DNA of 53,384 nucleotides, taken from an uncultured Eubacteriales bacterium. Lineage in GTDB: Bacteria > Bacillota > Clostridia > Oscillospirales > Oscillospiraceae. Shown here in pieces: positions 1 to 53,384 of this stretch. Under the pieces are notes generated by a model. It had not been told where the DNA came from. It was given only the letters and a program-made list of their open reading frames with translations, and did not search any database. Within the stretch, counting starts at the first letter, position 1. Each line of letters starts with the position of its first letter. Where the stretch lies: the NCBI GenBank assembly GCA_900317375.1, contig ONGJ01000004.1, positions 1-53,384 of the forward strand, read 5' to 3'. Position numbers and translations under genes: made by a program.

Positions 1-55
1 CAAACCAACATCACTCTATACTTGGGGGTTTTATTTGCCAAGGCTTTTTTATCTA

Positions 56-78
56 CCCCTGGTAGAACCAGGGGTTTT
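56..78 (+). terminator. Rho-independent terminator of an upstream gene
   Basis: A 7-bp GC stem (CCCCTGG / CCAGGGG) with a short loop is followed by TTTTGT on the + strand. It probably ends a rightward transcript that enters from outside the window. No gene for it is visible in the first 55 bases. Confidence 0.55.
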
Positions 79-103
79 GTCAAGCTAAAGCGCCAAAAAG
101 CAC

Positions 104-131
104 AATGGCACGGTCCGAAGACCGTGCCATT
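104..131 (-). terminator. Terminator of the 2-oxoacid oxidoreductase operon
   Basis: A perfect inverted repeat, AATGGCACGGTC / GACCGTGCCATT with a 4-nt loop, lies 28 bp beyond the stop of the gamma-subunit gene. On the minus strand it is followed by GTGCTTTTT. It fits an intrinsic terminator closing the leftward operon. Confidence 0.75.
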
Positions 132-159
132 GCTGTCTGAAAAGGATATGCAGAGAGAA

Positions 160-702
160 TCAGGCCTTTGCCGCGTCCATGCCGGCAACGAGAGCTGCCT
201 TGTTGCCCTCGAGGAAGCGCATCTTGCGCTCGCCGAGCTCGATCTTAATGGCCTCGACCATCTTGTCAAACTCCACCGCATCGGGATCCGCGCCCATCAT
301 GGCGCCCAGGATGGCGACGTTGGCGCCCTTCGGGTTCTTCACGGCATCGGCGATGCCGGCCGCGTCGCAGTAGACCACGCGGACATCGTCACGCTGGACC
401 TTGCGGTCGATGATGGAGGAGTTGACAACGATCAGTCCGCCGGGCTTCACGGTGTGCTCGAACTTGTCCAGGGAGGGCAGGTTCATGGCGATCAGGACAT
501 CGCAGTTGTCCACCAGGGGCGAGCCGACCGGCTCGTCCGAGACGACGACCGAGCAGTTGGCCGTGCCGCCGCGCATCTCAGGGCCGTAGGAGGGAAGCCA
601 GGAAACATGCTTGCCTTCCAGCATATTGGCCATGGCGAGGAACTTGCCGATGAGCAGCATGCCCTGTCCGCCGAAGCCTGCGAAAACGTACTGTTTCATC
701 AT
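160..702 (-). CDS. 2-oxoacid:ferredoxin oxidoreductase, gamma subunit
   Basis: The 180-residue product has the N-terminal [14 protein letters not shown] glycine-rich motif and the [18 protein letters not shown] segment typical of the gamma subunit/domain of pyruvate, 2-oxoglutarate and branched-chain 2-oxoacid:ferredoxin oxidoreductases. In this family it works with alpha and beta subunits and a ferredoxin-like delta subunit to oxidise a 2-oxoacid to its acyl-CoA while reducing ferredoxin. It is the last gene of a four-subunit leftward operon, 2 nt after the beta gene. The length is normal. The exact 2-oxoacid cannot be read from sequence; the alpha subunit resembles the VorB branch, so branched-chain or related oxoacids are the best guess. 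Confidence 0.93.
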
Positions 703-704
703 GA

Positions 705-1463
705 TTATTCAGCCCCCTTATCTTTCTTCACGCCCAGAGGATAGTAGGGGATCATGTTCTCTTCCAGCCACTTCATGGCCTCGACCGGGCTCAGGCCCCA
801 GTTGGTCGGGCAGGTGGACAGAACCTCGATCATGCAGAAGCCCTTGCCATCCAGCTGATACTGGAACGCTTTCTTGATTGCCTTTTTGGTCTTCAGGATG
901 TTCGCGTTGTTGTTGACGGCGCAGCGCTCGATGTAATAGGCGCCGGGCACCTCGGCCAGCATCTCGGACATCTTGATCGGTGCACCGCACCAGGCCTCAT
1001 CACGGCCGTAGGGAGAGGTGGTGGTCTTCTGGCCGACCAGGGTGGTCGGGGCCATCTGGCCGCCGGTCATGCCGTAAATGGCATTGTTGACGAAGACCGT
1101 GCAGATCTTCTCGCCGCGGTGCGCGGCATGGACGATCTCGGCCGTACCGATGGAGGCCAGGTCGCCGTCGCCCTGATAGGTGAACACCAGGGTATCGGGT
1201 TTGGCGCGCTTGGCACCCGTCGCGACGGCGGGGGCGCGGCCGTGGGCCGCCTCGTAGGCGTCCATGTTGAAATAGTCATAGGCAAAGACCGAGCAGCCGA
1301 CCGGCGCGACCGCAATGACATTGCCCTCTTCGAGCTTGCCTTCCTGAATCAGTTCGTCAACGGCCTCGGCCACCAGGCGGTGAATGATGCCGTGGTTGCA
1401 GCCCGGGCAGTAGTGGAACGGTTTATCGGTAAGAAGCTTTGTTTTCTCAAATACAACGGCCAT
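705..1463 (-). CDS. 2-oxoacid:ferredoxin oxidoreductase, beta (TPP-binding) subunit
   Basis: The 252-residue product begins with a conserved HYCPGCNHGIIHRL segment and contains the thiamine-diphosphate/Mg fold signature around GDGDLASIGTAEIVHAA, followed by NNAIYGMTGGQMAPTT. These are hallmarks of KorB/VorB-type beta subunits, which bind TPP and a [4Fe-4S] cluster through conserved cysteines. It catalyses the decarboxylation half of the CoA- and ferredoxin-dependent oxidation of a 2-oxoacid. It lies 2 nt from each flanking subunit gene, so translation is probably coupled. Length and start (MAVVFEKTKLL) are ordinary for the family. Confidence 0.94.
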   Translation of the reverse strand: MAVVFEKTKLLTDKPFHYCPGCNHGIIHRLVAEAVDELIQEGKLEEGNVIAVAPVGCSVFAYDYFNMDAYEAAHGRAPAVATGAKRAKPDTLVFTYQGDGDLASIGTAEIVHAAHRGEKICTVFVNNAIYGMTGGQMAPTTLVGQKTTTSPYGRDEAWCGAPIKMSEMLAEVPGAYYIERCAVNNNANILKTKKAIKKAFQYQLDGKGFCMIEVLSTCPTNWGLSPVEAMKWLEENMIPYYPLGVKKDKGAE

Positions 1464-1465
1464 TT

Positions 1466-2545
1466 TTACTTGCCCTCCTTTATCTCGAGGATCTTCTGCG
1501 TGATCTCTGCGGTGGTCGGGAACTGGCTTCCCAGATGACCGAAGAAATGGACCGGCTTTCTGCCTTCAACGGCAAGCTTGACATCCTCGAGCATCTGGCC
1601 TTCGTTGACCTCAACATCCAGAATGGCCTTGACCTGCGGCGCACAGCAGGTCTCTGCCAGGGCATCGTAGGGATACGGCCAGACCGAGATGGGACGGAAC
1701 AGGCCGACCTTGTGGCCTTCCGCACGCATCTGGTCGACAACCGTCTTCACGATACGGGCGACCGTGCCGAAGGCCGTGACGACGATCTCGGCGTCCTCGG
1801 TCTTGTAGCACTCCCACATCTGCTCATTCTTGCGGGCCTCGGCATAGACGGCCTGCAGGTCGGCATTGTGGACGGTCAGGGACTCGGTGTCGATGTAGAT
1901 GGAGTTGATGACGCCGCGCTTTTTCGGGTCGTCGCCCGGCTTCCAGCCGGTGCAGGCCCAGGGCTTTTTCTCCGGGTCCACCTTGAAGTCGACCATCTCG
2001 GGCATCTCGACAGGCTCCATCATCTGGGCGATGATGCCGTCGGCGAGGAACAGAACCGGCATGCGGTACTTCTCGGCCTTGTCGAAGGCGAACATCATGA
2101 TGTCGATGGCTTCCTGGACAGAGCTCGGCGCATAGGTCAGCAGGTGATAGTCACCGTTGCCGCCGCCCTTGACGCCCTGGAAATAGTCGCCCTGAGAGGC
2201 CTGGATGTTGCCCAGACCGGGGCCGCCGCGCATGACGTTCAGAATCACGCAGGGCAGCTGGGCGCCGGCGCAGTAGGAAATGCCCTCCTGCTTCAGGCTG
2301 ACGCCGGGGCTGGAGGAGGAGGTGATAACGCGGGCACCGGTACCGGCTGCGCCGTACACCATGTTGATGGCCGCAACCTCGCTCTCGGCCTGGAGGAAGC
2401 AGCCTCCGACCTCAGGCATACGGGCGGACATGTACTCGGGAATCTCGGTCTGCGGAGTGATGGGATAGCCGAAGAAGAAGCGCGCGCCGGCACGAATGGC
2501 GGCCTCGGCGATTGCTTCGCTTCCCTTCATCAAAGTCAGTGACAT
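1466..2545 (-). CDS. vorB: 2-oxoacid:ferredoxin oxidoreductase, alpha subunit (VorB-like)
   Basis: The 359-residue product opens with the alpha-subunit motif KGSEAIAEAAIRAGARFFFG followed by YPITPQTEIPEY, then AESEVAAINMVYGAAGTGAR and SSSPGVSLKQEGISY. This matches the subunit usually annotated as 3-methyl-2-oxobutanoate dehydrogenase subunit VorB. Family knowledge: it forms the pyrimidine-binding part of the TPP enzyme that converts a 2-oxoacid plus CoA to acyl-CoA, CO2 and reduced ferredoxin. It lies between the ferredoxin gene (13 nt upstream) and the beta gene (2 nt downstream). The four-gene order delta-alpha-beta-gamma supports the complex. Substrate specificity for branched-chain oxoacids is inference. 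Confidence 0.92.
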   Translation of the reverse strand: MSLTLMKGSEAIAEAAIRAGARFFFGYPITPQTEIPEYMSARMPEVGGCFLQAESEVAAINMVYGAAGTGARVITSSSSPGVSLKQEGISYCAGAQLPCVILNVMRGGPGLGNIQASQGDYFQGVKGGGNGDYHLLTYAPSSVQEAIDIMMFAFDKAEKYRMPVLFLADGIIAQMMEPVEMPEMVDFKVDPEKKPWACTGWKPGDDPKKRGVINSIYIDTESLTVHNADLQAVYAEARKNEQMWECYKTEDAEIVVTAFGTVARIVKTVVDQMRAEGHKVGLFRPISVWPYPYDALAETCCAPQVKAILDVEVNEGQMLEDVKLAVEGRKPVHFFGHLGSQFPTTAEITQKILEIKEGK

Positions 2546-2558
2546 GTTCTTTCCCTCC

Positions 2559-2774
2559 TTAGTCTCTTTCGATCCGGATCGCTACATCCGGGCAGGTTCT
2601 TGCGCAGGAAGCGCAGCCGATGCAGTCTTCCGGCCTTGCGAATTCTGCCGGATGGTAGCCCTTCGCGTTGAGCCTGGTTTTGGAAAGCTCAAGCACATTC
2701 TTGGGACATGCCCGTACGCACAGCCCGCAGCCCTTGCAGATCAGCTCGTTGATGGTAACTGTGACCTTTGCCAT
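2559..2774 (-). CDS. Ferredoxin-like delta subunit, two [4Fe-4S] clusters
   Basis: The 71-residue protein carries two CxxCxxCxxxCP motifs: CKGCGLCVRACP near residues 14-25 and CIGCASCARTCP near 51-62. It is therefore a 2[4Fe-4S] ferredoxin. As first subunit gene of the oxidoreductase operon, it probably relays electrons from the TPP-linked beta subunit to free ferredoxin. The gap of about 95 nt from the upstream P-loop ATPase gene holds a weak inverted repeat (ACGGCT/AGCCGT) without a clear T tract, so read-through from that gene is likely. Confidence 0.93.
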   Translation of the reverse strand: MAKVTVTINELICKGCGLCVRACPKNVLELSKTRLNAKGYHPAEFARPEDCIGCASCARTCPDVAIRIERD

Positions 2775-2870
2775 GAATTCTACCTCTTTTCTCTGAATTG
2801 ATTTTCATTCTTGTGGTAGGTATTTTTGTAAACGGCTCCCCAGCCGTCTTACAAACCGTCTCAGCCCGCT

Positions 2871-3608
2871 TTACAGGTACTCCAGCTGCTGCGGCCGCTT
2901 CTCTGGCAGGCTTTCGATCCAGCTGTTCCAGTCGCGCCGCATGTAGATGTCGATGGGCAGCGGGGTGCCGATATACTTCGGGTCGTGTCCTTCCTTCAGG
3001 AATTGCTCCAGCAGCTCGCTTTTTCCGGCCGTATACTTCACCGGGACCCCGGTCTTTTCGGAGACCTCGCGGATCATCGCATAGCCGTCGCGCAGCTCGT
3101 CCGGCCCGGTCACTTCGGCGAGGTTGGTGTTGTTGATCATGCCGGTGATCTTCAGGCGGGAATGAATCTGCATCTCCTCCTGCAGGTGCATGATCCTCTC
3201 CACCGTGCCGGCCAGCGGGCGGCGGATGTTCACCACGTTCAAAACCTCCAGCGCGTCGGGCTCCAGCGCCATGAAATCCTCATGATAGCGGCCCAGGGCC
3301 GTCGAGCCGACGGCATCGCCGCCGACGTCAAAGATGACCGTGTCCCAGTCCATCGCGAAGGCGGAGGCCACCTCGGCCGGCAGAGACAGGGTCTCGATGC
3401 CGGAGTTTGCAAAGTTCGGCGAAACCAGGCGGATCTCCTTCATCTCAACCTGCTTGCCGCGCTCGGTCAGGCGGAAATAGGTGTTGACCATGTCCAGGTC
3501 CAGCAGCTCGGTCCTCTCGCCGCGGGCCGCCGCCTGAAAGGCAAAGTTCAGGGCCAGCTCGGATTTGCCGCTGCCGTAATTCCCGATCAGGACCATCATT
3601 TTTTTCAT
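2871..3608 (-). CDS. P-loop ATPase linked to the oxidoreductase operon
   Basis: The 245-residue protein has a Walker A at its very N-terminus (IGNYGSGKSE, about residues 7-16), then ELLDLDMVNTYFRL and a Walker B-like VIFDVGGDAVGS. It resembles small ParA/MinD-type or CobQ-like P-loop ATPases often found next to VOR/KOR operons in Clostridia. The ATG at 3608 is preferred because GGAGGT precedes it by a few bases; an in-frame upstream ATG at 3629 lacks such a site. It is co-oriented with the oxidoreductase genes. A role in cofactor insertion or maturation of the complex is a guess from position only. Confidence 0.8.
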   Translation of the reverse strand: MKKMMVLIGNYGSGKSELALNFAFQAAARGERTELLDLDMVNTYFRLTERGKQVEMKEIRLVSPNFANSGIETLSLPAEVASAFAMDWDTVIFDVGGDAVGSTALGRYHEDFMALEPDALEVLNVVNIRRPLAGTVERIMHLQEEMQIHSRLKITGMINNTNLAEVTGPDELRDGYAMIREVSEKTGVPVKYTAGKSELLEQFLKEGHDPKYIGTPLPIDIYMRRDWNSWIESLPEKRPQQLEYL

Positions 3609-3839
3609 ACCGGCACCTCCGCTGGTCATACTTGTCTACGTTAATATCTTATCATTTTCCCCTCTCCCGTGCAATAAGCAAAGTATACAGAAAATCATTA
3701 TTTTTAATTGCATTTTGACGAATAAGAAATCATTCTGCATTGTTTTAGATGCAGAATGATTGCTTTGCTTTCTTTTTGCATTTTATCTCTTGGCCGCTCG
3801 CCGGTCCTTCGGGGCTGCATTCGTCAGGCTGCACAAATT

Positions 3840-4673
3840 TTACCGTCGGCACAGCTGCCAGAACGCGACAGCGCCCGCCGCCGCAACGTTCAGCGAGTCG
3901 ACCCCGTGGGCCATGGGGATCTTCACCGTATAGTCGCAGTCGGCAATGGTGCCGTCGGCGAGGCCGTCGCCCTCGGTACCGAGAATCACGGCAAGCTTCT
4001 TCTCAGCCGCAAGCGCTGCATCGTCGATGCTGACGGATTCGTCCCGCAGGGCCATGGCCGCGGTGCGGAAGCCGTGGCGGCGCAGCAGCGCCATCCCCTT
4101 TTCCGGCCAGTCCGTCAGCTCTTCCCCGATCCAGGCCCAGGGAATCTGAAAGACCGTCCCCATGCTGACGCGGATGCATCTGCGGTACAGGGGATCGGTG
4201 GAGGCCGGCGTCAGCAGGATGGCATCCATCCCCATCGCCGCGGCCGAGCGGAAGATCGCCCCCAGATTCGTGGGGTTCATGACATCCTCCAGCACCACCA
4301 CGCGCTCGCTGTGCCGCAGCAGCTCCTCCGCCTCCGGCAGGGGCGGCCGCCGCATGGCGCAGAGCACCCCGCGCGTCAGCGGGAAGCCGGTCAGCTGCTT
4401 CAGGCAGTCCTCCTCCGCCACATAGACCGGAACTTCCCCGCAGCGCGCAAGGATCTCCTGTCCGCGCTCGCGTCCGTCCAGCATCTTCGGCAGCATCAGC
4501 AGCGACTCCGGCACGCAGCCGGCCTCCAGCGCCCGCTCGATGACATGGGGGCTCTCGGCGATGAAGAGGGAGTTTTCGATGCCGTGGCTGCTCCGCAGCT
4601 GGGCTTCCGTCAGGCGGGCATAGATATCCAGCCTGGGATCGTGAAAATCGGTTATCTCAATAAAGCGGTCCAT
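3840..4673 (-). CDS. TrmH/SpoU-family RNA 2'-O-methyltransferase
   Basis: The 277-residue protein shows the three SPOUT knot motifs: NPTNLGAIFRSAAA (motif 1, about residue 151), ILGTEGDGL (motif 2) and IPMAHGVDSLNVAAAGAVAF (motif 3). The N-terminal third resembles the substrate-binding domain of 23S rRNA guanosine 2'-O-methyltransferases of the RlmB/TsnR type. It should use S-adenosylmethionine to methylate a ribose in rRNA or tRNA, but the target nucleotide cannot be assigned. It stands alone with its own promoter (4703-4731). Confidence 0.9.
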   Translation of the reverse strand: MDRFIEITDFHDPRLDIYARLTEAQLRSSHGIENSLFIAESPHVIERALEAGCVPESLLMLPKMLDGRERGQEILARCGEVPVYVAEEDCLKQLTGFPLTRGVLCAMRRPPLPEAEELLRHSERVVVLEDVMNPTNLGAIFRSAAAMGMDAILLTPASTDPLYRRCIRVSMGTVFQIPWAWIGEELTDWPEKGMALLRRHGFRTAAMALRDESVSIDDAALAAEKKLAVILGTEGDGLADGTIADCDYTVKIPMAHGVDSLNVAAAGAVAFWQLCRR

Positions 4674-4702
4674 AATCGTCTCCGAATCTCTGTTCTGAGC
4701 CC

Positions 4703-4731
4703 ATCATATCACAAAGCCGGCTTCCGGGCAA
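4703..4731 (-). promoter_or_regulatory. Promoter for the RNA methyltransferase gene
   Basis: On the minus strand, TTGCCC is separated by 17 bp from TATGAT, with an extended-type TGA immediately before the -10. It lies about 30 bp upstream of the ATG at 4673. Confidence 0.55.
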
Positions 4732-4908
4732 GGCACAGGCATACCGGGAGCGCCTGTGACGGGCGGGCGCCTTCGATCATTTCGGCAGACTGCGCTTCCG
4801 TGTCCGGACAGTTTGCTTTGCTCCGTTTGCTTTTAAAACGATATCACCAAAAACCGTTCTCTGTTTTGTGCAGGTTTACCAGTTTACCCGTGTCAAATTG
4901 ATTCAGAA

Positions 4909-4937
4909 TTGACTTTCTTTTGGAGATTTACTATAAT
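4909..4937 (+). promoter_or_regulatory. Promoter for the small membrane protein/flavoenzyme genes
   Basis: TTGACT, a 17-bp spacer and TATAAT, a near-consensus sigma-A promoter. It is placed about 70 bp before the ATG at 5008 and drives transcription towards the flavoenzyme gene. Confidence 0.7.
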
Positions 4938-5007
4938 GTATGAGTAAAAAACTGTGATCTTTTCATGGAAACAGTTGTCATTCTATCTTTCAGAAGGGAG
5001 TATCATT

Positions 5008-5214
5008 ATGAAGTTGATAAAAAAGCTCTTTGGCCTCGTTCTTTTCGGCGGCATTGCGTATGGCGTGTATAAGATGGCGCAGAGAGACGAAGTACAGGAA
5101 ACGCTGTTTGAGCTTCTCGGTGAGGATACTTATCTTGAAGCGCAGGACAAGCTCCGGCTGGTCGGCGACCTGCTGATGTGGCCGGTCGATTTTGTGAGAG
5201 CACTGCTTCCGTGA
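5008..5214 (+). CDS. Small hypothetical protein with one membrane segment
   Basis: A 68-residue product whose first 25 residues (KKLFGLVLFGGIAYGVYKM) form a likely membrane anchor, followed by an acidic, helical tail (ELLGEDTYLEAQDKLRLVG). The ATG at 5008 is chosen because AGAAGGGAG precedes it at good spacing; in-frame upstream codons have no ribosome site. It lies 41 bp before the flavoenzyme gene and is probably co-transcribed. I do not recognise a family. A YtxH-like small membrane protein is one possibility. Confidence 0.6.
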   Translation: MKLIKKLFGLVLFGGIAYGVYKMAQRDEVQETLFELLGEDTYLEAQDKLRLVGDLLMWPVDFVRALLP

Positions 5215-5255
5215 GTTCCGACCATCGGAAAGATGATTGAAAAAGGAGGTTCTTT

Positions 5256-7328
5256 ATGAATCCGAAATACGAAGCTCTGTTTACTCCGTTTAAAATCGGA
5301 GAGGTAGAAATCCCCAACCGCATCGTGCAGTGTTCCATGGGCGGCACCACCCTCTTCGGCTGGCTGGAGCCGTCCCACTTCGACCTCGAGGGTGCGGACT
5401 TCCTGCTCAAGCGCGCCAAGGACGGCGTCGGCCTGGTTCTCCCGGGCATGCAGGTCATCCGTGACACCATGGGCCGCAAGTGGCTCGATTCCAACCGCCA
5501 GATGTACCGTGTGCTCAAGCCCTATATGGACGAGTATCACAAGACCGGCAGCAAGCTGTTCATACAGCTGGCCGGCGGCTTTGGCCGTTCGATGGCCGTC
5601 ACCCCCTGGATGGCCGCGCTGGGCAGAAACGACCTGCTGAACAAGCTGGCCAGCCCCATCGTCGACGTCCAATACGCCTGCGCCTCGGCCTCGGCCACCC
5701 CGAACCGCTGGGCCGACAACCTGACCTCGCGTCCTTTCACCGTGGAAGAGATCCAGGAGATGGTCTGGCACTTCGGCGCCACCGCCAAAAAACTGCGTGA
5801 GGCCGGCATCGACGGCGTTGAGATCCACGCCGTTCACGAGGGCTACAACCTCGACCAGTTTGCCATCGCCAACATGAACTTCCGCACCGACCAGTACGGC
5901 GGCTCGCTTGAGAACCGCCTGCGCTTTGCCACCGAGATCGTGCAGTCCATCCACGAGCAGGCCGGCGACGATTTCCCCGTCTCCCTCCGCTATTCGGTCC
6001 GCTCCTGCACCAAGGGCTGGCGCAAGGGTGCCATGCCCTACGAAGAATTCGAAGAGTTCGGCCGTGACCTTACCGAGTCCGAAAAGGCCGTCAAGATCCT
6101 GCAGGATGCCGGCTATGCCTTCCTCAACTGCGACAACGGCACCTACGATGCCTGGTACTGGGCACATCCGCCTCAGTATATGCCCGACAACTGCAACCTT
6201 GAGGACGTTGAGCATATCCGCAAGTTCATCGACATCCCGGTCGCCTGCGCCGGCCGTATGGATCCGGTCAAGGCAGCGGAGGAGATTGCCGCCGGCCGTC
6301 TGGACGCTGTCGCCATCGCCCGTCAGAACCTGGTTGACGAGCACTGGGTCACCAAGATCAAGGAAGGCCGTGAGGACGAGATCCGTCCCTGCATCCGCTG
6401 CCACAACGGCTGCTTCAACTTCTCGAAGGCCGCCGGCACCGAGAACATGCAGTCTCTCGGCGACTCGCTGCACCTCGGCCGCTGCGCGCTGAACCCGCCC
6501 ACCATGCAGCACAACCGCTATAAGATCGTTCCGACCAAACGGCCCAAGAAGGTCGCGGTCATCGGCGGCGGTGTCGGCGGCATGGAGTCGGCCCTTGTCC
6601 TGAAAAAGCGCGGTCATGAGCCGGTCATCTTTGAGAAGGACAGCGAGCTCGGCGGTCTGTTCCTGACAGCCTCGGCCATGACCTTCAAAGAGAACGATAA
6701 AGACCTTCTCCGCTGGTACCGGGACGAGATCAAGCGCTACAACATCGAAGTGCGCTACAACACCGAGGTCAATGACCTCGGGACTCTCCGCCGCGGTTTT
6801 GACGAGATCGTCGTCTGCACCGGTTCCGTTCCCAGAACCATGCCGCAGATCAAGGGCTTTGAGAAGACCATGAACTTCACCGATCTTCTGCGTGACCGCA
6901 AGATCGAGGACGACAAGCTGCAGACCGTCGTGTTCCTCGGCGGCGGCCAGTCCTCCTGCGAGGCGGCCTATGACATGGTCTACAACTTCAAGAAGCATCC
7001 CATCATCGTCGAGTATGGCAACGACCTTGTCGCGGCACAGGCCACCTGCCTTGCCAACACCTCGTTCCTGCGCGACGCGATGGAGTATCACAAGGTTCCG
7101 GTCTATCTGCACAGCACCGTCACCGAGATCGGCGACGGCTACTGCATCATCAAGACGCCGGACGGCGAATTCAGACAGGAGTGCGATGCGGTTGTCAACG
7201 GCATCGGCTTCGTCCCGGCGCCTGTCGGCGACAAGGGGCCTCATATCCACCGCGTCGGCGACTGCGTTGCCATCGGCAACCTGCGCACCGTCATCTGGCG
7301 TGCCTGGGATGTCTGCATGCGCATCTGA
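5256..7328 (+). CDS. NADH:flavin oxidoreductase / enoate-reductase-like Fe-S flavoenzyme
   Basis: The 690-residue protein has the architecture of 2,4-dienoyl-CoA reductase, enoate reductase and the bile-acid enzymes BaiCD/BaiH. An old-yellow-enzyme TIM barrel (about 1-370) contains the EIHAVHEGYNLDQF region and GRMDPVKAAEEIAAGRLDAV. It is followed by a [4Fe-4S] cysteine cluster (CIRCHNGC, then a C about 20 residues later). Next comes an FAD/NAD(P) domain with the dinucleotide motif VAVIGGGVGGMESA (about 430) and a second glycine motif FLGGGQSSCEAA (about 565). The family reduces activated C=C bonds with NADH through FMN, Fe-S and FAD. The substrate is not predictable. AAAGGAGG precedes the start. 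A strong terminator follows at 7348-7377. Confidence 0.9.
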   Translation: MNPKYEALFTPFKIGEVEIPNRIVQCSMGGTTLFGWLEPSHFDLEGADFLLKRAKDGVGLVLPGMQVIRDTMGRKWLDSNRQMYRVLKPYMDEYHKTGSKLFIQLAGGFGRSMAVTPWMAALGRNDLLNKLASPIVDVQYACASASATPNRWADNLTSRPFTVEEIQEMVWHFGATAKKLREAGIDGVEIHAVHEGYNLDQFAIANMNFRTDQYGGSLENRLRFATEIVQSIHEQAGDDFPVSLRYSVRSCTKGWRKGAMPYEEFEEFGRDLTESEKAVKILQDAGYAFLNCDNGTYDAWYWAHPPQYMPDNCNLEDVEHIRKFIDIPVACAGRMDPVKAAEEIAAGRLDAVAIARQNLVDEHWVTKIKEGREDEIRPCIRCHNGCFNFSKAAGTENMQSLGDSLHLGRCALNPPTMQHNRYKIVPTKRPKKVAVIGGGVGGMESALVLKKRGHEPVIFEKDSELGGLFLTASAMTFKENDKDLLRWYRDEIKRYNIEVRYNTEVNDLGTLRRGFDEIVVCTGSVPRTMPQIKGFEKTMNFTDLLRDRKIEDDKLQTVVFLGGGQSSCEAAYDMVYNFKKHPIIVEYGNDLVAAQATCLANTSFLRDAMEYHKVPVYLHSTVTEIGDGYCIIKTPDGEFRQECDAVVNGIGFVPAPVGDKGPHIHRVGDCVAIGNLRTVIWRAWDVCMRI

Positions 7329-7347
7329 TCTGCAGATTGATTGCTTA

Positions 7348-7377
7348 CCGGCCCCGGCTCATCTGAACCGGGGCCGG
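7348..7377 (+). terminator. Terminator after the flavoenzyme gene
   Basis: A perfect 10-bp GC stem (CCGGCCCCGG / CCGGGGCCGG) with a 10-nt loop is followed by TTTTTCC on the + strand, 19 bp beyond the stop codon. Confidence 0.85.
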
Positions 7378-7431
7378 TTTTTCCGGTTCCTGAGAAGACA
7401 AAAGCACGAAAAAAATGGGAGGAAAGAATCC

Positions 7432-8811
7432 GTGTGTAAGAAAATCCTGGCATGGCTGCTGTGCATGGCGCTGCTGTCCGCGCTGGGCGGAACCTGCTTC
7501 GCCGAGGGCTGCTGCGAAAGCTGCGTCTGCGAAAGCTGCAGCGCCGCCGCGCCTGCGGAGGATACGGCAAACTATCAGCTGAAGCAGGTCGTCATCCTCA
7601 GCCGGCACAATATCCGTTCGCCGCTGTCGGGAAAAGGCTCGTTCCTCGATGAGATCACCCCGCACGACTGGTTTCCGTGGACCTCGAACCCCGGAGAGCT
7701 GTCCCTGCGCGGGGCCATGATGGAGACCACCATGGGTCAGTACTTCCGCCTGTGGCTGGAAAAAGAGGGCCTGTTCCCCGAGAACTATATCCCGCTGGAC
7801 GGCGCGGTCCGTTTTTATGCAAACGGTCTGCAGCGCACCCTGGCGACCGCACATTATTTTTCGGCCGGACTGCTTCCGGTGGCCGTCGTGCCGGTGGAGC
7901 GGCATGTGGAGTATAACGACATGGACAGCGTCTTCCTGCCCGAGCTCCACTTCCTGAACGACGACTATGCCGCGGATGTCGAGGCAGAGATCTACCGGAT
8001 GGGCGGCGGAGAGGGTCTGTCCGGATACAGCGCCTCTCTGGAGGATGCGATCCGGCTTATGATGGACGTCATCGACATCGAGGACAGCGAGGCCTATCGG
8101 AAAGGCAGCTTCGGCAACCTCCTGACGGACGAGACGAAGCTCATCCTGGAATTCGACGATGCGACGGGGCTTTCGTGCTATGAGCTCTCCGGGCCCATCA
8201 AGACCGCAAAATCGGTGGCGGACGCCCTGGTGCTTCAGTATTATGAAGAGCCGGACGCGCTGAAGGCCGCCTTCGGTCATGCGCTCAGCACGGAGGACTG
8301 GAAGCTGTTCGGCAGCATCCTGGCGGCCTACGAAAAGATCACGCTCTCCACCCCGCTGCATGCGGTCAACCTGGCAAACCCCATGCTCAAGGAGCTCTAT
8401 GCCGAGCTGAACGCGCAGGGGCGGGAGTTCTCCTTCCTCTGCGGGCACGACTCCACCATCGTCAGTGTCCTCGCGGCCCTGGGCGCGGAGGACTATGAAC
8501 TGCCCGGCGCCATCGAACCCACCACGCCCATCGGCTGCAAGCTGGTCTTCACGCGCTGGGTCAACGAGGCAGGCGAATCCTTCTTCCGGGTAAATCTGGT
8601 CTACCAGAGCACCGAGCAGCTCCGCTCCATCCAGCCCCTGTCCCTCGACGTGCCGCCCATGATCGTCCCGCTCTCCTTTGAGGGCGTCGCGGTGAATGAA
8701 GACGGCATGATCGCCGAAAAGGACCTCATGAACCTCTTCCGTGAGAAGATCGACATGCTGCCGGCGATTGTGGAAGCATACACCGCACCCCCCTCCGAAA
8801 ACGCAGCCTGA
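7432..8811 (+). CDS. Exported histidine acid phosphatase-like protein
   Basis: Reading from the GTG at 7432, chosen because GGGAGGAAAG ends about 7 nt upstream, gives a 459-residue protein. It has a signal peptide (KKILAWLLCMALLSALGG, cleavage near CFA-EG) and a short cysteine-rich stretch (CCESCVCESC). The mature part starts with VVILSRHNIRSPLSG, matching the RHGxRxP catalytic motif of clade-2 histidine phosphatases. It later has FLCGHDSTIVSVLAALG, the HD proton-donor motif. The family hydrolyses phosphate monoesters such as glucose-1-phosphate or phytate. Here N replaces the usual G after RH. The vicinal cysteines suggest metal binding or disulfides. It sits alone between two terminators. 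Confidence 0.85.
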   Translation: MCKKILAWLLCMALLSALGGTCFAEGCCESCVCESCSAAAPAEDTANYQLKQVVILSRHNIRSPLSGKGSFLDEITPHDWFPWTSNPGELSLRGAMMETTMGQYFRLWLEKEGLFPENYIPLDGAVRFYANGLQRTLATAHYFSAGLLPVAVVPVERHVEYNDMDSVFLPELHFLNDDYAADVEAEIYRMGGGEGLSGYSASLEDAIRLMMDVIDIEDSEAYRKGSFGNLLTDETKLILEFDDATGLSCYELSGPIKTAKSVADALVLQYYEEPDALKAAFGHALSTEDWKLFGSILAAYEKITLSTPLHAVNLANPMLKELYAELNAQGREFSFLCGHDSTIVSVLAALGAEDYELPGAIEPTTPIGCKLVFTRWVNEAGESFFRVNLVYQSTEQLRSIQPLSLDVPPMIVPLSFEGVAVNEDGMIAEKDLMNLFREKIDMLPAIVEAYTAPPSENAA

Positions 8812-8825
8812 ACGGCTGGACCAAA

Positions 8826-8857
8826 AAACAGCCTCTCCCGTCCGGGAGAGGCTGTTT
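8826..8857 (+). terminator. Terminator after the histidine phosphatase gene
   Basis: A perfect 15-bp stem (AAACAGCCTCTCCCG and its complement) with a 2-nt loop, ending in GTTTCTA, lies 14 bp past the stop codon. The flanking A and T runs may let it act in both directions. Confidence 0.8.
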
Positions 8858-9018
8858 CTAATCCCTGCCGCAGGAGGATTTTTCTTGTCTCATATGTCCA
8901 GGGACATCAGGACCGTCTGACGCTTCCCGCTGCCGGGCGCATCAAAGCGGGTTCGCAGGGAGCGATCCCCGGATCGCTCCGCAGGCAGCGGTGGCATCTG
9001 GGGCTGCCTCCCTGCTTT

Positions 9019-9546
9019 TTATGCATTCACCACCGCGACCTGGCAGGAGCGCATGGTCTCGAGTGCGGCCAGATGCTTCTGCGGCGTCACGCCGGCACAG
9101 CAGGAAGCGTCGACCGTAATCCGGACCTCCGGCAGGAAGGCCTTCAGCAGCAGCGCATTCGATATGACACAGATGTCCGTACAGAGCCCGACCAGCTCCA
9201 GTTCCAGTTCTTCCGTTTCCGAAAGCGCTTTCAGTTCCTCCGCCAGCTGCACGCTTCCGAAAGTCGGCTTTTCAAACACCTTGGCCCCGGCAAGCACCGG
9301 CGTCAGTTCGGGGGAAAGCTGCCATCCTTCCGTCTCGCGGATACAGTGCTCCACCGGCAGGAACCTTCCTTCCTGGGTCTGGAGATAATCCGCCCCGTGC
9401 GTATCCATGGTGACGAAGATGCTGTCAGGGGGATAGGCGCCGATCTTCTCCTTCACCGCATCCACGATGGCCACGGCCTCTTTCGTACCCAGCGCCATAT
9501 CGATAAAATCGCGCTGCATATCCACAACGATCAGTATTTTTCTCAT
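9019..9546 (-). CDS. Isochorismatase-like cysteine hydrolase (nicotinamidase-related)
   Basis: The 175-residue product begins ILIVVDMQRDFID, giving the catalytic Asp. It has FEKPTFGS, giving the catalytic Lys, and GLCTDICVISNALLLKA, with the nucleophile Cys in the TDICV context. This is the complete D-K-C triad of the cysteine hydrolase family, which includes nicotinamidases (nicotinamide to nicotinate). The ATG at 9546 is preceded by GGAGGAACAGG; the longer frame upstream overlaps the permease gene and is not used. It is 47 bp downstream of the permease gene and may share its transcript. A role in NAD salvage is plausible but not proven. Confidence 0.85.
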   Translation of the reverse strand: MRKILIVVDMQRDFIDMALGTKEAVAIVDAVKEKIGAYPPDSIFVTMDTHGADYLQTQEGRFLPVEHCIRETEGWQLSPELTPVLAGAKVFEKPTFGSVQLAEELKALSETEELELELVGLCTDICVISNALLLKAFLPEVRITVDASCCAGVTPQKHLAALETMRSCQVAVVNA

Positions 9547-9593
9547 TTTTCCTGTTCCTCCAAAATGGTGTATCTTTCTTCTGTTCTCCGGTA

Positions 9594-12500
9594 TCAGCTG
9601 TTGATGTCCGAGATTTTCAGGCGGCGGATGCGCTGCAGCACGATGCTGTTCGTGATTGCCGAGAAGCCGATGGTGATCAGACCGGAATAGAGAAAGGTCT
9701 TCACGTTCGGTTCGCGGATCATCTGGATATACGGCGTCTCGGTGGTGCCGAGGATGCGCGCGCCCAGCCAGCTGCCGGCCGCGAGGCCGATCAGCGTGCC
9801 GAGGGCGGTGGTGACAATCAGGTCCGCGGCTGCATAGCGGATGCATTCGCCGGAGGAGAAGCCGTTGACGCGCATGATGGTCAGCTCTTTGGTCTTTCGC
9901 TGGATATAAGTCACGGTGAAGTTTGCCACGATGAAGCAGGCCATCATGCCCGCAAGGAAGAGCATGAACACCACGACAAAGGTCAGCGACTGCGAGAACT
10001 GCTCGATGGTGACCCGGTCCGCCGCGGCGTCGCGCACGCGCTCAAGGCCTTTGACCGGCTCCAGCCTCTCCCGCAGATCGTCAAGGGACAGGCCGTCCGT
10101 CCGGACGAGGAAACAGTTTGCCACCGGGGCGGTTTGGAAACAGCTCTCATAGCCTTCGGGCGTCAGGAAGAAGACCTGGCCGAAATAGTTTTCGAAGACG
10201 CCGACGATCGGGATCTCGACGCGGTCCATGTCGGCATTGTAAACCGGCACCTTTCCGTCGAGCTTTTCGCCGTGGCTTTCCCAGAAGCGGCGGGGCACCA
10301 GCACCCCCTCGTCCGACAGGTCGAGCTTTTCGCCGGTCTCGATGCTGCGCAGGTCAAAATAGCCGTCCATCGAGCCCTTCTCCGCAACGATCAGGGTCAG
10401 CGCGTCCAGCGTTCCGTCGACCTCGAAGACCCCGTCTTTCTTGCGGACCCGGATGTGCTGCAGCCCGTCCTCCTCCAGAAGCGTCTCGATCTCCGCCTCC
10501 GCATCTTCGTTCTCGCCGGTATCATAAAACACCTCGGCCTCATAGGTCTGGATACCGCCGAACTGCCGGTCGGTGACGCCGCTGATGCCGAAATACAGCG
10601 TAAAGCCCACCGTCATCAGCACGCAGCCGCCCGCGATGCTGACAATCGTGACCAGCACGCGGACCCGGTCGGTCCACATGTTCCGCAGGATCAGGCGGGA
10701 ATACAGCCTCCCGCCGGAGGAAGAGCGGCTCTTTCTCTTCCCCTTGTCCGGCGTTTTCCCGGACATCAGCTGGATGGCGGTCAGGCGCAGCAGCTGGCGG
10801 CAGCCCAGCCAGACCGCGGCCAGCGAGATCAGGAAGGCGCCGGCGGCGACAAGCCCGGTATGGACCGGCAGGAAGCTGTCCGTCCCCCGCCCGTAGTTCA
10901 AATGCGCCTCATACGATCGCAGGATGAGGCCCTGGACCGGCAGCCAGGCCAGCAGGATGCCCAGGCCCACGCCCAGCATGACCGCAGCCGCGGCAAAAAA
11001 CAGGTACTTGGCAAAAATCTCGCCGTTATACAGGCCCATGGCCTTGGCCGCGCCGACCAGGGTACGCTGCTGCTCGACCATACGGGTGATGGTGGCATAG
11101 ATGACCAGCGCGCCGACGATCAGGAAGATGGACGAGAAGGAGGTGCTCATAGACATCAGCTTGTCGGAATTGGCCCTGGCGTAGGTATAGCCGGCGTTCC
11201 CTTTGTCATTGAGCACGACCCATCTGCACTCGCCGATCTGGTTCATCTTTTCCTTCGCCTCGCTGATCTGCTCTTCGGCGCTGCAGAGCTGTTCCTTCGC
11301 CTCGCTGATCTGCTTTTCGGCGCTGCAGAGCTTTTCCTGCCCCTCGGCCAGCCCGCGCTCGCCTTCCTCCAGCAGCCTCCGGCCCTTCTCGATGGCGGTC
11401 ACGGCGTCAAGGTACTGTTCCCCGGAATAATAGTAATCGTTGATGCCGCGCTCATACTCGTCCGCGCCGCTGCGGAGTTTCTTCAGCCGTTCTCTCTCTT
11501 CGCTGAGGTCCAGACCTGTTTCTTCCTCGACCTTGCGCAGGACGTCCTCGGCGCTCATGTTGCCGTATTTCCGGATCAGCTCTTCATAGGCTTCTCTTGC
11601 AGGCTCCGGCAGCAGATCGGAATCCCTCGCCCGCTCCCAGAAAACGGTAGCATTGTCCAGCATCCTCCGGAGGTCTTCCACCCTTTCCAGGATGGTGCTG
11701 CCGTTGACATGGATGCCCAGCCCTTCCAGCACGCCGACTATTCTCTCAATCTCCTCTTCCCCCAGGCGGAGTTTGGCAGCGCCCTGATCCAGCAGAACCG
11801 GCACCGGTTCTGTCAGTTTCTCCTGATCAGCCAGCTGGCGCCAGCCTTCATCCAGCTTTTCGCGCGCCGTCTGCATCTGGGCCTTCCCCTCGTCGATCTT
11901 CTGCTCGCCGGTCCGGATCTGAGCCTTCGCCTCGTCGATCTTCTGCTCGCCGGTCCGGATCTGGGTCTCATAGATGCCGCGGATCTTTTCTCTGCGCGCG
12001 GGACCGCGCTCCTCCGCCAGGGTCTGCAGCGCCTCCTCCACCGGCCGGACCGCGTCCCAGTAAGCGTCGCTGTAGCGGTCTTCGGGGGCGTCCGCGACGC
12101 GGATGAGGGTCGTCATGAACGAGCCCTGCAGCTCCTCGCGGTTGAAGCTCTCCTTGCTGACAAGGACATAAGGCGTCACAGACACCATATAGCTGATATG
12201 CTCCGGCGTCTGGAAAACCCCCGTGATGACAAAGTCCGTCTCTTTGAGCGGTTCGATGCCCATGACGGGCCTGTTGGTCAGGCTGATCGTCTGCCCGACC
12301 GAGAATTCGCCGTCGTCCGCCAGCTTTTTTTCGATGGCGCACTCCCCCGCCGTCTCGGGCAGGCGGCCGGAGAGCAGCACAGGCCTTGTGATCTCCTCCG
12401 GGACGTCCATGACCGTGACATCCGTCATGCTTCTGCCGATGCGAAGCTGGGCGCCGGTCTGCAGGACCGCCTCTGCCGCCCCGACGCCGGGCAGGGCGCG

Positions 12501-12728
12501 GATGGCCTCCAGATCTTCGTCATCCATCAGCAGGGTGGAGCTGACCTGGAAGTCCCAGAGCCCGCTGCCGTTAAAGAAGATGTTGGCGTCCTTCTCCAGG
12601 GTGGCCGCGGCGTAGGCAATGCTGAGGTATGCCACCGCCGCCAGCATGCCGATCACCACGATCGACAGAAAGGCGACCAGCTCCTTCCGGACGTTGCGGC
12701 AGGCATCGATCAGCTGTGTTTTTTTCAA
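9594..12728 (-). CDS. Large FtsX/MacB-type ABC transporter permease with coiled-coil insert
   Basis: The 1044-residue protein starts with a TTG codon behind a GGGGGCGGCGG ribosome site. It has a first membrane segment near residue 17-38, then an extracytoplasmic MacB_PCD-like domain (40-260). A long charged coiled coil (about 260-510) contains two sets of 14-residue duplications. A first FtsX core follows (about 525-660, three membrane segments), then a second extracytoplasmic domain and a second FtsX core (about 920-1040). Such permeases normally pair with an ABC ATPase and export peptides or lipids or resist antimicrobial peptides. No partner ATPase gene lies next to it here. Confidence 0.88.
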   Translation of the reverse strand: MKKTQLIDACRNVRKELVAFLSIVVIGMLAAVAYLSIAYAAATLEKDANIFFNGSGLWDFQVSSTLLMDDEDLEAIRALPGVGAAEAVLQTGAQLRIGRSMTDVTVMDVPEEITRPVLLSGRLPETAGECAIEKKLADDGEFSVGQTISLTNRPVMGIEPLKETDFVITGVFQTPEHISYMVSVTPYVLVSKESFNREELQGSFMTTLIRVADAPEDRYSDAYWDAVRPVEEALQTLAEERGPARREKIRGIYETQIRTGEQKIDEAKAQIRTGEQKIDEGKAQMQTAREKLDEGWRQLADQEKLTEPVPVLLDQGAAKLRLGEEEIERIVGVLEGLGIHVNGSTILERVEDLRRMLDNATVFWERARDSDLLPEPAREAYEELIRKYGNMSAEDVLRKVEEETGLDLSEERERLKKLRSGADEYERGINDYYYSGEQYLDAVTAIEKGRRLLEEGERGLAEGQEKLCSAEKQISEAKEQLCSAEEQISEAKEKMNQIGECRWVVLNDKGNAGYTYARANSDKLMSMSTSFSSIFLIVGALVIYATITRMVEQQRTLVGAAKAMGLYNGEIFAKYLFFAAAAVMLGVGLGILLAWLPVQGLILRSYEAHLNYGRGTDSFLPVHTGLVAAGAFLISLAAVWLGCRQLLRLTAIQLMSGKTPDKGKRKSRSSSGGRLYSRLILRNMWTDRVRVLVTIVSIAGGCVLMTVGFTLYFGISGVTDRQFGGIQTYEAEVFYDTGENEDAEAEIETLLEEDGLQHIRVRKKDGVFEVDGTLDALTLIVAEKGSMDGYFDLRSIETGEKLDLSDEGVLVPRRFWESHGEKLDGKVPVYNADMDRVEIPIVGVFENYFGQVFFLTPEGYESCFQTAPVANCFLVRTDGLSLDDLRERLEPVKGLERVRDAAADRVTIEQFSQSLTFVVVFMLFLAGMMACFIVANFTVTYIQRKTKELTIMRVNGFSSGECIRYAAADLIVTTALGTLIGLAAGSWLGARILGTTETPYIQMIREPNVKTFLYSGLITIGFSAITNSIVLQRIRRLKISDINS
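11250..11333 (-). repeat. 42-bp tandem duplication in the permease coiled coil
   Basis: Two near-identical 42-bp units (starting at 11250 and 11292) each encode a 14-residue, two-heptad segment containing SAE[KE]QISEAKE. They keep the reading frame and heptad phase. Confidence 0.8.
11881..11964 (-). repeat. Second 42-bp tandem duplication in the permease coiled coil
   Basis: Two 42-bp units (11881-11922 and 11923-11964) differ at only a few bases. Each encodes the 14-residue element QIRTGEQKIDE[AG]KA. The equal period to the 11.3-kb duplication fits stepwise lengthening of a coiled coil. Confidence 0.85.
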
Positions 12729-12800
12729 TCCGCCGCCCCCCTTTCCGTCCGGATCCGGCGATGGGAGAAAATCAGGTCCTCTCCCCGGTCTCAGGCAATC

Positions 12801-13166
12801 TTACTTCAGCAGTTCTTCCGCCTTTTCGGCAGCAAACGCGATGACATCGTCGCAGGAGATCTTTGCCGCCTTCAGATCGGCGCAGCGGACCGCGCCGAAC
12901 TTCTCGCGAAAGGCCGTGACGATCTCTTTGTCGGCGGCGTTGACCTGCACTCGGTTCTCCGCACCGTATTTCATGCCAACCGCCATGATGGCCCCGGAGA
13001 GAGCGCCGCAGAGCTCGCGGCAGCCGGCGCCGCCCCCAAAGCCGCAGGCAATCGAAGCCGCGGTCTTCTCATCCAGGCCGGTTGCGCCGCCCATGGCCAT
13101 CAGCACCGCCTGGGCGCAGTTGTATCCCTGTCCGTGAAGCGCTGTCGCTTTTTCCTTTGCTGTCAT
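12801..13166 (-). CDS. C_GCAxxG_C_C family redox protein
   Basis: The 121-residue protein has the family signature in order: YNCAQAVLMAMG, then ACGFGGGAGCRELCGALSGAIMAVG, and two later cysteines (RCADL, SCDDV). This is the split-Soret/C_GCAxxG_C_C family, small cysteine-rich proteins of anaerobes thought to bind a metal or cofactor; the precise function is not established. GGAGG precedes the ATG at 13166. A TATAAT box with TG just upstream lies at about 13207-13212 on the minus strand. It is upstream of the permease gene by 72 bp, and a shared transcript is possible. Confidence 0.85.
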   Translation of the reverse strand: MTAKEKATALHGQGYNCAQAVLMAMGGATGLDEKTAASIACGFGGGAGCRELCGALSGAIMAVGMKYGAENRVQVNAADKEIVTAFREKFGAVRCADLKAAKISCDDVIAFAAEKAEELLK

Positions 13167-13298
13167 ATCTCTGCCTCCTCATATATGTGATTTGTCTAAC
13201 TTTATAATTATATCACAGAATGGCTGGGAATGTCATGCATTATCTTTGCTTTTCGCTTCTTTTCTGCCGCCGTCCGTGTTTTCAAGCTGAAAACCCTC

Positions 13299-13326
13299 TT
13301 GATTTGTTTTCCAGAAAGGATAAAAT
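13299..13326 (+). promoter_or_regulatory. Promoter for the binding protein/diguanylate cyclase operon
   Basis: TTGATT, a 16-bp spacer and TAAAAT on the + strand, about 65 bp upstream of the ATG at 13392. It is near-consensus apart from the -35. Confidence 0.5.
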
Positions 13327-13391
13327 AGAGCTGTCATCGCAAATCGGGCAGCCGGCCTGCATGCGCCGGGCCCGAAACAGAGGAGACGGAA

Positions 13392-14474
13392 ATGGAACAC
13401 TTCTTTACACACGGGCATTGCACGCTTTTCCGAAGGGCGGCGATCTGCACACTCGTCCTGGGGATGATCTTTCTTGCCGGCATGGCCGGAGGCTGCCGCG
13501 CCTTTGCAGAACCCGCGGGGGATACGGAACCGGCAGTCAATTTCAATCGTACCCTGGACGACTATGTCCCGCAGAAGGACCGTTACAACTTTTATTTCAC
13601 CTACAAGATCGTCCACCCCTGGTGGGACGCGGTGGCCATGGGGATCGAGGATGCGCAGAGGCAGTACCTGGACAGAGGCATCGCCGTCACCTATGAATAC
13701 ATGGCGCCGGAAAAGGCCGACGCGGAGGATCAGAAGGCACGCCTGCAGAGAGCCGCAGAGGGCGGCTATGATGTCATCGGCGTTGACGTTGCCGATGAGG
13801 CGGTGATCTCCCCGGTGCTGGACAGCCTCGTGGAATCCGGGCTGAAGGTCATGACCTTCTCCAGTTCCGACGCATCCCCCGGCTGCAGAAGGATCGCCTA
13901 TGTGGGCAACACCCACAATTATGAGGACGGCGTGCTGCTTACGGAGGCGCTGTGTGAAAAGCTCGGCTATCGCGGGCGCGTTGCGGTGCTTGTCGGGACC
14001 AGAGGGGCCCCCTGCCACGAAGACCGCGCGCAGGGCGCCCGGGATACGGTCGGAAAGTATCCGGAGATGGAAATCGCCGCCGTGGAGTATGACCAGGACG
14101 ACATCCAGACCGCCTATGAGCTGACCCGGCAGATTCTCCGGGACACCGACGACCTGGCCGGGATCATCTGCTGCAACATGAGCAACCCCGTCGGAGCCGC
14201 CAGGGCCGTCGCGGAAAGCGGCCGGGATATCGTGATCGTCGGCATGGACCACGACCGGGAGGCGCTGCACTTTCTGAAGGACGGGGTTATCTACTGTCTG
14301 GGCGTGCAGGACTGCTATTCCATCGGTTTCGATACGCTGCAGGTTGCCGTGAAGATTGCCGACGGCGTGCTGCCGGGCACCGTCTACCCGGAAAAGACCG
14401 AGGAGCGCACCACGGTCATTTATCAGAAGGACGCAGAAACCATTCTGGAGATGCTGTATGGAGAAATCCAGTAA
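13392..14474 (+). CDS. Periplasmic-binding-protein-like lipoprotein, sugar-type
   Basis: The 360-residue product has an N-terminal hydrophobic signal ending in a lipobox-like GMAGGC (Cys about residue 36). It then has a type-1 periplasmic binding fold (Peripla_BP_4/LacI-like), with YKIVHPWWDAVAMGIEDAQ, YDVIGVDVADEAVISPVLDS and IVIVGMDHDREALHFLKDGV. The family binds sugars or autoinducer-like ligands for ABC uptake. Here there is no transporter gene; instead its 3' end overlaps a diguanylate cyclase gene by 17 bp. The context suggests it acts as an extracellular sensor subunit rather than a transport component (inference). Confidence 0.85.
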   Translation: MEHFFTHGHCTLFRRAAICTLVLGMIFLAGMAGGCRAFAEPAGDTEPAVNFNRTLDDYVPQKDRYNFYFTYKIVHPWWDAVAMGIEDAQRQYLDRGIAVTYEYMAPEKADAEDQKARLQRAAEGGYDVIGVDVADEAVISPVLDSLVESGLKVMTFSSSDASPGCRRIAYVGNTHNYEDGVLLTEALCEKLGYRGRVAVLVGTRGAPCHEDRAQGARDTVGKYPEMEIAAVEYDQDDIQTAYELTRQILRDTDDLAGIICCNMSNPVGAARAVAESGRDIVIVGMDHDREALHFLKDGVIYCLGVQDCYSIGFDTLQVAVKIADGVLPGTVYPEKTEERTTVIYQKDAETILEMLYGEIQ

Positions 14475-16014
14475 CAAAAAAAATCAGCAGAAACGCTTCA
14501 TTCTTACCTTCATCGTACTCGGCGCCGCTGCGGTCGTCGCCATCATCATCGGTCTGACGCTGTGGATGTCTGCCGGGGCCAGAAGTGCGACGGATAAAGC
14601 GGTCGATCAGGTCAGCCGCTTTTACATGCGGGAGCTTGCCGACCGGAGAAGTCAGGCGGTCTCCGGCATGATCAATCAGCGGCTTGCCGAGATGCGGCGT
14701 GCATTACAGCTCATCACACCGGAGGACCTGTCCTCGCAGGAGACGCTGCGTGCCGCCATCGGCCGGGTGGAGGCGCTGTACGGGCTGGATCTGTACGCCC
14801 TCGCCGATGACGAGAATGTGGTGTATACCGATCTCTCCACCTATATGGGCGGCAGCCGCTACGGTTTCCTGTCACAGGATCCGATGGACGATCCGGTGAT
14901 CAGCACCGTCAGCCTTTACGGCGTAAAAAAGCAGATCTGCCTGGCCATCCCTGTCCGGGACCTCCGCTTCATGGGGAAAGACCTGAAGGCCTGCTTTGTG
15001 GAGATCGATGTCGGCGACTTTGTCAACACCCTCGCGTTTGACGCCGAGGAGAGCGAGAGCTTTTTCTGCCTGTACTACCGAAACGGAGAGAACCTCACGC
15101 AGCTTGACTTCGGCTCCATCCGGGCAAATGAGAACCTGCTCCGGGTGATGCAGGAAAAGCTGCCGGAGGCAGAGTGGCGTCAGCTGGAAGAGAACTTTCA
15201 GCAGGGGCTCGCGGGGAGCGCGGAATTCAGCAGCTCCGGCAGCAGGGAACTGCTGTATTATGCACCCATCCCGGACACGAGCTGGATGATCACCGTCATG
15301 ATCCCCGAAAGCCTGATCCATGATCAGATCCGCGGATTCAGCGATGAGACTCTGACGCGAAGCACCGTCCAGATCACGGTAACCTGTATCGTTCTGCTGC
15401 TCTATTTCGGCACGGTGATCCTGATGCTGCGCAAGGCTACCGGTGCCGTGCTGGAAGAGGAACGGCAGAACGCCCGGGATTTCAGCCGGAAAGCGGAGGA
15501 GAGCGAAGCAGAGCTCGGCGTCATCCGCGAAATCGCAACCCGGGACGCGCTGACCAGCACCGGCAGCAAATTTGCTTATACCGAAAAGGAAAAAGCCCTG
15601 AACGAAGCCATACGAAACGGAGAGCTCCGCCAGCTGGCCGTTGTGGTATGCGATCTCAACGGGCTGAAGCTCATCAATGACACCTACGGCCACGCCAGGG
15701 GGGACGAATATATCCGGGAAGCGAGCCGCCTGATCTGCGGCCTGTACAAGCACAGCCCGGTCTTCCGCGTCGGCGGGGACGAGTTCGTCGTCCTGCTGCA
15801 GAACGATGATTTTGAGCAAAGAGAGGCCATTCTGGAAGAGCTCAACCGGCGCGTGGAGGAGAACCTCCGCACGGGAAGAGCGGTTGTTTCCGCGGGCATG
15901 GCCGATTACGAACCCGGAGATCAGCAGGTGGACGCCGTCCTCCGGCGGGCGGATCAGCGGATGTATGAGCGGAAAAAGCAGCTGAAAGAGATGGGCGCAG
16001 CCATACGGGAGTGA
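14458..16014 (+). CDS. Membrane diguanylate cyclase with extracellular sensor domain
   Basis: Starting at the ATG at 14458 inside the previous gene, the 518-residue protein has a membrane segment (about 14-36) and a roughly 260-residue extracytoplasmic domain of Cache type. A second membrane segment follows (about 302-324), then a short coiled coil and a C-terminal GGDEF domain (about 360-515) with intact RVGGDEFVVLL. It should make c-di-GMP from GTP. The position for the inhibitory RxxD site before GGDEF reads YKHS, so feedback inhibition is probably absent. The 17-bp overlap with the binding-protein gene implies translational coupling and a two-part sensor. Confidence 0.9.
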   Translation: MEKSSNKKNQQKRFILTFIVLGAAAVVAIIIGLTLWMSAGARSATDKAVDQVSRFYMRELADRRSQAVSGMINQRLAEMRRALQLITPEDLSSQETLRAAIGRVEALYGLDLYALADDENVVYTDLSTYMGGSRYGFLSQDPMDDPVISTVSLYGVKKQICLAIPVRDLRFMGKDLKACFVEIDVGDFVNTLAFDAEESESFFCLYYRNGENLTQLDFGSIRANENLLRVMQEKLPEAEWRQLEENFQQGLAGSAEFSSSGSRELLYYAPIPDTSWMITVMIPESLIHDQIRGFSDETLTRSTVQITVTCIVLLLYFGTVILMLRKATGAVLEEERQNARDFSRKAEESEAELGVIREIATRDALTSTGSKFAYTEKEKALNEAIRNGELRQLAVVVCDLNGLKLINDTYGHARGDEYIREASRLICGLYKHSPVFRVGGDEFVVLLQNDDFEQREAILEELNRRVEENLRTGRAVVSAGMADYEPGDQQVDAVLRRADQRMYERKKQLKEMGAAIRE

Positions 16015-16072
16015 TTGACAAATCCTTGCAGATTCCTCCCCCGGCTTTCCCGGTTTTCTTTCATTTTGTCAA

Positions 16073-16101
16073 TTGAATTATCTTCCTGTTTTTGTTAGTA
16101 T
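16073..16101 (+). promoter_or_regulatory. Promoter for the aminotransferase gene
   Basis: TTGAAT, a 17-bp T-rich spacer and TAGTAT on the + strand, about 70 bp before the ATG at 16171. Confidence 0.5.
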
Positions 16102-16170
16102 TATTTCACTTTACCGCGTTACCGCAAGGCAGTGCAGAAAGAATATCATACAGCAAGGAGCATACATGCG

Positions 16171-17367
16171 ATGAAACTGAATCTTTCCGACAGAATCACC
16201 AAGCCTGATTTTCAGGGTGAGTTTACCGCCTCCATTCTGGCTGCGGCTGCCTCGCCGGATATTATTTCCTTTGCCGGCGGCCTTCCGAATCCGGTTTCCT
16301 TCCCGATTCCCGAGATGGAGGCCGCCACGAAGAAGGTCCTGGAGGAAAACGGCGTCACCGCGCTGCAGTACAGCTCGACCGCCGGCTGGCCGGCCCTGCG
16401 CCAGTGGATCGCCAAGCGCTATGAGACCATGGGCGTCACCGGCGTGAGCCCGGACGACATCATCGTCACCAACGGCTCGCAGCAGGCCCTGGCCATGGTT
16501 TCCGCCGCGCTCATCAACACCGGCGACAAGATCATCGTCGAGGACCCGACCTATCTGGTCGCGCTGCAGTCCTTCCACGTCTTCGATCCGGTCGTCCTGC
16601 CCGTCACGATGAACCCCGACGGCATCGACTGCGACGAGCTGGCCGAGACCATCAAGAACAACCCGGATGCCAAGTTTGCCTATCTGATCCCGAATTTCCA
16701 GAACCCCACCGGCCTGAGCTATTCCCAGGAAGTCCACGACCGGGTCGTCGAGATCTTCAAAAACAGCAATGTTCTCCTGCTCGAGGACAACCCCTACCGC
16801 GAGCTGCGTTTCGCCGGCACCGCCACCGACAGCTTCGGCAAGGAACTGGGTGAGCAGTGCTGCATGCTGGGCACCTTCTCGAAGATCGTCACCCCGGGCA
16901 TGCGCATCGGCTGGATCTGCGTGCGCAACAAGGAGCTTCGTGCAAAACTCCTGGGCTACAAAGCCACAGCCGACCTGCACACCAACATCTTCAGCCAGAT
17001 GGTCCTGGCCCAGTATCTCGCCGACAACGACGTGGACGAGCATATTGAAAAGACCAAGGTCCTTTACAAGGCCAAGGCCGAGTTCATGGTCCAGTGCCTC
17101 AAGAAGTACCTCCCCGCCGGCTGCGAGCTCACCCCCACCGAGGGCGGCATGTTCCTGTGGGTCACCCTGCCGAACGACCTCTCGGCTGTCGAGCTCTACC
17201 GCAAGGCCCTGGACAAGGGCGTTGCCATCTGCCCGGGCGACCCGTTCTATGAGTACAAGCGCAATGTCAGCTCCTTCCGCGTCAACTACTCCAACTCGAC
17301 CGACGAAGCCATCGAAAAGGGCATCAAGATCCTCGGCGAGGCCTGCGAGGAGCTCCTGAACGCCTGA
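16171..17367 (+). CDS. Class I/II PLP-dependent aminotransferase
   Basis: The 398-residue protein begins at the ATG at 16171, which has AAGGAG ten bases upstream; the in-frame ATG 39 nt earlier lacks one. Landmarks are FAGGLPNPVSFP, VTNGSQQALAMV (cofactor phosphate loop), NFQNPTGLSYS and GTFSKIVTPGMRIGW, which holds the PLP lysine. The pattern matches the 2-aminoadipate/aromatic aminotransferase (LysN/KAT II) group related to MocR C-terminal domains. It probably transfers amino groups between an amino acid and 2-oxoglutarate. The substrate is undetermined. It is a single-gene unit ended by the hairpin at 17391. Confidence 0.9.
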   Translation: MKLNLSDRITKPDFQGEFTASILAAAASPDIISFAGGLPNPVSFPIPEMEAATKKVLEENGVTALQYSSTAGWPALRQWIAKRYETMGVTGVSPDDIIVTNGSQQALAMVSAALINTGDKIIVEDPTYLVALQSFHVFDPVVLPVTMNPDGIDCDELAETIKNNPDAKFAYLIPNFQNPTGLSYSQEVHDRVVEIFKNSNVLLLEDNPYRELRFAGTATDSFGKELGEQCCMLGTFSKIVTPGMRIGWICVRNKELRAKLLGYKATADLHTNIFSQMVLAQYLADNDVDEHIEKTKVLYKAKAEFMVQCLKKYLPAGCELTPTEGGMFLWVTLPNDLSAVELYRKALDKGVAICPGDPFYEYKRNVSSFRVNYSNSTDEAIEKGIKILGEACEELLNA

Positions 17368-17390
17368 AGCAAACCGGAAACAACGACTGA

Positions 17391-17415
17391 AAAAGCCCGG
17401 AAACTCCGGGCTTTT
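17391..17415 (+). terminator. Terminator after the aminotransferase gene
   Basis: AAAAGCCCGGA and TCCGGGCTTTT form an 11-bp stem with a 3-nt loop, 23 bp after the stop. The stem itself provides the T tract on both strands. Confidence 0.8.
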
Positions 17416-17512
17416 CCGTTCAAGCTTCCGAGAACGGTCAGTAAACAGAGAAACACAGGGCAGGGAAAGAAAGGGAAAGCCGTCTTCACCATGCCCTGAG
17501 ATTTGTCAGAAT

Positions 17513-17555
17513 CAGCACAGCGCGCCCCGCAGAAAACGCGGGGCGCGCTGTGCTG
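17513..17555 (-). terminator. Strong hairpin downstream of the sensor kinase gene
   Basis: A perfect 18-bp inverted repeat (CAGCACAGCGCGCCCCGC and its complement) with a 7-nt loop lies 52 bp beyond the kinase stop codon. The T tract on the minus strand is poor, so it may act as a transcript stabiliser as well as a terminator. Confidence 0.6.
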
Positions 17556-17606
17556 CTGTCTGCAGGGCAAAACAGTGTGCGTACCGGGCCCTCAGCCGGA
17601 TCGCAG

Positions 17607-18899
17607 TCACAGATTGCCCACGGTGTCCGGTCTGTCCGGGACAGTGACTGTGACGACGGTGCCCGCCCCTTCTCCGGGTCGGATGTCCAGCGTCCCGCCG
17701 CACATGAGCTTCAGCCGCTCGCGGATATTGTTCAGGGCGATATGGGGCTCGTCATCGGCGGCCGGCGCATATCCCGGGCCGTTATCGGCGACAAGAATCC
17801 GGGAGCCGCCCTCCGTTTCCCTGGTCTGCACCGTGATCCGCAGCGGCTCCAGCTCGGGATCCAGCCCGTGCTTGACGGCGTTTTCCACGATGGGCTGGAG
17901 CGTCAGCGGCGGCAGGCGGAAATTCGTAAAGGGGGTATCAAAGTCCACAAAGAGCGTATCCTCGTAGCGCGCCTTCTCCACGGCCAGATAGGCCCGGGTA
18001 TGCTCGAGCTCCTCCGTGAAGGGAATGGTCTCTTCCTTGACGATGGCCGCAAAATTCTGACGCAGGTAGCTGGAGAAGTCCAGAATGACCTGCTGCGCCT
18101 TCTCCACATCCTGCCGGCAGAGATAATAGATGCTCATCAGCGTGTTGTAAATGAAGTGAGGCCGCATCTGCAGCACCATGATGCTGGCGTGCTGACGGGC
18201 GATCTCCTCCTGCTGACGGGTACGCCGGGCAACCTGATCGACCTGGATGAAAATATACAGGAACAGGGCAGCGAGCGTCGTACCGAAGACGACGGTGTAC
18301 AGGCCGTAGAAGGCCATCTGGATCAGCATCCCGATCAGCGGCAGCAGGATATAGATCAGAAAGGCGACAAACTGTCTGCGGGACAGTCTGCTTCGCCGGC
18401 GGAGGAGCGCGATGAGCAGCGTCAGCATGCTCAGCACGGACGGGACCAGCAGCAGCGGATACCAGGGGCCGCGGTGATAGACATTGTCCGGGGTGTAGTA
18501 ATAGATAAAGCGGGTAAACTGCGTGACGGTCAGCAGAACGGCATAAAGCGCAAACAGGCCGAAGATCCAGTAAAGAAGCGCGCTGTGCCGCAGATCCTCT
18601 CCGGTGCAGTGCAGCAGATAGACGGTCAGCATCGGGATCAGCATGCCGGACAGCAGTGACTCAAAAAAAAGGCTGTGCTTCGGCGAGAGCGCAAAGAAGG
18701 GCTCCGGCAGCGTCCGCCACAGCACCGAAATATAATTCGAGCAGGCATAGAGGAACAGCACTGCAAAGAAAACGCGGAAAAAGCGCCTCGACCAGAGGTC
18801 CATGCTGCGGTCGATCAGGACGGAAAGCAGGCCGATGAACATCGTCATCAGCGCGGCCGCGGCCATGGAAAAGTTGATCAGCGTGACCCAGCTGTTCAT
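17607..18899 (-). CDS. LytS/AgrC-like membrane sensor histidine kinase
   Basis: The 430-residue protein has about six or seven membrane segments in residues 1-230. A His_kinase (PF06580-type) phosphoacceptor motif follows, RPHFIYNTLMSIYYL (His about 256). The HATPase domain has N box LQPIVENAVKHGL, G1 VADNGPGY and G2 GAGTVVTVTV. A polytopic input region without a large extracellular domain is typical of kinases that sense peptides or membrane states. Its start overlaps the stop of the upstream regulator gene by 4 bp (ATGA), so the pair is translationally coupled. The double-glycine-leader SH3 gene lies just upstream of both. Peptide sensing is inference. Confidence 0.9.
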   Translation of the reverse strand: MNSWVTLINFSMAAAALMTMFIGLLSVLIDRSMDLWSRRFFRVFFAVLFLYACSNYISVLWRTLPEPFFALSPKHSLFFESLLSGMLIPMLTVYLLHCTGEDLRHSALLYWIFGLFALYAVLLTVTQFTRFIYYYTPDNVYHRGPWYPLLLVPSVLSMLTLLIALLRRRSRLSRRQFVAFLIYILLPLIGMLIQMAFYGLYTVVFGTTLAALFLYIFIQVDQVARRTRQQEEIARQHASIMVLQMRPHFIYNTLMSIYYLCRQDVEKAQQVILDFSSYLRQNFAAIVKEETIPFTEELEHTRAYLAVEKARYEDTLFVDFDTPFTNFRLPPLTLQPIVENAVKHGLDPELEPLRITVQTRETEGGSRILVADNGPGYAPAADDEPHIALNNIRERLKLMCGGTLDIRPGEGAGTVVTVTVPDRPDTVGNL

Positions 18900-19495
18900 G
18901 CCGTCTCCCCCCCAAGAGGGATTTTCAGCTTTATGCGCGAAAGCTGAGCCCGGACAGATTCCGCCGTCAGAGGCTTGAGGAGGAAGCCTTTTGCGCCGGT
19001 ATCCCAGGCATCGAGGGCATAGTCCCGGTAGCCGGTCAGGAAGATCACATTGGTACGCGGATTGATGCCGAGCAGCTCGCGGCAGAGCTCAAGACCGCTG
19101 AGGCGGCCCATCTCGATATCCAGAAAGGCCAGGGAGACCGGATTGGTTTTTGCAAAGGCAAGGGCATCCGAGGGCTTGAGAAAGCCCGTGATCACAGCCC
19201 CGGGAAAAACGCTCTCCAGGATGGGGATGCCGCCGCTGAGGAGGATCTTTTCATCATCCACCAGGATGATGTTGGGGGATTCCTCACTCTCCTGCGCAGC
19301 GTCCAGGAAGGTGTTGACGTCCATGTCGAGCGCCTTTGCGATGCGGGTGATCATCTTGATATCCGGCAGGCGGACACCCGCCTCCCACTTTGAAACCGTC
19401 GTACGGTCGATATAGATCTTCTCCGCAAGCTGCTGCTGGGAATATCCTTTCTCCTCACGCAGACTGCGGAGCGTCTCGGCAAAAACCAGTCTCAT
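18896..19495 (-). CDS. XRE-type HTH fused to a response-regulator receiver domain
   Basis: The 199-residue protein starts at the ATG at 19495, behind AAGGAGGAGAG. Residues 1-57 form a Cro/C1-type helix-turn-helix (KGYSQQQLAEKIYIDRTTVS, then KWEAGVRLP). Residues 72-190 form a REC domain with the acidic pair LVDDE, phosphoacceptor Asp in AFLDIEMGRLSG, the Thr in FLTGY and the Lys in LLKPL. The DNA-binding domain is N-terminal, the reverse of classical response regulators. The coupled downstream kinase is its obvious partner. It is a candidate, not a proven, binder of the inverted repeats found upstream of several genes in this window. Confidence 0.9.
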   Translation of the reverse strand: MRLVFAETLRSLREEKGYSQQQLAEKIYIDRTTVSKWEAGVRLPDIKMITRIAKALDMDVNTFLDAAQESEESPNIILVDDEKILLSGGIPILESVFPGAVITGFLKPSDALAFAKTNPVSLAFLDIEMGRLSGLELCRELLGINPRTNVIFLTGYRDYALDAWDTGAKGFLLKPLTAESVRAQLSRIKLKIPLGGETA

Positions 19496-19530
19496 CGCTC
19501 TCTCCTCCTTCGCGGCAGGCTGACGGGGAC

Positions 19531-19559
19531 ATCTTACCCGATCAGGCAAAAAAACTCAA
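19531..19559 (-). promoter_or_regulatory. Promoter for the regulator-kinase pair
   Basis: On the minus strand, TTGAGT, a 17-bp spacer and TAAGAT lie about 36 bp upstream of the regulator ATG. This allows the two-component genes to be expressed independently of the SH3 gene, which has its own terminator. Confidence 0.5.
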
Positions 19560-19618
19560 GCACGGAATGAAAAACACGGGCCCGGGAGGCGCATGCGCCG
19601 GGCTCCGCAAAAGCGTTC

Positions 19619-19643
19619 GATCCCCCGCCGGAGGCGGGGGATC
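19619..19643 (-). terminator. Hairpin terminator after the SH3 leader-peptide gene
   Basis: An 11-bp perfect stem (GATCCCCCGCC / GGCGGGGGATC) with a 3-nt loop lies 20 bp beyond the stop, followed on the minus strand by GAACGCTTTTG. A second GC-rich inverted repeat with GTTTTTC follows near 19575-19605. The LysM peptide gene ends in a closely similar hairpin. Confidence 0.7.
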
Positions 19644-19662
19644 GGTGTTTCAGTTTCCGGAA

Positions 19663-19926
19663 TCAGTAGGCATATCCGAGGATGGAACCTTTGATCCATC
19701 CCTGCACCGGGGCGTTGATATACACCCAGTTGCGGCCGTCTGCCTGTTCGAACCAGTCTGTCGCATTCGCCTGTGTTCCGTTATGAAGGGTCGCGACCAC
19801 CGGGGCGTTCAGACCCGGATAGCTCCGGATTGCGGCATCTCTGTAATCACCGGTGTTGACGGTACGCCATTCACCGCCGGTTACGTGCTCCAGTTCCTGA
19901 TCGTTCAATACGTTCTTTTCTGACAT
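19663..19926 (-). CDS. Double-glycine-leader peptide with SH3-like domain
   Basis: The 87-residue product starts with an 18-residue leader ending VTGG. It has the pattern LNDQELEHVTGG typical of class II bacteriocin-type leaders cleaved after GG by C39-peptidase ABC exporters. The remaining 69 residues resemble a bacterial SH3 (SH3b) domain: an arginine-tyrosine-rich start, TDWFEQADGRNWVYIN, then GWIKGSILGYAY. SH3b modules usually bind peptidoglycan or other wall polymers. AAAGGAG precedes the ATG. The gene has its own promoters and terminator and lies just upstream of an XRE-REC/kinase pair. It could be a secreted wall ligand, a bacteriocin-like effector or a signal; no C39 exporter is in the window. 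Confidence 0.8.
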   Translation of the reverse strand: MSEKNVLNDQELEHVTGGEWRTVNTGDYRDAAIRSYPGLNAPVVATLHNGTQANATDWFEQADGRNWVYINAPVQGWIKGSILGYAY

Positions 19927-19956
19927 GATTTTTTCTCCTTTCGTTGATGTGCTCTC

Positions 19957-19990
19957 AGTATAGCATGGGCTTTATCACAGAAGCGGCACA
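19957..19990 (-). promoter_or_regulatory. Proximal SH3-gene promoter with CTTCTGTGA element
   Basis: Read on the minus strand: TGTGCCGCTTCTGTGA, 12 nt, then an extended -10 (TGC-TATACT, -10 at 19957-19962), about 30 bp before the ATG. There is no good -35 hexamer; the TGTG...TGTGA direct repeat (11-bp period) covers that position, suggesting activator dependence. Spacing is identical to the LysM gene promoter at 31610-31643. Confidence 0.65.
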
Positions 19991-20051
19991 CTGCTTTTCT
20001 TTTTTCATCCGCCGCCCTGCCTTGTGTACTGCGCGTTTCGCGGTACCATAT

Positions 20052-20100
20052 ATGATAAACCTCTCTCCCGAAAAATCAAGGGAATGTGACAGAATGCCAC
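20052..20100 (-). promoter_or_regulatory. Distal SH3-gene promoter with GTGGC-ATTCT-GTCAC operator
   Basis: Minus strand: inverted repeat GTGGCATTCTGTCAC (20086-20100), 5 nt, CTTGAT as a -35-like element, 17 nt, and a -10 TATCAT at 20052-20057. The distance from repeat to -10 is 28 bp, as at 34565. It would add about 100 nt of leader to the SH3 transcript. Confidence 0.65.
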
Positions 20101-20151
20101 GGTTTTGTCTGCTTATTGATTATTGACGCCAGCTCCGGGACCATACGGAAA

Positions 20152-20177
20152 GCCGGCTCTGCAGCTGCAGAGCCGGC
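20152..20177 (-). terminator. Terminator of the symporter gene
   Basis: A perfect 26-bp palindrome (GCCGGCTCTGCAG and complement) lies 36 bp past the symporter stop codon and is followed by TTTCC on the minus strand. Confidence 0.65.
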
Positions 20178-20212
20178 CAGAAATTTCTGTGGGGTACCTG
20201 TCGGATGGCGGA

Positions 20213-21466
20213 TCAGGCCTTCTTTGCCTTCGCCTTGGCGGCATCCATCTGTGCTTCCCAGGTGTTGACGCAGACCGCGCAGGAAGCGTCGCCGACGACG
20301 TTCAGCGCGGTACGGCCCATATCGAACAGACGGTCGATACCGTAGATGATGCCGATATAGGTGGTCGGGACACCGACGGCATCCAGCACCATCGCCAGCA
20401 TGATCATGCCGGCGCCGGAGGTGCCCGCCGTGCCGATGGAGGCCAGCGTGGCCGTCACGACGATGGTGATCATCTGGACCAGCGTCAGGTCAATACCGAC
20501 GCACTTGGCCAGGAAGATCGCCGCAACGCACTGATAGATGGCGGTACCGTCCATGTTGATCGTGGCACCCAGCGGCAGCACGAAGGACGAAATTTCGGAG
20601 TGGACGCCCATCTCATCGCAGCACTCTTTGGTGACAGGCAGCGAAGCCACCGACGAGGTGGAGGTAAAGGCAAAGGCCGCTGCCGGGAAGATTTTCTTGA
20701 AGAAGGTCCCCGGTGACATGTTGGCAAAGACCTTGACCGACATGCTGTAGACCAGCACCACGTGAATGATATAGCCGATGTAGGCCGCCAGCAGGACCAG
20801 GCCCAGCGAGCCGAGGATTTTCGGACCCTGTGCCGCCACGACCCAGACCATCAGGGCGAACACGCCGTAAGGGGCCACTTCGAGGATGAAGCCCATGACC
20901 TTCTGGGTCACTTCATCGATCGATACGACCAGGTCTCCGGCCAGCTTTCCCTTATCGCCGGCGACCAGGATGCCGCAGCCGAAGAACAGCGCAATGACGA
21001 TGATCTGCAGCATGGACGAATTGGCCATCGGTGCAATGGCATTGTTCGGGAAGATGTTCACGATGGTGTCCATCAGGTTCGAGGATTTGGCCTCATAGGC
21101 CGCATCCTCTGCCAGCTGCAGCACCGGGAACGAACCCTTGAAGAGGGTGGCGACGACGAGGCCGATCACGCAGGCGATGGCCGTGGTCACCAGGAAGTAG
21201 ACGACGGTTTTCCAGCCGATCTTTCCGACCTTGCCGATATCGCCCATCGAGACGACGCCGTCCATGATGCTGAACAGGACCAGCGGAACAACGATGAACT
21301 TCAGCAGGTTGACAAAGATGTCACCGAAGGGCTTGATGTACTTTCCGGTAAAGGCGCCGGCGGCTTCCGCGCCCATGGCGACCCAGAAAATCGCGCCGAC
21401 GATGATGCCGAGCACAAGGCCGATCAGAATCTTTGCGCCGAGACCCAGTTTTTTCTTCTCTTTCAT
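20213..21466 (-). CDS. Dicarboxylate/amino acid:cation symporter (DAACS family)
   Basis: The 417-residue polytopic protein shows DAACS hallmarks: FVNLLKFIVVPLVLFSIMDG near residue 50, the re-entrant serine-rich motif AFTSTSSVASLPVT, then LPLGATINMDGTAIYQ and GTAGTSGAGMIMLAMVLDAVG. The family (GltP/SstT/DctA) takes up glutamate, aspartate, serine or dicarboxylates with Na+ or H+. GAAGGGAG precedes the ATG. An Asp/Glu racemase gene follows the same direction upstream, 149 bp away, suggesting an acidic amino acid substrate (inference). A TATAAT box lies at about 21523-21528 and a small hairpin in the 5' leader. Confidence 0.92.
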   Translation of the reverse strand: MKEKKKLGLGAKILIGLVLGIIVGAIFWVAMGAEAAGAFTGKYIKPFGDIFVNLLKFIVVPLVLFSIMDGVVSMGDIGKVGKIGWKTVVYFLVTTAIACVIGLVVATLFKGSFPVLQLAEDAAYEAKSSNLMDTIVNIFPNNAIAPMANSSMLQIIVIALFFGCGILVAGDKGKLAGDLVVSIDEVTQKVMGFILEVAPYGVFALMVWVVAAQGPKILGSLGLVLLAAYIGYIIHVVLVYSMSVKVFANMSPGTFFKKIFPAAAFAFTSTSSVASLPVTKECCDEMGVHSEISSFVLPLGATINMDGTAIYQCVAAIFLAKCVGIDLTLVQMITIVVTATLASIGTAGTSGAGMIMLAMVLDAVGVPTTYIGIIYGIDRLFDMGRTALNVVGDASCAVCVNTWEAQMDAAKAKAKKA

Positions 21467-21614
21467 ACGTTATCTCCCTTCATCTTATTTTTGTTTCCGG
21501 TCTGTGCCGGAATTTATGATTTATTATACATCATTTTTGTCATAGCTGTTCTTCTTTTTTCTCATATTAAATCCGGTTTTTTTAATGGATGACAGGATGA
21601 TTACAACTGCATTT

Positions 21615-22319
21615 TTATTCCTTCACCTCATAGCCGCAGAAGCGGATCGCCGCTTTCGCCAGCTCGTCCGTCGGGTCCAGGAAAGGCCCCTCGGAAGGAA
21701 GCACGCCTGCCAGCACCGGAAGCTCCGTACAGCCCAGGATAAACAGATCGGCACCCTGCCCGCGCAGGGTATCCAGGATCGCATCCCAGCGCTCTTTTTC
21801 CGGCTCCATCGGCCGGGATGCCTTGACCACGCCGTAGATCAGATGCATGAGGCTTTTCTGTTCGCTTTCCCCGGGATGGATCCACCGGACGCCTTCCGCA
21901 TCCAGCGCCCGGTCATACAGGCCGCTCTGAACGGTACCGTCGGTCGCCAGAATGGCCGCCGTCTTTCCCGGGAAGCGTTCTCTGCAGACTGCGGCCGTGA
22001 TCCTCTGCATATCCAGGATCGGCAGTGCCGTCTGTTCCCGCAGCCGGGGAAGAAAATAGTGCGCCGTGTTGCAGGGCATGATGATGCAGTCCGCACCGCA
22101 GGCCTCCAGGTGGCGCAGCGCCGAGAGCATCTCGGGCACGGGATCCTCTCCGCCGTGCAGGATGGCGGCTGTCCGGTCCGGGATTGCCGCGTTCCCGTCG
22201 ATGTAGACGCGGATATGCTCGTTGTCCCGGTCCGCCCTGGTGTGTTCGATGATTTTGCGGTACAGGTCTGCCGTTGCCAAAGGACCCATACCGCCGAGAA
22301 TGCCGATCGTTTTTTTCAT
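21615..22319 (-). CDS. Aspartate/glutamate racemase family protein
   Basis: The 234-residue product has both catalytic cysteine motifs of the PLP-independent racemase family: IIMPCNTAHYF (about residue 79) and FILGCTELPVL (about residue 192). It also has the N-terminal IGILGGMGPLATADLY typical of aspartate racemase rather than MurI. It should interconvert L- and D-aspartate or a close analogue. Its neighbour in the direction of transcription is a probable acidic amino acid symporter, which fits shared substrate use. A GGGGAAGAG ribosome site precedes the ATG. Confidence 0.9.
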   Translation of the reverse strand: MKKTIGILGGMGPLATADLYRKIIEHTRADRDNEHIRVYIDGNAAIPDRTAAILHGGEDPVPEMLSALRHLEACGADCIIMPCNTAHYFLPRLREQTALPILDMQRITAAVCRERFPGKTAAILATDGTVQSGLYDRALDAEGVRWIHPGESEQKSLMHLIYGVVKASRPMEPEKERWDAILDTLRGQGADLFILGCTELPVLAGVLPSEGPFLDPTDELAKAAIRFCGYEVKE

Positions 22320-22465
22320 TTTCTCTTCCCCTGCCGCTGCCTGCTTCCGAGCAGGCGGTGATCAAGTCTGTACAGGCAGAATTATACCTGCCGGGCACCC
22401 TGCTGTCAACGCGGAAAGGCCGAAAACCGCGTGCCGGCAAAGGCAGCGGCCCGCTCCGATTTGGG

Positions 22466-22494
22466 TTGACAGGAGGGCGCGGAAACGCTAAAAT
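22466..22494 (+). promoter_or_regulatory. Promoter for idi and the HD-GYP gene
   Basis: TTGACA, a 17-bp spacer and TAAAAT on the + strand, about 60 bp upstream of the idi start. The -35 is a perfect consensus. Confidence 0.75.
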
Positions 22495-22553
22495 CTGGTT
22501 ATTTCAAAGCGAGGACGTTTTGCCTGTGAGAGCAGGCGGAAAGGAGGCGGCGA

Positions 22554-23099
22554 ATGGATACCGGGAACGAACTGATCCTGGTCGACCTGGACGACCGGGA
22601 GATCGGCCGCGGAGAGAAGATGGATGTGCACAGGAAGGGCCTGCTGCACAGGGCTTTCTCGGTTTTTCTGTTCGACGGCGACCGCCTGCTGATCCAGCGG
22701 CGCGCCGCAGGGAAATATCACAGCGCGGGACTGTGGGCGAACACCTGCTGTTCCCATCCGCGTGTCGGTGAAACGCTTCAGGAGGCTGCCGCGAAACGGC
22801 TTCTGCTGGAATGCGGCATTGAGAAGGTGACGCTGCGGGAGGCCGGCCGCTTCGTATATCGGGCCGTGTTTTCAAACGGACTGACGGAATATGAGTCGGA
22901 CCATGTGCTTGTCGGCGAATACGCGGGCAGCTTTGAGGCAAACCCCGAAGAGGCCTCCGCGCTCTGCTATGTGCCCGTTGACGCGCTGAAAGTGCAGATG
23001 CTGACGGCGCCGGAGCGCTATGCGGTATGGTTTTTCACCGCGCTCGGCATGGCAGAAGCCTTTCGGACGGCGGCTTTGCGCATCCCGCCGGCCGAATGA
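22554..23099 (+). CDS. idi: Isopentenyl-diphosphate delta-isomerase, type 1 (Nudix)
   Basis: The 181-residue protein follows the type-1 IDI pattern: LLHRAFSVFLFDGDRLLIQR, WANTCCSHPRVGE with the catalytic cysteine, the Nudix-like AAAKRLLLECGI, and ESDHVLVGEYAG with the second acidic site. It interconverts isopentenyl and dimethylallyl diphosphate in isoprenoid synthesis using metal ions. AAAGGAGG precedes the ATG at 22554. It is followed after 18 bp by the HD-GYP gene in the same transcript, though no functional link between the two is known. Confidence 0.95.
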   Translation: MDTGNELILVDLDDREIGRGEKMDVHRKGLLHRAFSVFLFDGDRLLIQRRAAGKYHSAGLWANTCCSHPRVGETLQEAAAKRLLLECGIEKVTLREAGRFVYRAVFSNGLTEYESDHVLVGEYAGSFEANPEEASALCYVPVDALKVQMLTAPERYAVWFFTALGMAEAFRTAALRIPPAE

Positions 23100-23117
23100 T
23101 AAGGGAAAGGACAGCTT

Positions 23118-24311
23118 ATGACGGAACGTATCTCGCTGAAAAACATCTTTCTGTATATGGGGCTGACGGCCGGACAGTATCGGGCTGTGCGGGCGCGGGT
23201 TGCCGAGAAGATCCGACGGAACCTGAGCTGGATGTCGGTGCTCATGTGTATCGTGCCGCTGATCATGATTCCGCTGGACAGGCTCTTTTTTCATCAGGGC
23301 TTTTCTGTCCTGTTTCTCACGGTCGCCGCGGCGGGCCTGATCATCCGCCTGGTCATCGAGAGAGTCAAACGGCCGAATGCCGTTCTGGTTCTGGCCTATT
23401 TTGTGCTGGCCTTCCTGTTTTCCTTCGCCATCATCGTGACTGCGTCCCCGGCAAACGCCGGCGTCCCCGCGACGAGCATCATTGTATACCTGGTGCTGCT
23501 GCCGATGCTGGTCCCGGATGTTGGGTGGAGGATGCTGATCCTGGTCACAAGCTTTGAAGGCCTGTTCCTGCTTGTCTCTCACAGCATGAAGAGCCTGCCG
23601 GTCTTTCAGGCGGATCTCAGCAACTCGATGGTGCTGGTGCCCTTCGGTTTTTTTGTGTTTCTGCTGGTGTCCAACGCGCTGGCAAAACAGATCTGGGAGT
23701 CTGCACAGCTTCAGAAAATAGAAAGCCACATGATCATTTCCCTGACGGACATCATCGAGGGCCGGGATGCCTATACCGGAGATCATGTGCGCAATACGGA
23801 GGATTATGTCATTCAGATCCTGCGCCAGCTTCGAAAAACCCCCAAATACAAAACGGTCATCACCGAACCCTATGTCAAACGGGTCGTCAGAAGCGCCCCG
23901 CTGCATGACCTCGGAAAGATCCGGGTTCCCGATGCGATCCTGAACAAGCCCGGCCGCCTGACGCCGGAGGAGTTTGCCATTATGAAGACCCACACCACCT
24001 ACGGGGCGGAGCTGGTCGAAGAGGTTCTGTTCGGGCTGGGTGATCCGGAGCTGACCGAAGTCGCCGTGAACATCGCCCGGGACCATCACGAGCGGATGGA
24101 CGGGAAGGGTTATCCGGCAGGGAAAAAGGGGGAGGATATCCCTCTTGAGGCCAGGATCATGGCGGTGGCGGACGTCTATGACGCGCTGGTGTCCGAACGG
24201 GTATACAAAAAAGCGCTCCCGAAAGAGGAAGCGCTTCGCATTATGAAGGAGGGCCGCGGGACCCAGTTCGACCCGGATGTGCTGGACGCCTTTCTGGAGG
24301 TCGTGGAGTAA
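23118..24311 (+). CDS. Membrane HD-GYP phosphodiesterase
   Basis: The 397-residue protein has about five or six membrane segments in its first 190 residues. A C-terminal HD-GYP domain follows (about 205-395): SLTDIIEGRDAYTGDHVRNT, the metal-binding HDLGKIRVPDAILNKPG, and HHERMDGKGYPAG, the GYP motif. Such enzymes linearise c-di-GMP to pGpG or GMP. The gene ends 11 bp from the 3' end of a convergent diguanylate cyclase gene, so opposing c-di-GMP activities sit tail to tail. The sensory input is probably through the membrane segments. Confidence 0.92.
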   Translation: MTERISLKNIFLYMGLTAGQYRAVRARVAEKIRRNLSWMSVLMCIVPLIMIPLDRLFFHQGFSVLFLTVAAAGLIIRLVIERVKRPNAVLVLAYFVLAFLFSFAIIVTASPANAGVPATSIIVYLVLLPMLVPDVGWRMLILVTSFEGLFLLVSHSMKSLPVFQADLSNSMVLVPFGFFVFLLVSNALAKQIWESAQLQKIESHMIISLTDIIEGRDAYTGDHVRNTEDYVIQILRQLRKTPKYKTVITEPYVKRVVRSAPLHDLGKIRVPDAILNKPGRLTPEEFAIMKTHTTYGAELVEEVLFGLGDPELTEVAVNIARDHHERMDGKGYPAGKKGEDIPLEARIMAVADVYDALVSERVYKKALPKEEALRIMKEGRGTQFDPDVLDAFLEVVE

Positions 24312-24322
24312 AAGGCGCGCGT

Positions 24323-25486
24323 TCAGCGCGATCTGCGTCTGTCCCGGCCGGATCTTCGGTAATAATCCGCCTTGACGGCATACATGGCCAGATCCGATTC
24401 GTGGATCAGCTCTTCCGCGTTGAAGCCGGGGTTGTTTCTCTCCAGGGCAAAGCCGACGGACATGCTCAGCTTCTGTCCGAAGGAGCCCTGCCAGCGCCCG
24501 GCCAGGTATTCCAGCCTGTTGATGACCGCATAGGCGCGGACCGTGTCGGTATCCGGTGAAAGCACGACAAATTCGTCGCCCCCGGTGCGGAAGCACTGCG
24601 CCTGGCTGCCCTTAAACACCTCGGTGATGCATTCCGCCGCCCCTTTGATCAGTTCGTCGCCGGCCTCGTGACCCAGCTCGTCGTTGATCTGCTTGAGGCC
24701 GTTGATGTCGATGGTAAAGGCGCCGTAATCCTCCGGCAGGCGTTCGGACTCGGCATAGATCTTCCGTGCCTGGGAGTAGGCATAGCGGTTGAGCAGGCCG
24801 GTCAGCGGATCCAGCTGCATCTGCAGCGCCTGCCGGGCAATGGTGTCGTCTGAGTCAACCTGGGCAAACTCGGCATAGTGGATGAACATCAGCGCCGCGC
24901 CGATCGTCATGCCAAGATAGGCAGTACGGACGTCCGGGAGCAGCTCCTGCAGCGCGACTGCGGCCAGAACGACCGGCATGACGGCATAAAGGGCCGTGCG
25001 GTTCCGCTGTCTGTGGGACCGTCCGTAAAGCGCAAACTGCAGGATCATCATGGCAAAGATGGCCAGGCACAGCAGGATGTAAACGGGATAGAGCGGCCCG
25101 TGGACATAGCGGTTCTGTGCGTCAATGGTGATCATCCAGTTTCCCGTCAGGGCGATCAGCTGCAGAACGGTGTTGACCGCGAGGATGGCCATCATGGCCT
25201 TCTCCCAGCGGTTGCGGAGACCCATCAGCGCCATCAGGGCGCCGCCTGCCATGGGGGTGAGAATATAATCGGCACACTTGACCGCCCTCAGCAGCCAGTG
25301 CGGGGCAGTCTCCCTGCCGCTGAGCTGGACGCCGATCCACTCTGCCAGCGCGGCCGCCGCCACCAGGGCATAGGTCAGCCAGAGCAGGCGTCTGTCCTCC
25401 TCGGAAAGGTGGCTGTTCATCCGGACAAGAACGGACAGCGCGCCCAGGGAGAGCCAGCAGAGGATCATAATCGATGTATAGTACAA
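24323..25486 (-). CDS. Seven-transmembrane-type diguanylate cyclase (GGDEF)
   Basis: The 387-residue product has a hydrophobic N-terminal half with about seven membrane segments (1-215) and a C-terminal GGDEF domain with DPLTGLLNRYAYSQAR, GQ-type linker features and FRTGGDEFVVLSPD. It should make c-di-GMP. The best start is TTG at 25486 with GAGGAT upstream; an ATG six codons later is an alternative. The site before GGDEF reads KGSQAQCFRT, with no RxxD inhibitory site. Its promoter carries a perfect GTGAC-ATTCT-GTCAC inverted repeat shared with the SH3, zinc-ribbon and thioredoxin genes of this window. Confidence 0.9.
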   Translation of the reverse strand: MYYTSIMILCWLSLGALSVLVRMNSHLSEEDRRLLWLTYALVAAAALAEWIGVQLSGRETAPHWLLRAVKCADYILTPMAGGALMALMGLRNRWEKAMMAILAVNTVLQLIALTGNWMITIDAQNRYVHGPLYPVYILLCLAIFAMMILQFALYGRSHRQRNRTALYAVMPVVLAAVALQELLPDVRTAYLGMTIGAALMFIHYAEFAQVDSDDTIARQALQMQLDPLTGLLNRYAYSQARKIYAESERLPEDYGAFTIDINGLKQINDELGHEAGDELIKGAAECITEVFKGSQAQCFRTGGDEFVVLSPDTDTVRAYAVINRLEYLAGRWQGSFGQKLSMSVGFALERNNPGFNAEELIHESDLAMYAVKADYYRRSGRDRRRSR

Positions 25487-25557
25487 AACAGTATCCTCGC
25501 TCTGTTTTATCTGTTTCTGTCTGCTGCTCCGGCCAGGCCGGAGGCGATTGACGCGAT

Positions 25558-25607
25558 ATTATAATCATCCGAAGGTAAAAATGCAAGGCAGGGTGACAGA
25601 ATGTCAC
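25558..25607 (-). promoter_or_regulatory. Diguanylate cyclase promoter with perfect operator repeat
   Basis: Minus strand: GTGACATTCTGTCAC (25593-25607), then TTGCAT, a 17-bp spacer and TATAAT (25558-25563). Repeat-to-minus-10 distance is 29 bp. The repeat forms the tip of the upstream gene's terminator hairpin, so one DNA segment serves as terminator and putative operator. Confidence 0.75.
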
Positions 25608-25617
25608 CCTGCCTTGC
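25583..25617 (-). terminator. Terminator of the ABC exporter gene, overlapping an operator
   Basis: A perfect 15-bp stem (GCAAGGCAGGGTGAC and complement) with a 5-nt loop, followed by ATTTTTAC on the minus strand, lies 25 bp beyond the exporter stop codon. Confidence 0.85.
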
Positions 25618-25642
25618 GGTTTTCTGCAGGCAGACGGTTCCT

Positions 25643-27478
25643 CTACGGCTTCCCGCTTTCCAGGATCCTGCGGAACTGGGTCTCGTAGAGCTCGCGGTAG
25701 GTGCCGCCCAGGGCGAGCAGCTCTTCGTGGCTGCCCTGCTCGGCAATCACCCCGTCCTTCAGGACCAGGATCCGGTCCGCCTTCAGGACGGTGGACAGGC
25801 GGTGGGCGATGACGATGCTGGTTCTGCCCTCCATCAGGGCTTCCAATGCCTCCTGAATCGCGTTTTCGGTGATGGAGTCCAGCGCCGAGGTTGCCTCGTC
25901 CAGAATCAGGATCTTCGGGTCCTTCAGGATGACGCGGGCAATGCTCAGGCGCTGTTTTTCGCCGCCGGAGAGCTTCAGGCCCCGGTTTCCCACCAGGGTT
26001 TCGTATCCCTCCGGCTGAGAGGCGATGAAGTCGTTCAGGTTGGCGATGAAGCAGGCCGCGTCCAATTCCTCCTGCGTGGCATTCTCTTTGGCATAGAGCA
26101 GGTTCTCGCGGATGCTGCCGTTGAAGAGATAGCTGTCCTGCGTCACCACGCCGATGCAGGAGCGCAGATAGGAGAGGTCAAAGTCGCGCACGTCGGTCCC
26201 GGCGATTTTCACGCTGCCCCGAAGCACGTCATACAGGCGCGGAATCAGATTCACGACCGTCGACTTGCCCGAGCCGCTGGGCCCGACGACGGCGTACATC
26301 TTCCCGGCCGGCACCGTAAAGTCGATATCCTTCAGCAGCGGCTTTTCGGGGTCATAGCTGAAGGCAACATGATCATAGACGATATCGCCGTCCGAGACGT
26401 CCGGCTTTTTTCCGTTCTCGGGCGAGACAATCGGGTTTTCCATGTCAAAGTAGTCAAAGATGCGGGTAAACAGAGCCAGCGACCGGGTGAAGTCCACATG
26501 GATGTTCAGGAGCGACTCCACCGGCCGGTAGAGCCGGTTGACCAGCGAGACCGTCGCCGTGACGGTGCCGACGGTCAGCCCGGGATCTGCGTGCCGGATG
26601 ATGATCCATCCGCCGGCAAAGTAGATCAGCAGCGGTCCCAGCTGGGTAAACAGGCCCATCACCACCCGGAACCAGCGGCCGCTCTGCTGCTCTTTCAGGT
26701 TCAGGCGGGTGACCTCTTCGTTGACCTTGACAAAGCGCTCGTATTCGCGCTTCTCGCGGGTAAAGAGCTTCACCAGCAGGGAACCGGAGACCGACAGAGT
26801 CTCGTTGATGAGCTGGTTCATCTCATCGCTCTTCGCCTGGCTGTCCTTCAGCAGCTGATAGCGCTTTTTCCCGACCCGCTTCGTCGGCAGGATCAGCAGC
26901 GGCAGCACCACAATGCCCACCAGCGCCAGCTGCCAGCTCATCGTAAACAGAGCCACCAGTGTCGTGACCACCGTCGCGATGTTTGACACAATGCTGCTCA
27001 TCGTGCCGGAGATGACCGAGCTCACACCGCTGATGTCGGTGTTCATGCGGGTGATGATGTCGCCCTGTTTCTCCGAGGTGAAGAAGGCATGGGGCATGTG
27101 CTGCAGATGGTCGTACATCTGGTTTTTCATGTCAAAGATGATCCGCTGCGAGATCCAGGCGTTGATGTAGCTCTCCAGCACCGAGATCACCTGGGAGGCC
27201 GACAGCGTGACAAAGGCCAGGACCAGCAGACGGATCAGCAGGGCCATGTTCTTCCCCACCAGGGCCTCGTCGACGATGCGGCCGGTGATGATGCTGGGCA
27301 GCAGGCCCAGCACCGCCGAAACCAGGATCGTCACGAAAACCAGCAGGAGCTGGAGCCAGTACGGCCGGAGATAGGACAGGATCCGCCGGACCAGGGCACT
27401 GCTGAAGGTCGGCAGGTTTTTCTTTTCCTCTTCCGTCAGGAACCCCCTGGGGCCCAGACCGTGTACGGGAGGCGGCAT
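25643..27478 (-). CDS. ABC exporter, fused membrane and ATPase domains
   Basis: The 611-residue half-transporter has six membrane segments (about 35-330) and an ATPase domain (about 365-605). The ATPase has Walker A VGPSGSGKST, Q-loop VTQDSYLF, signature LSGGEKQRLS, Walker B ILILDEATSALD and H-loop IAHRLST. It resembles MsbA/LmrA-type lipid or multidrug exporters. No C39 peptidase domain precedes the membrane part, so it is not by itself a double-glycine leader processing exporter. It would function as a homodimer or pair with another half-transporter. Upstream sequence shows only a weak ribosome site. Confidence 0.92.
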   Translation of the reverse strand: MPPPVHGLGPRGFLTEEEKKNLPTFSSALVRRILSYLRPYWLQLLLVFVTILVSAVLGLLPSIITGRIVDEALVGKNMALLIRLLVLAFVTLSASQVISVLESYINAWISQRIIFDMKNQMYDHLQHMPHAFFTSEKQGDIITRMNTDISGVSSVISGTMSSIVSNIATVVTTLVALFTMSWQLALVGIVVLPLLILPTKRVGKKRYQLLKDSQAKSDEMNQLINETLSVSGSLLVKLFTREKREYERFVKVNEEVTRLNLKEQQSGRWFRVVMGLFTQLGPLLIYFAGGWIIIRHADPGLTVGTVTATVSLVNRLYRPVESLLNIHVDFTRSLALFTRIFDYFDMENPIVSPENGKKPDVSDGDIVYDHVAFSYDPEKPLLKDIDFTVPAGKMYAVVGPSGSGKSTVVNLIPRLYDVLRGSVKIAGTDVRDFDLSYLRSCIGVVTQDSYLFNGSIRENLLYAKENATQEELDAACFIANLNDFIASQPEGYETLVGNRGLKLSGGEKQRLSIARVILKDPKILILDEATSALDSITENAIQEALEALMEGRTSIVIAHRLSTVLKADRILVLKDGVIAEQGSHEELLALGGTYRELYETQFRRILESGKP

Positions 27479-27601
27479 TTTCCCACAGCCTTTCTGTCTG
27501 AAACTGGCTCCATTTTATGGGAAAACGCGCTTCAAATCAAGCAGAAGCTGTGAACGGATGCCGTGCCCGGGTCCTTTTGGGAATTTTGTATTATTTACCG
27601 A

Positions 27602-27630
27602 TTGACGGAAGCATGCAGATTCGTTATACT
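27602..27630 (+). promoter_or_regulatory. Promoter for glgP
   Basis: TTGACG, a 17-bp spacer and TATACT on the + strand, ending 44 bp before the ATG at 27674. Confidence 0.7.
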
Positions 27631-27673
27631 TACCGCGTTATTCTGTATATTTCTCTTAGGGAGGTTACTTCAT

Positions 27674-30076
27674 ATGCTTGGTCAGATTTCCCGCGACGAA
27701 ATGCGCAGCGCCATTGCCGACAAGCTGAGCGCGCATTTCAGTGTTTCGCCCGACCACGCCACCGAGACGCAGGTTTTTCAGGCCTCGGCCATCGTCATCC
27801 GTGAGGTGATGAGCCGCTTCCTGGCCGTAGAAGATCCGCACCGGAAGGAGAAGGAAGTCCACTATATGTCCATGGAGTTTCTCATCGGCCGCAGCCTGAT
27901 GAAGAACGCCTTCAACCTCGGGATCGGTGATGCCCTGGTCGGCGCCCTGGAGGATCTCGGCTTCAGCGCTGCCGATATCTTTGAGGCGGAGCCGGATGCC
28001 GGGCTCGGAAACGGCGGTCTGGGCAGACTGGCCGCCTGCTACATGGACAGCATGGCTTCCCTCGGCATGGAGGGGGTCGGTTATTCCATCTGCTATGAGC
28101 TGGGCATTTTCAAGCAGCAGTTCCGGGACGGCAAGCAGACCGAGGTCGCCGACAACTGGCGCAGCGCGGCCGAGAGCTGGCTGATCCCCCGTTACGAGGA
28201 TATGGTCGAGGTCCGTTTCGGCGGGCAGATCGCCCAGCACTGGGACAACCACGGCCGCTACACCGCCGAGCACACCGGCTATACCTCCGTCCTGGCCGTG
28301 CCCCGCGACATGCTGATTGCCGGCTACGGCGAGAACAACGTCAACACCCTGCGTCTGTGGGATGCCAAGAGCCCGAACTCGCTGGACATGTACCTGTTCT
28401 CGGAGGGCGAATATGTCAAAAGTCTGGAACAGCGCACCATGGCAGAGGTCATCACCAAGGTGCTCTACCCCGCGGACGACCACATCGAGGGCAAGACCCT
28501 GCGTCTGAAGCAGCAGTATTTCTTCGTTTCGGCCAGCGCCCAGGACATCGTGCGCAAGCATATCCGCCTATGGGGCGATATCCGCAGTTTTCCCAAACAC
28601 CACATCATCCAGATCAACGACACCCACCCCACCATGATCATTCCCGAGCTGATGCGCATCTTCATGGACGTGCACGGCCTCGGCTGGGATGATGCCTGGG
28701 ATCTGGTCCGCAACAGCGTCGCCTATACCAACCACACCGTCATGTCCGAGGCCCTGGAAAAGTGGCCGCAGGACCTGGTTCAGCAGCTGCTGCCCCGCCT
28801 GTGGGAGATCATGTGCGAAATCAACCGCCGCTGGTGCGACTATCTGGTCCAGTCCTTCGGCTGGGACGAGCGCGTCGGCCGGAACCTGATCATCCGCGAC
28901 GGTCAGGTTCACATGGCGAACCTCTGCCTCTCCGCCTGCCGCATGGTCAACGGCGTTTCCCGTCTGCACGGCGAGATTCTCCGCAGCGATCTGTTCAAGG
29001 ACATCTGCTCGCTGCGTCCGGAGCGTTTTACCTATGTCACCAACGGCATCGACCATCGCCGGTGGCTTGCTCAGGTGAACCCGGGCCTGCACGGGCTGAT
29101 CTGTGAGCTTCTGGGCGGGGATGAGTACCTCACCAATGCCGACGCGCTGTCGGGTCTGCGCGCCTTTGAGACCGACCCCGAGGTCCTGCACCGCATCAAT
29201 GCCATCAAGCGGGAAAACCGCGCAAAGTTCACGCGTTTCCTGGCGTATAACCGCAGTGACATCGTCATCAACCCCGACGCCATGATGGATGTGCAGATCA
29301 AGCGTCTGCATGAATACAAGCGCCAGCTTCTGTGCGCCATGAGCATCGCGAGCCTGCAGATGAAGCTGCACGACAACCCCAATATGGATTTTGTCCCCCG
29401 CAGCTTTATCTTCGGCGCCAAGGCGGCCGCAGGCTACTACGTCGCCAAGCGCATCATCGAGCTTCTGCTCTCCATGCAGCGGGATATCAACGGCGACCCC
29501 GTCTGCAAGGACCGTCTGCAGATCTGCTTTGTGGAGAACTACCGCGTCTCGGCCGCCGAGGCTATTGTCCCGGCCGCTGACGTCTCGGAACAGATTTCCA
29601 CCGCCGGCAAGGAGGCATCCGGTACCGGCTGCATGAAGCTGATGATGAACGGGGCCGTGACCATCGGCACGCTGGACGGTGCCAATGTCGAAATGTACGA
29701 ACGTCTCGGCGACGAGAACATGTTCCTCTTCGGCCTGCATACCGACGAGATCGAATCCTGGCGGCACAACGGCTATGACCCGGCCTCCATCGCCAACAAC
29801 GACCCGGAGATCACGCGCATCATGCAGCGCTTCAGCCAGGGCTTCTCGGACGGCAAGAGCTATTCCGACCTGGTCTCCGGCCTCCTGTACGGCGGCGACC
29901 CCTATATGCTGATCGCCGACTACCGCGCCTATGCCGAGTGCCGGGACTGTCTCTACACCCGCATCTCGGATGAGAGCGAGCGCGCCCGTCTGGCGCTGGT
30001 GAACACCGCGGAAAGCGGCTTCTTCGCCGCCGACCGCGCCGTCCGCGAGTACGCCGAGCGCATCTGGAACCTGTAA
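27674..30076 (+). CDS. glgP: Glycogen/maltodextrin phosphorylase
   Basis: The 800-residue enzyme has the N-terminal catalytic motif YMSMEFLIGRSL, the EAEPDAGLGNGGLGRLAACY segment, and the PLP-binding lysine in EASGTGCMKLMMNGAVTIG near residue 655. The length matches bacterial glycogen phosphorylases. It releases glucose-1-phosphate from alpha-1,4-glucans with inorganic phosphate. The ATG at 27674 is chosen because AGGGAGGT lies about 9 bases upstream; the frame open before it has no ribosome site. It stands alone with a clear promoter and terminator. The usual SGTGNMKFM motif here reads SGTGCMKLM. Confidence 0.96.
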   Translation: MLGQISRDEMRSAIADKLSAHFSVSPDHATETQVFQASAIVIREVMSRFLAVEDPHRKEKEVHYMSMEFLIGRSLMKNAFNLGIGDALVGALEDLGFSAADIFEAEPDAGLGNGGLGRLAACYMDSMASLGMEGVGYSICYELGIFKQQFRDGKQTEVADNWRSAAESWLIPRYEDMVEVRFGGQIAQHWDNHGRYTAEHTGYTSVLAVPRDMLIAGYGENNVNTLRLWDAKSPNSLDMYLFSEGEYVKSLEQRTMAEVITKVLYPADDHIEGKTLRLKQQYFFVSASAQDIVRKHIRLWGDIRSFPKHHIIQINDTHPTMIIPELMRIFMDVHGLGWDDAWDLVRNSVAYTNHTVMSEALEKWPQDLVQQLLPRLWEIMCEINRRWCDYLVQSFGWDERVGRNLIIRDGQVHMANLCLSACRMVNGVSRLHGEILRSDLFKDICSLRPERFTYVTNGIDHRRWLAQVNPGLHGLICELLGGDEYLTNADALSGLRAFETDPEVLHRINAIKRENRAKFTRFLAYNRSDIVINPDAMMDVQIKRLHEYKRQLLCAMSIASLQMKLHDNPNMDFVPRSFIFGAKAAAGYYVAKRIIELLLSMQRDINGDPVCKDRLQICFVENYRVSAAEAIVPAADVSEQISTAGKEASGTGCMKLMMNGAVTIGTLDGANVEMYERLGDENMFLFGLHTDEIESWRHNGYDPASIANNDPEITRIMQRFSQGFSDGKSYSDLVSGLLYGGDPYMLIADYRAYAECRDCLYTRISDESERARLALVNTAESGFFAADRAVREYAERIWNL

Positions 30077-30083
30077 ACAGCGC

Positions 30084-30113
30084 ATTGCCTTCCTGCCGCG
30101 GCAGGAAGGCAAT
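30084..30113 (+). terminator. Terminator of glgP
   Basis: A perfect 14-bp stem (ATTGCCTTCCTGCC and complement) with a 2-nt loop followed by TTTTATA, 8 bp after the stop codon. Confidence 0.9.
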
Positions 30114-30171
30114 TTTTATATCCGGTCTGGGCAACCCGTTTCTCTGCCCTTGACCTGAGAGGATGTGTCCT

Positions 30172-30996
30172 GTGTATAGGAAGAAATTCAGCCTGGGTGT
30201 CTGCCAGCTGCGGACAGAGACCGACTATGAGGCCACCATGGAGAAGGCCGCCGCCATGATCCGCGAGGCGGCTTCGGCCGGGGCCGATGTGCTTGTCCTG
30301 CCCGAGATGTTCCCGTGCCCTTATGCGACAGATTACTTTCATGCGTTCGCATCCCGCGGTCATGAAGAGACCTGCCGCAGGCTTTCCTCCTGGGCGGGGG
30401 AGAACCGGCTGCTCCTGGTCGGCGGTTCGGTCCCGGAGGTCGACGGGGACCGGCTCTACAACAGCTGCTTTGTCTACGGACCTGACGGCGGGCTTCTCGC
30501 GCGGCACCGAAAGGTCCACCTGTTCGACGTGGATCTGCCGGGCATGTGCTTTCATGAGTCGCACACCTTTACGCCGGGCTCGGAAATCACGGTTTTTGAC
30601 ACGCCTTACGGGCGGATGGGCGTCGCCGTCTGTTTCGATGTCCGCTTTCCCGAGATGTTTCGGGCCATGGCCCGGCGCGGATGTGAGCTGATCTGCCTGC
30701 CCGCGCAGTTCAACATGACGACGGGGCCTGCCCACTGGGAGGCGACCATGCGCATGCGGGCCGTCGACAACGAGCTGTTCTTTGTCGCCGCCGCGGCCGC
30801 CCGGTATGAGGGCTTTTCCTATGAATGCTGGGGCCATTCCCTGATCCTGGACCCCTTCGGAAGCAAGCTGGCCGAGGCAGACGAAACCGAGCAGCTGATC
30901 CTGGCCGAGCTGGACCTGAACCGGATCGACGAAGTCCGTGCCCAGCTTCCGACCTTCCTGCATCTGCGGGAGGATCTGTACACGGTGGCCGACTGA
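30172..30996 (+). CDS. Nitrilase-family carbon-nitrogen hydrolase (omega-amidase-like)
   Basis: The 274-residue protein shows the Glu-Lys-Cys triad of the nitrilase superfamily: VLPEMFPCPY (Glu), RHRKVHLFDVDLPG (Lys) and GVAVCFDVRFPEMFR (Cys). The last motif and the FDVD segment match omega-amidase/NIT2-type enzymes, which hydrolyse 2-oxoglutaramate or 2-oxosuccinamate. The GTG at 30172 is preferred because GAGAGG lies 9 bases upstream; the ATG at 30163 abuts that ribosome site. A possible role is cleaning up transamination by-products. It is monocistronic, with a terminator at 31014-31049. Confidence 0.9.
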   Translation: MYRKKFSLGVCQLRTETDYEATMEKAAAMIREAASAGADVLVLPEMFPCPYATDYFHAFASRGHEETCRRLSSWAGENRLLLVGGSVPEVDGDRLYNSCFVYGPDGGLLARHRKVHLFDVDLPGMCFHESHTFTPGSEITVFDTPYGRMGVAVCFDVRFPEMFRAMARRGCELICLPAQFNMTTGPAHWEATMRMRAVDNELFFVAAAAARYEGFSYECWGHSLILDPFGSKLAEADETEQLILAELDLNRIDEVRAQLPTFLHLREDLYTVAD

Positions 30997-31013
30997 ACAG
31001 GCAGAGACAGCGA

Positions 31014-31049
31014 GGAGCTGCAGCAAAATGGAAGATTTTGCGCAGCTCC
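31014..31049 (+). terminator. Terminator of the nitrilase-family gene
   Basis: An imperfect stem of about 15 bp (GGAGCTGcaGCAAAAT pairing with ATTTTGCgCAGCTCC) is followed by TTTTCTGC, 17 bp past the stop. Confidence 0.8.
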
Positions 31050-31115
31050 TTTTCTGCATCCGGCTTGCTTAAATCCATCTCCTCTGCAATTCGATCCCGC
31101 TTGTTTTTACCACAA

Positions 31116-31159
31116 ACAAGAAGCCGAGGCCACCCTTTTGGGTCGTCTCGACTTCTTGT
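31116..31159 (+). terminator. Second hairpin with T tract in the intergenic region
   Basis: ACAAGAAG...CGAG...ACCC pairs imperfectly with GGGT...CTCG...CTTCTTGT around a TTTT loop, followed by TCTTTTCGG. It is a likely backup or formerly used terminator; no gene of its own is apparent. Confidence 0.55.
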
Positions 31160-31192
31160 TCTTTTCGGGCTGTTTTGCTGCAGCCCCTCGGC

Positions 31193-31329
31193 ACCTCTTG
31201 CTCAGCGCAGGATGGTGGGATAGATGGTCAGCTTCTGTTCTTCTGAAAAGAGCAATCCCCCCGCCGAAAGGCGGGGGGTTCGATACCTCTTGCTCAGCGC
31301 AGGATGGTGGGATAGATGGTCAGCTTCTG
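31193..31329. repeat. 45-bp direct repeat duplicating the 3' end of the LysM gene
   Basis: Identical 45-bp copies at 31193-31237 and 31285-31329, period 92 bp. The right copy contains the stop and last codons of the LysM peptide gene (reading ...TIYPTILR-stop); the left copy lies beyond the gene's terminator hairpin. It looks like a recent tandem duplication or a trace of a lost second peptide gene. Confidence 0.95.
31257..31278 (-). terminator. Hairpin terminator of the LysM peptide gene
   Basis: CCCCCCGCC and GGCGGGGGG form a 9-bp stem with a GAAA-type loop, 16 bp past the stop. On the minus strand ATTGCTCTTTT follows. It closely resembles the hairpin behind the SH3 peptide gene. Confidence 0.75.
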
Positions 31330-31545
31330 GTTGATGTAGATGAGGTCGGGGTTCTTGATGTTGTTCCACTGGCAGATCTGCTGTACCGTGACACCGAAGC
31401 GGATCGCGATGCCCGAGAGGACGTCGCCGCCGACGACCGTGTAAACGATGTACTGACCGTAGTTCACATAGGAACCCTTCGCGTACTGCTGCCAGGGGCC
31501 ATAGCCGCCGGAAACTTCGTTGAGTTCTTTTTCGTTGAGTGCCAT
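31294..31545 (-). CDS. Double-glycine-leader peptide with LysM domain
   Basis: The 83-residue protein begins at the ATG at 31545 (MALNEKEL), with AAGGAG upstream; the longer reading from 31566 overlaps that site. Residues 1-14 form a bacteriocin-type leader, [12 protein letters not shown], nearly matching the leader of the SH3 protein at 19.7 kb. The 69-residue mature part contains one LysM domain ([18 protein letters not shown], then the [15 protein letters not shown] region), a peptidoglycan-binding fold. Family knowledge predicts cleavage after GG and export by a C39-type ABC transporter, which is not in this window. It may be a wall-anchored effector, signal or structural peptide; function is unknown. 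Confidence 0.82.
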
Positions 31546-31609
31546 TTTTCTTTTCTCCTTTTTCATTTAATTATTTTTATTTTTTCCTGTTTTTTGCTTT
31601 CGTGAGTTC

Positions 31610-31643
31610 ATTGTAGCACAGCTTCTGTCACAGAAGTGTCACA
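31610..31643 (-). promoter_or_regulatory. LysM gene promoter with CTTCTGTGA element
   Basis: Minus strand: TGTGACACTTCTGTGACA, then an extended -10 TGC-TACAAT (31610-31615). From the first TGTG to the end of the -10 is 34 bp, exactly as in the proximal SH3 promoter. The region also contains CTTCTG-TCA-CAGAAG, a perfect palindrome. No consensus -35 is present. Confidence 0.65.
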
Positions 31644-31681
31644 TACCGTATGCACGAGCAAATAAACTTTTCTATTCAGTC

Positions 31682-34282
31682 TCAGGCACCGCAGTACCAG
31701 CAGGAGCTGCCGCCGGTATAGGAGCCGCAGACCGGGCAATACATGCTGCTGTCATCATAGCCTTCATCATAGCCAACATCGTAGCCGCCGTCATAGCCCA
31801 CGTCGTAGCCGCCGTCGTAGCCGCCGTCGTAACCGCCGTCGTAACCGCCGTCGTAACCGCCGTCGTAGCCGCCGTCGTAGCCGCCGTCATAGCCGCCGTC
31901 GTAGCCGCCGTTATAGCCGCCGTCATAGCCGCCGTCGTAGCCGCCATCATAGCCGCTGCCGAAGCCGCCGCGCGGGGTGCCGCAGCCGCCGCAGTAATCG
32001 GTTCCGTTATTGACGGTTCCGCACTGCACACATACCCAAGAATCATCGGCATTGGGATCATACCCATAGGGCTCTTCGTTGACCGGATTACCCGGCTCGT
32101 AACCGCAGCTCCAGCACTTATCGGTGTCCTGGTTCCCCTCACCGCAGACCGGGCAGGTCCAGCCGACGAAATCGACAGCGTCAGCGGTAGAGCCAGTGCT
32201 AGTGTCAGCGGTAGAGCTAGCGCCAGCGTCAGCGAACTCGTTCACGAAACCGCAGCTCCAGCATTTGTCGCCGCTCTGGTTGCTCTCACCGCAGACCGGG
32301 CAGATCCAGCCAAGGGGCCCTGAAATAATGCCGTCGTTCAGACCCTTCTGGTGGCCGCAGTTCCAGCACTCGTCACCGCGAACCCAGGAGCCGCAGGACG
32401 GGCAGGTCCAGCCCTGAATATCGGAAACGACACCGTTGCTGCTGCCCTTCTCGTAACCGCAGCGCCAGCATTTGTCTGTGTCCTGGTTCCCCTCGCCGCA
32501 GATCGGGCAGGTCCAGCCGTTGAAACCGGGATCAACATTATCGCCGCGCCCAGTCTTGTAGCCGCAGTTCCAGCATTCGTCTCCGCGCGCCCAGGAGCCG
32601 CACTTCGGGCAGACCCAGCCCTGTATCGTATCGCGATAGGGGATGACATAGCCGACAATGCTTGTAACCGGAGTCTGAACCCTCTGTGTGGAAAGGCCGT
32701 AATGATAATTATTGGTGTAGGTGACAGGCACGTTCTGCCAGACATTCAGCGGCGCCCGGCAGGAGCGCGCCAGCATGCCGCGATAGCTGAAGACAGCATA
32801 GACATTGACGCCGTTCATGCCTGCGTTGACCTGGGCGATCGAAAGATTCGTGGTCGTGTCGCCGGTAACGGCGCCGCCGTAGCGCTGCATGAACTCAGCC
32901 GCGCTCATGTCGGCGCTGCCGTCGGCGGAGAGGAAGCGCCAGACCACCGTGTCATAGCAGTTGGCAAACGCAGTAAAGGAAGCGGTTTCGCCGACGCTCA
33001 GGGTCAGACGGTAGGGGTTCTTGTTAACGAATACGCCGCCAGCATTCTGTGCAAAATTGTTGGAATAAGGACTCGGATCGGGGTTGTGCCGGCCTTCAAA
33101 GACGGCATAGCTGTCGACAAAGCGTTCAAGCGTCACGGCGTCCGCGGCCTTGAACCAGTCAAAGCAGGTCTGTGACCGGGGCATACCGGCAAAGGTGGTG
33201 TCACCGATGTTGATAAACTGCTCCATCGTGAGAGACGCCTTGTTTCTGCCGGTGCAGGTGATGTCCAGAGGGCCGCTGCCCTGGCTGATGGACACACACA
33301 GGGCCATATTCCCGTCATCGAAGGCGCAGGCCTTCATGGTCATGCCGTTTATAGCGGTCGTCTGGCCCGCCTCGACAGGAATCGCCTCCGTCTTGTCGCC
33401 GTTTGCTTTATAGATGGTGCTGATGGGATTCGATTCCACAAACATGTAGTAATAGCTGTTGGTGGCGGCATCATAATAGGTGTCGACCGCATCCTTGTGA
33501 AGGTTGACGGTAAAGCTGTCCTTGATCATCTCTTCTCCGCCTTCAACAAGGGGAGCCGGAACCTCGGGCAGATTGCAGGAGACAAGGGTGCTGCCGTCCT
33601 TGCTTACCTCCCAGGCCTTGAACTTGGTGTCTCTGCCGGGGAGCTGTCTGGTCGCCAGCAACTCCAGGAAGCCGTTGTGGTCCAGATCCGTGACGGCGTA
33701 AAACCAGAGTCCCTGGCTGTCGTCCTGCCTGCACTCGCTGAACCTGGAGGCGATAAAGGTAAGCTGCTGAGAATAAACACTGGCGATCTGCGCCGGAGTC
33801 ACCTGAACCGTGCTGCTCGCGGCCGTGGCAGTCGTGGGCGTGTTTGTGACTGTGACATATCCAACGCTCCCGAAATACTGGGTGCCCTGATTATAGCCGC
33901 AGTTCCAGCATTTATCGGTGTCCTGATTCCCCTCGCCGCAGACCGGGCAGGTCCAGCCATAGAAGCCGGTAACGGTGCCGCCGGCAGTTCCTCCGTACAC
34001 GTAACCGCAGTTCCAGCATTTGTCGCCGCTCTGGTTGCTCTCACCGCAGGTCGGGCAGATCCAGCCAAGGGGGCCTGAAATGACACCGTCGGATCCGTAC
34101 GGATAGCTACAGTTCCAGCACTCATCGCCGCGGTAGCTGACGCCGCAGTTCGGGCAGATCTGGGTATAAATGTCGTAGACGTCATCGACATCGTCCGCAT
34201 GTGCATGGGTATGCGGACCTGCCCCGATGTTCATCGAGAACAGCAGGACCAGACACAATGTAATGGCAAGTAGTTTCTTCAT
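31682..34282 (-). CDS. Secreted protein with ten zinc ribbons and a GYDG-repeat tract
   Basis: The 866-residue protein has a signal peptide (MKKLLAITLCLVLLFSMNIG, cleavage near AHA-DD). Three CxxC...CWxC zinc ribbons follow, near residues 43-125. A middle region (about 165-560) includes an EF-hand-like loop DLDHNGFLEL and an Ig-like beta segment. Five more ribbons lie at about 565-730, then CVQCGTVNNGTDYCGGCG, 17 GYDG-type tetrapeptides (777-844) and a final ribbon CPVCGSYTGGSSCWYCG. Two ribbon types alternate (NQ[DS]..DKCW and RGDECWNCG). Ribbons of this kind are usually cytoplasmic; a secreted array is unusual. The promoter carries the shared inverted repeat, and it diverges from two secreted thioredoxin genes. 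Function unknown; a zinc-binding envelope scaffold is possible. Confidence 0.85.
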   Translation of the reverse strand: MKKLLAITLCLVLLFSMNIGAGPHTHAHADDVDDVYDIYTQICPNCGVSYRGDECWNCSYPYGSDGVISGPLGWICPTCGESNQSGDKCWNCGYVYGGTAGGTVTGFYGWTCPVCGEGNQDTDKCWNCGYNQGTQYFGSVGYVTVTNTPTTATAASSTVQVTPAQIASVYSQQLTFIASRFSECRQDDSQGLWFYAVTDLDHNGFLELLATRQLPGRDTKFKAWEVSKDGSTLVSCNLPEVPAPLVEGGEEMIKDSFTVNLHKDAVDTYYDAATNSYYYMFVESNPISTIYKANGDKTEAIPVEAGQTTAINGMTMKACAFDDGNMALCVSISQGSGPLDITCTGRNKASLTMEQFINIGDTTFAGMPRSQTCFDWFKAADAVTLERFVDSYAVFEGRHNPDPSPYSNNFAQNAGGVFVNKNPYRLTLSVGETASFTAFANCYDTVVWRFLSADGSADMSAAEFMQRYGGAVTGDTTTNLSIAQVNAGMNGVNVYAVFSYRGMLARSCRAPLNVWQNVPVTYTNNYHYGLSTQRVQTPVTSIVGYVIPYRDTIQGWVCPKCGSWARGDECWNCGYKTGRGDNVDPGFNGWTCPICGEGNQDTDKCWRCGYEKGSSNGVVSDIQGWTCPSCGSWVRGDECWNCGHQKGLNDGIISGPLGWICPVCGESNQSGDKCWSCGFVNEFADAGASSTADTSTGSTADAVDFVGWTCPVCGEGNQDTDKCWSCGYEPGNPVNEEPYGYDPNADDSWVCVQCGTVNNGTDYCGGCGTPRGGFGSGYDGGYDGGYDGGYNGGYDGGYDGGYDGGYDGGYDGGYDGGYDGGYDGGYDVGYDGGYDVGYDEGYDDSSMYCPVCGSYTGGSSCWYCGA
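31751..31954 (-). repeat. Seventeen 12-bp tandem repeats encoding GYDG
   Basis: Seventeen consecutive 12-bp units encode GYDG or variants (one GYNG, two GYDV, one GYDE, one GYDD). The variants cluster at the C-terminal end, with near-identical units in the middle, the pattern expected from slippage expansion. Confidence 0.95.
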
Positions 34283-34362
34283 GTTCTCCTCCTGATTTAT
34301 AAAATTTTTGACCTGTCAATATTTTGGGGGTTATACCAAATATTGATAGAATTTCACAAGAT

Positions 34363-34412
34363 ATTGTAGCATACAGCGTTTTTTCTTTTCAAGTCATGTG
34401 GCAGAAAGTCAC
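34363..34412 (-). promoter_or_regulatory. Zinc-ribbon gene promoter with GTGAC-TTTCT-GCCAC operator
   Basis: Minus strand: GTGACTTTCTGCCAC (34398-34412), then CTTGAA and an extended -10 TGC-TACAAT (34363-34368). The repeat ends 29 bp before the -10. The gene starts about 80 bp further on. Confidence 0.7.
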
Positions 34413-34432
34413 ATCCATGTCTGTAATTCCCT

Positions 34433-34461
34433 TTGAACAAAATCTCTTCTTCGGTTATAGT
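34433..34461 (+). promoter_or_regulatory. Additional rightward promoter before a 12-codon ORF
   Basis: TTGAAC, 17-bp spacer, TATAGT: a near-consensus promoter, 39 bp upstream of the short reading frame at 34501. Confidence 0.55.
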
Positions 34462-34500
34462 GGCGATAATGAACCGGCACGGTATAAAGGAGAGATCAAC

Positions 34501-34539
34501 ATGGGCGCTACTTTCGCAAAGACGCCGCACAAGGCATGA
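34501..34539 (+). CDS. Possible 12-residue peptide gene
   Basis: The frame encodes MGATFAKTPHKA and stops. It has an excellent ribosome site (AAAGGAGAG, 6 nt before the ATG) and the promoter at 34433-34461. It could be a leader peptide controlling the downstream thioredoxin genes, or a chance frame. No family is recognised. Confidence 0.25.
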   Translation: MGATFAKTPHKA

Positions 34540-34564
34540 TTTTCTTTTCCGGAATGATTTGGAC

Positions 34565-34613
34565 GTGACTTTCTGTCACATCATCTTGAATGACAAAAGA
34601 AAGCTGATACAAT
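34565..34613 (+). promoter_or_regulatory. Thioredoxin operon promoter with perfect GTGAC-TTTCT-GTCAC operator
   Basis: Plus strand: perfect inverted repeat GTGACTTTCTGTCAC (34565-34579), 5 nt, CTTGAA, and -10 TACAAT (34608-34613) preceded by TGA. Repeat-to-minus-10 distance is 28 bp. The ATG lies about 105 bp downstream. Confidence 0.75.
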
Positions 34614-34719
34614 ATATAGTGAGGAATTAGAGGTAAAATCGGATGCAGTTTCACGAATCCTTTCGGGGAAGACCGCAAAGCCGGTTGCTCACCGACAAAA
34701 TTTATTGAGGAGGATCCAT

Positions 34720-36099
34720 ATGAAAAAATTTTTATGCATGCTGTTATGCGTTCTGCTGCTCGGGTCGCTGGCCGCCCAGGCGTTCGCAGTCACGGTGGTG
34801 AACGGCGAGGTTACCGAGGACGGCGTTGTTTTTGACCTTCCGTACAACGGCCTTCGCCTCTCTTTCCCGCCGGAGTTTGAAGACATGAAAGGCGTCGTTT
34901 ATCGCACCGGCGATGGAAAAATGCAGGATCGGGATCTGTACTATACGAATTTCCTGTATTTTGGGCTGTCTCCCGAGGAATGGGAGGAACGGATGGATCT
35001 CGCCCGCCGCTCTCAGGAACTTACGAAGGAAGAATTGGAGAGATATGAGTATTTAGACAGCCAGGATGCCTTCCTGCCCGGTTTCCTTTGCGGCAAGGAC
35101 GAGAGCGAAGTAGAATCGTTTGTGCAGTATTCGGCAGAATTGGGCGCCCCCTTTGCATCTGTCACGAAAATCGGCGAGGCGAACGGGTACATCTATTACT
35201 GTTTTGAAGATGAAGAAACCAGGATAGAACACCTGAAGCCCGAATATGTCGAGGAATACCGGAAGATCGTGGAAGCCATCAAAGAGGCAGGCACGAAAGC
35301 CGAGTTCTCTGTTCCGACAGAGCCGGAGGACCCCTGGATCGGCAAGGTGCTGCAGTTTGAGACGACGGACCTGGACGGCAATACCGTCCGCAGTGAGGAC
35401 CTCTTCGCCGAACACGACATCACGATGCTCAACTTCTGGGCCACCTGGTGCGAGAACTGCTTGAAAGAGCTCGGGGACCTGAGCATAATCAACCGCCGCA
35501 TGCAGGAGGAAAACTGCGCGATCGTCGGCATTTTCTGCAACCTGGACGAGGAGGAAGACATGGAGTTGGGCAAGGCGCTGCTGGAGAAGAACGGGGTCGA
35601 TTACCTGAACCTGATAATGCCGGAGGTTCTCTCCGAGGCCGGAATTGCTGATTATCTCCCGACAAGTGTATTTGTTGACAGCAGCGGCGCCATTATCTCG
35701 CCCGTGATCACAGGCGCTCTCGTTCATCTCTATGAGCCGAGGTTCCGTGGACTGCTGGACGGGGCGGAACCCGCCGAGGCTGACGCCGCAGCGGAACCCG
35801 CCGAGGCTGACGCCGCAGCGGATGCCTCCGAGAAGAACAACAGCGGCTCCTACCGCGTGATCGTGAACGATCAGGACGGAAACCCTGTGAAGGGCGTCAC
35901 GGTCCAGTTCTGCTCGGACGTTACCTGCACTCTCGGCAAAACCGACGCCGACGGGCTTGCCAGCTTTGAGGCGGACGAGGGCCAGGTCTACACAGTCCAT
36001 GTTTTAAAAGTTCCTGAAGGCTTTGAAAAGAACAGCGAAGAGTTCGAGACGCTCGACACCTACAGCGACACCCGCATCGTCCTTCAGAAGGCTGCATAA
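34720..36099 (+). CDS. Secreted thioredoxin-like protein with C-terminal beta-sandwich domain
   Basis: The 459-residue product has a signal peptide (KKFLCMLLCVLLLGSLAAQA, cleavage after AFA). An N-terminal domain I cannot name follows (about 26-200). The thioredoxin/TlpA-like domain (about 203-350) has the active site FWATWCENC at about residue 239 and a cis-Pro region DYLPTSVFVD. A linker with a duplicated AEPAEADAA unit leads to an Ig/CnaB-like module (about 375-459, DQDGNPVKGVTVQF). GAGGAGG precedes the ATG. The tandem paralogue downstream shares the first two domains. TlpA-type proteins reduce disulfides outside the membrane; a membrane electron donor (CcdA) is not seen here. Confidence 0.87.
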   Translation: MKKFLCMLLCVLLLGSLAAQAFAVTVVNGEVTEDGVVFDLPYNGLRLSFPPEFEDMKGVVYRTGDGKMQDRDLYYTNFLYFGLSPEEWEERMDLARRSQELTKEELERYEYLDSQDAFLPGFLCGKDESEVESFVQYSAELGAPFASVTKIGEANGYIYYCFEDEETRIEHLKPEYVEEYRKIVEAIKEAGTKAEFSVPTEPEDPWIGKVLQFETTDLDGNTVRSEDLFAEHDITMLNFWATWCENCLKELGDLSIINRRMQEENCAIVGIFCNLDEEEDMELGKALLEKNGVDYLNLIMPEVLSEAGIADYLPTSVFVDSSGAIISPVITGALVHLYEPRFRGLLDGAEPAEADAAAEPAEADAAADASEKNNSGSYRVIVNDQDGNPVKGVTVQFCSDVTCTLGKTDADGLASFEADEGQVYTVHVLKVPEGFEKNSEEFETLDTYSDTRIVLQKAA

Positions 36100-36134
36100 A
36101 GAAAGCTTTTTGTGTATTATTGAGGAGGACCAGA

Positions 36135-38168
36135 ATGAAAAAACTGTTCAGCTTGCTGTTCAGCGTCCTGCTGCTCGCGTCGCTGGCCGCCCCGGCGTTT
36201 GCGGTCACGGCGGTGGGCGGGGAGATAACCGTCGTCTATGACCTTCCGCATGCCGGCATTCGCGTCACGTTTCCGCAGGAATTTGCAGAAGCGGAAGGCG
36301 TCGTTCTCTGTACCCAGAGAGGTAAGCTGGTGGATCGGGATCTGTATGTGGCAAGCTTCGTGTATTGCGGGCTGTCTCCCGAGGAATGGGAGGAATTTGA
36401 TGAACTCGAAAGACGTAAGCAGGACCTGACGGAGGAAGAATATGAGAGATGGGTTTCTTTAGGCGAACAGAATGCCTTTCTGCCCGGTTTTCTTGCCTGC
36501 AAAGACGAGAGCGAGGTGGAATCGTATAAGCAGTATTCGGTAGAAGTGGGCTTCCCCTATGCATCTGTTATAAAGCTCGGTGAGGCGGACGGTTACAGCT
36601 TTTTCTATACGGAAGACGAAATTACGAAGATCGAGACGCTGAGGCCCCAATATGCCGAGGTATACCGGAAGCTCGCGGCAATCATGAAAGAAGCTGCCCA
36701 GAAAGCCGAGTTCTTTGCCCCGACAGAGCCGGAGGACCCCTGGACCGGCAGGGTGCTGCGCTTTGAGACGACAGACCTGGACGGCAATACCGTCCGCAGC
36801 GACGAGCTCTTTGCCGAACACGACATCACCATGCTCAACTTCTGGGCCACCTGGTGCGAGCCCTGCAAGCGAGAGCTCCGGGAACTGGGCGATATTAACC
36901 GCCGCATGCAGGAGGAAAACTGCGCGGTCGTCGGCATCCTCTACGATGAGGACGATGAGGAAACCATTGAATTGGCGAAGGCGGTGTTGGAGGAGAACGG
37001 AGTCGATTATATGAACCTGAAGATGCCGAAGTCTCTCGACGAGGCCGAAATTGCCGTGACTCGCCCGACAAGCGTATTTGTTGACAGCAGCGGCGTTATT
37101 ATTGCGCCTGTGATCAACGGCGCTTTCGTTAATCTCTATGAGGCCGGGTTCCGCGGACTGCTGGACGGGACGGAACCCGCCCCGGCCGACGCCGCAGCGG
37201 GCGCCGCGGAGGAGAGCAGCAGCGATGCCGGCCGCGGGATCGATTATCTGGCGCTGGTCAACAAGCTGAACCCCCTGCCCGAAGGCTGGGAAGACGCGCT
37301 GGAGACCGTCACCATCACCAACTCCGTCGGGGATGAGGTGGAGGTCGAGAAAAAGGCCTATGACGCGTATCTTGCCCTGAAAGAGGACCTCGAAAAGAAC
37401 GACGGCATCTATCTTGAGCTGGATTCCGCCCGCCGCAGTGTCGCCGCCCAGCAGGACATCATGGACCGCTTTATCGAAAAATACGGCGCGGATTACGCGG
37501 CGAAAACCGTTGCCACGCCCGGCTATTCCGAACATCATACCGGCCTTGCCCTAGATCTGTATTTCAAGCTGAAGGGCGACGACGGGGAATTTACCGATGT
37601 CTATTACAACGAGGACATGGTGAAGTATCCGGAGGTCTGGGAAAAGATTCATGCCAGGCTTGCCGATTACGGCTTCATCCTGCGCTATCTTGAGGGGCGC
37701 GAGCATATTACCGGTTACGGTTATGAGCCCTGGCATATCCGGTACATCGACAATCCGGAACTCGCAAAGGAAATCACGGAGGCCGGCATCACGCTGGAAG
37801 AATACCTGGGGGCGGCCACCAATGCGCTTGAAAAGATCGACCTCGGGAAATCCGAGATTTATACGGAAGAGGACCTCCGCGCCGCGTCCATTCAGATCCT
37901 CTGCAAGTTTGCCACGTTCGAGGGATGCGAGCTTCACAATCTGCGTTATGCCGGCGATGAGAGCTGCACCGAGGAAAACCTCAAGTGGATGAACGAGCTC
38001 AACGAGGACGGAAACTATACGCAGGCGGCGCAGTTCCTGATGGATTTCCATTCCCCGAAGGAACAGGTCGGTGTCTGGGAGGCCGACAGGGAATACACCG
38101 ATTACGGATGGTGGCTCGCCCGCGGCGATGGCAGCGGCTGGGAGGTTGTGACCCAGGGTTACGGCTGA
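36135..38168 (+). CDS. Secreted thioredoxin fused to a VanY-like D,D-carboxypeptidase
   Basis: The 677-residue protein has a signal peptide (cleaved near AFA-VT), then the same unnamed N-terminal domain as its upstream paralogue. A TlpA-like thioredoxin domain (about 200-345) has FWATWCEPC. An M15B/VanY-like peptidase (about 375-535) carries the zinc motifs SEHHTGLALDL and EPWHIRYID. A unique 140-residue tail follows. VanY enzymes remove the terminal D-Ala from peptidoglycan stems. A redox domain and a wall peptidase in one chain suggests redox-controlled wall trimming or a bifunctional envelope protein (inference). The gene is 35 bp after the paralogue, with GAGGAGG before the ATG. Confidence 0.88.
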   Translation: MKKLFSLLFSVLLLASLAAPAFAVTAVGGEITVVYDLPHAGIRVTFPQEFAEAEGVVLCTQRGKLVDRDLYVASFVYCGLSPEEWEEFDELERRKQDLTEEEYERWVSLGEQNAFLPGFLACKDESEVESYKQYSVEVGFPYASVIKLGEADGYSFFYTEDEITKIETLRPQYAEVYRKLAAIMKEAAQKAEFFAPTEPEDPWTGRVLRFETTDLDGNTVRSDELFAEHDITMLNFWATWCEPCKRELRELGDINRRMQEENCAVVGILYDEDDEETIELAKAVLEENGVDYMNLKMPKSLDEAEIAVTRPTSVFVDSSGVIIAPVINGAFVNLYEAGFRGLLDGTEPAPADAAAGAAEESSSDAGRGIDYLALVNKLNPLPEGWEDALETVTITNSVGDEVEVEKKAYDAYLALKEDLEKNDGIYLELDSARRSVAAQQDIMDRFIEKYGADYAAKTVATPGYSEHHTGLALDLYFKLKGDDGEFTDVYYNEDMVKYPEVWEKIHARLADYGFILRYLEGREHITGYGYEPWHIRYIDNPELAKEITEAGITLEEYLGAATNALEKIDLGKSEIYTEEDLRAASIQILCKFATFEGCELHNLRYAGDESCTEENLKWMNELNEDGNYTQAAQFLMDFHSPKEQVGVWEADREYTDYGWWLARGDGSGWEVVTQGYG

Positions 38169-38242
38169 TGCCTTTCCATCCCGAAACGCATAAACGCAAA
38201 GTGGGAATAGACAACACAGATAACTGATGCAAAACAGCTGTT

Positions 38243-38276
38243 AAGGCCCTGCCCCGCGTGTGAGGGGCGGGGCCTT
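38243..38276 (+). terminator. Terminator of the thioredoxin operon
   Basis: AAGGCCCTGCCCC pairs with GGGGCGGGGCCTT (one mismatch), 8-nt loop, followed by TCCCC; it lies about 75 bp past the stop codon. Confidence 0.75.
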
Positions 38277-38336
38277 TCCCCATTTCAGGAGGGCGGATCG
38301 CCGGTACATGGCGGCAGGAGGATAAGAAGAAAAGGA

Positions 38337-38366
38337 TTGACACCATCCGTCCGAATCCATTAAAAT
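38337..38366 (+). promoter_or_regulatory. Promoter for the MscS-type channel gene
   Basis: TTGACA, an 18-bp spacer and TAAAAT, about 95 bp upstream of the GTG start at 38463. Confidence 0.65.
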
Positions 38367-38462
38367 AAGAGCCATCAGACAGAGTATTCGACAGAATATC
38401 AGAATTTCCCGTTTCGGCCTGCCCGGCCGGAACGCTTCCGATACGGATGGGAAGTGACCGGT

Positions 38463-41441
38463 GTGCAAAACCTGAAGAAGAAAACAATCCTTGCGTTTGC
38501 GCTCATGCTCCTGCTGACCCTGGCAGGCACCTTTCTGCTGGTACGGAGCGGCATCCGTCTCGTCGAGGAGAGGGAAGAGAACCGCACTGTCCGCAAACTG
38601 AAGGCTGCGGACAATCTGACTCCGGTGATCTTGGAAAGGCTTGGCATCGTCTCTGATTCGATCGAAAGCAGCGAAAGCAAAAACGTCGCTGTTATGACCG
38701 CTGCCCTCAGAAAATACCTCGCGGAAGGTGAGTATACCGGGCCTGTCTGTTTCAGGGACGGGCTGGTTTTTCGCGTGAAAGACGGGGAACCTGTTTTTCC
38801 GGACACGGTGCCGGAAGGCTTTGCCGGCTTTGATGCCGCCGTGTTGGAAAGGGCGCTCAGTAACCCCGGCGGCAGCGTCGGGATCCGGAAGGCGGACGGT
38901 CTGTCGGAGGAAGAACTGACGAATCTGGTTACCTCGGATCCTCTTGGATCGTTGCGTTGTTATTATCAGGTCCGCATCGATGAGATCGGGGACGGCTGGT
39001 ACTATGCCGCGCTGAGCGAAGCGGCCGACAGCGTAGATTCCTTCAACAGCCTTTCGTATTCCGAGGAACTGGTTGCTGCCATGGAAGATGCCTTTGGAGG
39101 TGCGCTTCTCATCGTCAGTACTGGCGACAGCCGCCTGCCCTTCCTTTTGGACTCGTCCCGCTTCCCTGAAGCCCATTATGCCGAAGATCTGGGCCTGACG
39201 GCGGAGGATATCCGGAATCAGAAGAAAACGCTTACCATTGACGGACAGCAGTGGAACTGTACCTATCGCAGTTCGGAAACAGTAGAAAACCGGGTAATGA
39301 TCTTCGCCTCGCCCCGTGAATCGGACCGGACGGAGACCGCGATGGAGCTCTTGCCGGTGACGCTGCTGATGCTTCTCTTTTTTTCCACGATGACCGTCTA
39401 TATCGTTTCGGTGCAGACCTATGTCAGGGACAGAATCCTGGATGAAAACCTGGCTTCCCGATACCGCCCGGTCAGTCTCCGGGTCCGCTGCGTTGCGCTG
39501 GGCGCTGTGGGGGCGTTGATCGTCTTCTGCGCGGCAGGCCTGCTGCAGGCGGTATCCATCCTGCATTCGGAGACGCTTGCCGGCAGTGAGACGATTCAGA
39601 CTCTGTATGAGAATCTGAGCAATCTGAAAGCTGAGAAAACGGAAGCGTCCCTTGAGAAGCAGGAGGCCTGGTATCTGGGCTATGCGGAAAAGATTGCCGC
39701 CCTCATCGCACAGGATCCGTCGCTCGCGGAGGAAAGCCTGCTGCAGGAGTTTTGCGACATCCTGCAGGTGGATTATATCATGACCTTCGATCAGTGCGGG
39801 AGAGAGAGCTGCTGCAGCCGCGGCTATCGGGACTTCACGCTGAATACCGGAAAAGGGGATTGCTGGGATGATTTCGGAAGACTGCTGATGGGCGTGCCCT
39901 CGATTATCCGGGATACAGAAACAGACGCGCGAACCGGGCTGGAACGCCAGTTGATCGGCGTCTGCCTTCCTGTGGAGGGTTCGGACCGATGCGGCGCGCT
40001 GGTCATGGCGCTTTATCCTGATACGATCGGCATGCGGGAGAACAGTTTCGGAACCTTCGAGTTGGTCAGGAGCCTGACGATGGAGGGTTCGACAACCCTG
40101 TTTGCCGATGCGGAAACCGGGACGATCCTGCATGCCAGCAATTCTGCCCTTGTCGGGAACGGGATCACCGAATACGGCCTGCCCTCTGACAGCCTCAGGG
40201 ACGGATACATGGATTTTACCCTGATATTTGGGGCGCAGTCCTATATTGTCACGGTCAAGTCCGGCGACACCGTCATCTACAGCATCACGGAAACTGCCGT
40301 GCTGTTCCGCAACTGCCTGAGCTATGGTCTCCTGGCGGCGATTGTCTTTTTCTCCATTTTCGTCATCCTTTACGCAGTCCTGATGTACGGCTATACGGAG
40401 CACGAGCTTGCGGTCTACAGCCGCATCGGTACGCCCCTGAAGGACGAAGCGGCAAGCACCTATTTCGGAAGACCGGCCGCGGGAAAAGCGCCGGACCGCG
40501 CAGGACGCCGGGGGATCGACCTCTCCTCGTGGATAGCGCTGGACCCGGAAGGAAGGGCCGTTTCCTTTTTCCGAGGCCTTTCCTGCCTGCTTATCCTGCT
40601 GTACCTGATGATTCGCGTCGGAAGAAACGGCGACCGCCTCTCCCTGATGCACTATATTCTGCAGGGGGACTGGATGCGCGGCATCAACCTCTTCTCCCTC
40701 TGCGCCGTAGGGATTCTCATTATTGCTGTTTATGTGTTCCTGACGCTGTGCCGGGGCGTGGTGCGTCTGCTGTGCCGGGCGCTTGACAGCAAGGGAGAGA
40801 CAATCTGCCGCCTGGTCTACAATCTGATCCAGTATCTTACCATCTTTGTTCTGATCTACCAGGCGTTCAGTTATCTGGGCTTTCCGACGAGTACGGTTCT
40901 TGCTTCTGTGGGAGTTGCCGCTCTCGCGATCACCTTCGGTGCCCAGACTCTGATCGCGGATATTCTGGCGGGAGTCTTCAATGTGCTGGAGGGCGGATAT
41001 CGGGTAGGCGATTATATCAAGATCGACGGTTTTGAGGGATTTGTCCGCTCGATCGGCGTAAGAACCACCAAAGTCGAAAGTCGCTCGAGAGATATTGAGA
41101 TTATCGAAAACAGCCAGATCGGCAATGTGATCAACATGACCCCGCTCGACTCTGTCATAAAGCTGATGCTGGTAATTCCCTACACCGAGTCGCTGGAACG
41201 GATCGAGGCGATTCTGAATGCAGAGCTTCCGGAGATCGGCAGAAGGATGGAGAAAATCGTCGAAGGACCGATCTATTTGGGCGTCAGTGAAATATGTACC
41301 GGCAAAATGGTGCCGCATGAGCCCTCCATGACCCTCCTGATTATCACAACCTGTAAGGTGGAAAACTACCCGGATGTCGAACGTTATGTCAACCGCGAGG
41401 TCATGCTCCTCTGCCAGAGAGAGAATATCCGGCTTCTGTAA
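38463..41441 (+). CDS. Large MscS-family channel with two extracellular sensor-like domains
   Basis: The GTG at 38463 fits the GGATGGGAAG ribosome site; the GTG at 38454 overlaps it. The 992-residue protein has a membrane segment (about 8-27), an extracytoplasmic domain (28-295) and two membrane segments (about 296-317 and 341-362). A second extracytoplasmic domain (363-615) and three more membrane segments (about 617-765) follow. The last part is a full MscS core with TFGAQTLIADILAGVFNVLE, GGYRVGDYIKIDGFEGFV and a beta domain with ENSQIGNVINMT. Simple MscS channels are about 280 residues. The paired Cache-like regions suggest ligand-gated rather than only tension-gated opening. A phosphatase fragment abuts its stop codon. 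Confidence 0.87.
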   Translation: MQNLKKKTILAFALMLLLTLAGTFLLVRSGIRLVEEREENRTVRKLKAADNLTPVILERLGIVSDSIESSESKNVAVMTAALRKYLAEGEYTGPVCFRDGLVFRVKDGEPVFPDTVPEGFAGFDAAVLERALSNPGGSVGIRKADGLSEEELTNLVTSDPLGSLRCYYQVRIDEIGDGWYYAALSEAADSVDSFNSLSYSEELVAAMEDAFGGALLIVSTGDSRLPFLLDSSRFPEAHYAEDLGLTAEDIRNQKKTLTIDGQQWNCTYRSSETVENRVMIFASPRESDRTETAMELLPVTLLMLLFFSTMTVYIVSVQTYVRDRILDENLASRYRPVSLRVRCVALGAVGALIVFCAAGLLQAVSILHSETLAGSETIQTLYENLSNLKAEKTEASLEKQEAWYLGYAEKIAALIAQDPSLAEESLLQEFCDILQVDYIMTFDQCGRESCCSRGYRDFTLNTGKGDCWDDFGRLLMGVPSIIRDTETDARTGLERQLIGVCLPVEGSDRCGALVMALYPDTIGMRENSFGTFELVRSLTMEGSTTLFADAETGTILHASNSALVGNGITEYGLPSDSLRDGYMDFTLIFGAQSYIVTVKSGDTVIYSITETAVLFRNCLSYGLLAAIVFFSIFVILYAVLMYGYTEHELAVYSRIGTPLKDEAASTYFGRPAAGKAPDRAGRRGIDLSSWIALDPEGRAVSFFRGLSCLLILLYLMIRVGRNGDRLSLMHYILQGDWMRGINLFSLCAVGILIIAVYVFLTLCRGVVRLLCRALDSKGETICRLVYNLIQYLTIFVLIYQAFSYLGFPTSTVLASVGVAALAITFGAQTLIADILAGVFNVLEGGYRVGDYIKIDGFEGFVRSIGVRTTKVESRSRDIEIIENSQIGNVINMTPLDSVIKLMLVIPYTESLERIEAILNAELPEIGRRMEKIVEGPIYLGVSEICTGKMVPHEPSMTLLIITTCKVENYPDVERYVNREVMLLCQRENIRLL

Positions 41442-41442
41442 G

Positions 41443-41721
41443 GCGGACGTTTCCGGCAAGGGCGTTCCGGAGGCCATCGATGCGCGGAGAGAACAGTTCG
41501 GGACGGACAGACTGACGGAGGCGCTCAACAGCGGGAAAGCGGAAACGCCGCAGGAAGTCCTCCGCACGGTTAATCAGGCTGTCAATGACTTTGTAAAGGA
41601 CGCGCCCCAGTTCGTCGACAGCACGCCCATCGAAAGCAATGACATCCAGGGCTGGACCTGCCCGGTCTGCGGTGAGTGGATTCGCGGCGGCGAGTGCTGG
41701 AACTGCGGATACACGATGTAA
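41443..41721 (+). pseudogene. Remnant of a SpoIIE/PP2C-type phosphatase with C-terminal zinc ribbon
   Basis: Directly after the channel's stop codon, in another frame, the sequence encodes ADVSGKGVPEAIDAR, then QFGTDRLTEALN and VNDFVKDAPQFVD. These match the GDVSGKGVPAA motif and the C-terminal end of PP2C/SpoIIE (RsbU-type) phosphatases, but the catalytic middle between them is missing. It then ends with a ribbon CPVCGEWIRGGECWNCG nearly identical to those in the 31.7-34.3 kb protein. No start signal is present. I read it as the 3' remnant left after deletion or replacement by the channel module. A short expressed fusion cannot be excluded. Confidence 0.7.
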
Positions 41722-41773
41722 GCCCTTGACGGTATCCCGCTGACGAAAAAGCGATAAAAAAGGCAGAGACAAC

Positions 41774-41801
41774 GAGGCCGCCGGCATCTGCCGGCGGTCT
41801 C
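41774..41801 (+). terminator. Terminator between the phosphatase remnant and the tRNA-editing gene
   Basis: GAGGCCGCCGGCA / TGCCGGCGGTCTC forms a 13-bp stem with one wobble pair and a 2-nt loop, followed by GCTGTCATTTTT. It can serve the convergent genes on either side. Confidence 0.7.
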
Positions 41802-41811
41802 GCTGTCATTT

Positions 41812-42966
41812 TTATCGGTATTGCAGAAGAAAGCGGCGGATGCTGTCCTCGCTCTCGCGGGCGCTGCCCTGGATCATCTCGGGCCTGCCGCCCCCGCGTC
41901 CGCCGATCCCGGCGTTGATGGCCCTGGCCTCTTTCCGGAGGTCCCTGGTGCGGCTGCCGATGATGTAGCGCCAGGCGCCCTCCTCGCCGGGGAAGAACAC
42001 CGCCGCGAGGCCGCCGCATTTTTCCATCAGGAGGTTTGTCAGCTCCCGCATGGCGATCTCATCCGGGATCGTCTCAAAGAGGCAGATGCTGCCGTCCGTT
42101 TCCGGCTGCTGTTCGGCCTTGAAGCGGATCAGCTCCATCGCGAGGGCAGCGTTTTTCTCTTTCAGGGCTTCCTTCTCCTGCAGGATGCGGGAAACCGCCG
42201 CAGAGACCTCGTCCCTCTTTGCGCTCAGGAGGGCGGAAATCTCGGCCACGCTCTGCTGCCGCAGGCGGTAGTCCTCCAGGGCCTGCATGCCGCAGACCAG
42301 GTTCAGACGGACGCCGCCGCGGTGGCGCTCGAAGTTCAGGACCTTGATCACGCCGATTTCACCGGTCCGGTACACATGCGGCGCACAGCAGGCACAGCGG
42401 TCCACCCCGGGAATCTCGACAATGCGCACGGCGCCTTCGAGTTCCTTCTTGCTGCGGTATTCCAGTGCCTTCAGCTCCTCCTTTGAGGGAAACCAGACCT
42501 TTACAGGCAGGTTTTCGCGCACGGCCTCGTTGGAGAGGGTCTCGATCCGGCGGACCTGATCGGCGTCCATCTCGCAGTCAAAGTCCAGGGTCATCCCGTC
42601 CCCGCCCATGTGGAAGCCCACATTGCTGCAGCCGAAGAGGCGGTGCGCCGTGCCGGAAAAGATATGCTCGCCGCTGTGATTCTGCATGCGCGCAAGGCGG
42701 ACCTCGCGGTCGACGGATCCGGTGACCGTCTCTCCCTCACGGAGAGGGGCGACGCAGCTGTGAAAGATCTCTCCGTTCTTCTCATGGGTGTCGGTGACGC
42801 GCACGCCCCCCAGAGTCCCGCAGTCACCCGGCTGTCCGCCGCCCTCGGGGAAGAAGGCCGTCCGGTCCAGCACGGTTTTCCAGATTTCGCCCGCCTGTTC
42901 ACACTTCAGCACCTTGGCGCTGAAGTCAAACAGATGGCTGTCTTCGTAATAGAGCTTTTCCGTCAT
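41812..42966 (-). CDS. Alanyl-tRNA editing protein (AlaX-type with DHHA1 domain)
   Basis: The 384-residue protein matches AlaX-L: an N-terminal segment like AlaRS beyond its catalytic core, the editing site with NHSGEHIFSG (HxxxH), the second zinc half CCAPHV, a coiled coil (about 245-280) and a C-terminal DHHA1 domain with GGRGGGRPEMIQGS. AlaX enzymes hydrolyse Ser-tRNA(Ala) or Gly-tRNA(Ala) made by mischarging. The ATG is 1 nt after the serA stop, so it is translated with serine biosynthesis genes, which fits protection against serine misincorporation when serine is high (inference). Confidence 0.9.
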   Translation of the reverse strand: MTEKLYYEDSHLFDFSAKVLKCEQAGEIWKTVLDRTAFFPEGGGQPGDCGTLGGVRVTDTHEKNGEIFHSCVAPLREGETVTGSVDREVRLARMQNHSGEHIFSGTAHRLFGCSNVGFHMGGDGMTLDFDCEMDADQVRRIETLSNEAVRENLPVKVWFPSKEELKALEYRSKKELEGAVRIVEIPGVDRCACCAPHVYRTGEIGVIKVLNFERHRGGVRLNLVCGMQALEDYRLRQQSVAEISALLSAKRDEVSAAVSRILQEKEALKEKNAALAMELIRFKAEQQPETDGSICLFETIPDEIAMRELTNLLMEKCGGLAAVFFPGEEGAWRYIIGSRTRDLRKEARAINAGIGGRGGGRPEMIQGSARESEDSIRRFLLQYR

Positions 42967-42967
42967 G

Positions 42968-44131
42968 TCAGATCACCCGCACGCGGAGAACCTCGTCCAT
43001 CTCGCAGATGCCGTTGACCGTCTCCTCGTAGATGGCATCGCCGAGGTCGACGATGGTCACGGCATAGGCCCCGCGGTGCTTGTTGATCATATGCTCGACG
43101 TTGATGTTCCGGGCGCTGATGAAGTCCAGGATGCGCGTGATCATGCGCGGCACATTCCGGTGGATGACGCAGAGGCGGCAGACGCCCAGCCGGTTCAGAT
43201 AGACATCCGGGAAATTCACGGAATTGCGGATGTTGCCGTTGAGCAGATAATCATAGAGCTCATTGGCGGCCATCTCGGCACAGCGGTCCTCGCTCTCGGG
43301 GGTGCAGGCACCCAGGTGCGGCATGGCAATGACGTTCGGCGCCCGGAGGATGACCTCGTTGGGGAAGTCGGTGACGTATTTTGCGACCTTGCCGCTCTTC
43401 AGCGCCTCGGTCATATCCTCGTCGTTTACCACCTCGGCGCGCGACTCGTTGATGATGCGCACGCCGTCCTTCATACGGGCGAAGGCTTCGGCGTTCAGCA
43501 TGTTGCGGGTGTCGTCGGTAAAGGGGACGTTCAGGCTGATATAATCGCAGTTTTCAAACAGCTCTTCAATGTTTTCCGTGTGAATGACCTTGCGCGAGAG
43601 ACGCCAGGCCGCATCCACCGACAGGAAGGGGTCGTAGCCCAGCACGCGCATGTTCAGGTCCACGCCGGCGTTGGCGACCAGCGCGCCGACCGCGCCGAGG
43701 CCGATGACGCCGAGGGTTTTCCCCAGCAGCTCGGGCCCGGTGAAGCTGGCCTTTTTCTTTTCGACCAGCGCGGGGATGTTTTCCCCCTCGCCCGAGATGG
43801 AGTGGACCCACTCGATACTGCCCAGGATGTCGCGCGAGGCCATGACCAGCGAGCAGATCTCCTGCTCCTTCACCGCCTGGGCGTTGGCACCGGGGGCGTT
43901 GAAGACGACGATGCCCTCCTCGGTGCAGCGCTCGACCGGGATGTTGTTGTAACCGGCCCCGGCGCGCGCGATGGCCAGCAGGCTCTCCGGGAAGCTCGCC
44001 TCGTGCAGGTCGGCGCTGCGCAGCAGAAGGCCGCTGGGATTGTCGAGGTTCTCGCCGACCCGGCAGCCGTTTTTCTCGAGCGCCGCAATGCCGGCAGGCG
44101 AGATTTTGTTCATGGTCTGTATCTTAAACAT
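42968..44131 (-). CDS. serA: D-3-phosphoglycerate dehydrogenase
   Basis: The 387-residue protein has the NAD-binding motif GVIGLGAVGALVANAGVDL, the catalytic Arg region NESRAEVV, the His-Glu region of the D-2-hydroxyacid dehydrogenases (AMPHLGACTPESEDRCA) and a C-terminal ACT domain (about 315-387). It oxidises 3-phosphoglycerate to 3-phosphohydroxypyruvate, the first step of serine synthesis. The ATG at 44131 overlaps the end of serC by 8 bp; AAGGAG lies 12 nt upstream. It is a short-type SerA with a single ACT domain, likely feedback-inhibited by serine. Confidence 0.93.
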   Translation of the reverse strand: MFKIQTMNKISPAGIAALEKNGCRVGENLDNPSGLLLRSADLHEASFPESLLAIARAGAGYNNIPVERCTEEGIVVFNAPGANAQAVKEQEICSLVMASRDILGSIEWVHSISGEGENIPALVEKKKASFTGPELLGKTLGVIGLGAVGALVANAGVDLNMRVLGYDPFLSVDAAWRLSRKVIHTENIEELFENCDYISLNVPFTDDTRNMLNAEAFARMKDGVRIINESRAEVVNDEDMTEALKSGKVAKYVTDFPNEVILRAPNVIAMPHLGACTPESEDRCAEMAANELYDYLLNGNIRNSVNFPDVYLNRLGVCRLCVIHRNVPRMITRILDFISARNINVEHMINKHRGAYAVTIVDLGDAIYEETVNGICEMDEVLRVRVI

Positions 44132-45215
44132 GGTTCTTCTCAAACTCCTTCATGGTATCAATGAGCGCGTCCACGCCTTCCATCGGCATGGCATTGTAGA
44201 GGGAAGCCCGCATGCCGCCGGCAATCTTGTGCCCCTTCAGGTTCACGAGGCCCCGCTGCGCGGCAAAGCGGACAAACGCGGCGTCCAGCTCGGCATCGCC
44301 GGTGCGGAAGGTGACGTTCATGTCGCTGCGCGAGCCGGGCAGGGCATGCGCATGAAACAGCCGGCTCTCATCCAGACAGGCGTAGAGGCGCGCGGCGCGC
44401 TCCCTTTTCAGCTGCTCCATGCCTTCCACGCCGCCCTGCTCCTGCAGCCAGTCGAGCACCAGCGACAGCATGTAGATGCACCAGCACGGCGGGGTATTCA
44501 GCATCGAATCGTGCTGAATCAGGGTCTCATAGCTCATGACCTGGGGCGTAAAGGGAAGCGCATGCCCGGCAAGAGCCCGGTCGACGATCACGACCGTGAG
44601 GCCCGCGGGGGCCATGTTCTTCTGGGCCCCGGCGTAGAGGAGGCCGAAACGCCCGACGTCCACCGGGCGGGAGAGGATGTCGGAGGACATGTCGCAGACC
44701 AGCGGCGCCTCCGCGGCCGGCACATAAGGCCACTCGGTGCCGTAGACGGTGTTGTTGGCGCAGTAATAAAAATATTTGGCACCCGGGGTCAGGGAAAGCT
44801 CGCTCTGCACGGGGATGCGGTTGTGGCCGGTGTCGGAGGTATCGCAGGCGATGTGCACCGTGCCGTACTTTTCCGCTTCCTTCGCCGCTTTCGACGAAAA
44901 GTTGCCGGTTACGGCGTAGTCGGCCGTCCCGCCCTCCATCAGGTTCATCGGGATCGCCGCGAACTGGAGCGTTGCGCCGCCCTGCAGGAAGAGGATCTCA
45001 TGGCTCTCCGGGACCTGCAGCGCGCACCTGAGTTTTTCCTTCGTCTCGGCAAAAATCTCGGAAAACACGGCACTGCGGTGACTCATCTCCATGACGGACA
45101 TGCCGCTGCCGCGGGCATTCATCATTTCGGCACGGGCGCGCTGCAGCACCGCCTCGGGCAGCACCGACGGGCCGGCGGAAAAGTTATAGACTCTGTCTTC
45201 TGTCATTGCGCTCAT
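44124..45215 (-). CDS. serC: Phosphoserine aminotransferase
   Basis: The protein of about 363 residues has the SerC pattern: YNFSAGPSVLPEAVLQRA, ILFLQGGATLQFAAIPMNL, the PLP lysine in YAGAQKNMAPAGLTVVIV, and the tail NLKGHKIAGGMRASLYNAMP. It converts 3-phosphohydroxypyruvate to phosphoserine with glutamate. Three close starts (GTG 45218, ATG 45215, ATG 45206) are possible; none has a strong ribosome site, and 45215 is a compromise. It is the first gene of the serC-serA-alaX operon. No serB phosphatase gene is present in the window. Confidence 0.95.
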   Translation of the reverse strand: MSAMTEDRVYNFSAGPSVLPEAVLQRARAEMMNARGSGMSVMEMSHRSAVFSEIFAETKEKLRCALQVPESHEILFLQGGATLQFAAIPMNLMEGGTADYAVTGNFSSKAAKEAEKYGTVHIACDTSDTGHNRIPVQSELSLTPGAKYFYYCANNTVYGTEWPYVPAAEAPLVCDMSSDILSRPVDVGRFGLLYAGAQKNMAPAGLTVVIVDRALAGHALPFTPQVMSYETLIQHDSMLNTPPCWCIYMLSLVLDWLQEQGGVEGMEQLKRERAARLYACLDESRLFHAHALPGSRSDMNVTFRTGDAELDAAFVRFAAQRGLVNLKGHKIAGGMRASLYNAMPMEGVDALIDTMKEFEKNHV

Positions 45216-45313
45216 CACGAACTTTCTGCATACTCTCGTGCTTTCGCACGGATCACATGATTATATAGGAATCGCGCCGAAGTGTCAAATGATTTCGGTC
45301 GGAAATCAGAAAG

Positions 45314-45347
45314 CGCAGGAAGCCGGGCATTTTCCGCGCTTCCTGCG
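45314..45347 (-). terminator. Terminator of the thiamine-precursor transport operon
   Basis: CGCAGGAAGC and GCTTCCTGCG form a 10-bp stem around a 14-nt loop, about 40 bp past the ATPase stop codon; the minus strand continues CTTTCTGATTTC. Confidence 0.6.
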
Positions 45348-45387
45348 TTCTCTTCCGTACGGTTTTGATCCGCTCTCTCCGGCGCTG

Positions 45388-46164
45388 TTATCCGATCAGC
45401 TCCCGGATCTGTCTTTTCAGGGCGAGGACTTCCTCGGACAGCATATAGTCCCGGTCGCGCGGACGCGGCGTCGGGATCCGCAGCTCGTCCGTCATGGCGG
45501 CGGGCGAACCCTTCATGATATAGATGCGGTCGGACAGCAGGATCGCTTCGTCAACGTCATGGGTGATAAACAGGGTGGACATGCGGATCTCTTCCATGAC
45601 CTGCAGATACCATTCCTGCACGGCGGTGCGCGTCAGCGTGTCGAGGGCGCTGAAAGGCTCGTCCAGGAGGGCAACGCGGTTGCCGCAGAGCCAGGTCCGC
45701 AGGAGGGCGGCGCGCTGCCGCATGCCGCCGGAGAGCTGCACCGGGTACTTCTGCTGGCAGCCGGCAAGACCGAAGCGATCGAAATACCGGAGGGCCTCCC
45801 TGCGGGCGTCGGCCTTCTTCATCCCCTTCAGCAGGAGGGGCAGCGCCACGTTGTCCTGGATGGTCTTGTGCGGGAGGAGCATGTCCTTCTGCAGCATATA
45901 GCTGAGGTGGCCGGTCTCGCCGGCGATGCTCTTCATGCTGCCGTCCTCGTCAGCCAGCAGAACATCGCCGCTGTCCGGAGGCAGGAGGCCGGAGAGGATG
46001 TTGAAGAGCGTTGTTTTTCCGACCCCGCTGACACCGAGGATGCAGACAAGCTCGCCGGGAGCGAGGCGGACGTTCACATCGCGCAGAACCTGTTTATCCG
46101 CGAAGGCCTTGCAGATGTGCTCGGCTCTCAGAATATCCGGCGCGGAGGAAGCGAAGTCTTCCAT
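45388..46164 (-). CDS. ABC transporter ATPase, thiamine-precursor type
   Basis: The 258-residue ATPase has Walker A GVSGVGKTTL, Q-loop YMLQKDMLLPH, signature LSGGMRQRAALLR, Walker B VALLDEPFSALD and H-loop FITHDVDEA. It belongs to the nitrate/sulfonate/taurine-type ATPases (ThiZ/SsuB/TauB group). Its ATG overlaps the stop of the binding-protein gene by 1 nt (TGATG). With the upstream permease, binding protein and thiamine-binding protein, all behind a TPP riboswitch, it most likely energises uptake of a thiamine pyrimidine precursor. Confidence 0.92.
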   Translation of the reverse strand: MEDFASSAPDILRAEHICKAFADKQVLRDVNVRLAPGELVCILGVSGVGKTTLFNILSGLLPPDSGDVLLADEDGSMKSIAGETGHLSYMLQKDMLLPHKTIQDNVALPLLLKGMKKADARREALRYFDRFGLAGCQQKYPVQLSGGMRQRAALLRTWLCGNRVALLDEPFSALDTLTRTAVQEWYLQVMEEIRMSTLFITHDVDEAILLSDRIYIMKGSPAAMTDELRIPTPRPRDRDYMLSEEVLALKRQIRELIG

Positions 46165-47240
46165 CACGCGGGAAGAAACTCGTTTGTGAATCCGGTGCCG
46201 GCAGGGATCTCTTCCGTCAGGCCGTTCCGGTAGAGCCAGGCATAGAAGGCATCCCAGCGGGCAGGGTCGATATAGCCCCAGCGGTCAACCTCTGCCTTGT
46301 ACTGATCCCGGAGCCAGAGCTGGCTGGCGGTGACCATCTCGAGATTGAGTTCGGGCACCTGCTCACAGAGGATTTTTGCTGCCTCCTCAGGGTTTTCGAT
46401 GGCGAATTCATAGCCCTTTGCCGTGGCGGCGAGGAAGGCTCTGGCGGTATCCGGGTCTTCGGCGAGGAAGTTGTCGTTGGCGATAATCACCGGGCTGTAG
46501 TAGTCAAACTCCGGCGTGATATCCTTGAAATAGATCATGTTGGTCTCGAGACCGGCCTGTTCGGTGGCGATCCCCGCCCAGGCATAGTAAATCCAGATCG
46601 CATCGATATCCTGCTGCAGGGCGCTGACCTCATCGGTGACATACTCGGGGATCAGGTTGACCTTGGAGAAATCCCCGCCGTCGGCCTCCACGATGTTCTT
46701 CAGCATGGCCTGCTCGGTCGGAAGCTCCCAGGTGGCATAGTTTTTGCCTTCCAGGCCCTTCGGCGTCTCAATGCCGTCTTCCTTGAGAGAGATGATGCCG
46801 GAGGTGTTGTGCTGGATCAGGGCGGCCACGGCGGTCACGGGGATTTTGTCCTTCGAGGCAAAGACCGGGGTGAGGTAATCCTGAAAGTCGATTCCCAGCT
46901 GGGCCTTGCCGGAGGCGACCATCATCGTCGCGCCGTCTTCGGGCGGCTGGATGATGCTGACGTTGAGGCCGGCATCTTCATAATAGCCCTTGGCGAGGGC
47001 GACATAGATGCCGGTGTGGTTGGTATTCGGGGTCCAGTCGAGCACAAAGGTCAGGTCCTTCCGCGAAGCCTGGGCATCCTTCTCCTCCGCTGCGTCGGCA
47101 GGCGTTTCCGCCGCCGGTTCGGCAGGGGTTTTTTCGGAAGCTTCGGCAGCCGGTTTTGCAGCCGGGCTGCCGCAGGCAGCAAAGACGGTCACAAGGGATA
47201 CGGCAAGCAGCAGGCAAAGCCATTTTTTCGCGTTTTTCAT
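46164..47240 (-). CDS. Thiamine-pyrimidine-precursor-binding lipoprotein (ThiY/THI5-like)
   Basis: The 358-residue lipoprotein starts at the ATG at 47240 (GGAGAG upstream). It has lipobox VFAAC, a low-complexity EKTPAEPAAETPADAAEE spacer, then the NMT1/THI5-like fold beginning LTFVLDWTPNTNHTGIYVAL and KGYYEDAGLNVSIIQPPED. This opening is characteristic of ThiY-type receptors for formylaminopyrimidine or hydroxymethylpyrimidine precursors. The gene lies between the permease (25 bp upstream) and the ATPase (overlapping). Riboswitch control supports the thiamine assignment. Confidence 0.92.
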   Translation of the reverse strand: MKNAKKWLCLLLAVSLVTVFAACGSPAAKPAAEASEKTPAEPAAETPADAAEEKDAQASRKDLTFVLDWTPNTNHTGIYVALAKGYYEDAGLNVSIIQPPEDGATMMVASGKAQLGIDFQDYLTPVFASKDKIPVTAVAALIQHNTSGIISLKEDGIETPKGLEGKNYATWELPTEQAMLKNIVEADGGDFSKVNLIPEYVTDEVSALQQDIDAIWIYYAWAGIATEQAGLETNMIYFKDITPEFDYYSPVIIANDNFLAEDPDTARAFLAATAKGYEFAIENPEEAAKILCEQVPELNLEMVTASQLWLRDQYKAEVDRWGYIDPARWDAFYAWLYRNGLTEEIPAGTGFTNEFLPA

Positions 47241-47265
47241 GTTTTTCTCTCCGTTTTCATACAGG

Positions 47266-48042
47266 TTATTTATTGATCTCTTCATTCAGATACGCCCAGG
47301 GCATGCATCGGCGCTGCAGGACCCGCACCAGGCCCATGAGAAGCAGGCTGATCACGGATACCAGCAGAATCACGGCAAACATTTTGTCATAGCTGTAGGC
47401 CTTCTTGACACGGGTCATATAGACGCCCAGGCCTTCAAAGCCGCCGAGCCATTCGGCGATCACGGCGCCCACGACCGAATAGGAGACGGCAATTCTGAGG
47501 CCGGAAAAGAACTGGCCCATGGCCGCGGGGACTTTTACATGGCGGAAAATCTGCCAGCGGGAGGCCTTCATGGACTTCATCAGGCGGATCATGTCGTCAT
47601 CGACCGATTCAAAGCCCTCGAGGAGGCCTACCGCCATCGGGAAAAACGAGACCAGCACCACCAGCACCACCTTCGGCGCGATGCCGTAGGAGAACCAGAG
47701 GATCAGCAGCGGCGCGATCGCAACCGGGGGGATCGTCTGCGTGATCACGAGAATCGGATAAAGACCGCGCTTCACCGTCGGGAAGGCATCCATCACGGCT
47801 GCTGCGGCAAAGCCCAGCGTCACGCCGATCAGAAGGCCGAGGCCGGCTTCCAGAAGCGTCACACGGCTGTGCTTCATCAGCAGAGGGAAGTCCCTGATCA
47901 GCGCCTGCACCATCTGTACCGGCGAGGGAAGCATGTAATTCGGTACGATGCCGGACATGCTGACGGCCTGCCAGATCAGCAGCGCAGCCCCGATAAAGGC
48001 CAGCGGCGTAAGCCATTCCGCCGTCTTTTTCAGGCGCGTCAT
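47266..48042 (-). CDS. ABC transporter permease, thiamine-precursor type (ThiX-like)
   Basis: The 258-residue membrane protein has about six membrane segments and the BPD_transp_1 coupling loop (EGFESVDDDMIRLMKSMKA, then the ALRI region of FFSGLRIAVSYSVVGAVIAE). This matches SsuC/TauC/ThiX-type permeases. It is the second gene of the operon, 3 bp after the thiamine-binding protein gene. Confidence 0.92.
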   Translation of the reverse strand: MTRLKKTAEWLTPLAFIGAALLIWQAVSMSGIVPNYMLPSPVQMVQALIRDFPLLMKHSRVTLLEAGLGLLIGVTLGFAAAAVMDAFPTVKRGLYPILVITQTIPPVAIAPLLILWFSYGIAPKVVLVVLVSFFPMAVGLLEGFESVDDDMIRLMKSMKASRWQIFRHVKVPAAMGQFFSGLRIAVSYSVVGAVIAEWLGGFEGLGVYMTRVKKAYSYDKMFAVILLVSVISLLLMGLVRVLQRRCMPWAYLNEEINK

Positions 48043-48045
48043 CGT

Positions 48046-48375
48046 TCAGGCCGACTTTGCGAGCTTCCTGGCCGCATCGTCGAGATGGTGCTTGGCGGTT
48101 TTCTTCTCAATGGTAAGGTTCTCGCCGTCGGGCTTGTAGGTGATCTTCACATAGCTCATGACGCTGGGGGCGCCCGCCTCCACGGCGATATACTGGCACT
48201 GTCTGACGATTTCCATCAGCTGTTCGTAATCCCCTTCCATCGCGGTCTCACAGGGACCGACATAATACTCGACGCCCGTCCCTTTGATATAATCAATGAC
48301 GGCGTCGACAATCCGGACAATCTCGTCGTCCTCCAGCACGGAAGGCAGAACCTGGATCGCTACATTGGCATTCAT
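48046..48375 (-). CDS. MTH1187/YkoF-type thiamine-binding protein
   Basis: The 109-residue protein (NVAIQVLPSV, then YYVGPCETAMEGDYEQLMEI) matches the small thiamine-binding domain seen as a stand-alone protein (MTH1187/YqgV) and as a duplicated domain in B. subtilis YkoF. It probably binds thiamine or its pyrimidine moiety in the cytoplasm and may hand over or sense the transported precursor. It is the first gene after the TPP riboswitch, with AGGAGG upstream of the ATG. Confidence 0.88.
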   Translation of the reverse strand: MNANVAIQVLPSVLEDDEIVRIVDAVIDYIKGTGVEYYVGPCETAMEGDYEQLMEIVRQCQYIAVEAGAPSVMSYVKITYKPDGENLTIEKKTAKHHLDDAARKLAKSA

Positions 48376-48433
48376 CGCTATTTCCTCCTAAAATTTTTTC
48401 GGCAGGCGGTTTCGGGTTTTCGGCAAAAGAAAA

Positions 48434-48455
48434 AGCCCTCCTGCAAGGAGAGCCT
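48434..48455 (-). terminator. Riboswitch expression-platform terminator
   Basis: On the minus strand, AGGCTCTCC-TTGCA-GGAGGGCT forms an imperfect hairpin followed by TTTTTCTTTT. It sits between the TPP aptamer and the first gene, the expected place for ligand-induced termination. Confidence 0.75.
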
Positions 48456-48483
48456 GCATTCTTCGATCAAAAAGCCCATAAGC

Positions 48484-48592
48484 AAATCCCTACGCCAGCA
48501 TTATCTGGATCAGGTACCCGGGTATTCCCGAAGGATTGGCGGTAAGTCTATACCGCCTCTCAGCCTAATTCCTTAAGCACTCCTGCTGAGCT
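48484..48592 (-). ncRNA. TPP riboswitch (THI element)
   Basis: The minus strand reads GGAGTGC...GGCTGAGAGG...ACCTGATCCAGATAATG...GCGTAGGGA in order. These are the conserved blocks of the thiamine-pyrophosphate aptamer (CTGAGA and the pyrophosphate/pyrimidine sensor helices). The P3-type stem GGCGGTATAGACTTACCGCC is clear. It precedes a thiamine transport operon and a terminator hairpin, so TPP should switch transcription off. Confidence 0.96.
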
Positions 48593-48594
48593 GT

Positions 48595-48623
48595 ATTATA
48601 GGGCGGGCAGCGCCGGATGTCAA
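48595..48623 (-). promoter_or_regulatory. Promoter of the thiamine transport operon
   Basis: Minus strand TTGACA, exactly 17 bp, TATAAT: a full consensus sigma-A promoter ending just before the TPP aptamer. Confidence 0.9.
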
Positions 48624-48667
48624 GTGAAATCGGCAGCCCGCGGCGGCAGAGCGGACAGCGGCCGGGC

Positions 48668-49954
48668 TCAGACCAGTCTGCCGGTCAGCACCGCATCCTC
48701 TGCCGACAGGATCCGGACCGGGCGCAGCTGCCCGTGCAGACCCGGTTCGGGGACGCGTACCAGCAGATAGGTATCGCTGTGGCCGAGAGAGCCGTTTCCG
48801 TCCCCCGTTTCAAACAGAACATCCAGGGTCTGCCCGATACAGGCCGCACGAAAGAGCCGCCCGGTCTCGTTGGAGACCGCCTTGACCTCGTGCGCCCGGC
48901 GGCTTTTGACCGCCTGGGTCAGCTGCCCGGGCAGCCTGTCCGCCGGAGTCCCGGGCCGGCGGGAATAGGGAAAGACGTGAAGCTCGGAGAAGGCGCAGGC
49001 CCGCAGGAAGGCGAGCGTCTCGGCATGATCCTCCTCGGTTTCGCCCGGAAAGCCCGCGATAAGATCTCCTGTCAGGGCGCAGCCGGGGAAGTAGCGGCGC
49101 AGCAGCTCGGTCGTCCGGTAAAAGAAGGCTGTGTCATATTTCCGGTTCATCGCCTTCAGCGTCCGGTCACAGCCGGACTGCAGAGACAGATGAAAGTGGC
49201 GGCAGAGCTTTCCCGTCGCTGCGAGGCGCCGGCAGAAATCCTCCGTGATGACCGTCGGCTCCAGCGAGCCGAGACGCAGGCGCATGTCCCCCGCCTCGCG
49301 CGAGGCAGCTTCCACGAGGTCGGTCAGGGTCGGCCTTTCCTCCAGATCCAGGCCGTAGGAGGCCACCTCGATCCCGGTCAGGACCAGCTCCCGAAAGCCC
49401 TCGTCCCGGATTCTCCGGACCTCGGAAACCGCGTCGGCTACCGGCATGCTCCGCAGGCTTCCCCGGACATAGGGGATGATGCAGTAGCTGCAGAAGTTCC
49501 GGCAGCCGTCCTGCACCTTCAGCATGGCTCTGGTTCTGCCGGAAACCGCACCGGCAGGAAGCAGCTCCATCTTTCGGCGGGAAAAAGGCCGGTCGATGTG
49601 TTTTTCCCCTGTTCCCTGCTCGGCTGCGCGTTCCACCGCCTCCACGAAGGCCATGCGGTCGCCGGTTCCGAACAGGACATCGGCGCCGATCTCTTCGTTT
49701 TCCTCGGGGCTCAGCTGGGCATAGCAGCCGCAGACGGCCACCAGCGCGCCGGGGTTCTCGTCCCGCAGGCGCCGGATGGTCTGGCGGGATTTCCTGCCGC
49801 TTTCGGCCGTGACGGCGCAGGTGTTGACGATGACGGCATCCGCCCGTTCGTCCGGCCCGGCCGGCCGATGCCCGTCCCGGCGCAGGCGTTCTTCCATCGC
49901 CTGTGTCTCAAACTGGTTGACCTTACAGCCAAGCGTCGCTATAATATACTTCAT
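48668..49954 (-). CDS. mtaB: tRNA threonylcarbamoyladenosine methylthiotransferase MtaB
   Basis: The 428-residue enzyme has the N-terminal MTTase domain beginning IIATLGCKVNQFETQAME, then NTCAVTAESGRKSRQTIRR, the radical-SAM cluster GCRNFCSYCIIPYVRG, and a C-terminal TRAM-like region. The CKVNQFET motif is typical of MtaB, which converts t6A37 of tRNA to ms2t6A with two [4Fe-4S] clusters and S-adenosylmethionine. GGAGGG precedes the ATG. It is divergent from the cysteine desulfurase gene, 30 bp away; sulfur from that enzyme could supply its clusters. Confidence 0.94.
   Translation of the reverse strand: MKYIIATLGCKVNQFETQAMEERLRRDGHRPAGPDERADAVIVNTCAVTAESGRKSRQTIRRLRDENPGALVAVCGCYAQLSPEENEEIGADVLFGTGDRMAFVEAVERAAEQGTGEKHIDRPFSRRKMELLPAGAVSGRTRAMLKVQDGCRNFCSYCIIPYVRGSLRSMPVADAVSEVRRIRDEGFRELVLTGIEVASYGLDLEERPTLTDLVEAASREAGDMRLRLGSLEPTVITEDFCRRLAATGKLCRHFHLSLQSGCDRTLKAMNRKYDTAFFYRTTELLRRYFPGCALTGDLIAGFPGETEEDHAETLAFLRACAFSELHVFPYSRRPGTPADRLPGQLTQAVKSRRAHEVKAVSNETGRLFRAACIGQTLDVLFETGDGNGSLGHSDTYLLVRVPEPGLHGQLRPVRILSAEDAVLTGRLV
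49917..49945 (+). promoter_or_regulatory. Cysteine desulfurase promoter inside the start of mtaB
   Basis: TTGACC, 17 bp, TATAAT on the + strand, lying wholly within the first codons of the oppositely oriented mtaB gene. Transcription from it would begin about 30 bp before the desulfurase ATG. Confidence 0.75.
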
Positions 49955-49984
49955 CCATTATCCCTCCGCACAAAAGGAGACGCC

Positions 49985-51112
49985 ATGCACTATCTTGACA
50001 ATTCCGCTACCACCCGGGTCTGCCCGGAAGCCGCAGAGGCCGCACTGCAGGCCATGACCGTCTGTTTCGGCAATCCGAGTTCGACCCATACCGTCGGCCG
50101 CGAGGCCAAAAAGCTTCTGGACAGCTCCCGTGCCTCCGTGGCAGGGGCGCTGGGCTGTCAGCCTCATGATCTGGTGTTTACCTCCTGCGGCTCGGAGAGC
50201 GACAACTGGGCGCTGCTTGCCGGGGCCGAGTACGGCCGGCGGAAAGGCCGCCACATCATCAGCTCGGAAGCCGAGCACGATGCCGTCCGCCGTAGCCTGG
50301 ACCTGCTGGAGGAGCGCGGCTATGAGGTAACAAAGCTGAAACCCGACCGCAGCGGCGCCGTGCCGCCGGACGCGGTGCGCCGCGCGCTGCGCGAGGACAC
50401 CGTCCTCGTCTCGCTGATGCTTGTCAACAACGAGACCGGCGCCGTCACGGACCTTCCCGCCGTTTCCGCCCTGCTGCGTGAGGCCGGTTCCCCGGCGCTG
50501 CTGCACACCGACGCGGTGCAGGCCTTTCTGAAAATCCCCTTCTCGCCGAAAAGCCTCGGTGCCGACCTGATCAGCATCAGCGGGCACAAAGTCCATGCCC
50601 CGAAGGGGATCGGTGCGCTTTATATCCGAAGCGGTCTGCGCCTGAAGCCTTTTGTCTGCGGCGGCGGCCAGGAAGAGGGGCGCCGGGCCGGAACGGAAGC
50701 CACATCCCAGATTGCGGCCTTCGCCGCCGCCTGCGACGCCGCCCTGCCGAAGCTTGCCGAAAACGCCGAAAAGATGCGGCGGCAGCGGGAGGAGATCATC
50801 CGCCGCCTGCAGGCAGACATCCCCGTGCTTCAGGTGCTCGGGGGCGGCGCGCCGCATATTCTGTCCCTTTCCCTGCCCGGCTGGCGCAGCGAGGTGCTGA
50901 TGAACTTTCTGGAAGCCCGCGAGGTTTACGTGTCAAAAAGCTCCGCCTGCAAGAAGGGCGGGCGGAGCCATGTTCTCAGTGCCATGGGGCTTGATGCAAG
51001 AACCATCGACGGCGCCCTGCGCATCGGGCTGTGCCGGTTTACGGATGACAGCGACATCGACGCGCTGTGCTGCGGTCTCCGGGACGCCTGCCGGTCTCTG
51101 GCGCACCGGTGA
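49985..51112 (+). CDS. Cysteine desulfurase (NifS/IscS-like)
   Basis: The 375-residue enzyme starts at the ATG at 49985 with AAAAGGAG upstream. It shows YLDNSATTRVCPEAAEA, the PLP lysine in SISGHKVHAPKGIGALY, GGGQEEGRRAGTEATSQIAAF and the catalytic cysteine loop SKSSACKKGGRSHVL. It removes sulfur from cysteine to give alanine and a persulfide for Fe-S clusters, tRNA thiolation or thiamine. No IscU or thiI gene follows. The gene converges with the AI-2E-family gene, with 3 bp between the stops. Confidence 0.93.
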   Translation: MHYLDNSATTRVCPEAAEAALQAMTVCFGNPSSTHTVGREAKKLLDSSRASVAGALGCQPHDLVFTSCGSESDNWALLAGAEYGRRKGRHIISSEAEHDAVRRSLDLLEERGYEVTKLKPDRSGAVPPDAVRRALREDTVLVSLMLVNNETGAVTDLPAVSALLREAGSPALLHTDAVQAFLKIPFSPKSLGADLISISGHKVHAPKGIGALYIRSGLRLKPFVCGGGQEEGRRAGTEATSQIAAFAAACDAALPKLAENAEKMRRQREEIIRRLQADIPVLQVLGGGAPHILSLSLPGWRSEVLMNFLEAREVYVSKSSACKKGGRSHVLSAMGLDARTIDGALRIGLCRFTDDSDIDALCCGLRDACRSLAHR

Positions 51113-51115
51113 GTC

Positions 51116-52438
51116 TCAGTCTTTCGGGGGCTCCTGCCGGCTCTTGAGGAGCGCCTTCTCCCTGGCAATCTCTTCCTTCCGGACGCTGGCCTTTTTCACA
51201 ACCTGCAGCGTGGCCGGATCGATATAGTCCATCTCCTTGTAATCGGCGATCTTCCACGGAAGGTCGCTTTTTTTCAGCTTTTTTATGATCAGGTTCTGAA
51301 TCACGGTGTAGATCACCACGAATACGGGGACGCCCAGCAGCATGCCCCAGAAGCCGAAGAGGCCGCTGCCCAGAATGATGGCGAACATGACCCAGAAGCC
51401 GTTGATGCCGGTGGAGCTGCCCAGAATGCGCGGACCGATGATGTTGCCGTCGATCTGCTGCAGGATGATGATGAAGATGACAAAGATCAGGCACTTGGAC
51501 GGATCCACCATCAGGATGATCAGCGCGCTGGGGATGGCGCCGATCAGAGGTCCGAAGAAGGGGATGATGTTCGTCACGCCGATAATCACGCTGACCAGCA
51601 GCGTGTAGGGCATTTTCAGAATGGAGCAGACAATGTAGCAGATGATGCCGATGATCAGAGAGTCCAGAATCTTTCCGGACAGAAAGCCCATGAAGGTCTT
51701 GTCGACAAAGTTCAGCCCCTGCCGCAGTTTATCTGCCGTCTCCACGGAAAAGACGGCATAGCTCAGGCGCTTGACCGCGGCAAGAAAGCCCTCCTTGTCC
51801 GCCAGCAGGTAAACGGAGACGATGATGCCGATGATCAGGTTATAGATGCTTCTGGCAAATCCGTAAACCCCCGACGAGACCGAGGTGATCAGGCTGCCCA
51901 GCTGCGGCAGCAGCTTGGTCTCCAGCCAGTTGCCGACATTGGCGTTAATGTTCCCGAAAAGCCCGCCTACATAGCTGTCAAGCTCGGGATAGTTTTTCAG
52001 CAGCCCGTCCAGCCATTTGGAAACATTATCGGCATAGGTCCCGCTGTTCTGGACCAGCATCTGCACGCTGCTCAGAATCTGCGGAATGATCAGATAAACC
52101 AGAGCGGCAATGAGGAGCAGCAGAACGATCTCGCTGAAGAGGATGGACATCACCCGGGCAAATTTCCCCGCACCGCCTTTTTTGTTTTTCCGGTACAGGC
52201 GCTTTCCCAGCGGCAGAAACACGCGCTCTTCCAGAAAGCGCATCAGGGGAGAGAGCAGATAGCAGATGACCAGGCCCCAGATAAACGGCGCCAGGATCGT
52301 CACCAGCTTGCGGAAGAAATCCCCGAACACCGAGATGTTCCTGACGGCAAAGTAAAAGAGGAGAGACAGGGCCACCACGCAGAAAGCCGTCATGCCCCAG
52401 TTGATATAGGTTCTGTCCCATTTGAAATGCCGTTTCAT
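51116..52438 (-). CDS. AI-2E family transporter-like membrane protein
   Basis: The 440-residue protein has about eight membrane segments and the family features FIWGLVICYLLSPLMRFLEE, FIDKTF-like NFVDKTFMGFLSGKILDSL, and the C-terminal block VTNIIPFFGPLIGAIPSALI with LQQIDGNIIGPRILG. The family includes TqsA and Na+/H+ antiporters; the substrate here is unknown. A basic, charged tail follows. It stands alone. Confidence 0.9.
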   Translation of the reverse strand: MKRHFKWDRTYINWGMTAFCVVALSLLFYFAVRNISVFGDFFRKLVTILAPFIWGLVICYLLSPLMRFLEERVFLPLGKRLYRKNKKGGAGKFARVMSILFSEIVLLLLIAALVYLIIPQILSSVQMLVQNSGTYADNVSKWLDGLLKNYPELDSYVGGLFGNINANVGNWLETKLLPQLGSLITSVSSGVYGFARSIYNLIIGIIVSVYLLADKEGFLAAVKRLSYAVFSVETADKLRQGLNFVDKTFMGFLSGKILDSLIIGIICYIVCSILKMPYTLLVSVIIGVTNIIPFFGPLIGAIPSALIILMVDPSKCLIFVIFIIILQQIDGNIIGPRILGSSTGINGFWVMFAIILGSGLFGFWGMLLGVPVFVVIYTVIQNLIIKKLKKSDLPWKIADYKEMDYIDPATLQVVKKASVRKEEIAREKALLKSRQEPPKD

Positions 52439-52851
52439 CGCGGACTCCTTTCTCTCCGGATCCCGGTCCCGGTCCCCGTGCCGCTATTCTACTATTCCCG
52501 CTCCTTCCCGTCAAGCATTTTGGACAGCCGGGATGATTTCGGGTTCCGGTTCAGAGTCAGATCCGCCTTTCCGAACTTCTGCACGTCCTTTCTCTTTTCC
52601 CATACGACCCCCGGTTATGTAAACCTTCTGCGCCGCCGTATGCATTTTCATGCTGTCGAAAACTCTGTTCAAAAAGTTGAAAACCCGCCTGCTGTCAACA
52701 CCTGGAAGATTGTTTGCAATCGAATATTCATCACATTTCATCCGATTATTCAAAATTCTGTAAACCTTTTGCCTTTCGAATTTTCTGTTGCTTTCCGCCC
52801 GATTTGGGATATAATAGGAGCGCTACGATTGAAACAAGGAGGGCTCTTTCT
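52439..52851. other. Intergenic region before pgi, AT-rich, with a short repeat
   Basis: No convincing gene is present in these 413 bp. From about 52600 the sequence becomes AT-rich. It contains two copies of TGTAAACCTT[CT]TGC (52618-52631 and 52759-52772) and the pgi promoter at the right end. The 80-codon minus-strand frame here lacks a ribosome site and looks like chance. Confidence 0.6.
52788..52815 (+). promoter_or_regulatory. Promoter for pgi
   Basis: TTGCTT, a 16-bp spacer and TATAAT, 36 bp upstream of the ATG at 52852. Confidence 0.65.
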
Positions 52852-53384
52852 ATGATTCAGGTTGATTTGTCCGGCGCCAAACGATTCTTCACCCAGGCCG
52901 GTCCCGACTTTGCCGCCGTTGCACGCGCCCACGAGGTGCTGTCTTCCGGCAGCGGGCTCGGCGCTGACTTTACCGGCTGGCTGCATCTCCCCCAGACCAT
53001 CAGGGATACCGAGCTGGACCGCATCCTTGCGGCAGCAGACCTTATCCGCTCGCGTTCCAAAGCCCTGGTCGTCATCGGAATCGGCGGCTCCTATCTCGGT
53101 GCCCGCGGCGCCATCGAGCTTCTGCGCCCCGTCCTCGGCAGAGGAGACCCTGAGATCTTCTTCGTCGGCAACGGCCTGTCCGCGGATGCCCTCTGCGATA
53201 CGCTCGAGCGTCTCGGCGGACGCGACTTTGACGTCAACGTCGTCTCAAAATCCGGCACCACGCTGGAACCCGCCATCGCCTTCCGCATCTTCCGCGAGCT
53301 TCTCGAGAAGAAATACGGCTCAGATGCCGACAAACACATCTTCGCCACCACCGACGCCCGGCGCGGCGTGCTGAAATCCCTGGC
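52852..53384 (+). CDS. pgi: Glucose-6-phosphate isomerase, N-terminal part (runs off the window)
   Basis: The frame from the ATG at 52852 (AAGGAGGG upstream) stays open to the window end and gives 177 residues. It contains VVIGIGGSYLGARGAIELL, NVVSKSGTTLEPAIAFR and ATTDARRGVLKSL, the sugar-isomerase (SIS) motifs of glucose-6-phosphate isomerase. The enzyme interconverts glucose-6-phosphate and fructose-6-phosphate in glycolysis. About the first 40% of the usual 450 residues is present. A shorter frame starting at 52862 is a shadow. Confidence 0.93.
   Translation, partial: MIQVDLSGAKRFFTQAGPDFAAVARAHEVLSSGSGLGADFTGWLHLPQTIRDTELDRILAAADLIRSRSKALVVIGIGGSYLGARGAIELLRPVLGRGDPEIFFVGNGLSADALCDTLERLGGRDFDVNVVSKSGTTLEPAIAFRIFRELLEKKYGSDADKHIFATTDARRGVLKSL

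Follow-up and report, generated by a model that had tools for sequence, protein, structure and literature searches.

The stretch of DNA analysed here (the window) comprises 53,384 nt of contig ONGJ01000004.1 from a gut or rumen bacterium, and all positions are given in its coordinates. It encodes a response regulator, hereafter XRE-REC, in which a helix-turn-helix (HTH) domain (PF01381, HTH_3, E 1.5e-16) precedes a receiver domain (PF00072, E 1.6e-17), together with a membrane kinase carrying His_kinase and HATPase_c domains (Table 1). Residues D84, D129, T157 and K177 of XRE-REC, the catalytic positions of the receiver, are invariant across 15 relatives. The window also holds four 15-bp sites of the form GTGRCWTTCTGYCAC, each in front of a gene; the first of these genes encodes a peptide that scores 24.4 bits against the Bacterial SH3 domain, just below the Pfam cut-off of 27. 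The fusion gene at the end of the table probably shares an operon with the thioredoxin gene before it.

Table 1. Genes, candidate operators and hairpin at the locus (window coordinates)
Feature	Position	Strand	Remarks
LytS-type membrane histidine kinase	17607..18899	-	gene overlaps XRE-REC gene; proposed partner
XRE-REC response regulator	18896..19504	-	HTH_3 residues 12-63, Response_reg 79-187; likely ATG 19495; proposed operator binder
SH3 double-glycine peptide, 87 aa	19663..19926	-	leader LNDQELEHVTGG; target of operator 1
Operator 1, GTGGCATTCTGTCAC	20086..20100	-	CTTG 20077-20080 after 5 nt; -10 TATCAT 20052-20057
Membrane diguanylate cyclase (GGDEF)	24323..25486	-	target of operator 2
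Perfect hairpin enclosing operator 2	25582..25618	both strands terminator-like	behind ABC transporter gene; 15-bp stem
Operator 2, GTGACATTCTGTCAC	25593..25607	-	CTTG 25584-25587 after 5 nt; -10 TATAAT 25558-25563; promoter of GGDEF gene
Secreted zinc-ribbon (DZR) repeat protein	31682..34282	-	target of operator 3
Operator 3, GTGACTTTCTGCCAC	34398..34412	-	CTTG 34390-34393 after 4 nt; -10 TACAAT 34363-34368; promoter of secreted zinc-ribbon protein
Operator 4, GTGACTTTCTGTCAC	34565..34579	+	CTTG 34585-34588 after 5 nt; -10 TACAAT 34608-34613; promoter of secreted thioredoxin-like protein
Secreted AhpC/TSA (TlpA/ResA-like) thioredoxin protein	34720..36099	+	target of operator 4
Thioredoxin-like + VanY-type carboxypeptidase fusion	36135..38168	+	next gene, same strand as 34720..36099

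The four sites stand, to the base and on the right strand, where the original prediction had placed them, and so do the promoter elements that it had described, a CTTG 4-5 nt and a -10 box 28-29 nt downstream: in window order, the gaps are 5, 5, 4 and 5 nt to CTTG and 28, 29, 29 and 28 nt to the -10 box. Since the -10 hexamer is taken as -12 to -7, the sites span about -41 to -55 or -42 to -56, the former being the span that had been proposed. This places them at a fixed distance upstream of the -35 element and outside the core promoter, as expected of activator sites. The description of two copies as perfect holds over the 5-bp arms GTGAC/GTCAC; a sixth perfect base pair is present at 25593 only. 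A consensus promoter scan also picked up three of the four site-bearing promoters and missed the one at 25593, whose -35 (TTGCAT) matches at 3/6 positions, its -10 being nevertheless TATAAT. The promoter at operator 1 is that of the SH3 peptide gene and probably also serves the two genes that follow, for XRE-REC and the kinase. The XRE-REC gene of the window lacks the immediate upstream site seen in many relatives (locus L182, 1.9 bits), and would therefore be served from operator 1 only.

With up to two mismatches allowed, the window contains four matches to the motif, all of them exact, while 100 dinucleotide shuffles of the window gave a mean of 0.65 and a maximum of 3, never reaching four. 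Over the whole genome (3.08 Mb), the scan that had been suggested as a check, the exact motif occurs four times, confined to these four promoters and not spread at random in coding sequence. Allowing one mismatch adds five further places, one of which has promoter geometry (G000:C50:142465), and the backwards-pattern control for the genome scan gave two places.

The motif is a subtype of an element found upstream of XRE-REC genes in general, the regulator having 529 relatives confirmed in one collection. Of 159 XRE-REC genes, 133 remained once 24 duplicates at the protein level and 2 genes whose upstream sequence was short had been removed, and taking out 7 more redundant ones left 126 for the motif search; the four sites of the window are not among these regions. 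Expectation maximisation (EM) over the 160 nt upstream of the 126 genes returned GTTCCAGAATGTCAC (equivalent to GTGACATTCTGGAAC), a sister element of the window motif, with a log-likelihood of 497 (62 seeds, 25 rounds) against 39-50 in three shuffled sets (17 seeds, 20 rounds); the seeds included two operator strings, but three random ones converged on the identical optimum. The fixed consensus with at most three mismatches is present in 57/133 regions against 0.5 expected, and sites of at least 9 bits in 89/133 against 39/1330 shuffled regions. The other 44 of the 133 have no site at 9 bits immediately upstream of XRE-REC, and seven of them (L082, L091, L093, L100, L103, L116 and L151) have a class A site in front of the gene that comes before XRE-REC.

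The promoter geometry recurs as well. Eighty loci, retrieved through protein similarity and kept from more than 500 relatives, yielded 98 strong sites, related loci included; CTTG follows 3-9 nt after the site in 62 of the 98 and at 4-5 nt in 49, the corresponding figures on the reverse side being 10 and 2. Over 49 class A promoters, the -35/-10 spacing is 17 in 27, 18 in 11 and 16 in 5. Moreover, the core xxTCx is oriented: among 28 symmetric-arm sites with a one-sided CTTG it points toward the promoter in 19, away in none and neither way in 9, a count which takes in loci fetched with oriented patterns and excludes four sites with CTTG on both sides. In the loci fetched by protein alone (L080-L159), it points toward the promoter in 11 of 12, away in none and neither way in one. 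A putative second geometry, termed class B (CAGAATG orientation, about 21 nt before CTTG), was abandoned: nine such sites are flagged both ways, being divergent class A sites seen from their far side, two distinct sites are B only, and no separate class was kept.

The arms of the element vary in register with the regulator. For 88 protein-operator pairs with a site of at least 11 bits (effective number 42), neither genes with weak or missing sites nor the XRE-REC gene of the window being part of the set, and with permutations that correct only partly for relatedness among the proteins, the highest z among the scored protein columns for arm bases b3b4 and b12b13 is that of the residue preceding an invariant W (K39 in the window), with 11.0 and 11.8 against 8.3 and 8.2 for the next column. 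The outer bases b1 and b15 peak with the residue equivalent to R34 (14.6 and 13.8; next columns 7.0 and 10.4). By raw information, residue 33 stands slightly above residue 39 for the inner arm bases. In the AlphaFold model, both R34 and K39 fall within helix 34-41. Proteins with K39, the window type, have G at arm base 3 in 9/9 operators and the full GTG arm in 8/9, and this pairing occurs at three or more positions in a tree computed without the HTH part; R at this residue goes with TC at that place in the arm in 54/68 and without it in 14/68, and N with a GTTTC arm in 5/6. G at arm base 3 is not specific to K, being also present in 12/68 R-type, 3/3 H-type and 2/2 G-type operators. Correction by the tree leaves only three starred pairs, 2.0 going the same way and 0.2 the other, too few for significance. 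On these sequences, the DNA-reading helix and its docking site seem to have changed together across the family.

The distribution within the genus associates element and regulator. Among 102 genomes, an R-type site occurs in 13/30 of those with XRE-REC and in 2/72 of those without (Fisher 9e-7), the latter two being G019, where the site looks coding, and G058, where it has class A geometry. For the K-type motif alone, the association is weak (4/30 against 1/72, p 0.025), with 11 places against 5 in the backwards control, and 3/7 places outside the window are without promoter geometry; matches at G009:C16, G070:C96:6022 and G037:C88, where this geometry is absent, were rejected as support. A shared 26-mer whose core differs, seen in G008, G013 and G023, was likewise set aside, as was one place each in G039 and G037:C143, the backwards control giving 6 places against 14. 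As for conservation in orthologous promoters, the SH3 peptide gene in G027 and G070 and a diguanylate cyclase gene in G037 are preceded by a K-type site of the same geometry. Furthermore, the operator is present in 3/3 readable copies of the SH3 peptide gene on a contig with XRE-REC and in 0/12 copies elsewhere.

Several readings of these data were weighed. That the repeats are terminators, other hairpins or chance palindromes is a reading to which we give almost no credit. A strong stem does enclose operator 2 (-32.6 kcal/mol, z -8.3), and near-copies on C88 and C120 lie in or beside hairpins close to terminator-like sequence; because the site at 25593 sits within a perfect terminator-like stem, its palindrome alone is no evidence there. 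However, it is the only one of the four in a GC-rich stem with a T run, operators 1, 3 and 4 being absent from the list of terminator-like sequences, and at 75 sites with TTG downstream flank pairing is at most 0.61 against 0.43 in shuffled partners, so close that a longer palindrome extending into the -35 was rejected too. The promoter geometry and the covariation of helix and arms also speak against the hairpin reading, which is already largely refuted. It is very improbable, though slightly less so, that another transcription factor binds the site and that XRE-REC genes are merely frequent targets. The motif was defined by its position upstream of genes rather than by binding, and an R-type site is present in two genomes where no XRE-REC was detected, G019 (looking coding) and G058; yet such a factor would leave unexplained why arm bases follow helix residues of XRE-REC ahead of other columns, and why SH3 copies have the site on XRE-REC contigs only. 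The original pointer to the XRE-REC protein gains support both from this tracking and from the place of the motif as a subtype of the XRE-REC upstream element.

XRE-REC could also bind the site and repress, or work as a switch, rather than activate; this we consider unlikely, though less so than the two preceding readings. The nearest solved XRE HTH structures include SinR, a repressor, divergent arrangements place one site at about -64 from the XRE-REC promoter, and the -35 and -10 boxes of class A promoters are fair. On the other side, a gap of 4-5 nt separates the site from CTTG, neither box is overlapped, and a fixed, oriented distance just upstream of -35 is where activators that touch RNA polymerase typically sit. 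Most likely, the four sites serve as operators for the XRE-REC protein encoded at 18896-19504, which would have the LytS-type kinase as partner and activate a small regulon. Starting from the computed sites, geometry, conservation, XRE-REC link and covariation, we infer a chain from signal through phosphorylation, dimerisation and binding to activation: the membrane kinase would hand phosphate to the receiver domain, and an XRE-REC dimer would dock on the oriented palindrome, which lies around -48 just before the -35, and activate sigma-A-type promoters. The regulon would consist of the operon that encodes XRE-REC and the SH3 double-glycine peptide, the gene of the diguanylate cyclase and those of two proteins that are secreted or at the surface. 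The operator arms would be read by recognition-helix residues 33, 34 and 39. The system would belong to a large family of clostridial two-component systems that run in parallel and have the operator core in common, while each uses arms of its own.

XRE-REC shares with classical response regulators with C-terminal output (OmpR/PhoB, NarL/LuxR, LytTR) the receiver, the adjoining kinase gene, candidate operators beside -35 and its own operon among the predicted targets; unlike theirs, its domain order is reversed, the HTH coming first and the receiver last, and the HTH is of the XRE/Cro type. No NCBIfam model matched it at cut-off among the 25 listed of the 48 matched, none of 55 matching PDB sequences has its best stretch across both domains, and none of the 50 listed fold matches superposes over both. 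PhyR, among the fold matches listed, gives 12-14 angstrom rmsd over the longer alignments. PhyR has an N-terminal sigma-like domain and a C-terminal receiver, and sequesters an anti-sigma factor; the receiver is shared, whereas the N-terminal part of XRE-REC is a DNA-binding HTH. The XRE/Cro-type proteins SinR and C.BclI are alike to it by sequence in the HTH domain; neither is known to carry a receiver, and SinR is mainly a repressor. As for the kinase, its domains are those of LytS/YehU-type kinases (PF06580), which usually partner regulators with LytTR output, whereas the one in the window pairs with XRE-REC; a tblastn search (E 1e-8) revealed a kinase relative in 18/20 XRE-REC neighbourhoods, and none in L063 and L074. 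In the open literature, judged by titles and the beginnings of abstracts and with subscription papers outside its scope, no paper among those listed appeared to deal with this regulator type or its operator; the type is apparently undescribed and the family unstudied.

In a wider picture, for which we would give even chances, the clostridial XRE-REC/LytS pairs, five of them in this genome, form a parallel and insulated set with a directional operator, the asymmetric core ATTCT orienting the dimer to RNA polymerase and the arms, read by residues 33, 34 and 39, keeping paralogous regulons apart; many of them would couple one membrane sensor fold both to transcription, through the kinase, and to cyclic-di-GMP, through a GGDEF target with a related sensor. 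Reading one helix and one 15-mer could allow XRE-REC regulons to be predicted from genomes, and the paralogs offer a natural series along which the specificities of protein and DNA seem to have changed in step. To our knowledge, few regulons are known in gut and rumen bacteria, and the link from a two-component system to a diguanylate cyclase is an entry to cyclic-di-GMP signalling in these organisms. The sensor of the GGDEF protein in the window is related to that of the kinase, and GGDEF proteins are the commonest target, with 32 of the 99 proteins scanned from 124 listed sites (related genes included; wrong-strand, near-duplicate or spurious entries and XRE-REC itself left out by eye).

The original prediction placed one 15-bp inverted repeat at fixed spacing in four promoters. 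When re-checked on the window sequence, the positions, strands and distances of the four sites agree with it. Allowing up to two mismatches, the motif matches the window four times, always exactly; shuffled sequences average 0.65 matches, and none of 100 shuffles reached four. Genome-wide (3.08 Mb), exact copies are confined to these four promoters. One mismatch adds five genome places, one with promoter geometry; a control scan with the reversed pattern finds two places. A fifth, one-mismatch site (L065 9466, G000:C50:142465) has a CTTG at 8 nt and a TACAAT, and its opposite flank holds the start of a second double-glycine-leader peptide gene (MSELKKKGLVSLSDDDLESVAGG).

Features around the proposed operators in the window
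Feature	Position	Strand	Remark
Minus-strand unit	19926-17607	-	SH3-like peptide, XRE-REC response regulator, LytS-type kinase
87-aa peptide	in unit 19926-17607	-	double-glycine leader; SH3-like stretch just below Pfam cut-off
Operator 1	20086-20100	-	upstream of 87-aa SH3-like peptide gene
Operator 2	25593-25607	-	upstream of membrane diguanylate cyclase gene
Operator 3	34398-34412	-	upstream of secreted zinc-ribbon repeat protein gene
Operator 4	34565-34579	+	upstream of secreted thioredoxin-like protein gene
HD-GYP phosphodiesterase	23118-24311	+	converges on diguanylate cyclase gene
Thioredoxin-like domain fused to VanY-type carboxypeptidase	36135-38168	+	adjoins shorter paralog

XRE-REC, an HTH-first, receiver-last response regulator, is encoded in 30 of 102 genus genomes, with five genes in the window's own, and in 16 of 300 family genomes under a stricter cut-off. 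In the named collection 529 relatives were confirmed, 80 of which were kept as loci. Two XRE-REC relatives, L046 and L052, carry a TAG within the matched stretch, through either assembly error or decay. Motif discovery in the regions upstream of 126 XRE-REC genes, which do not include the window's four operators, gave GTTCCAGAATGTCAC, far above shuffled sets; 2 of 62 seeds were operator strings, but three random seeds arrived at the same optimum. Read on the other strand this is GTGACATTCTGGAAC, that is, the originally predicted GTGACATTCTGTCAC with one arm changed. At 9 bits the motif occurs in 89 of 133 upstream regions (84 in one orientation), a count that is not independent because the matrix was trained on the same regions. 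Fairer measures are the shuffled-set likelihoods and the count for a fixed consensus, itself derived from a subset of these regions, which with up to three mismatches occurs in 57 of 133 against 0.5 expected.

The 80 named loci contain 98 strong sites. In one orientation, CTTG follows the site within 3-9 nt in 62 of them and at 4-5 nt in 49; the corresponding counts for the opposite side are 10 and 2. In the 49 promoters with the 4-5 nt gap, the spacer is rich in C and is followed by CTTGAA and then an AT-rich -10, with 17 nt as the commonest -35/-10 spacing (27/49). Where the arms are symmetric and CTTG lies on one side, the core points toward the promoter in 19 of 28 cases, away in none and neither way in nine. 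Divergent gene pairs are often served by a single site, usually with the XRE-REC promoter on the other side. At L196 and L133, one common site lies between XRE-REC and a divergent neighbour that may be a BTAD-type activator.

Operator and regulator covary. Among 88 protein-operator pairs, with permutations that correct only partly for relatedness, the highest z for the inner arm bases belongs to residue 39, with residue 33 near second, and that for the outer bases to residue 34. Residues 34 and 39 lie within helix 34-41 of a predicted model (mean pLDDT 82), immediately preceded by residue 33. Lysine at 39 goes with G at arm base 3 in 9/9 cases and with the full GTG arm in 8/9, asparagine with GTTTC in 5/6, and arginine with TC at bases 3-4 in 54/68; G at base 3 is not limited to the lysine (K) type, occurring in 12/68 arginine-type cases. 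The window's regulator lies outside this set; its residue 39 is K, and the four operators proposed for it carry GTG arms. A tree-based test points in the same direction, on too few pairs to reach significance.

Conservation in orthologous promoters had been set beforehand as a test, and the site is kept. In 20 neighbourhoods compared, kinases 65-73% identical to the window's occur in three other genomes, all having K-type sites with the same geometry. In G027 these precede the SH3 peptide gene and a short reading frame that lies upstream of XRE-REC; in G070 one precedes the SH3 peptide gene, which diverges from XRE-REC; in G037 they precede a diguanylate cyclase gene and two more, none of them on the XRE-REC contig. 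Fifteen of 102 genomes encode the SH3 peptide, in 17 copies altogether; among the 15 readable copies, all three on an XRE-REC contig have the operator and all 12 located elsewhere, whether on different contigs or in genomes lacking a detected XRE-REC, do not. A conserved palindrome, GAGACGTGACATTTTGTCACGTCTC, in two genomes (L190 1501, L191 1487) lies next to a terminator-like hairpin and close to a gene that resembles a GspE/PilB N-terminal domain; it is probably not an operator.

Computation establishes the sites, their geometry, their conservation and the helix covariation; we infer that XRE-REC would bind these sites and, once phosphorylated, activate transcription from the oriented position centred at about -48, the same logic as in two-component systems. 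Among the matches listed, no NCBIfam model for XRE-REC reached cut-off and no solved chain spanned both domains; the titles and abstract openings listed from an open-access library describe neither this regulator type nor its operator. The architecture and its operator family appear undescribed. The SH3 peptide would be exported and could exert feedback; the window's genome has four C39 peptidases.

GGDEF proteins make up 32 of 99 target proteins, alongside 7 amidohydrolases, 5 DUF1269, 3 SH3_3 and 3 BTAD proteins. None of the four motif sites lies upstream of the HD-GYP gene. The membrane sensors of the window's cyclase (24323-25486) and kinase (17607-18899) are related (profile comparison probability 92%, E 7e-7), so a single kind of signal may feed both. 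Past the ABC transporter gene, a strong, perfect hairpin (25582-25618), terminator-like on both strands, encloses operator 2. The hairpin's T run and the cyclase promoter's -35 region overlap, and the same DNA segment may therefore be a combined terminator of one transcript and promoter of the next.
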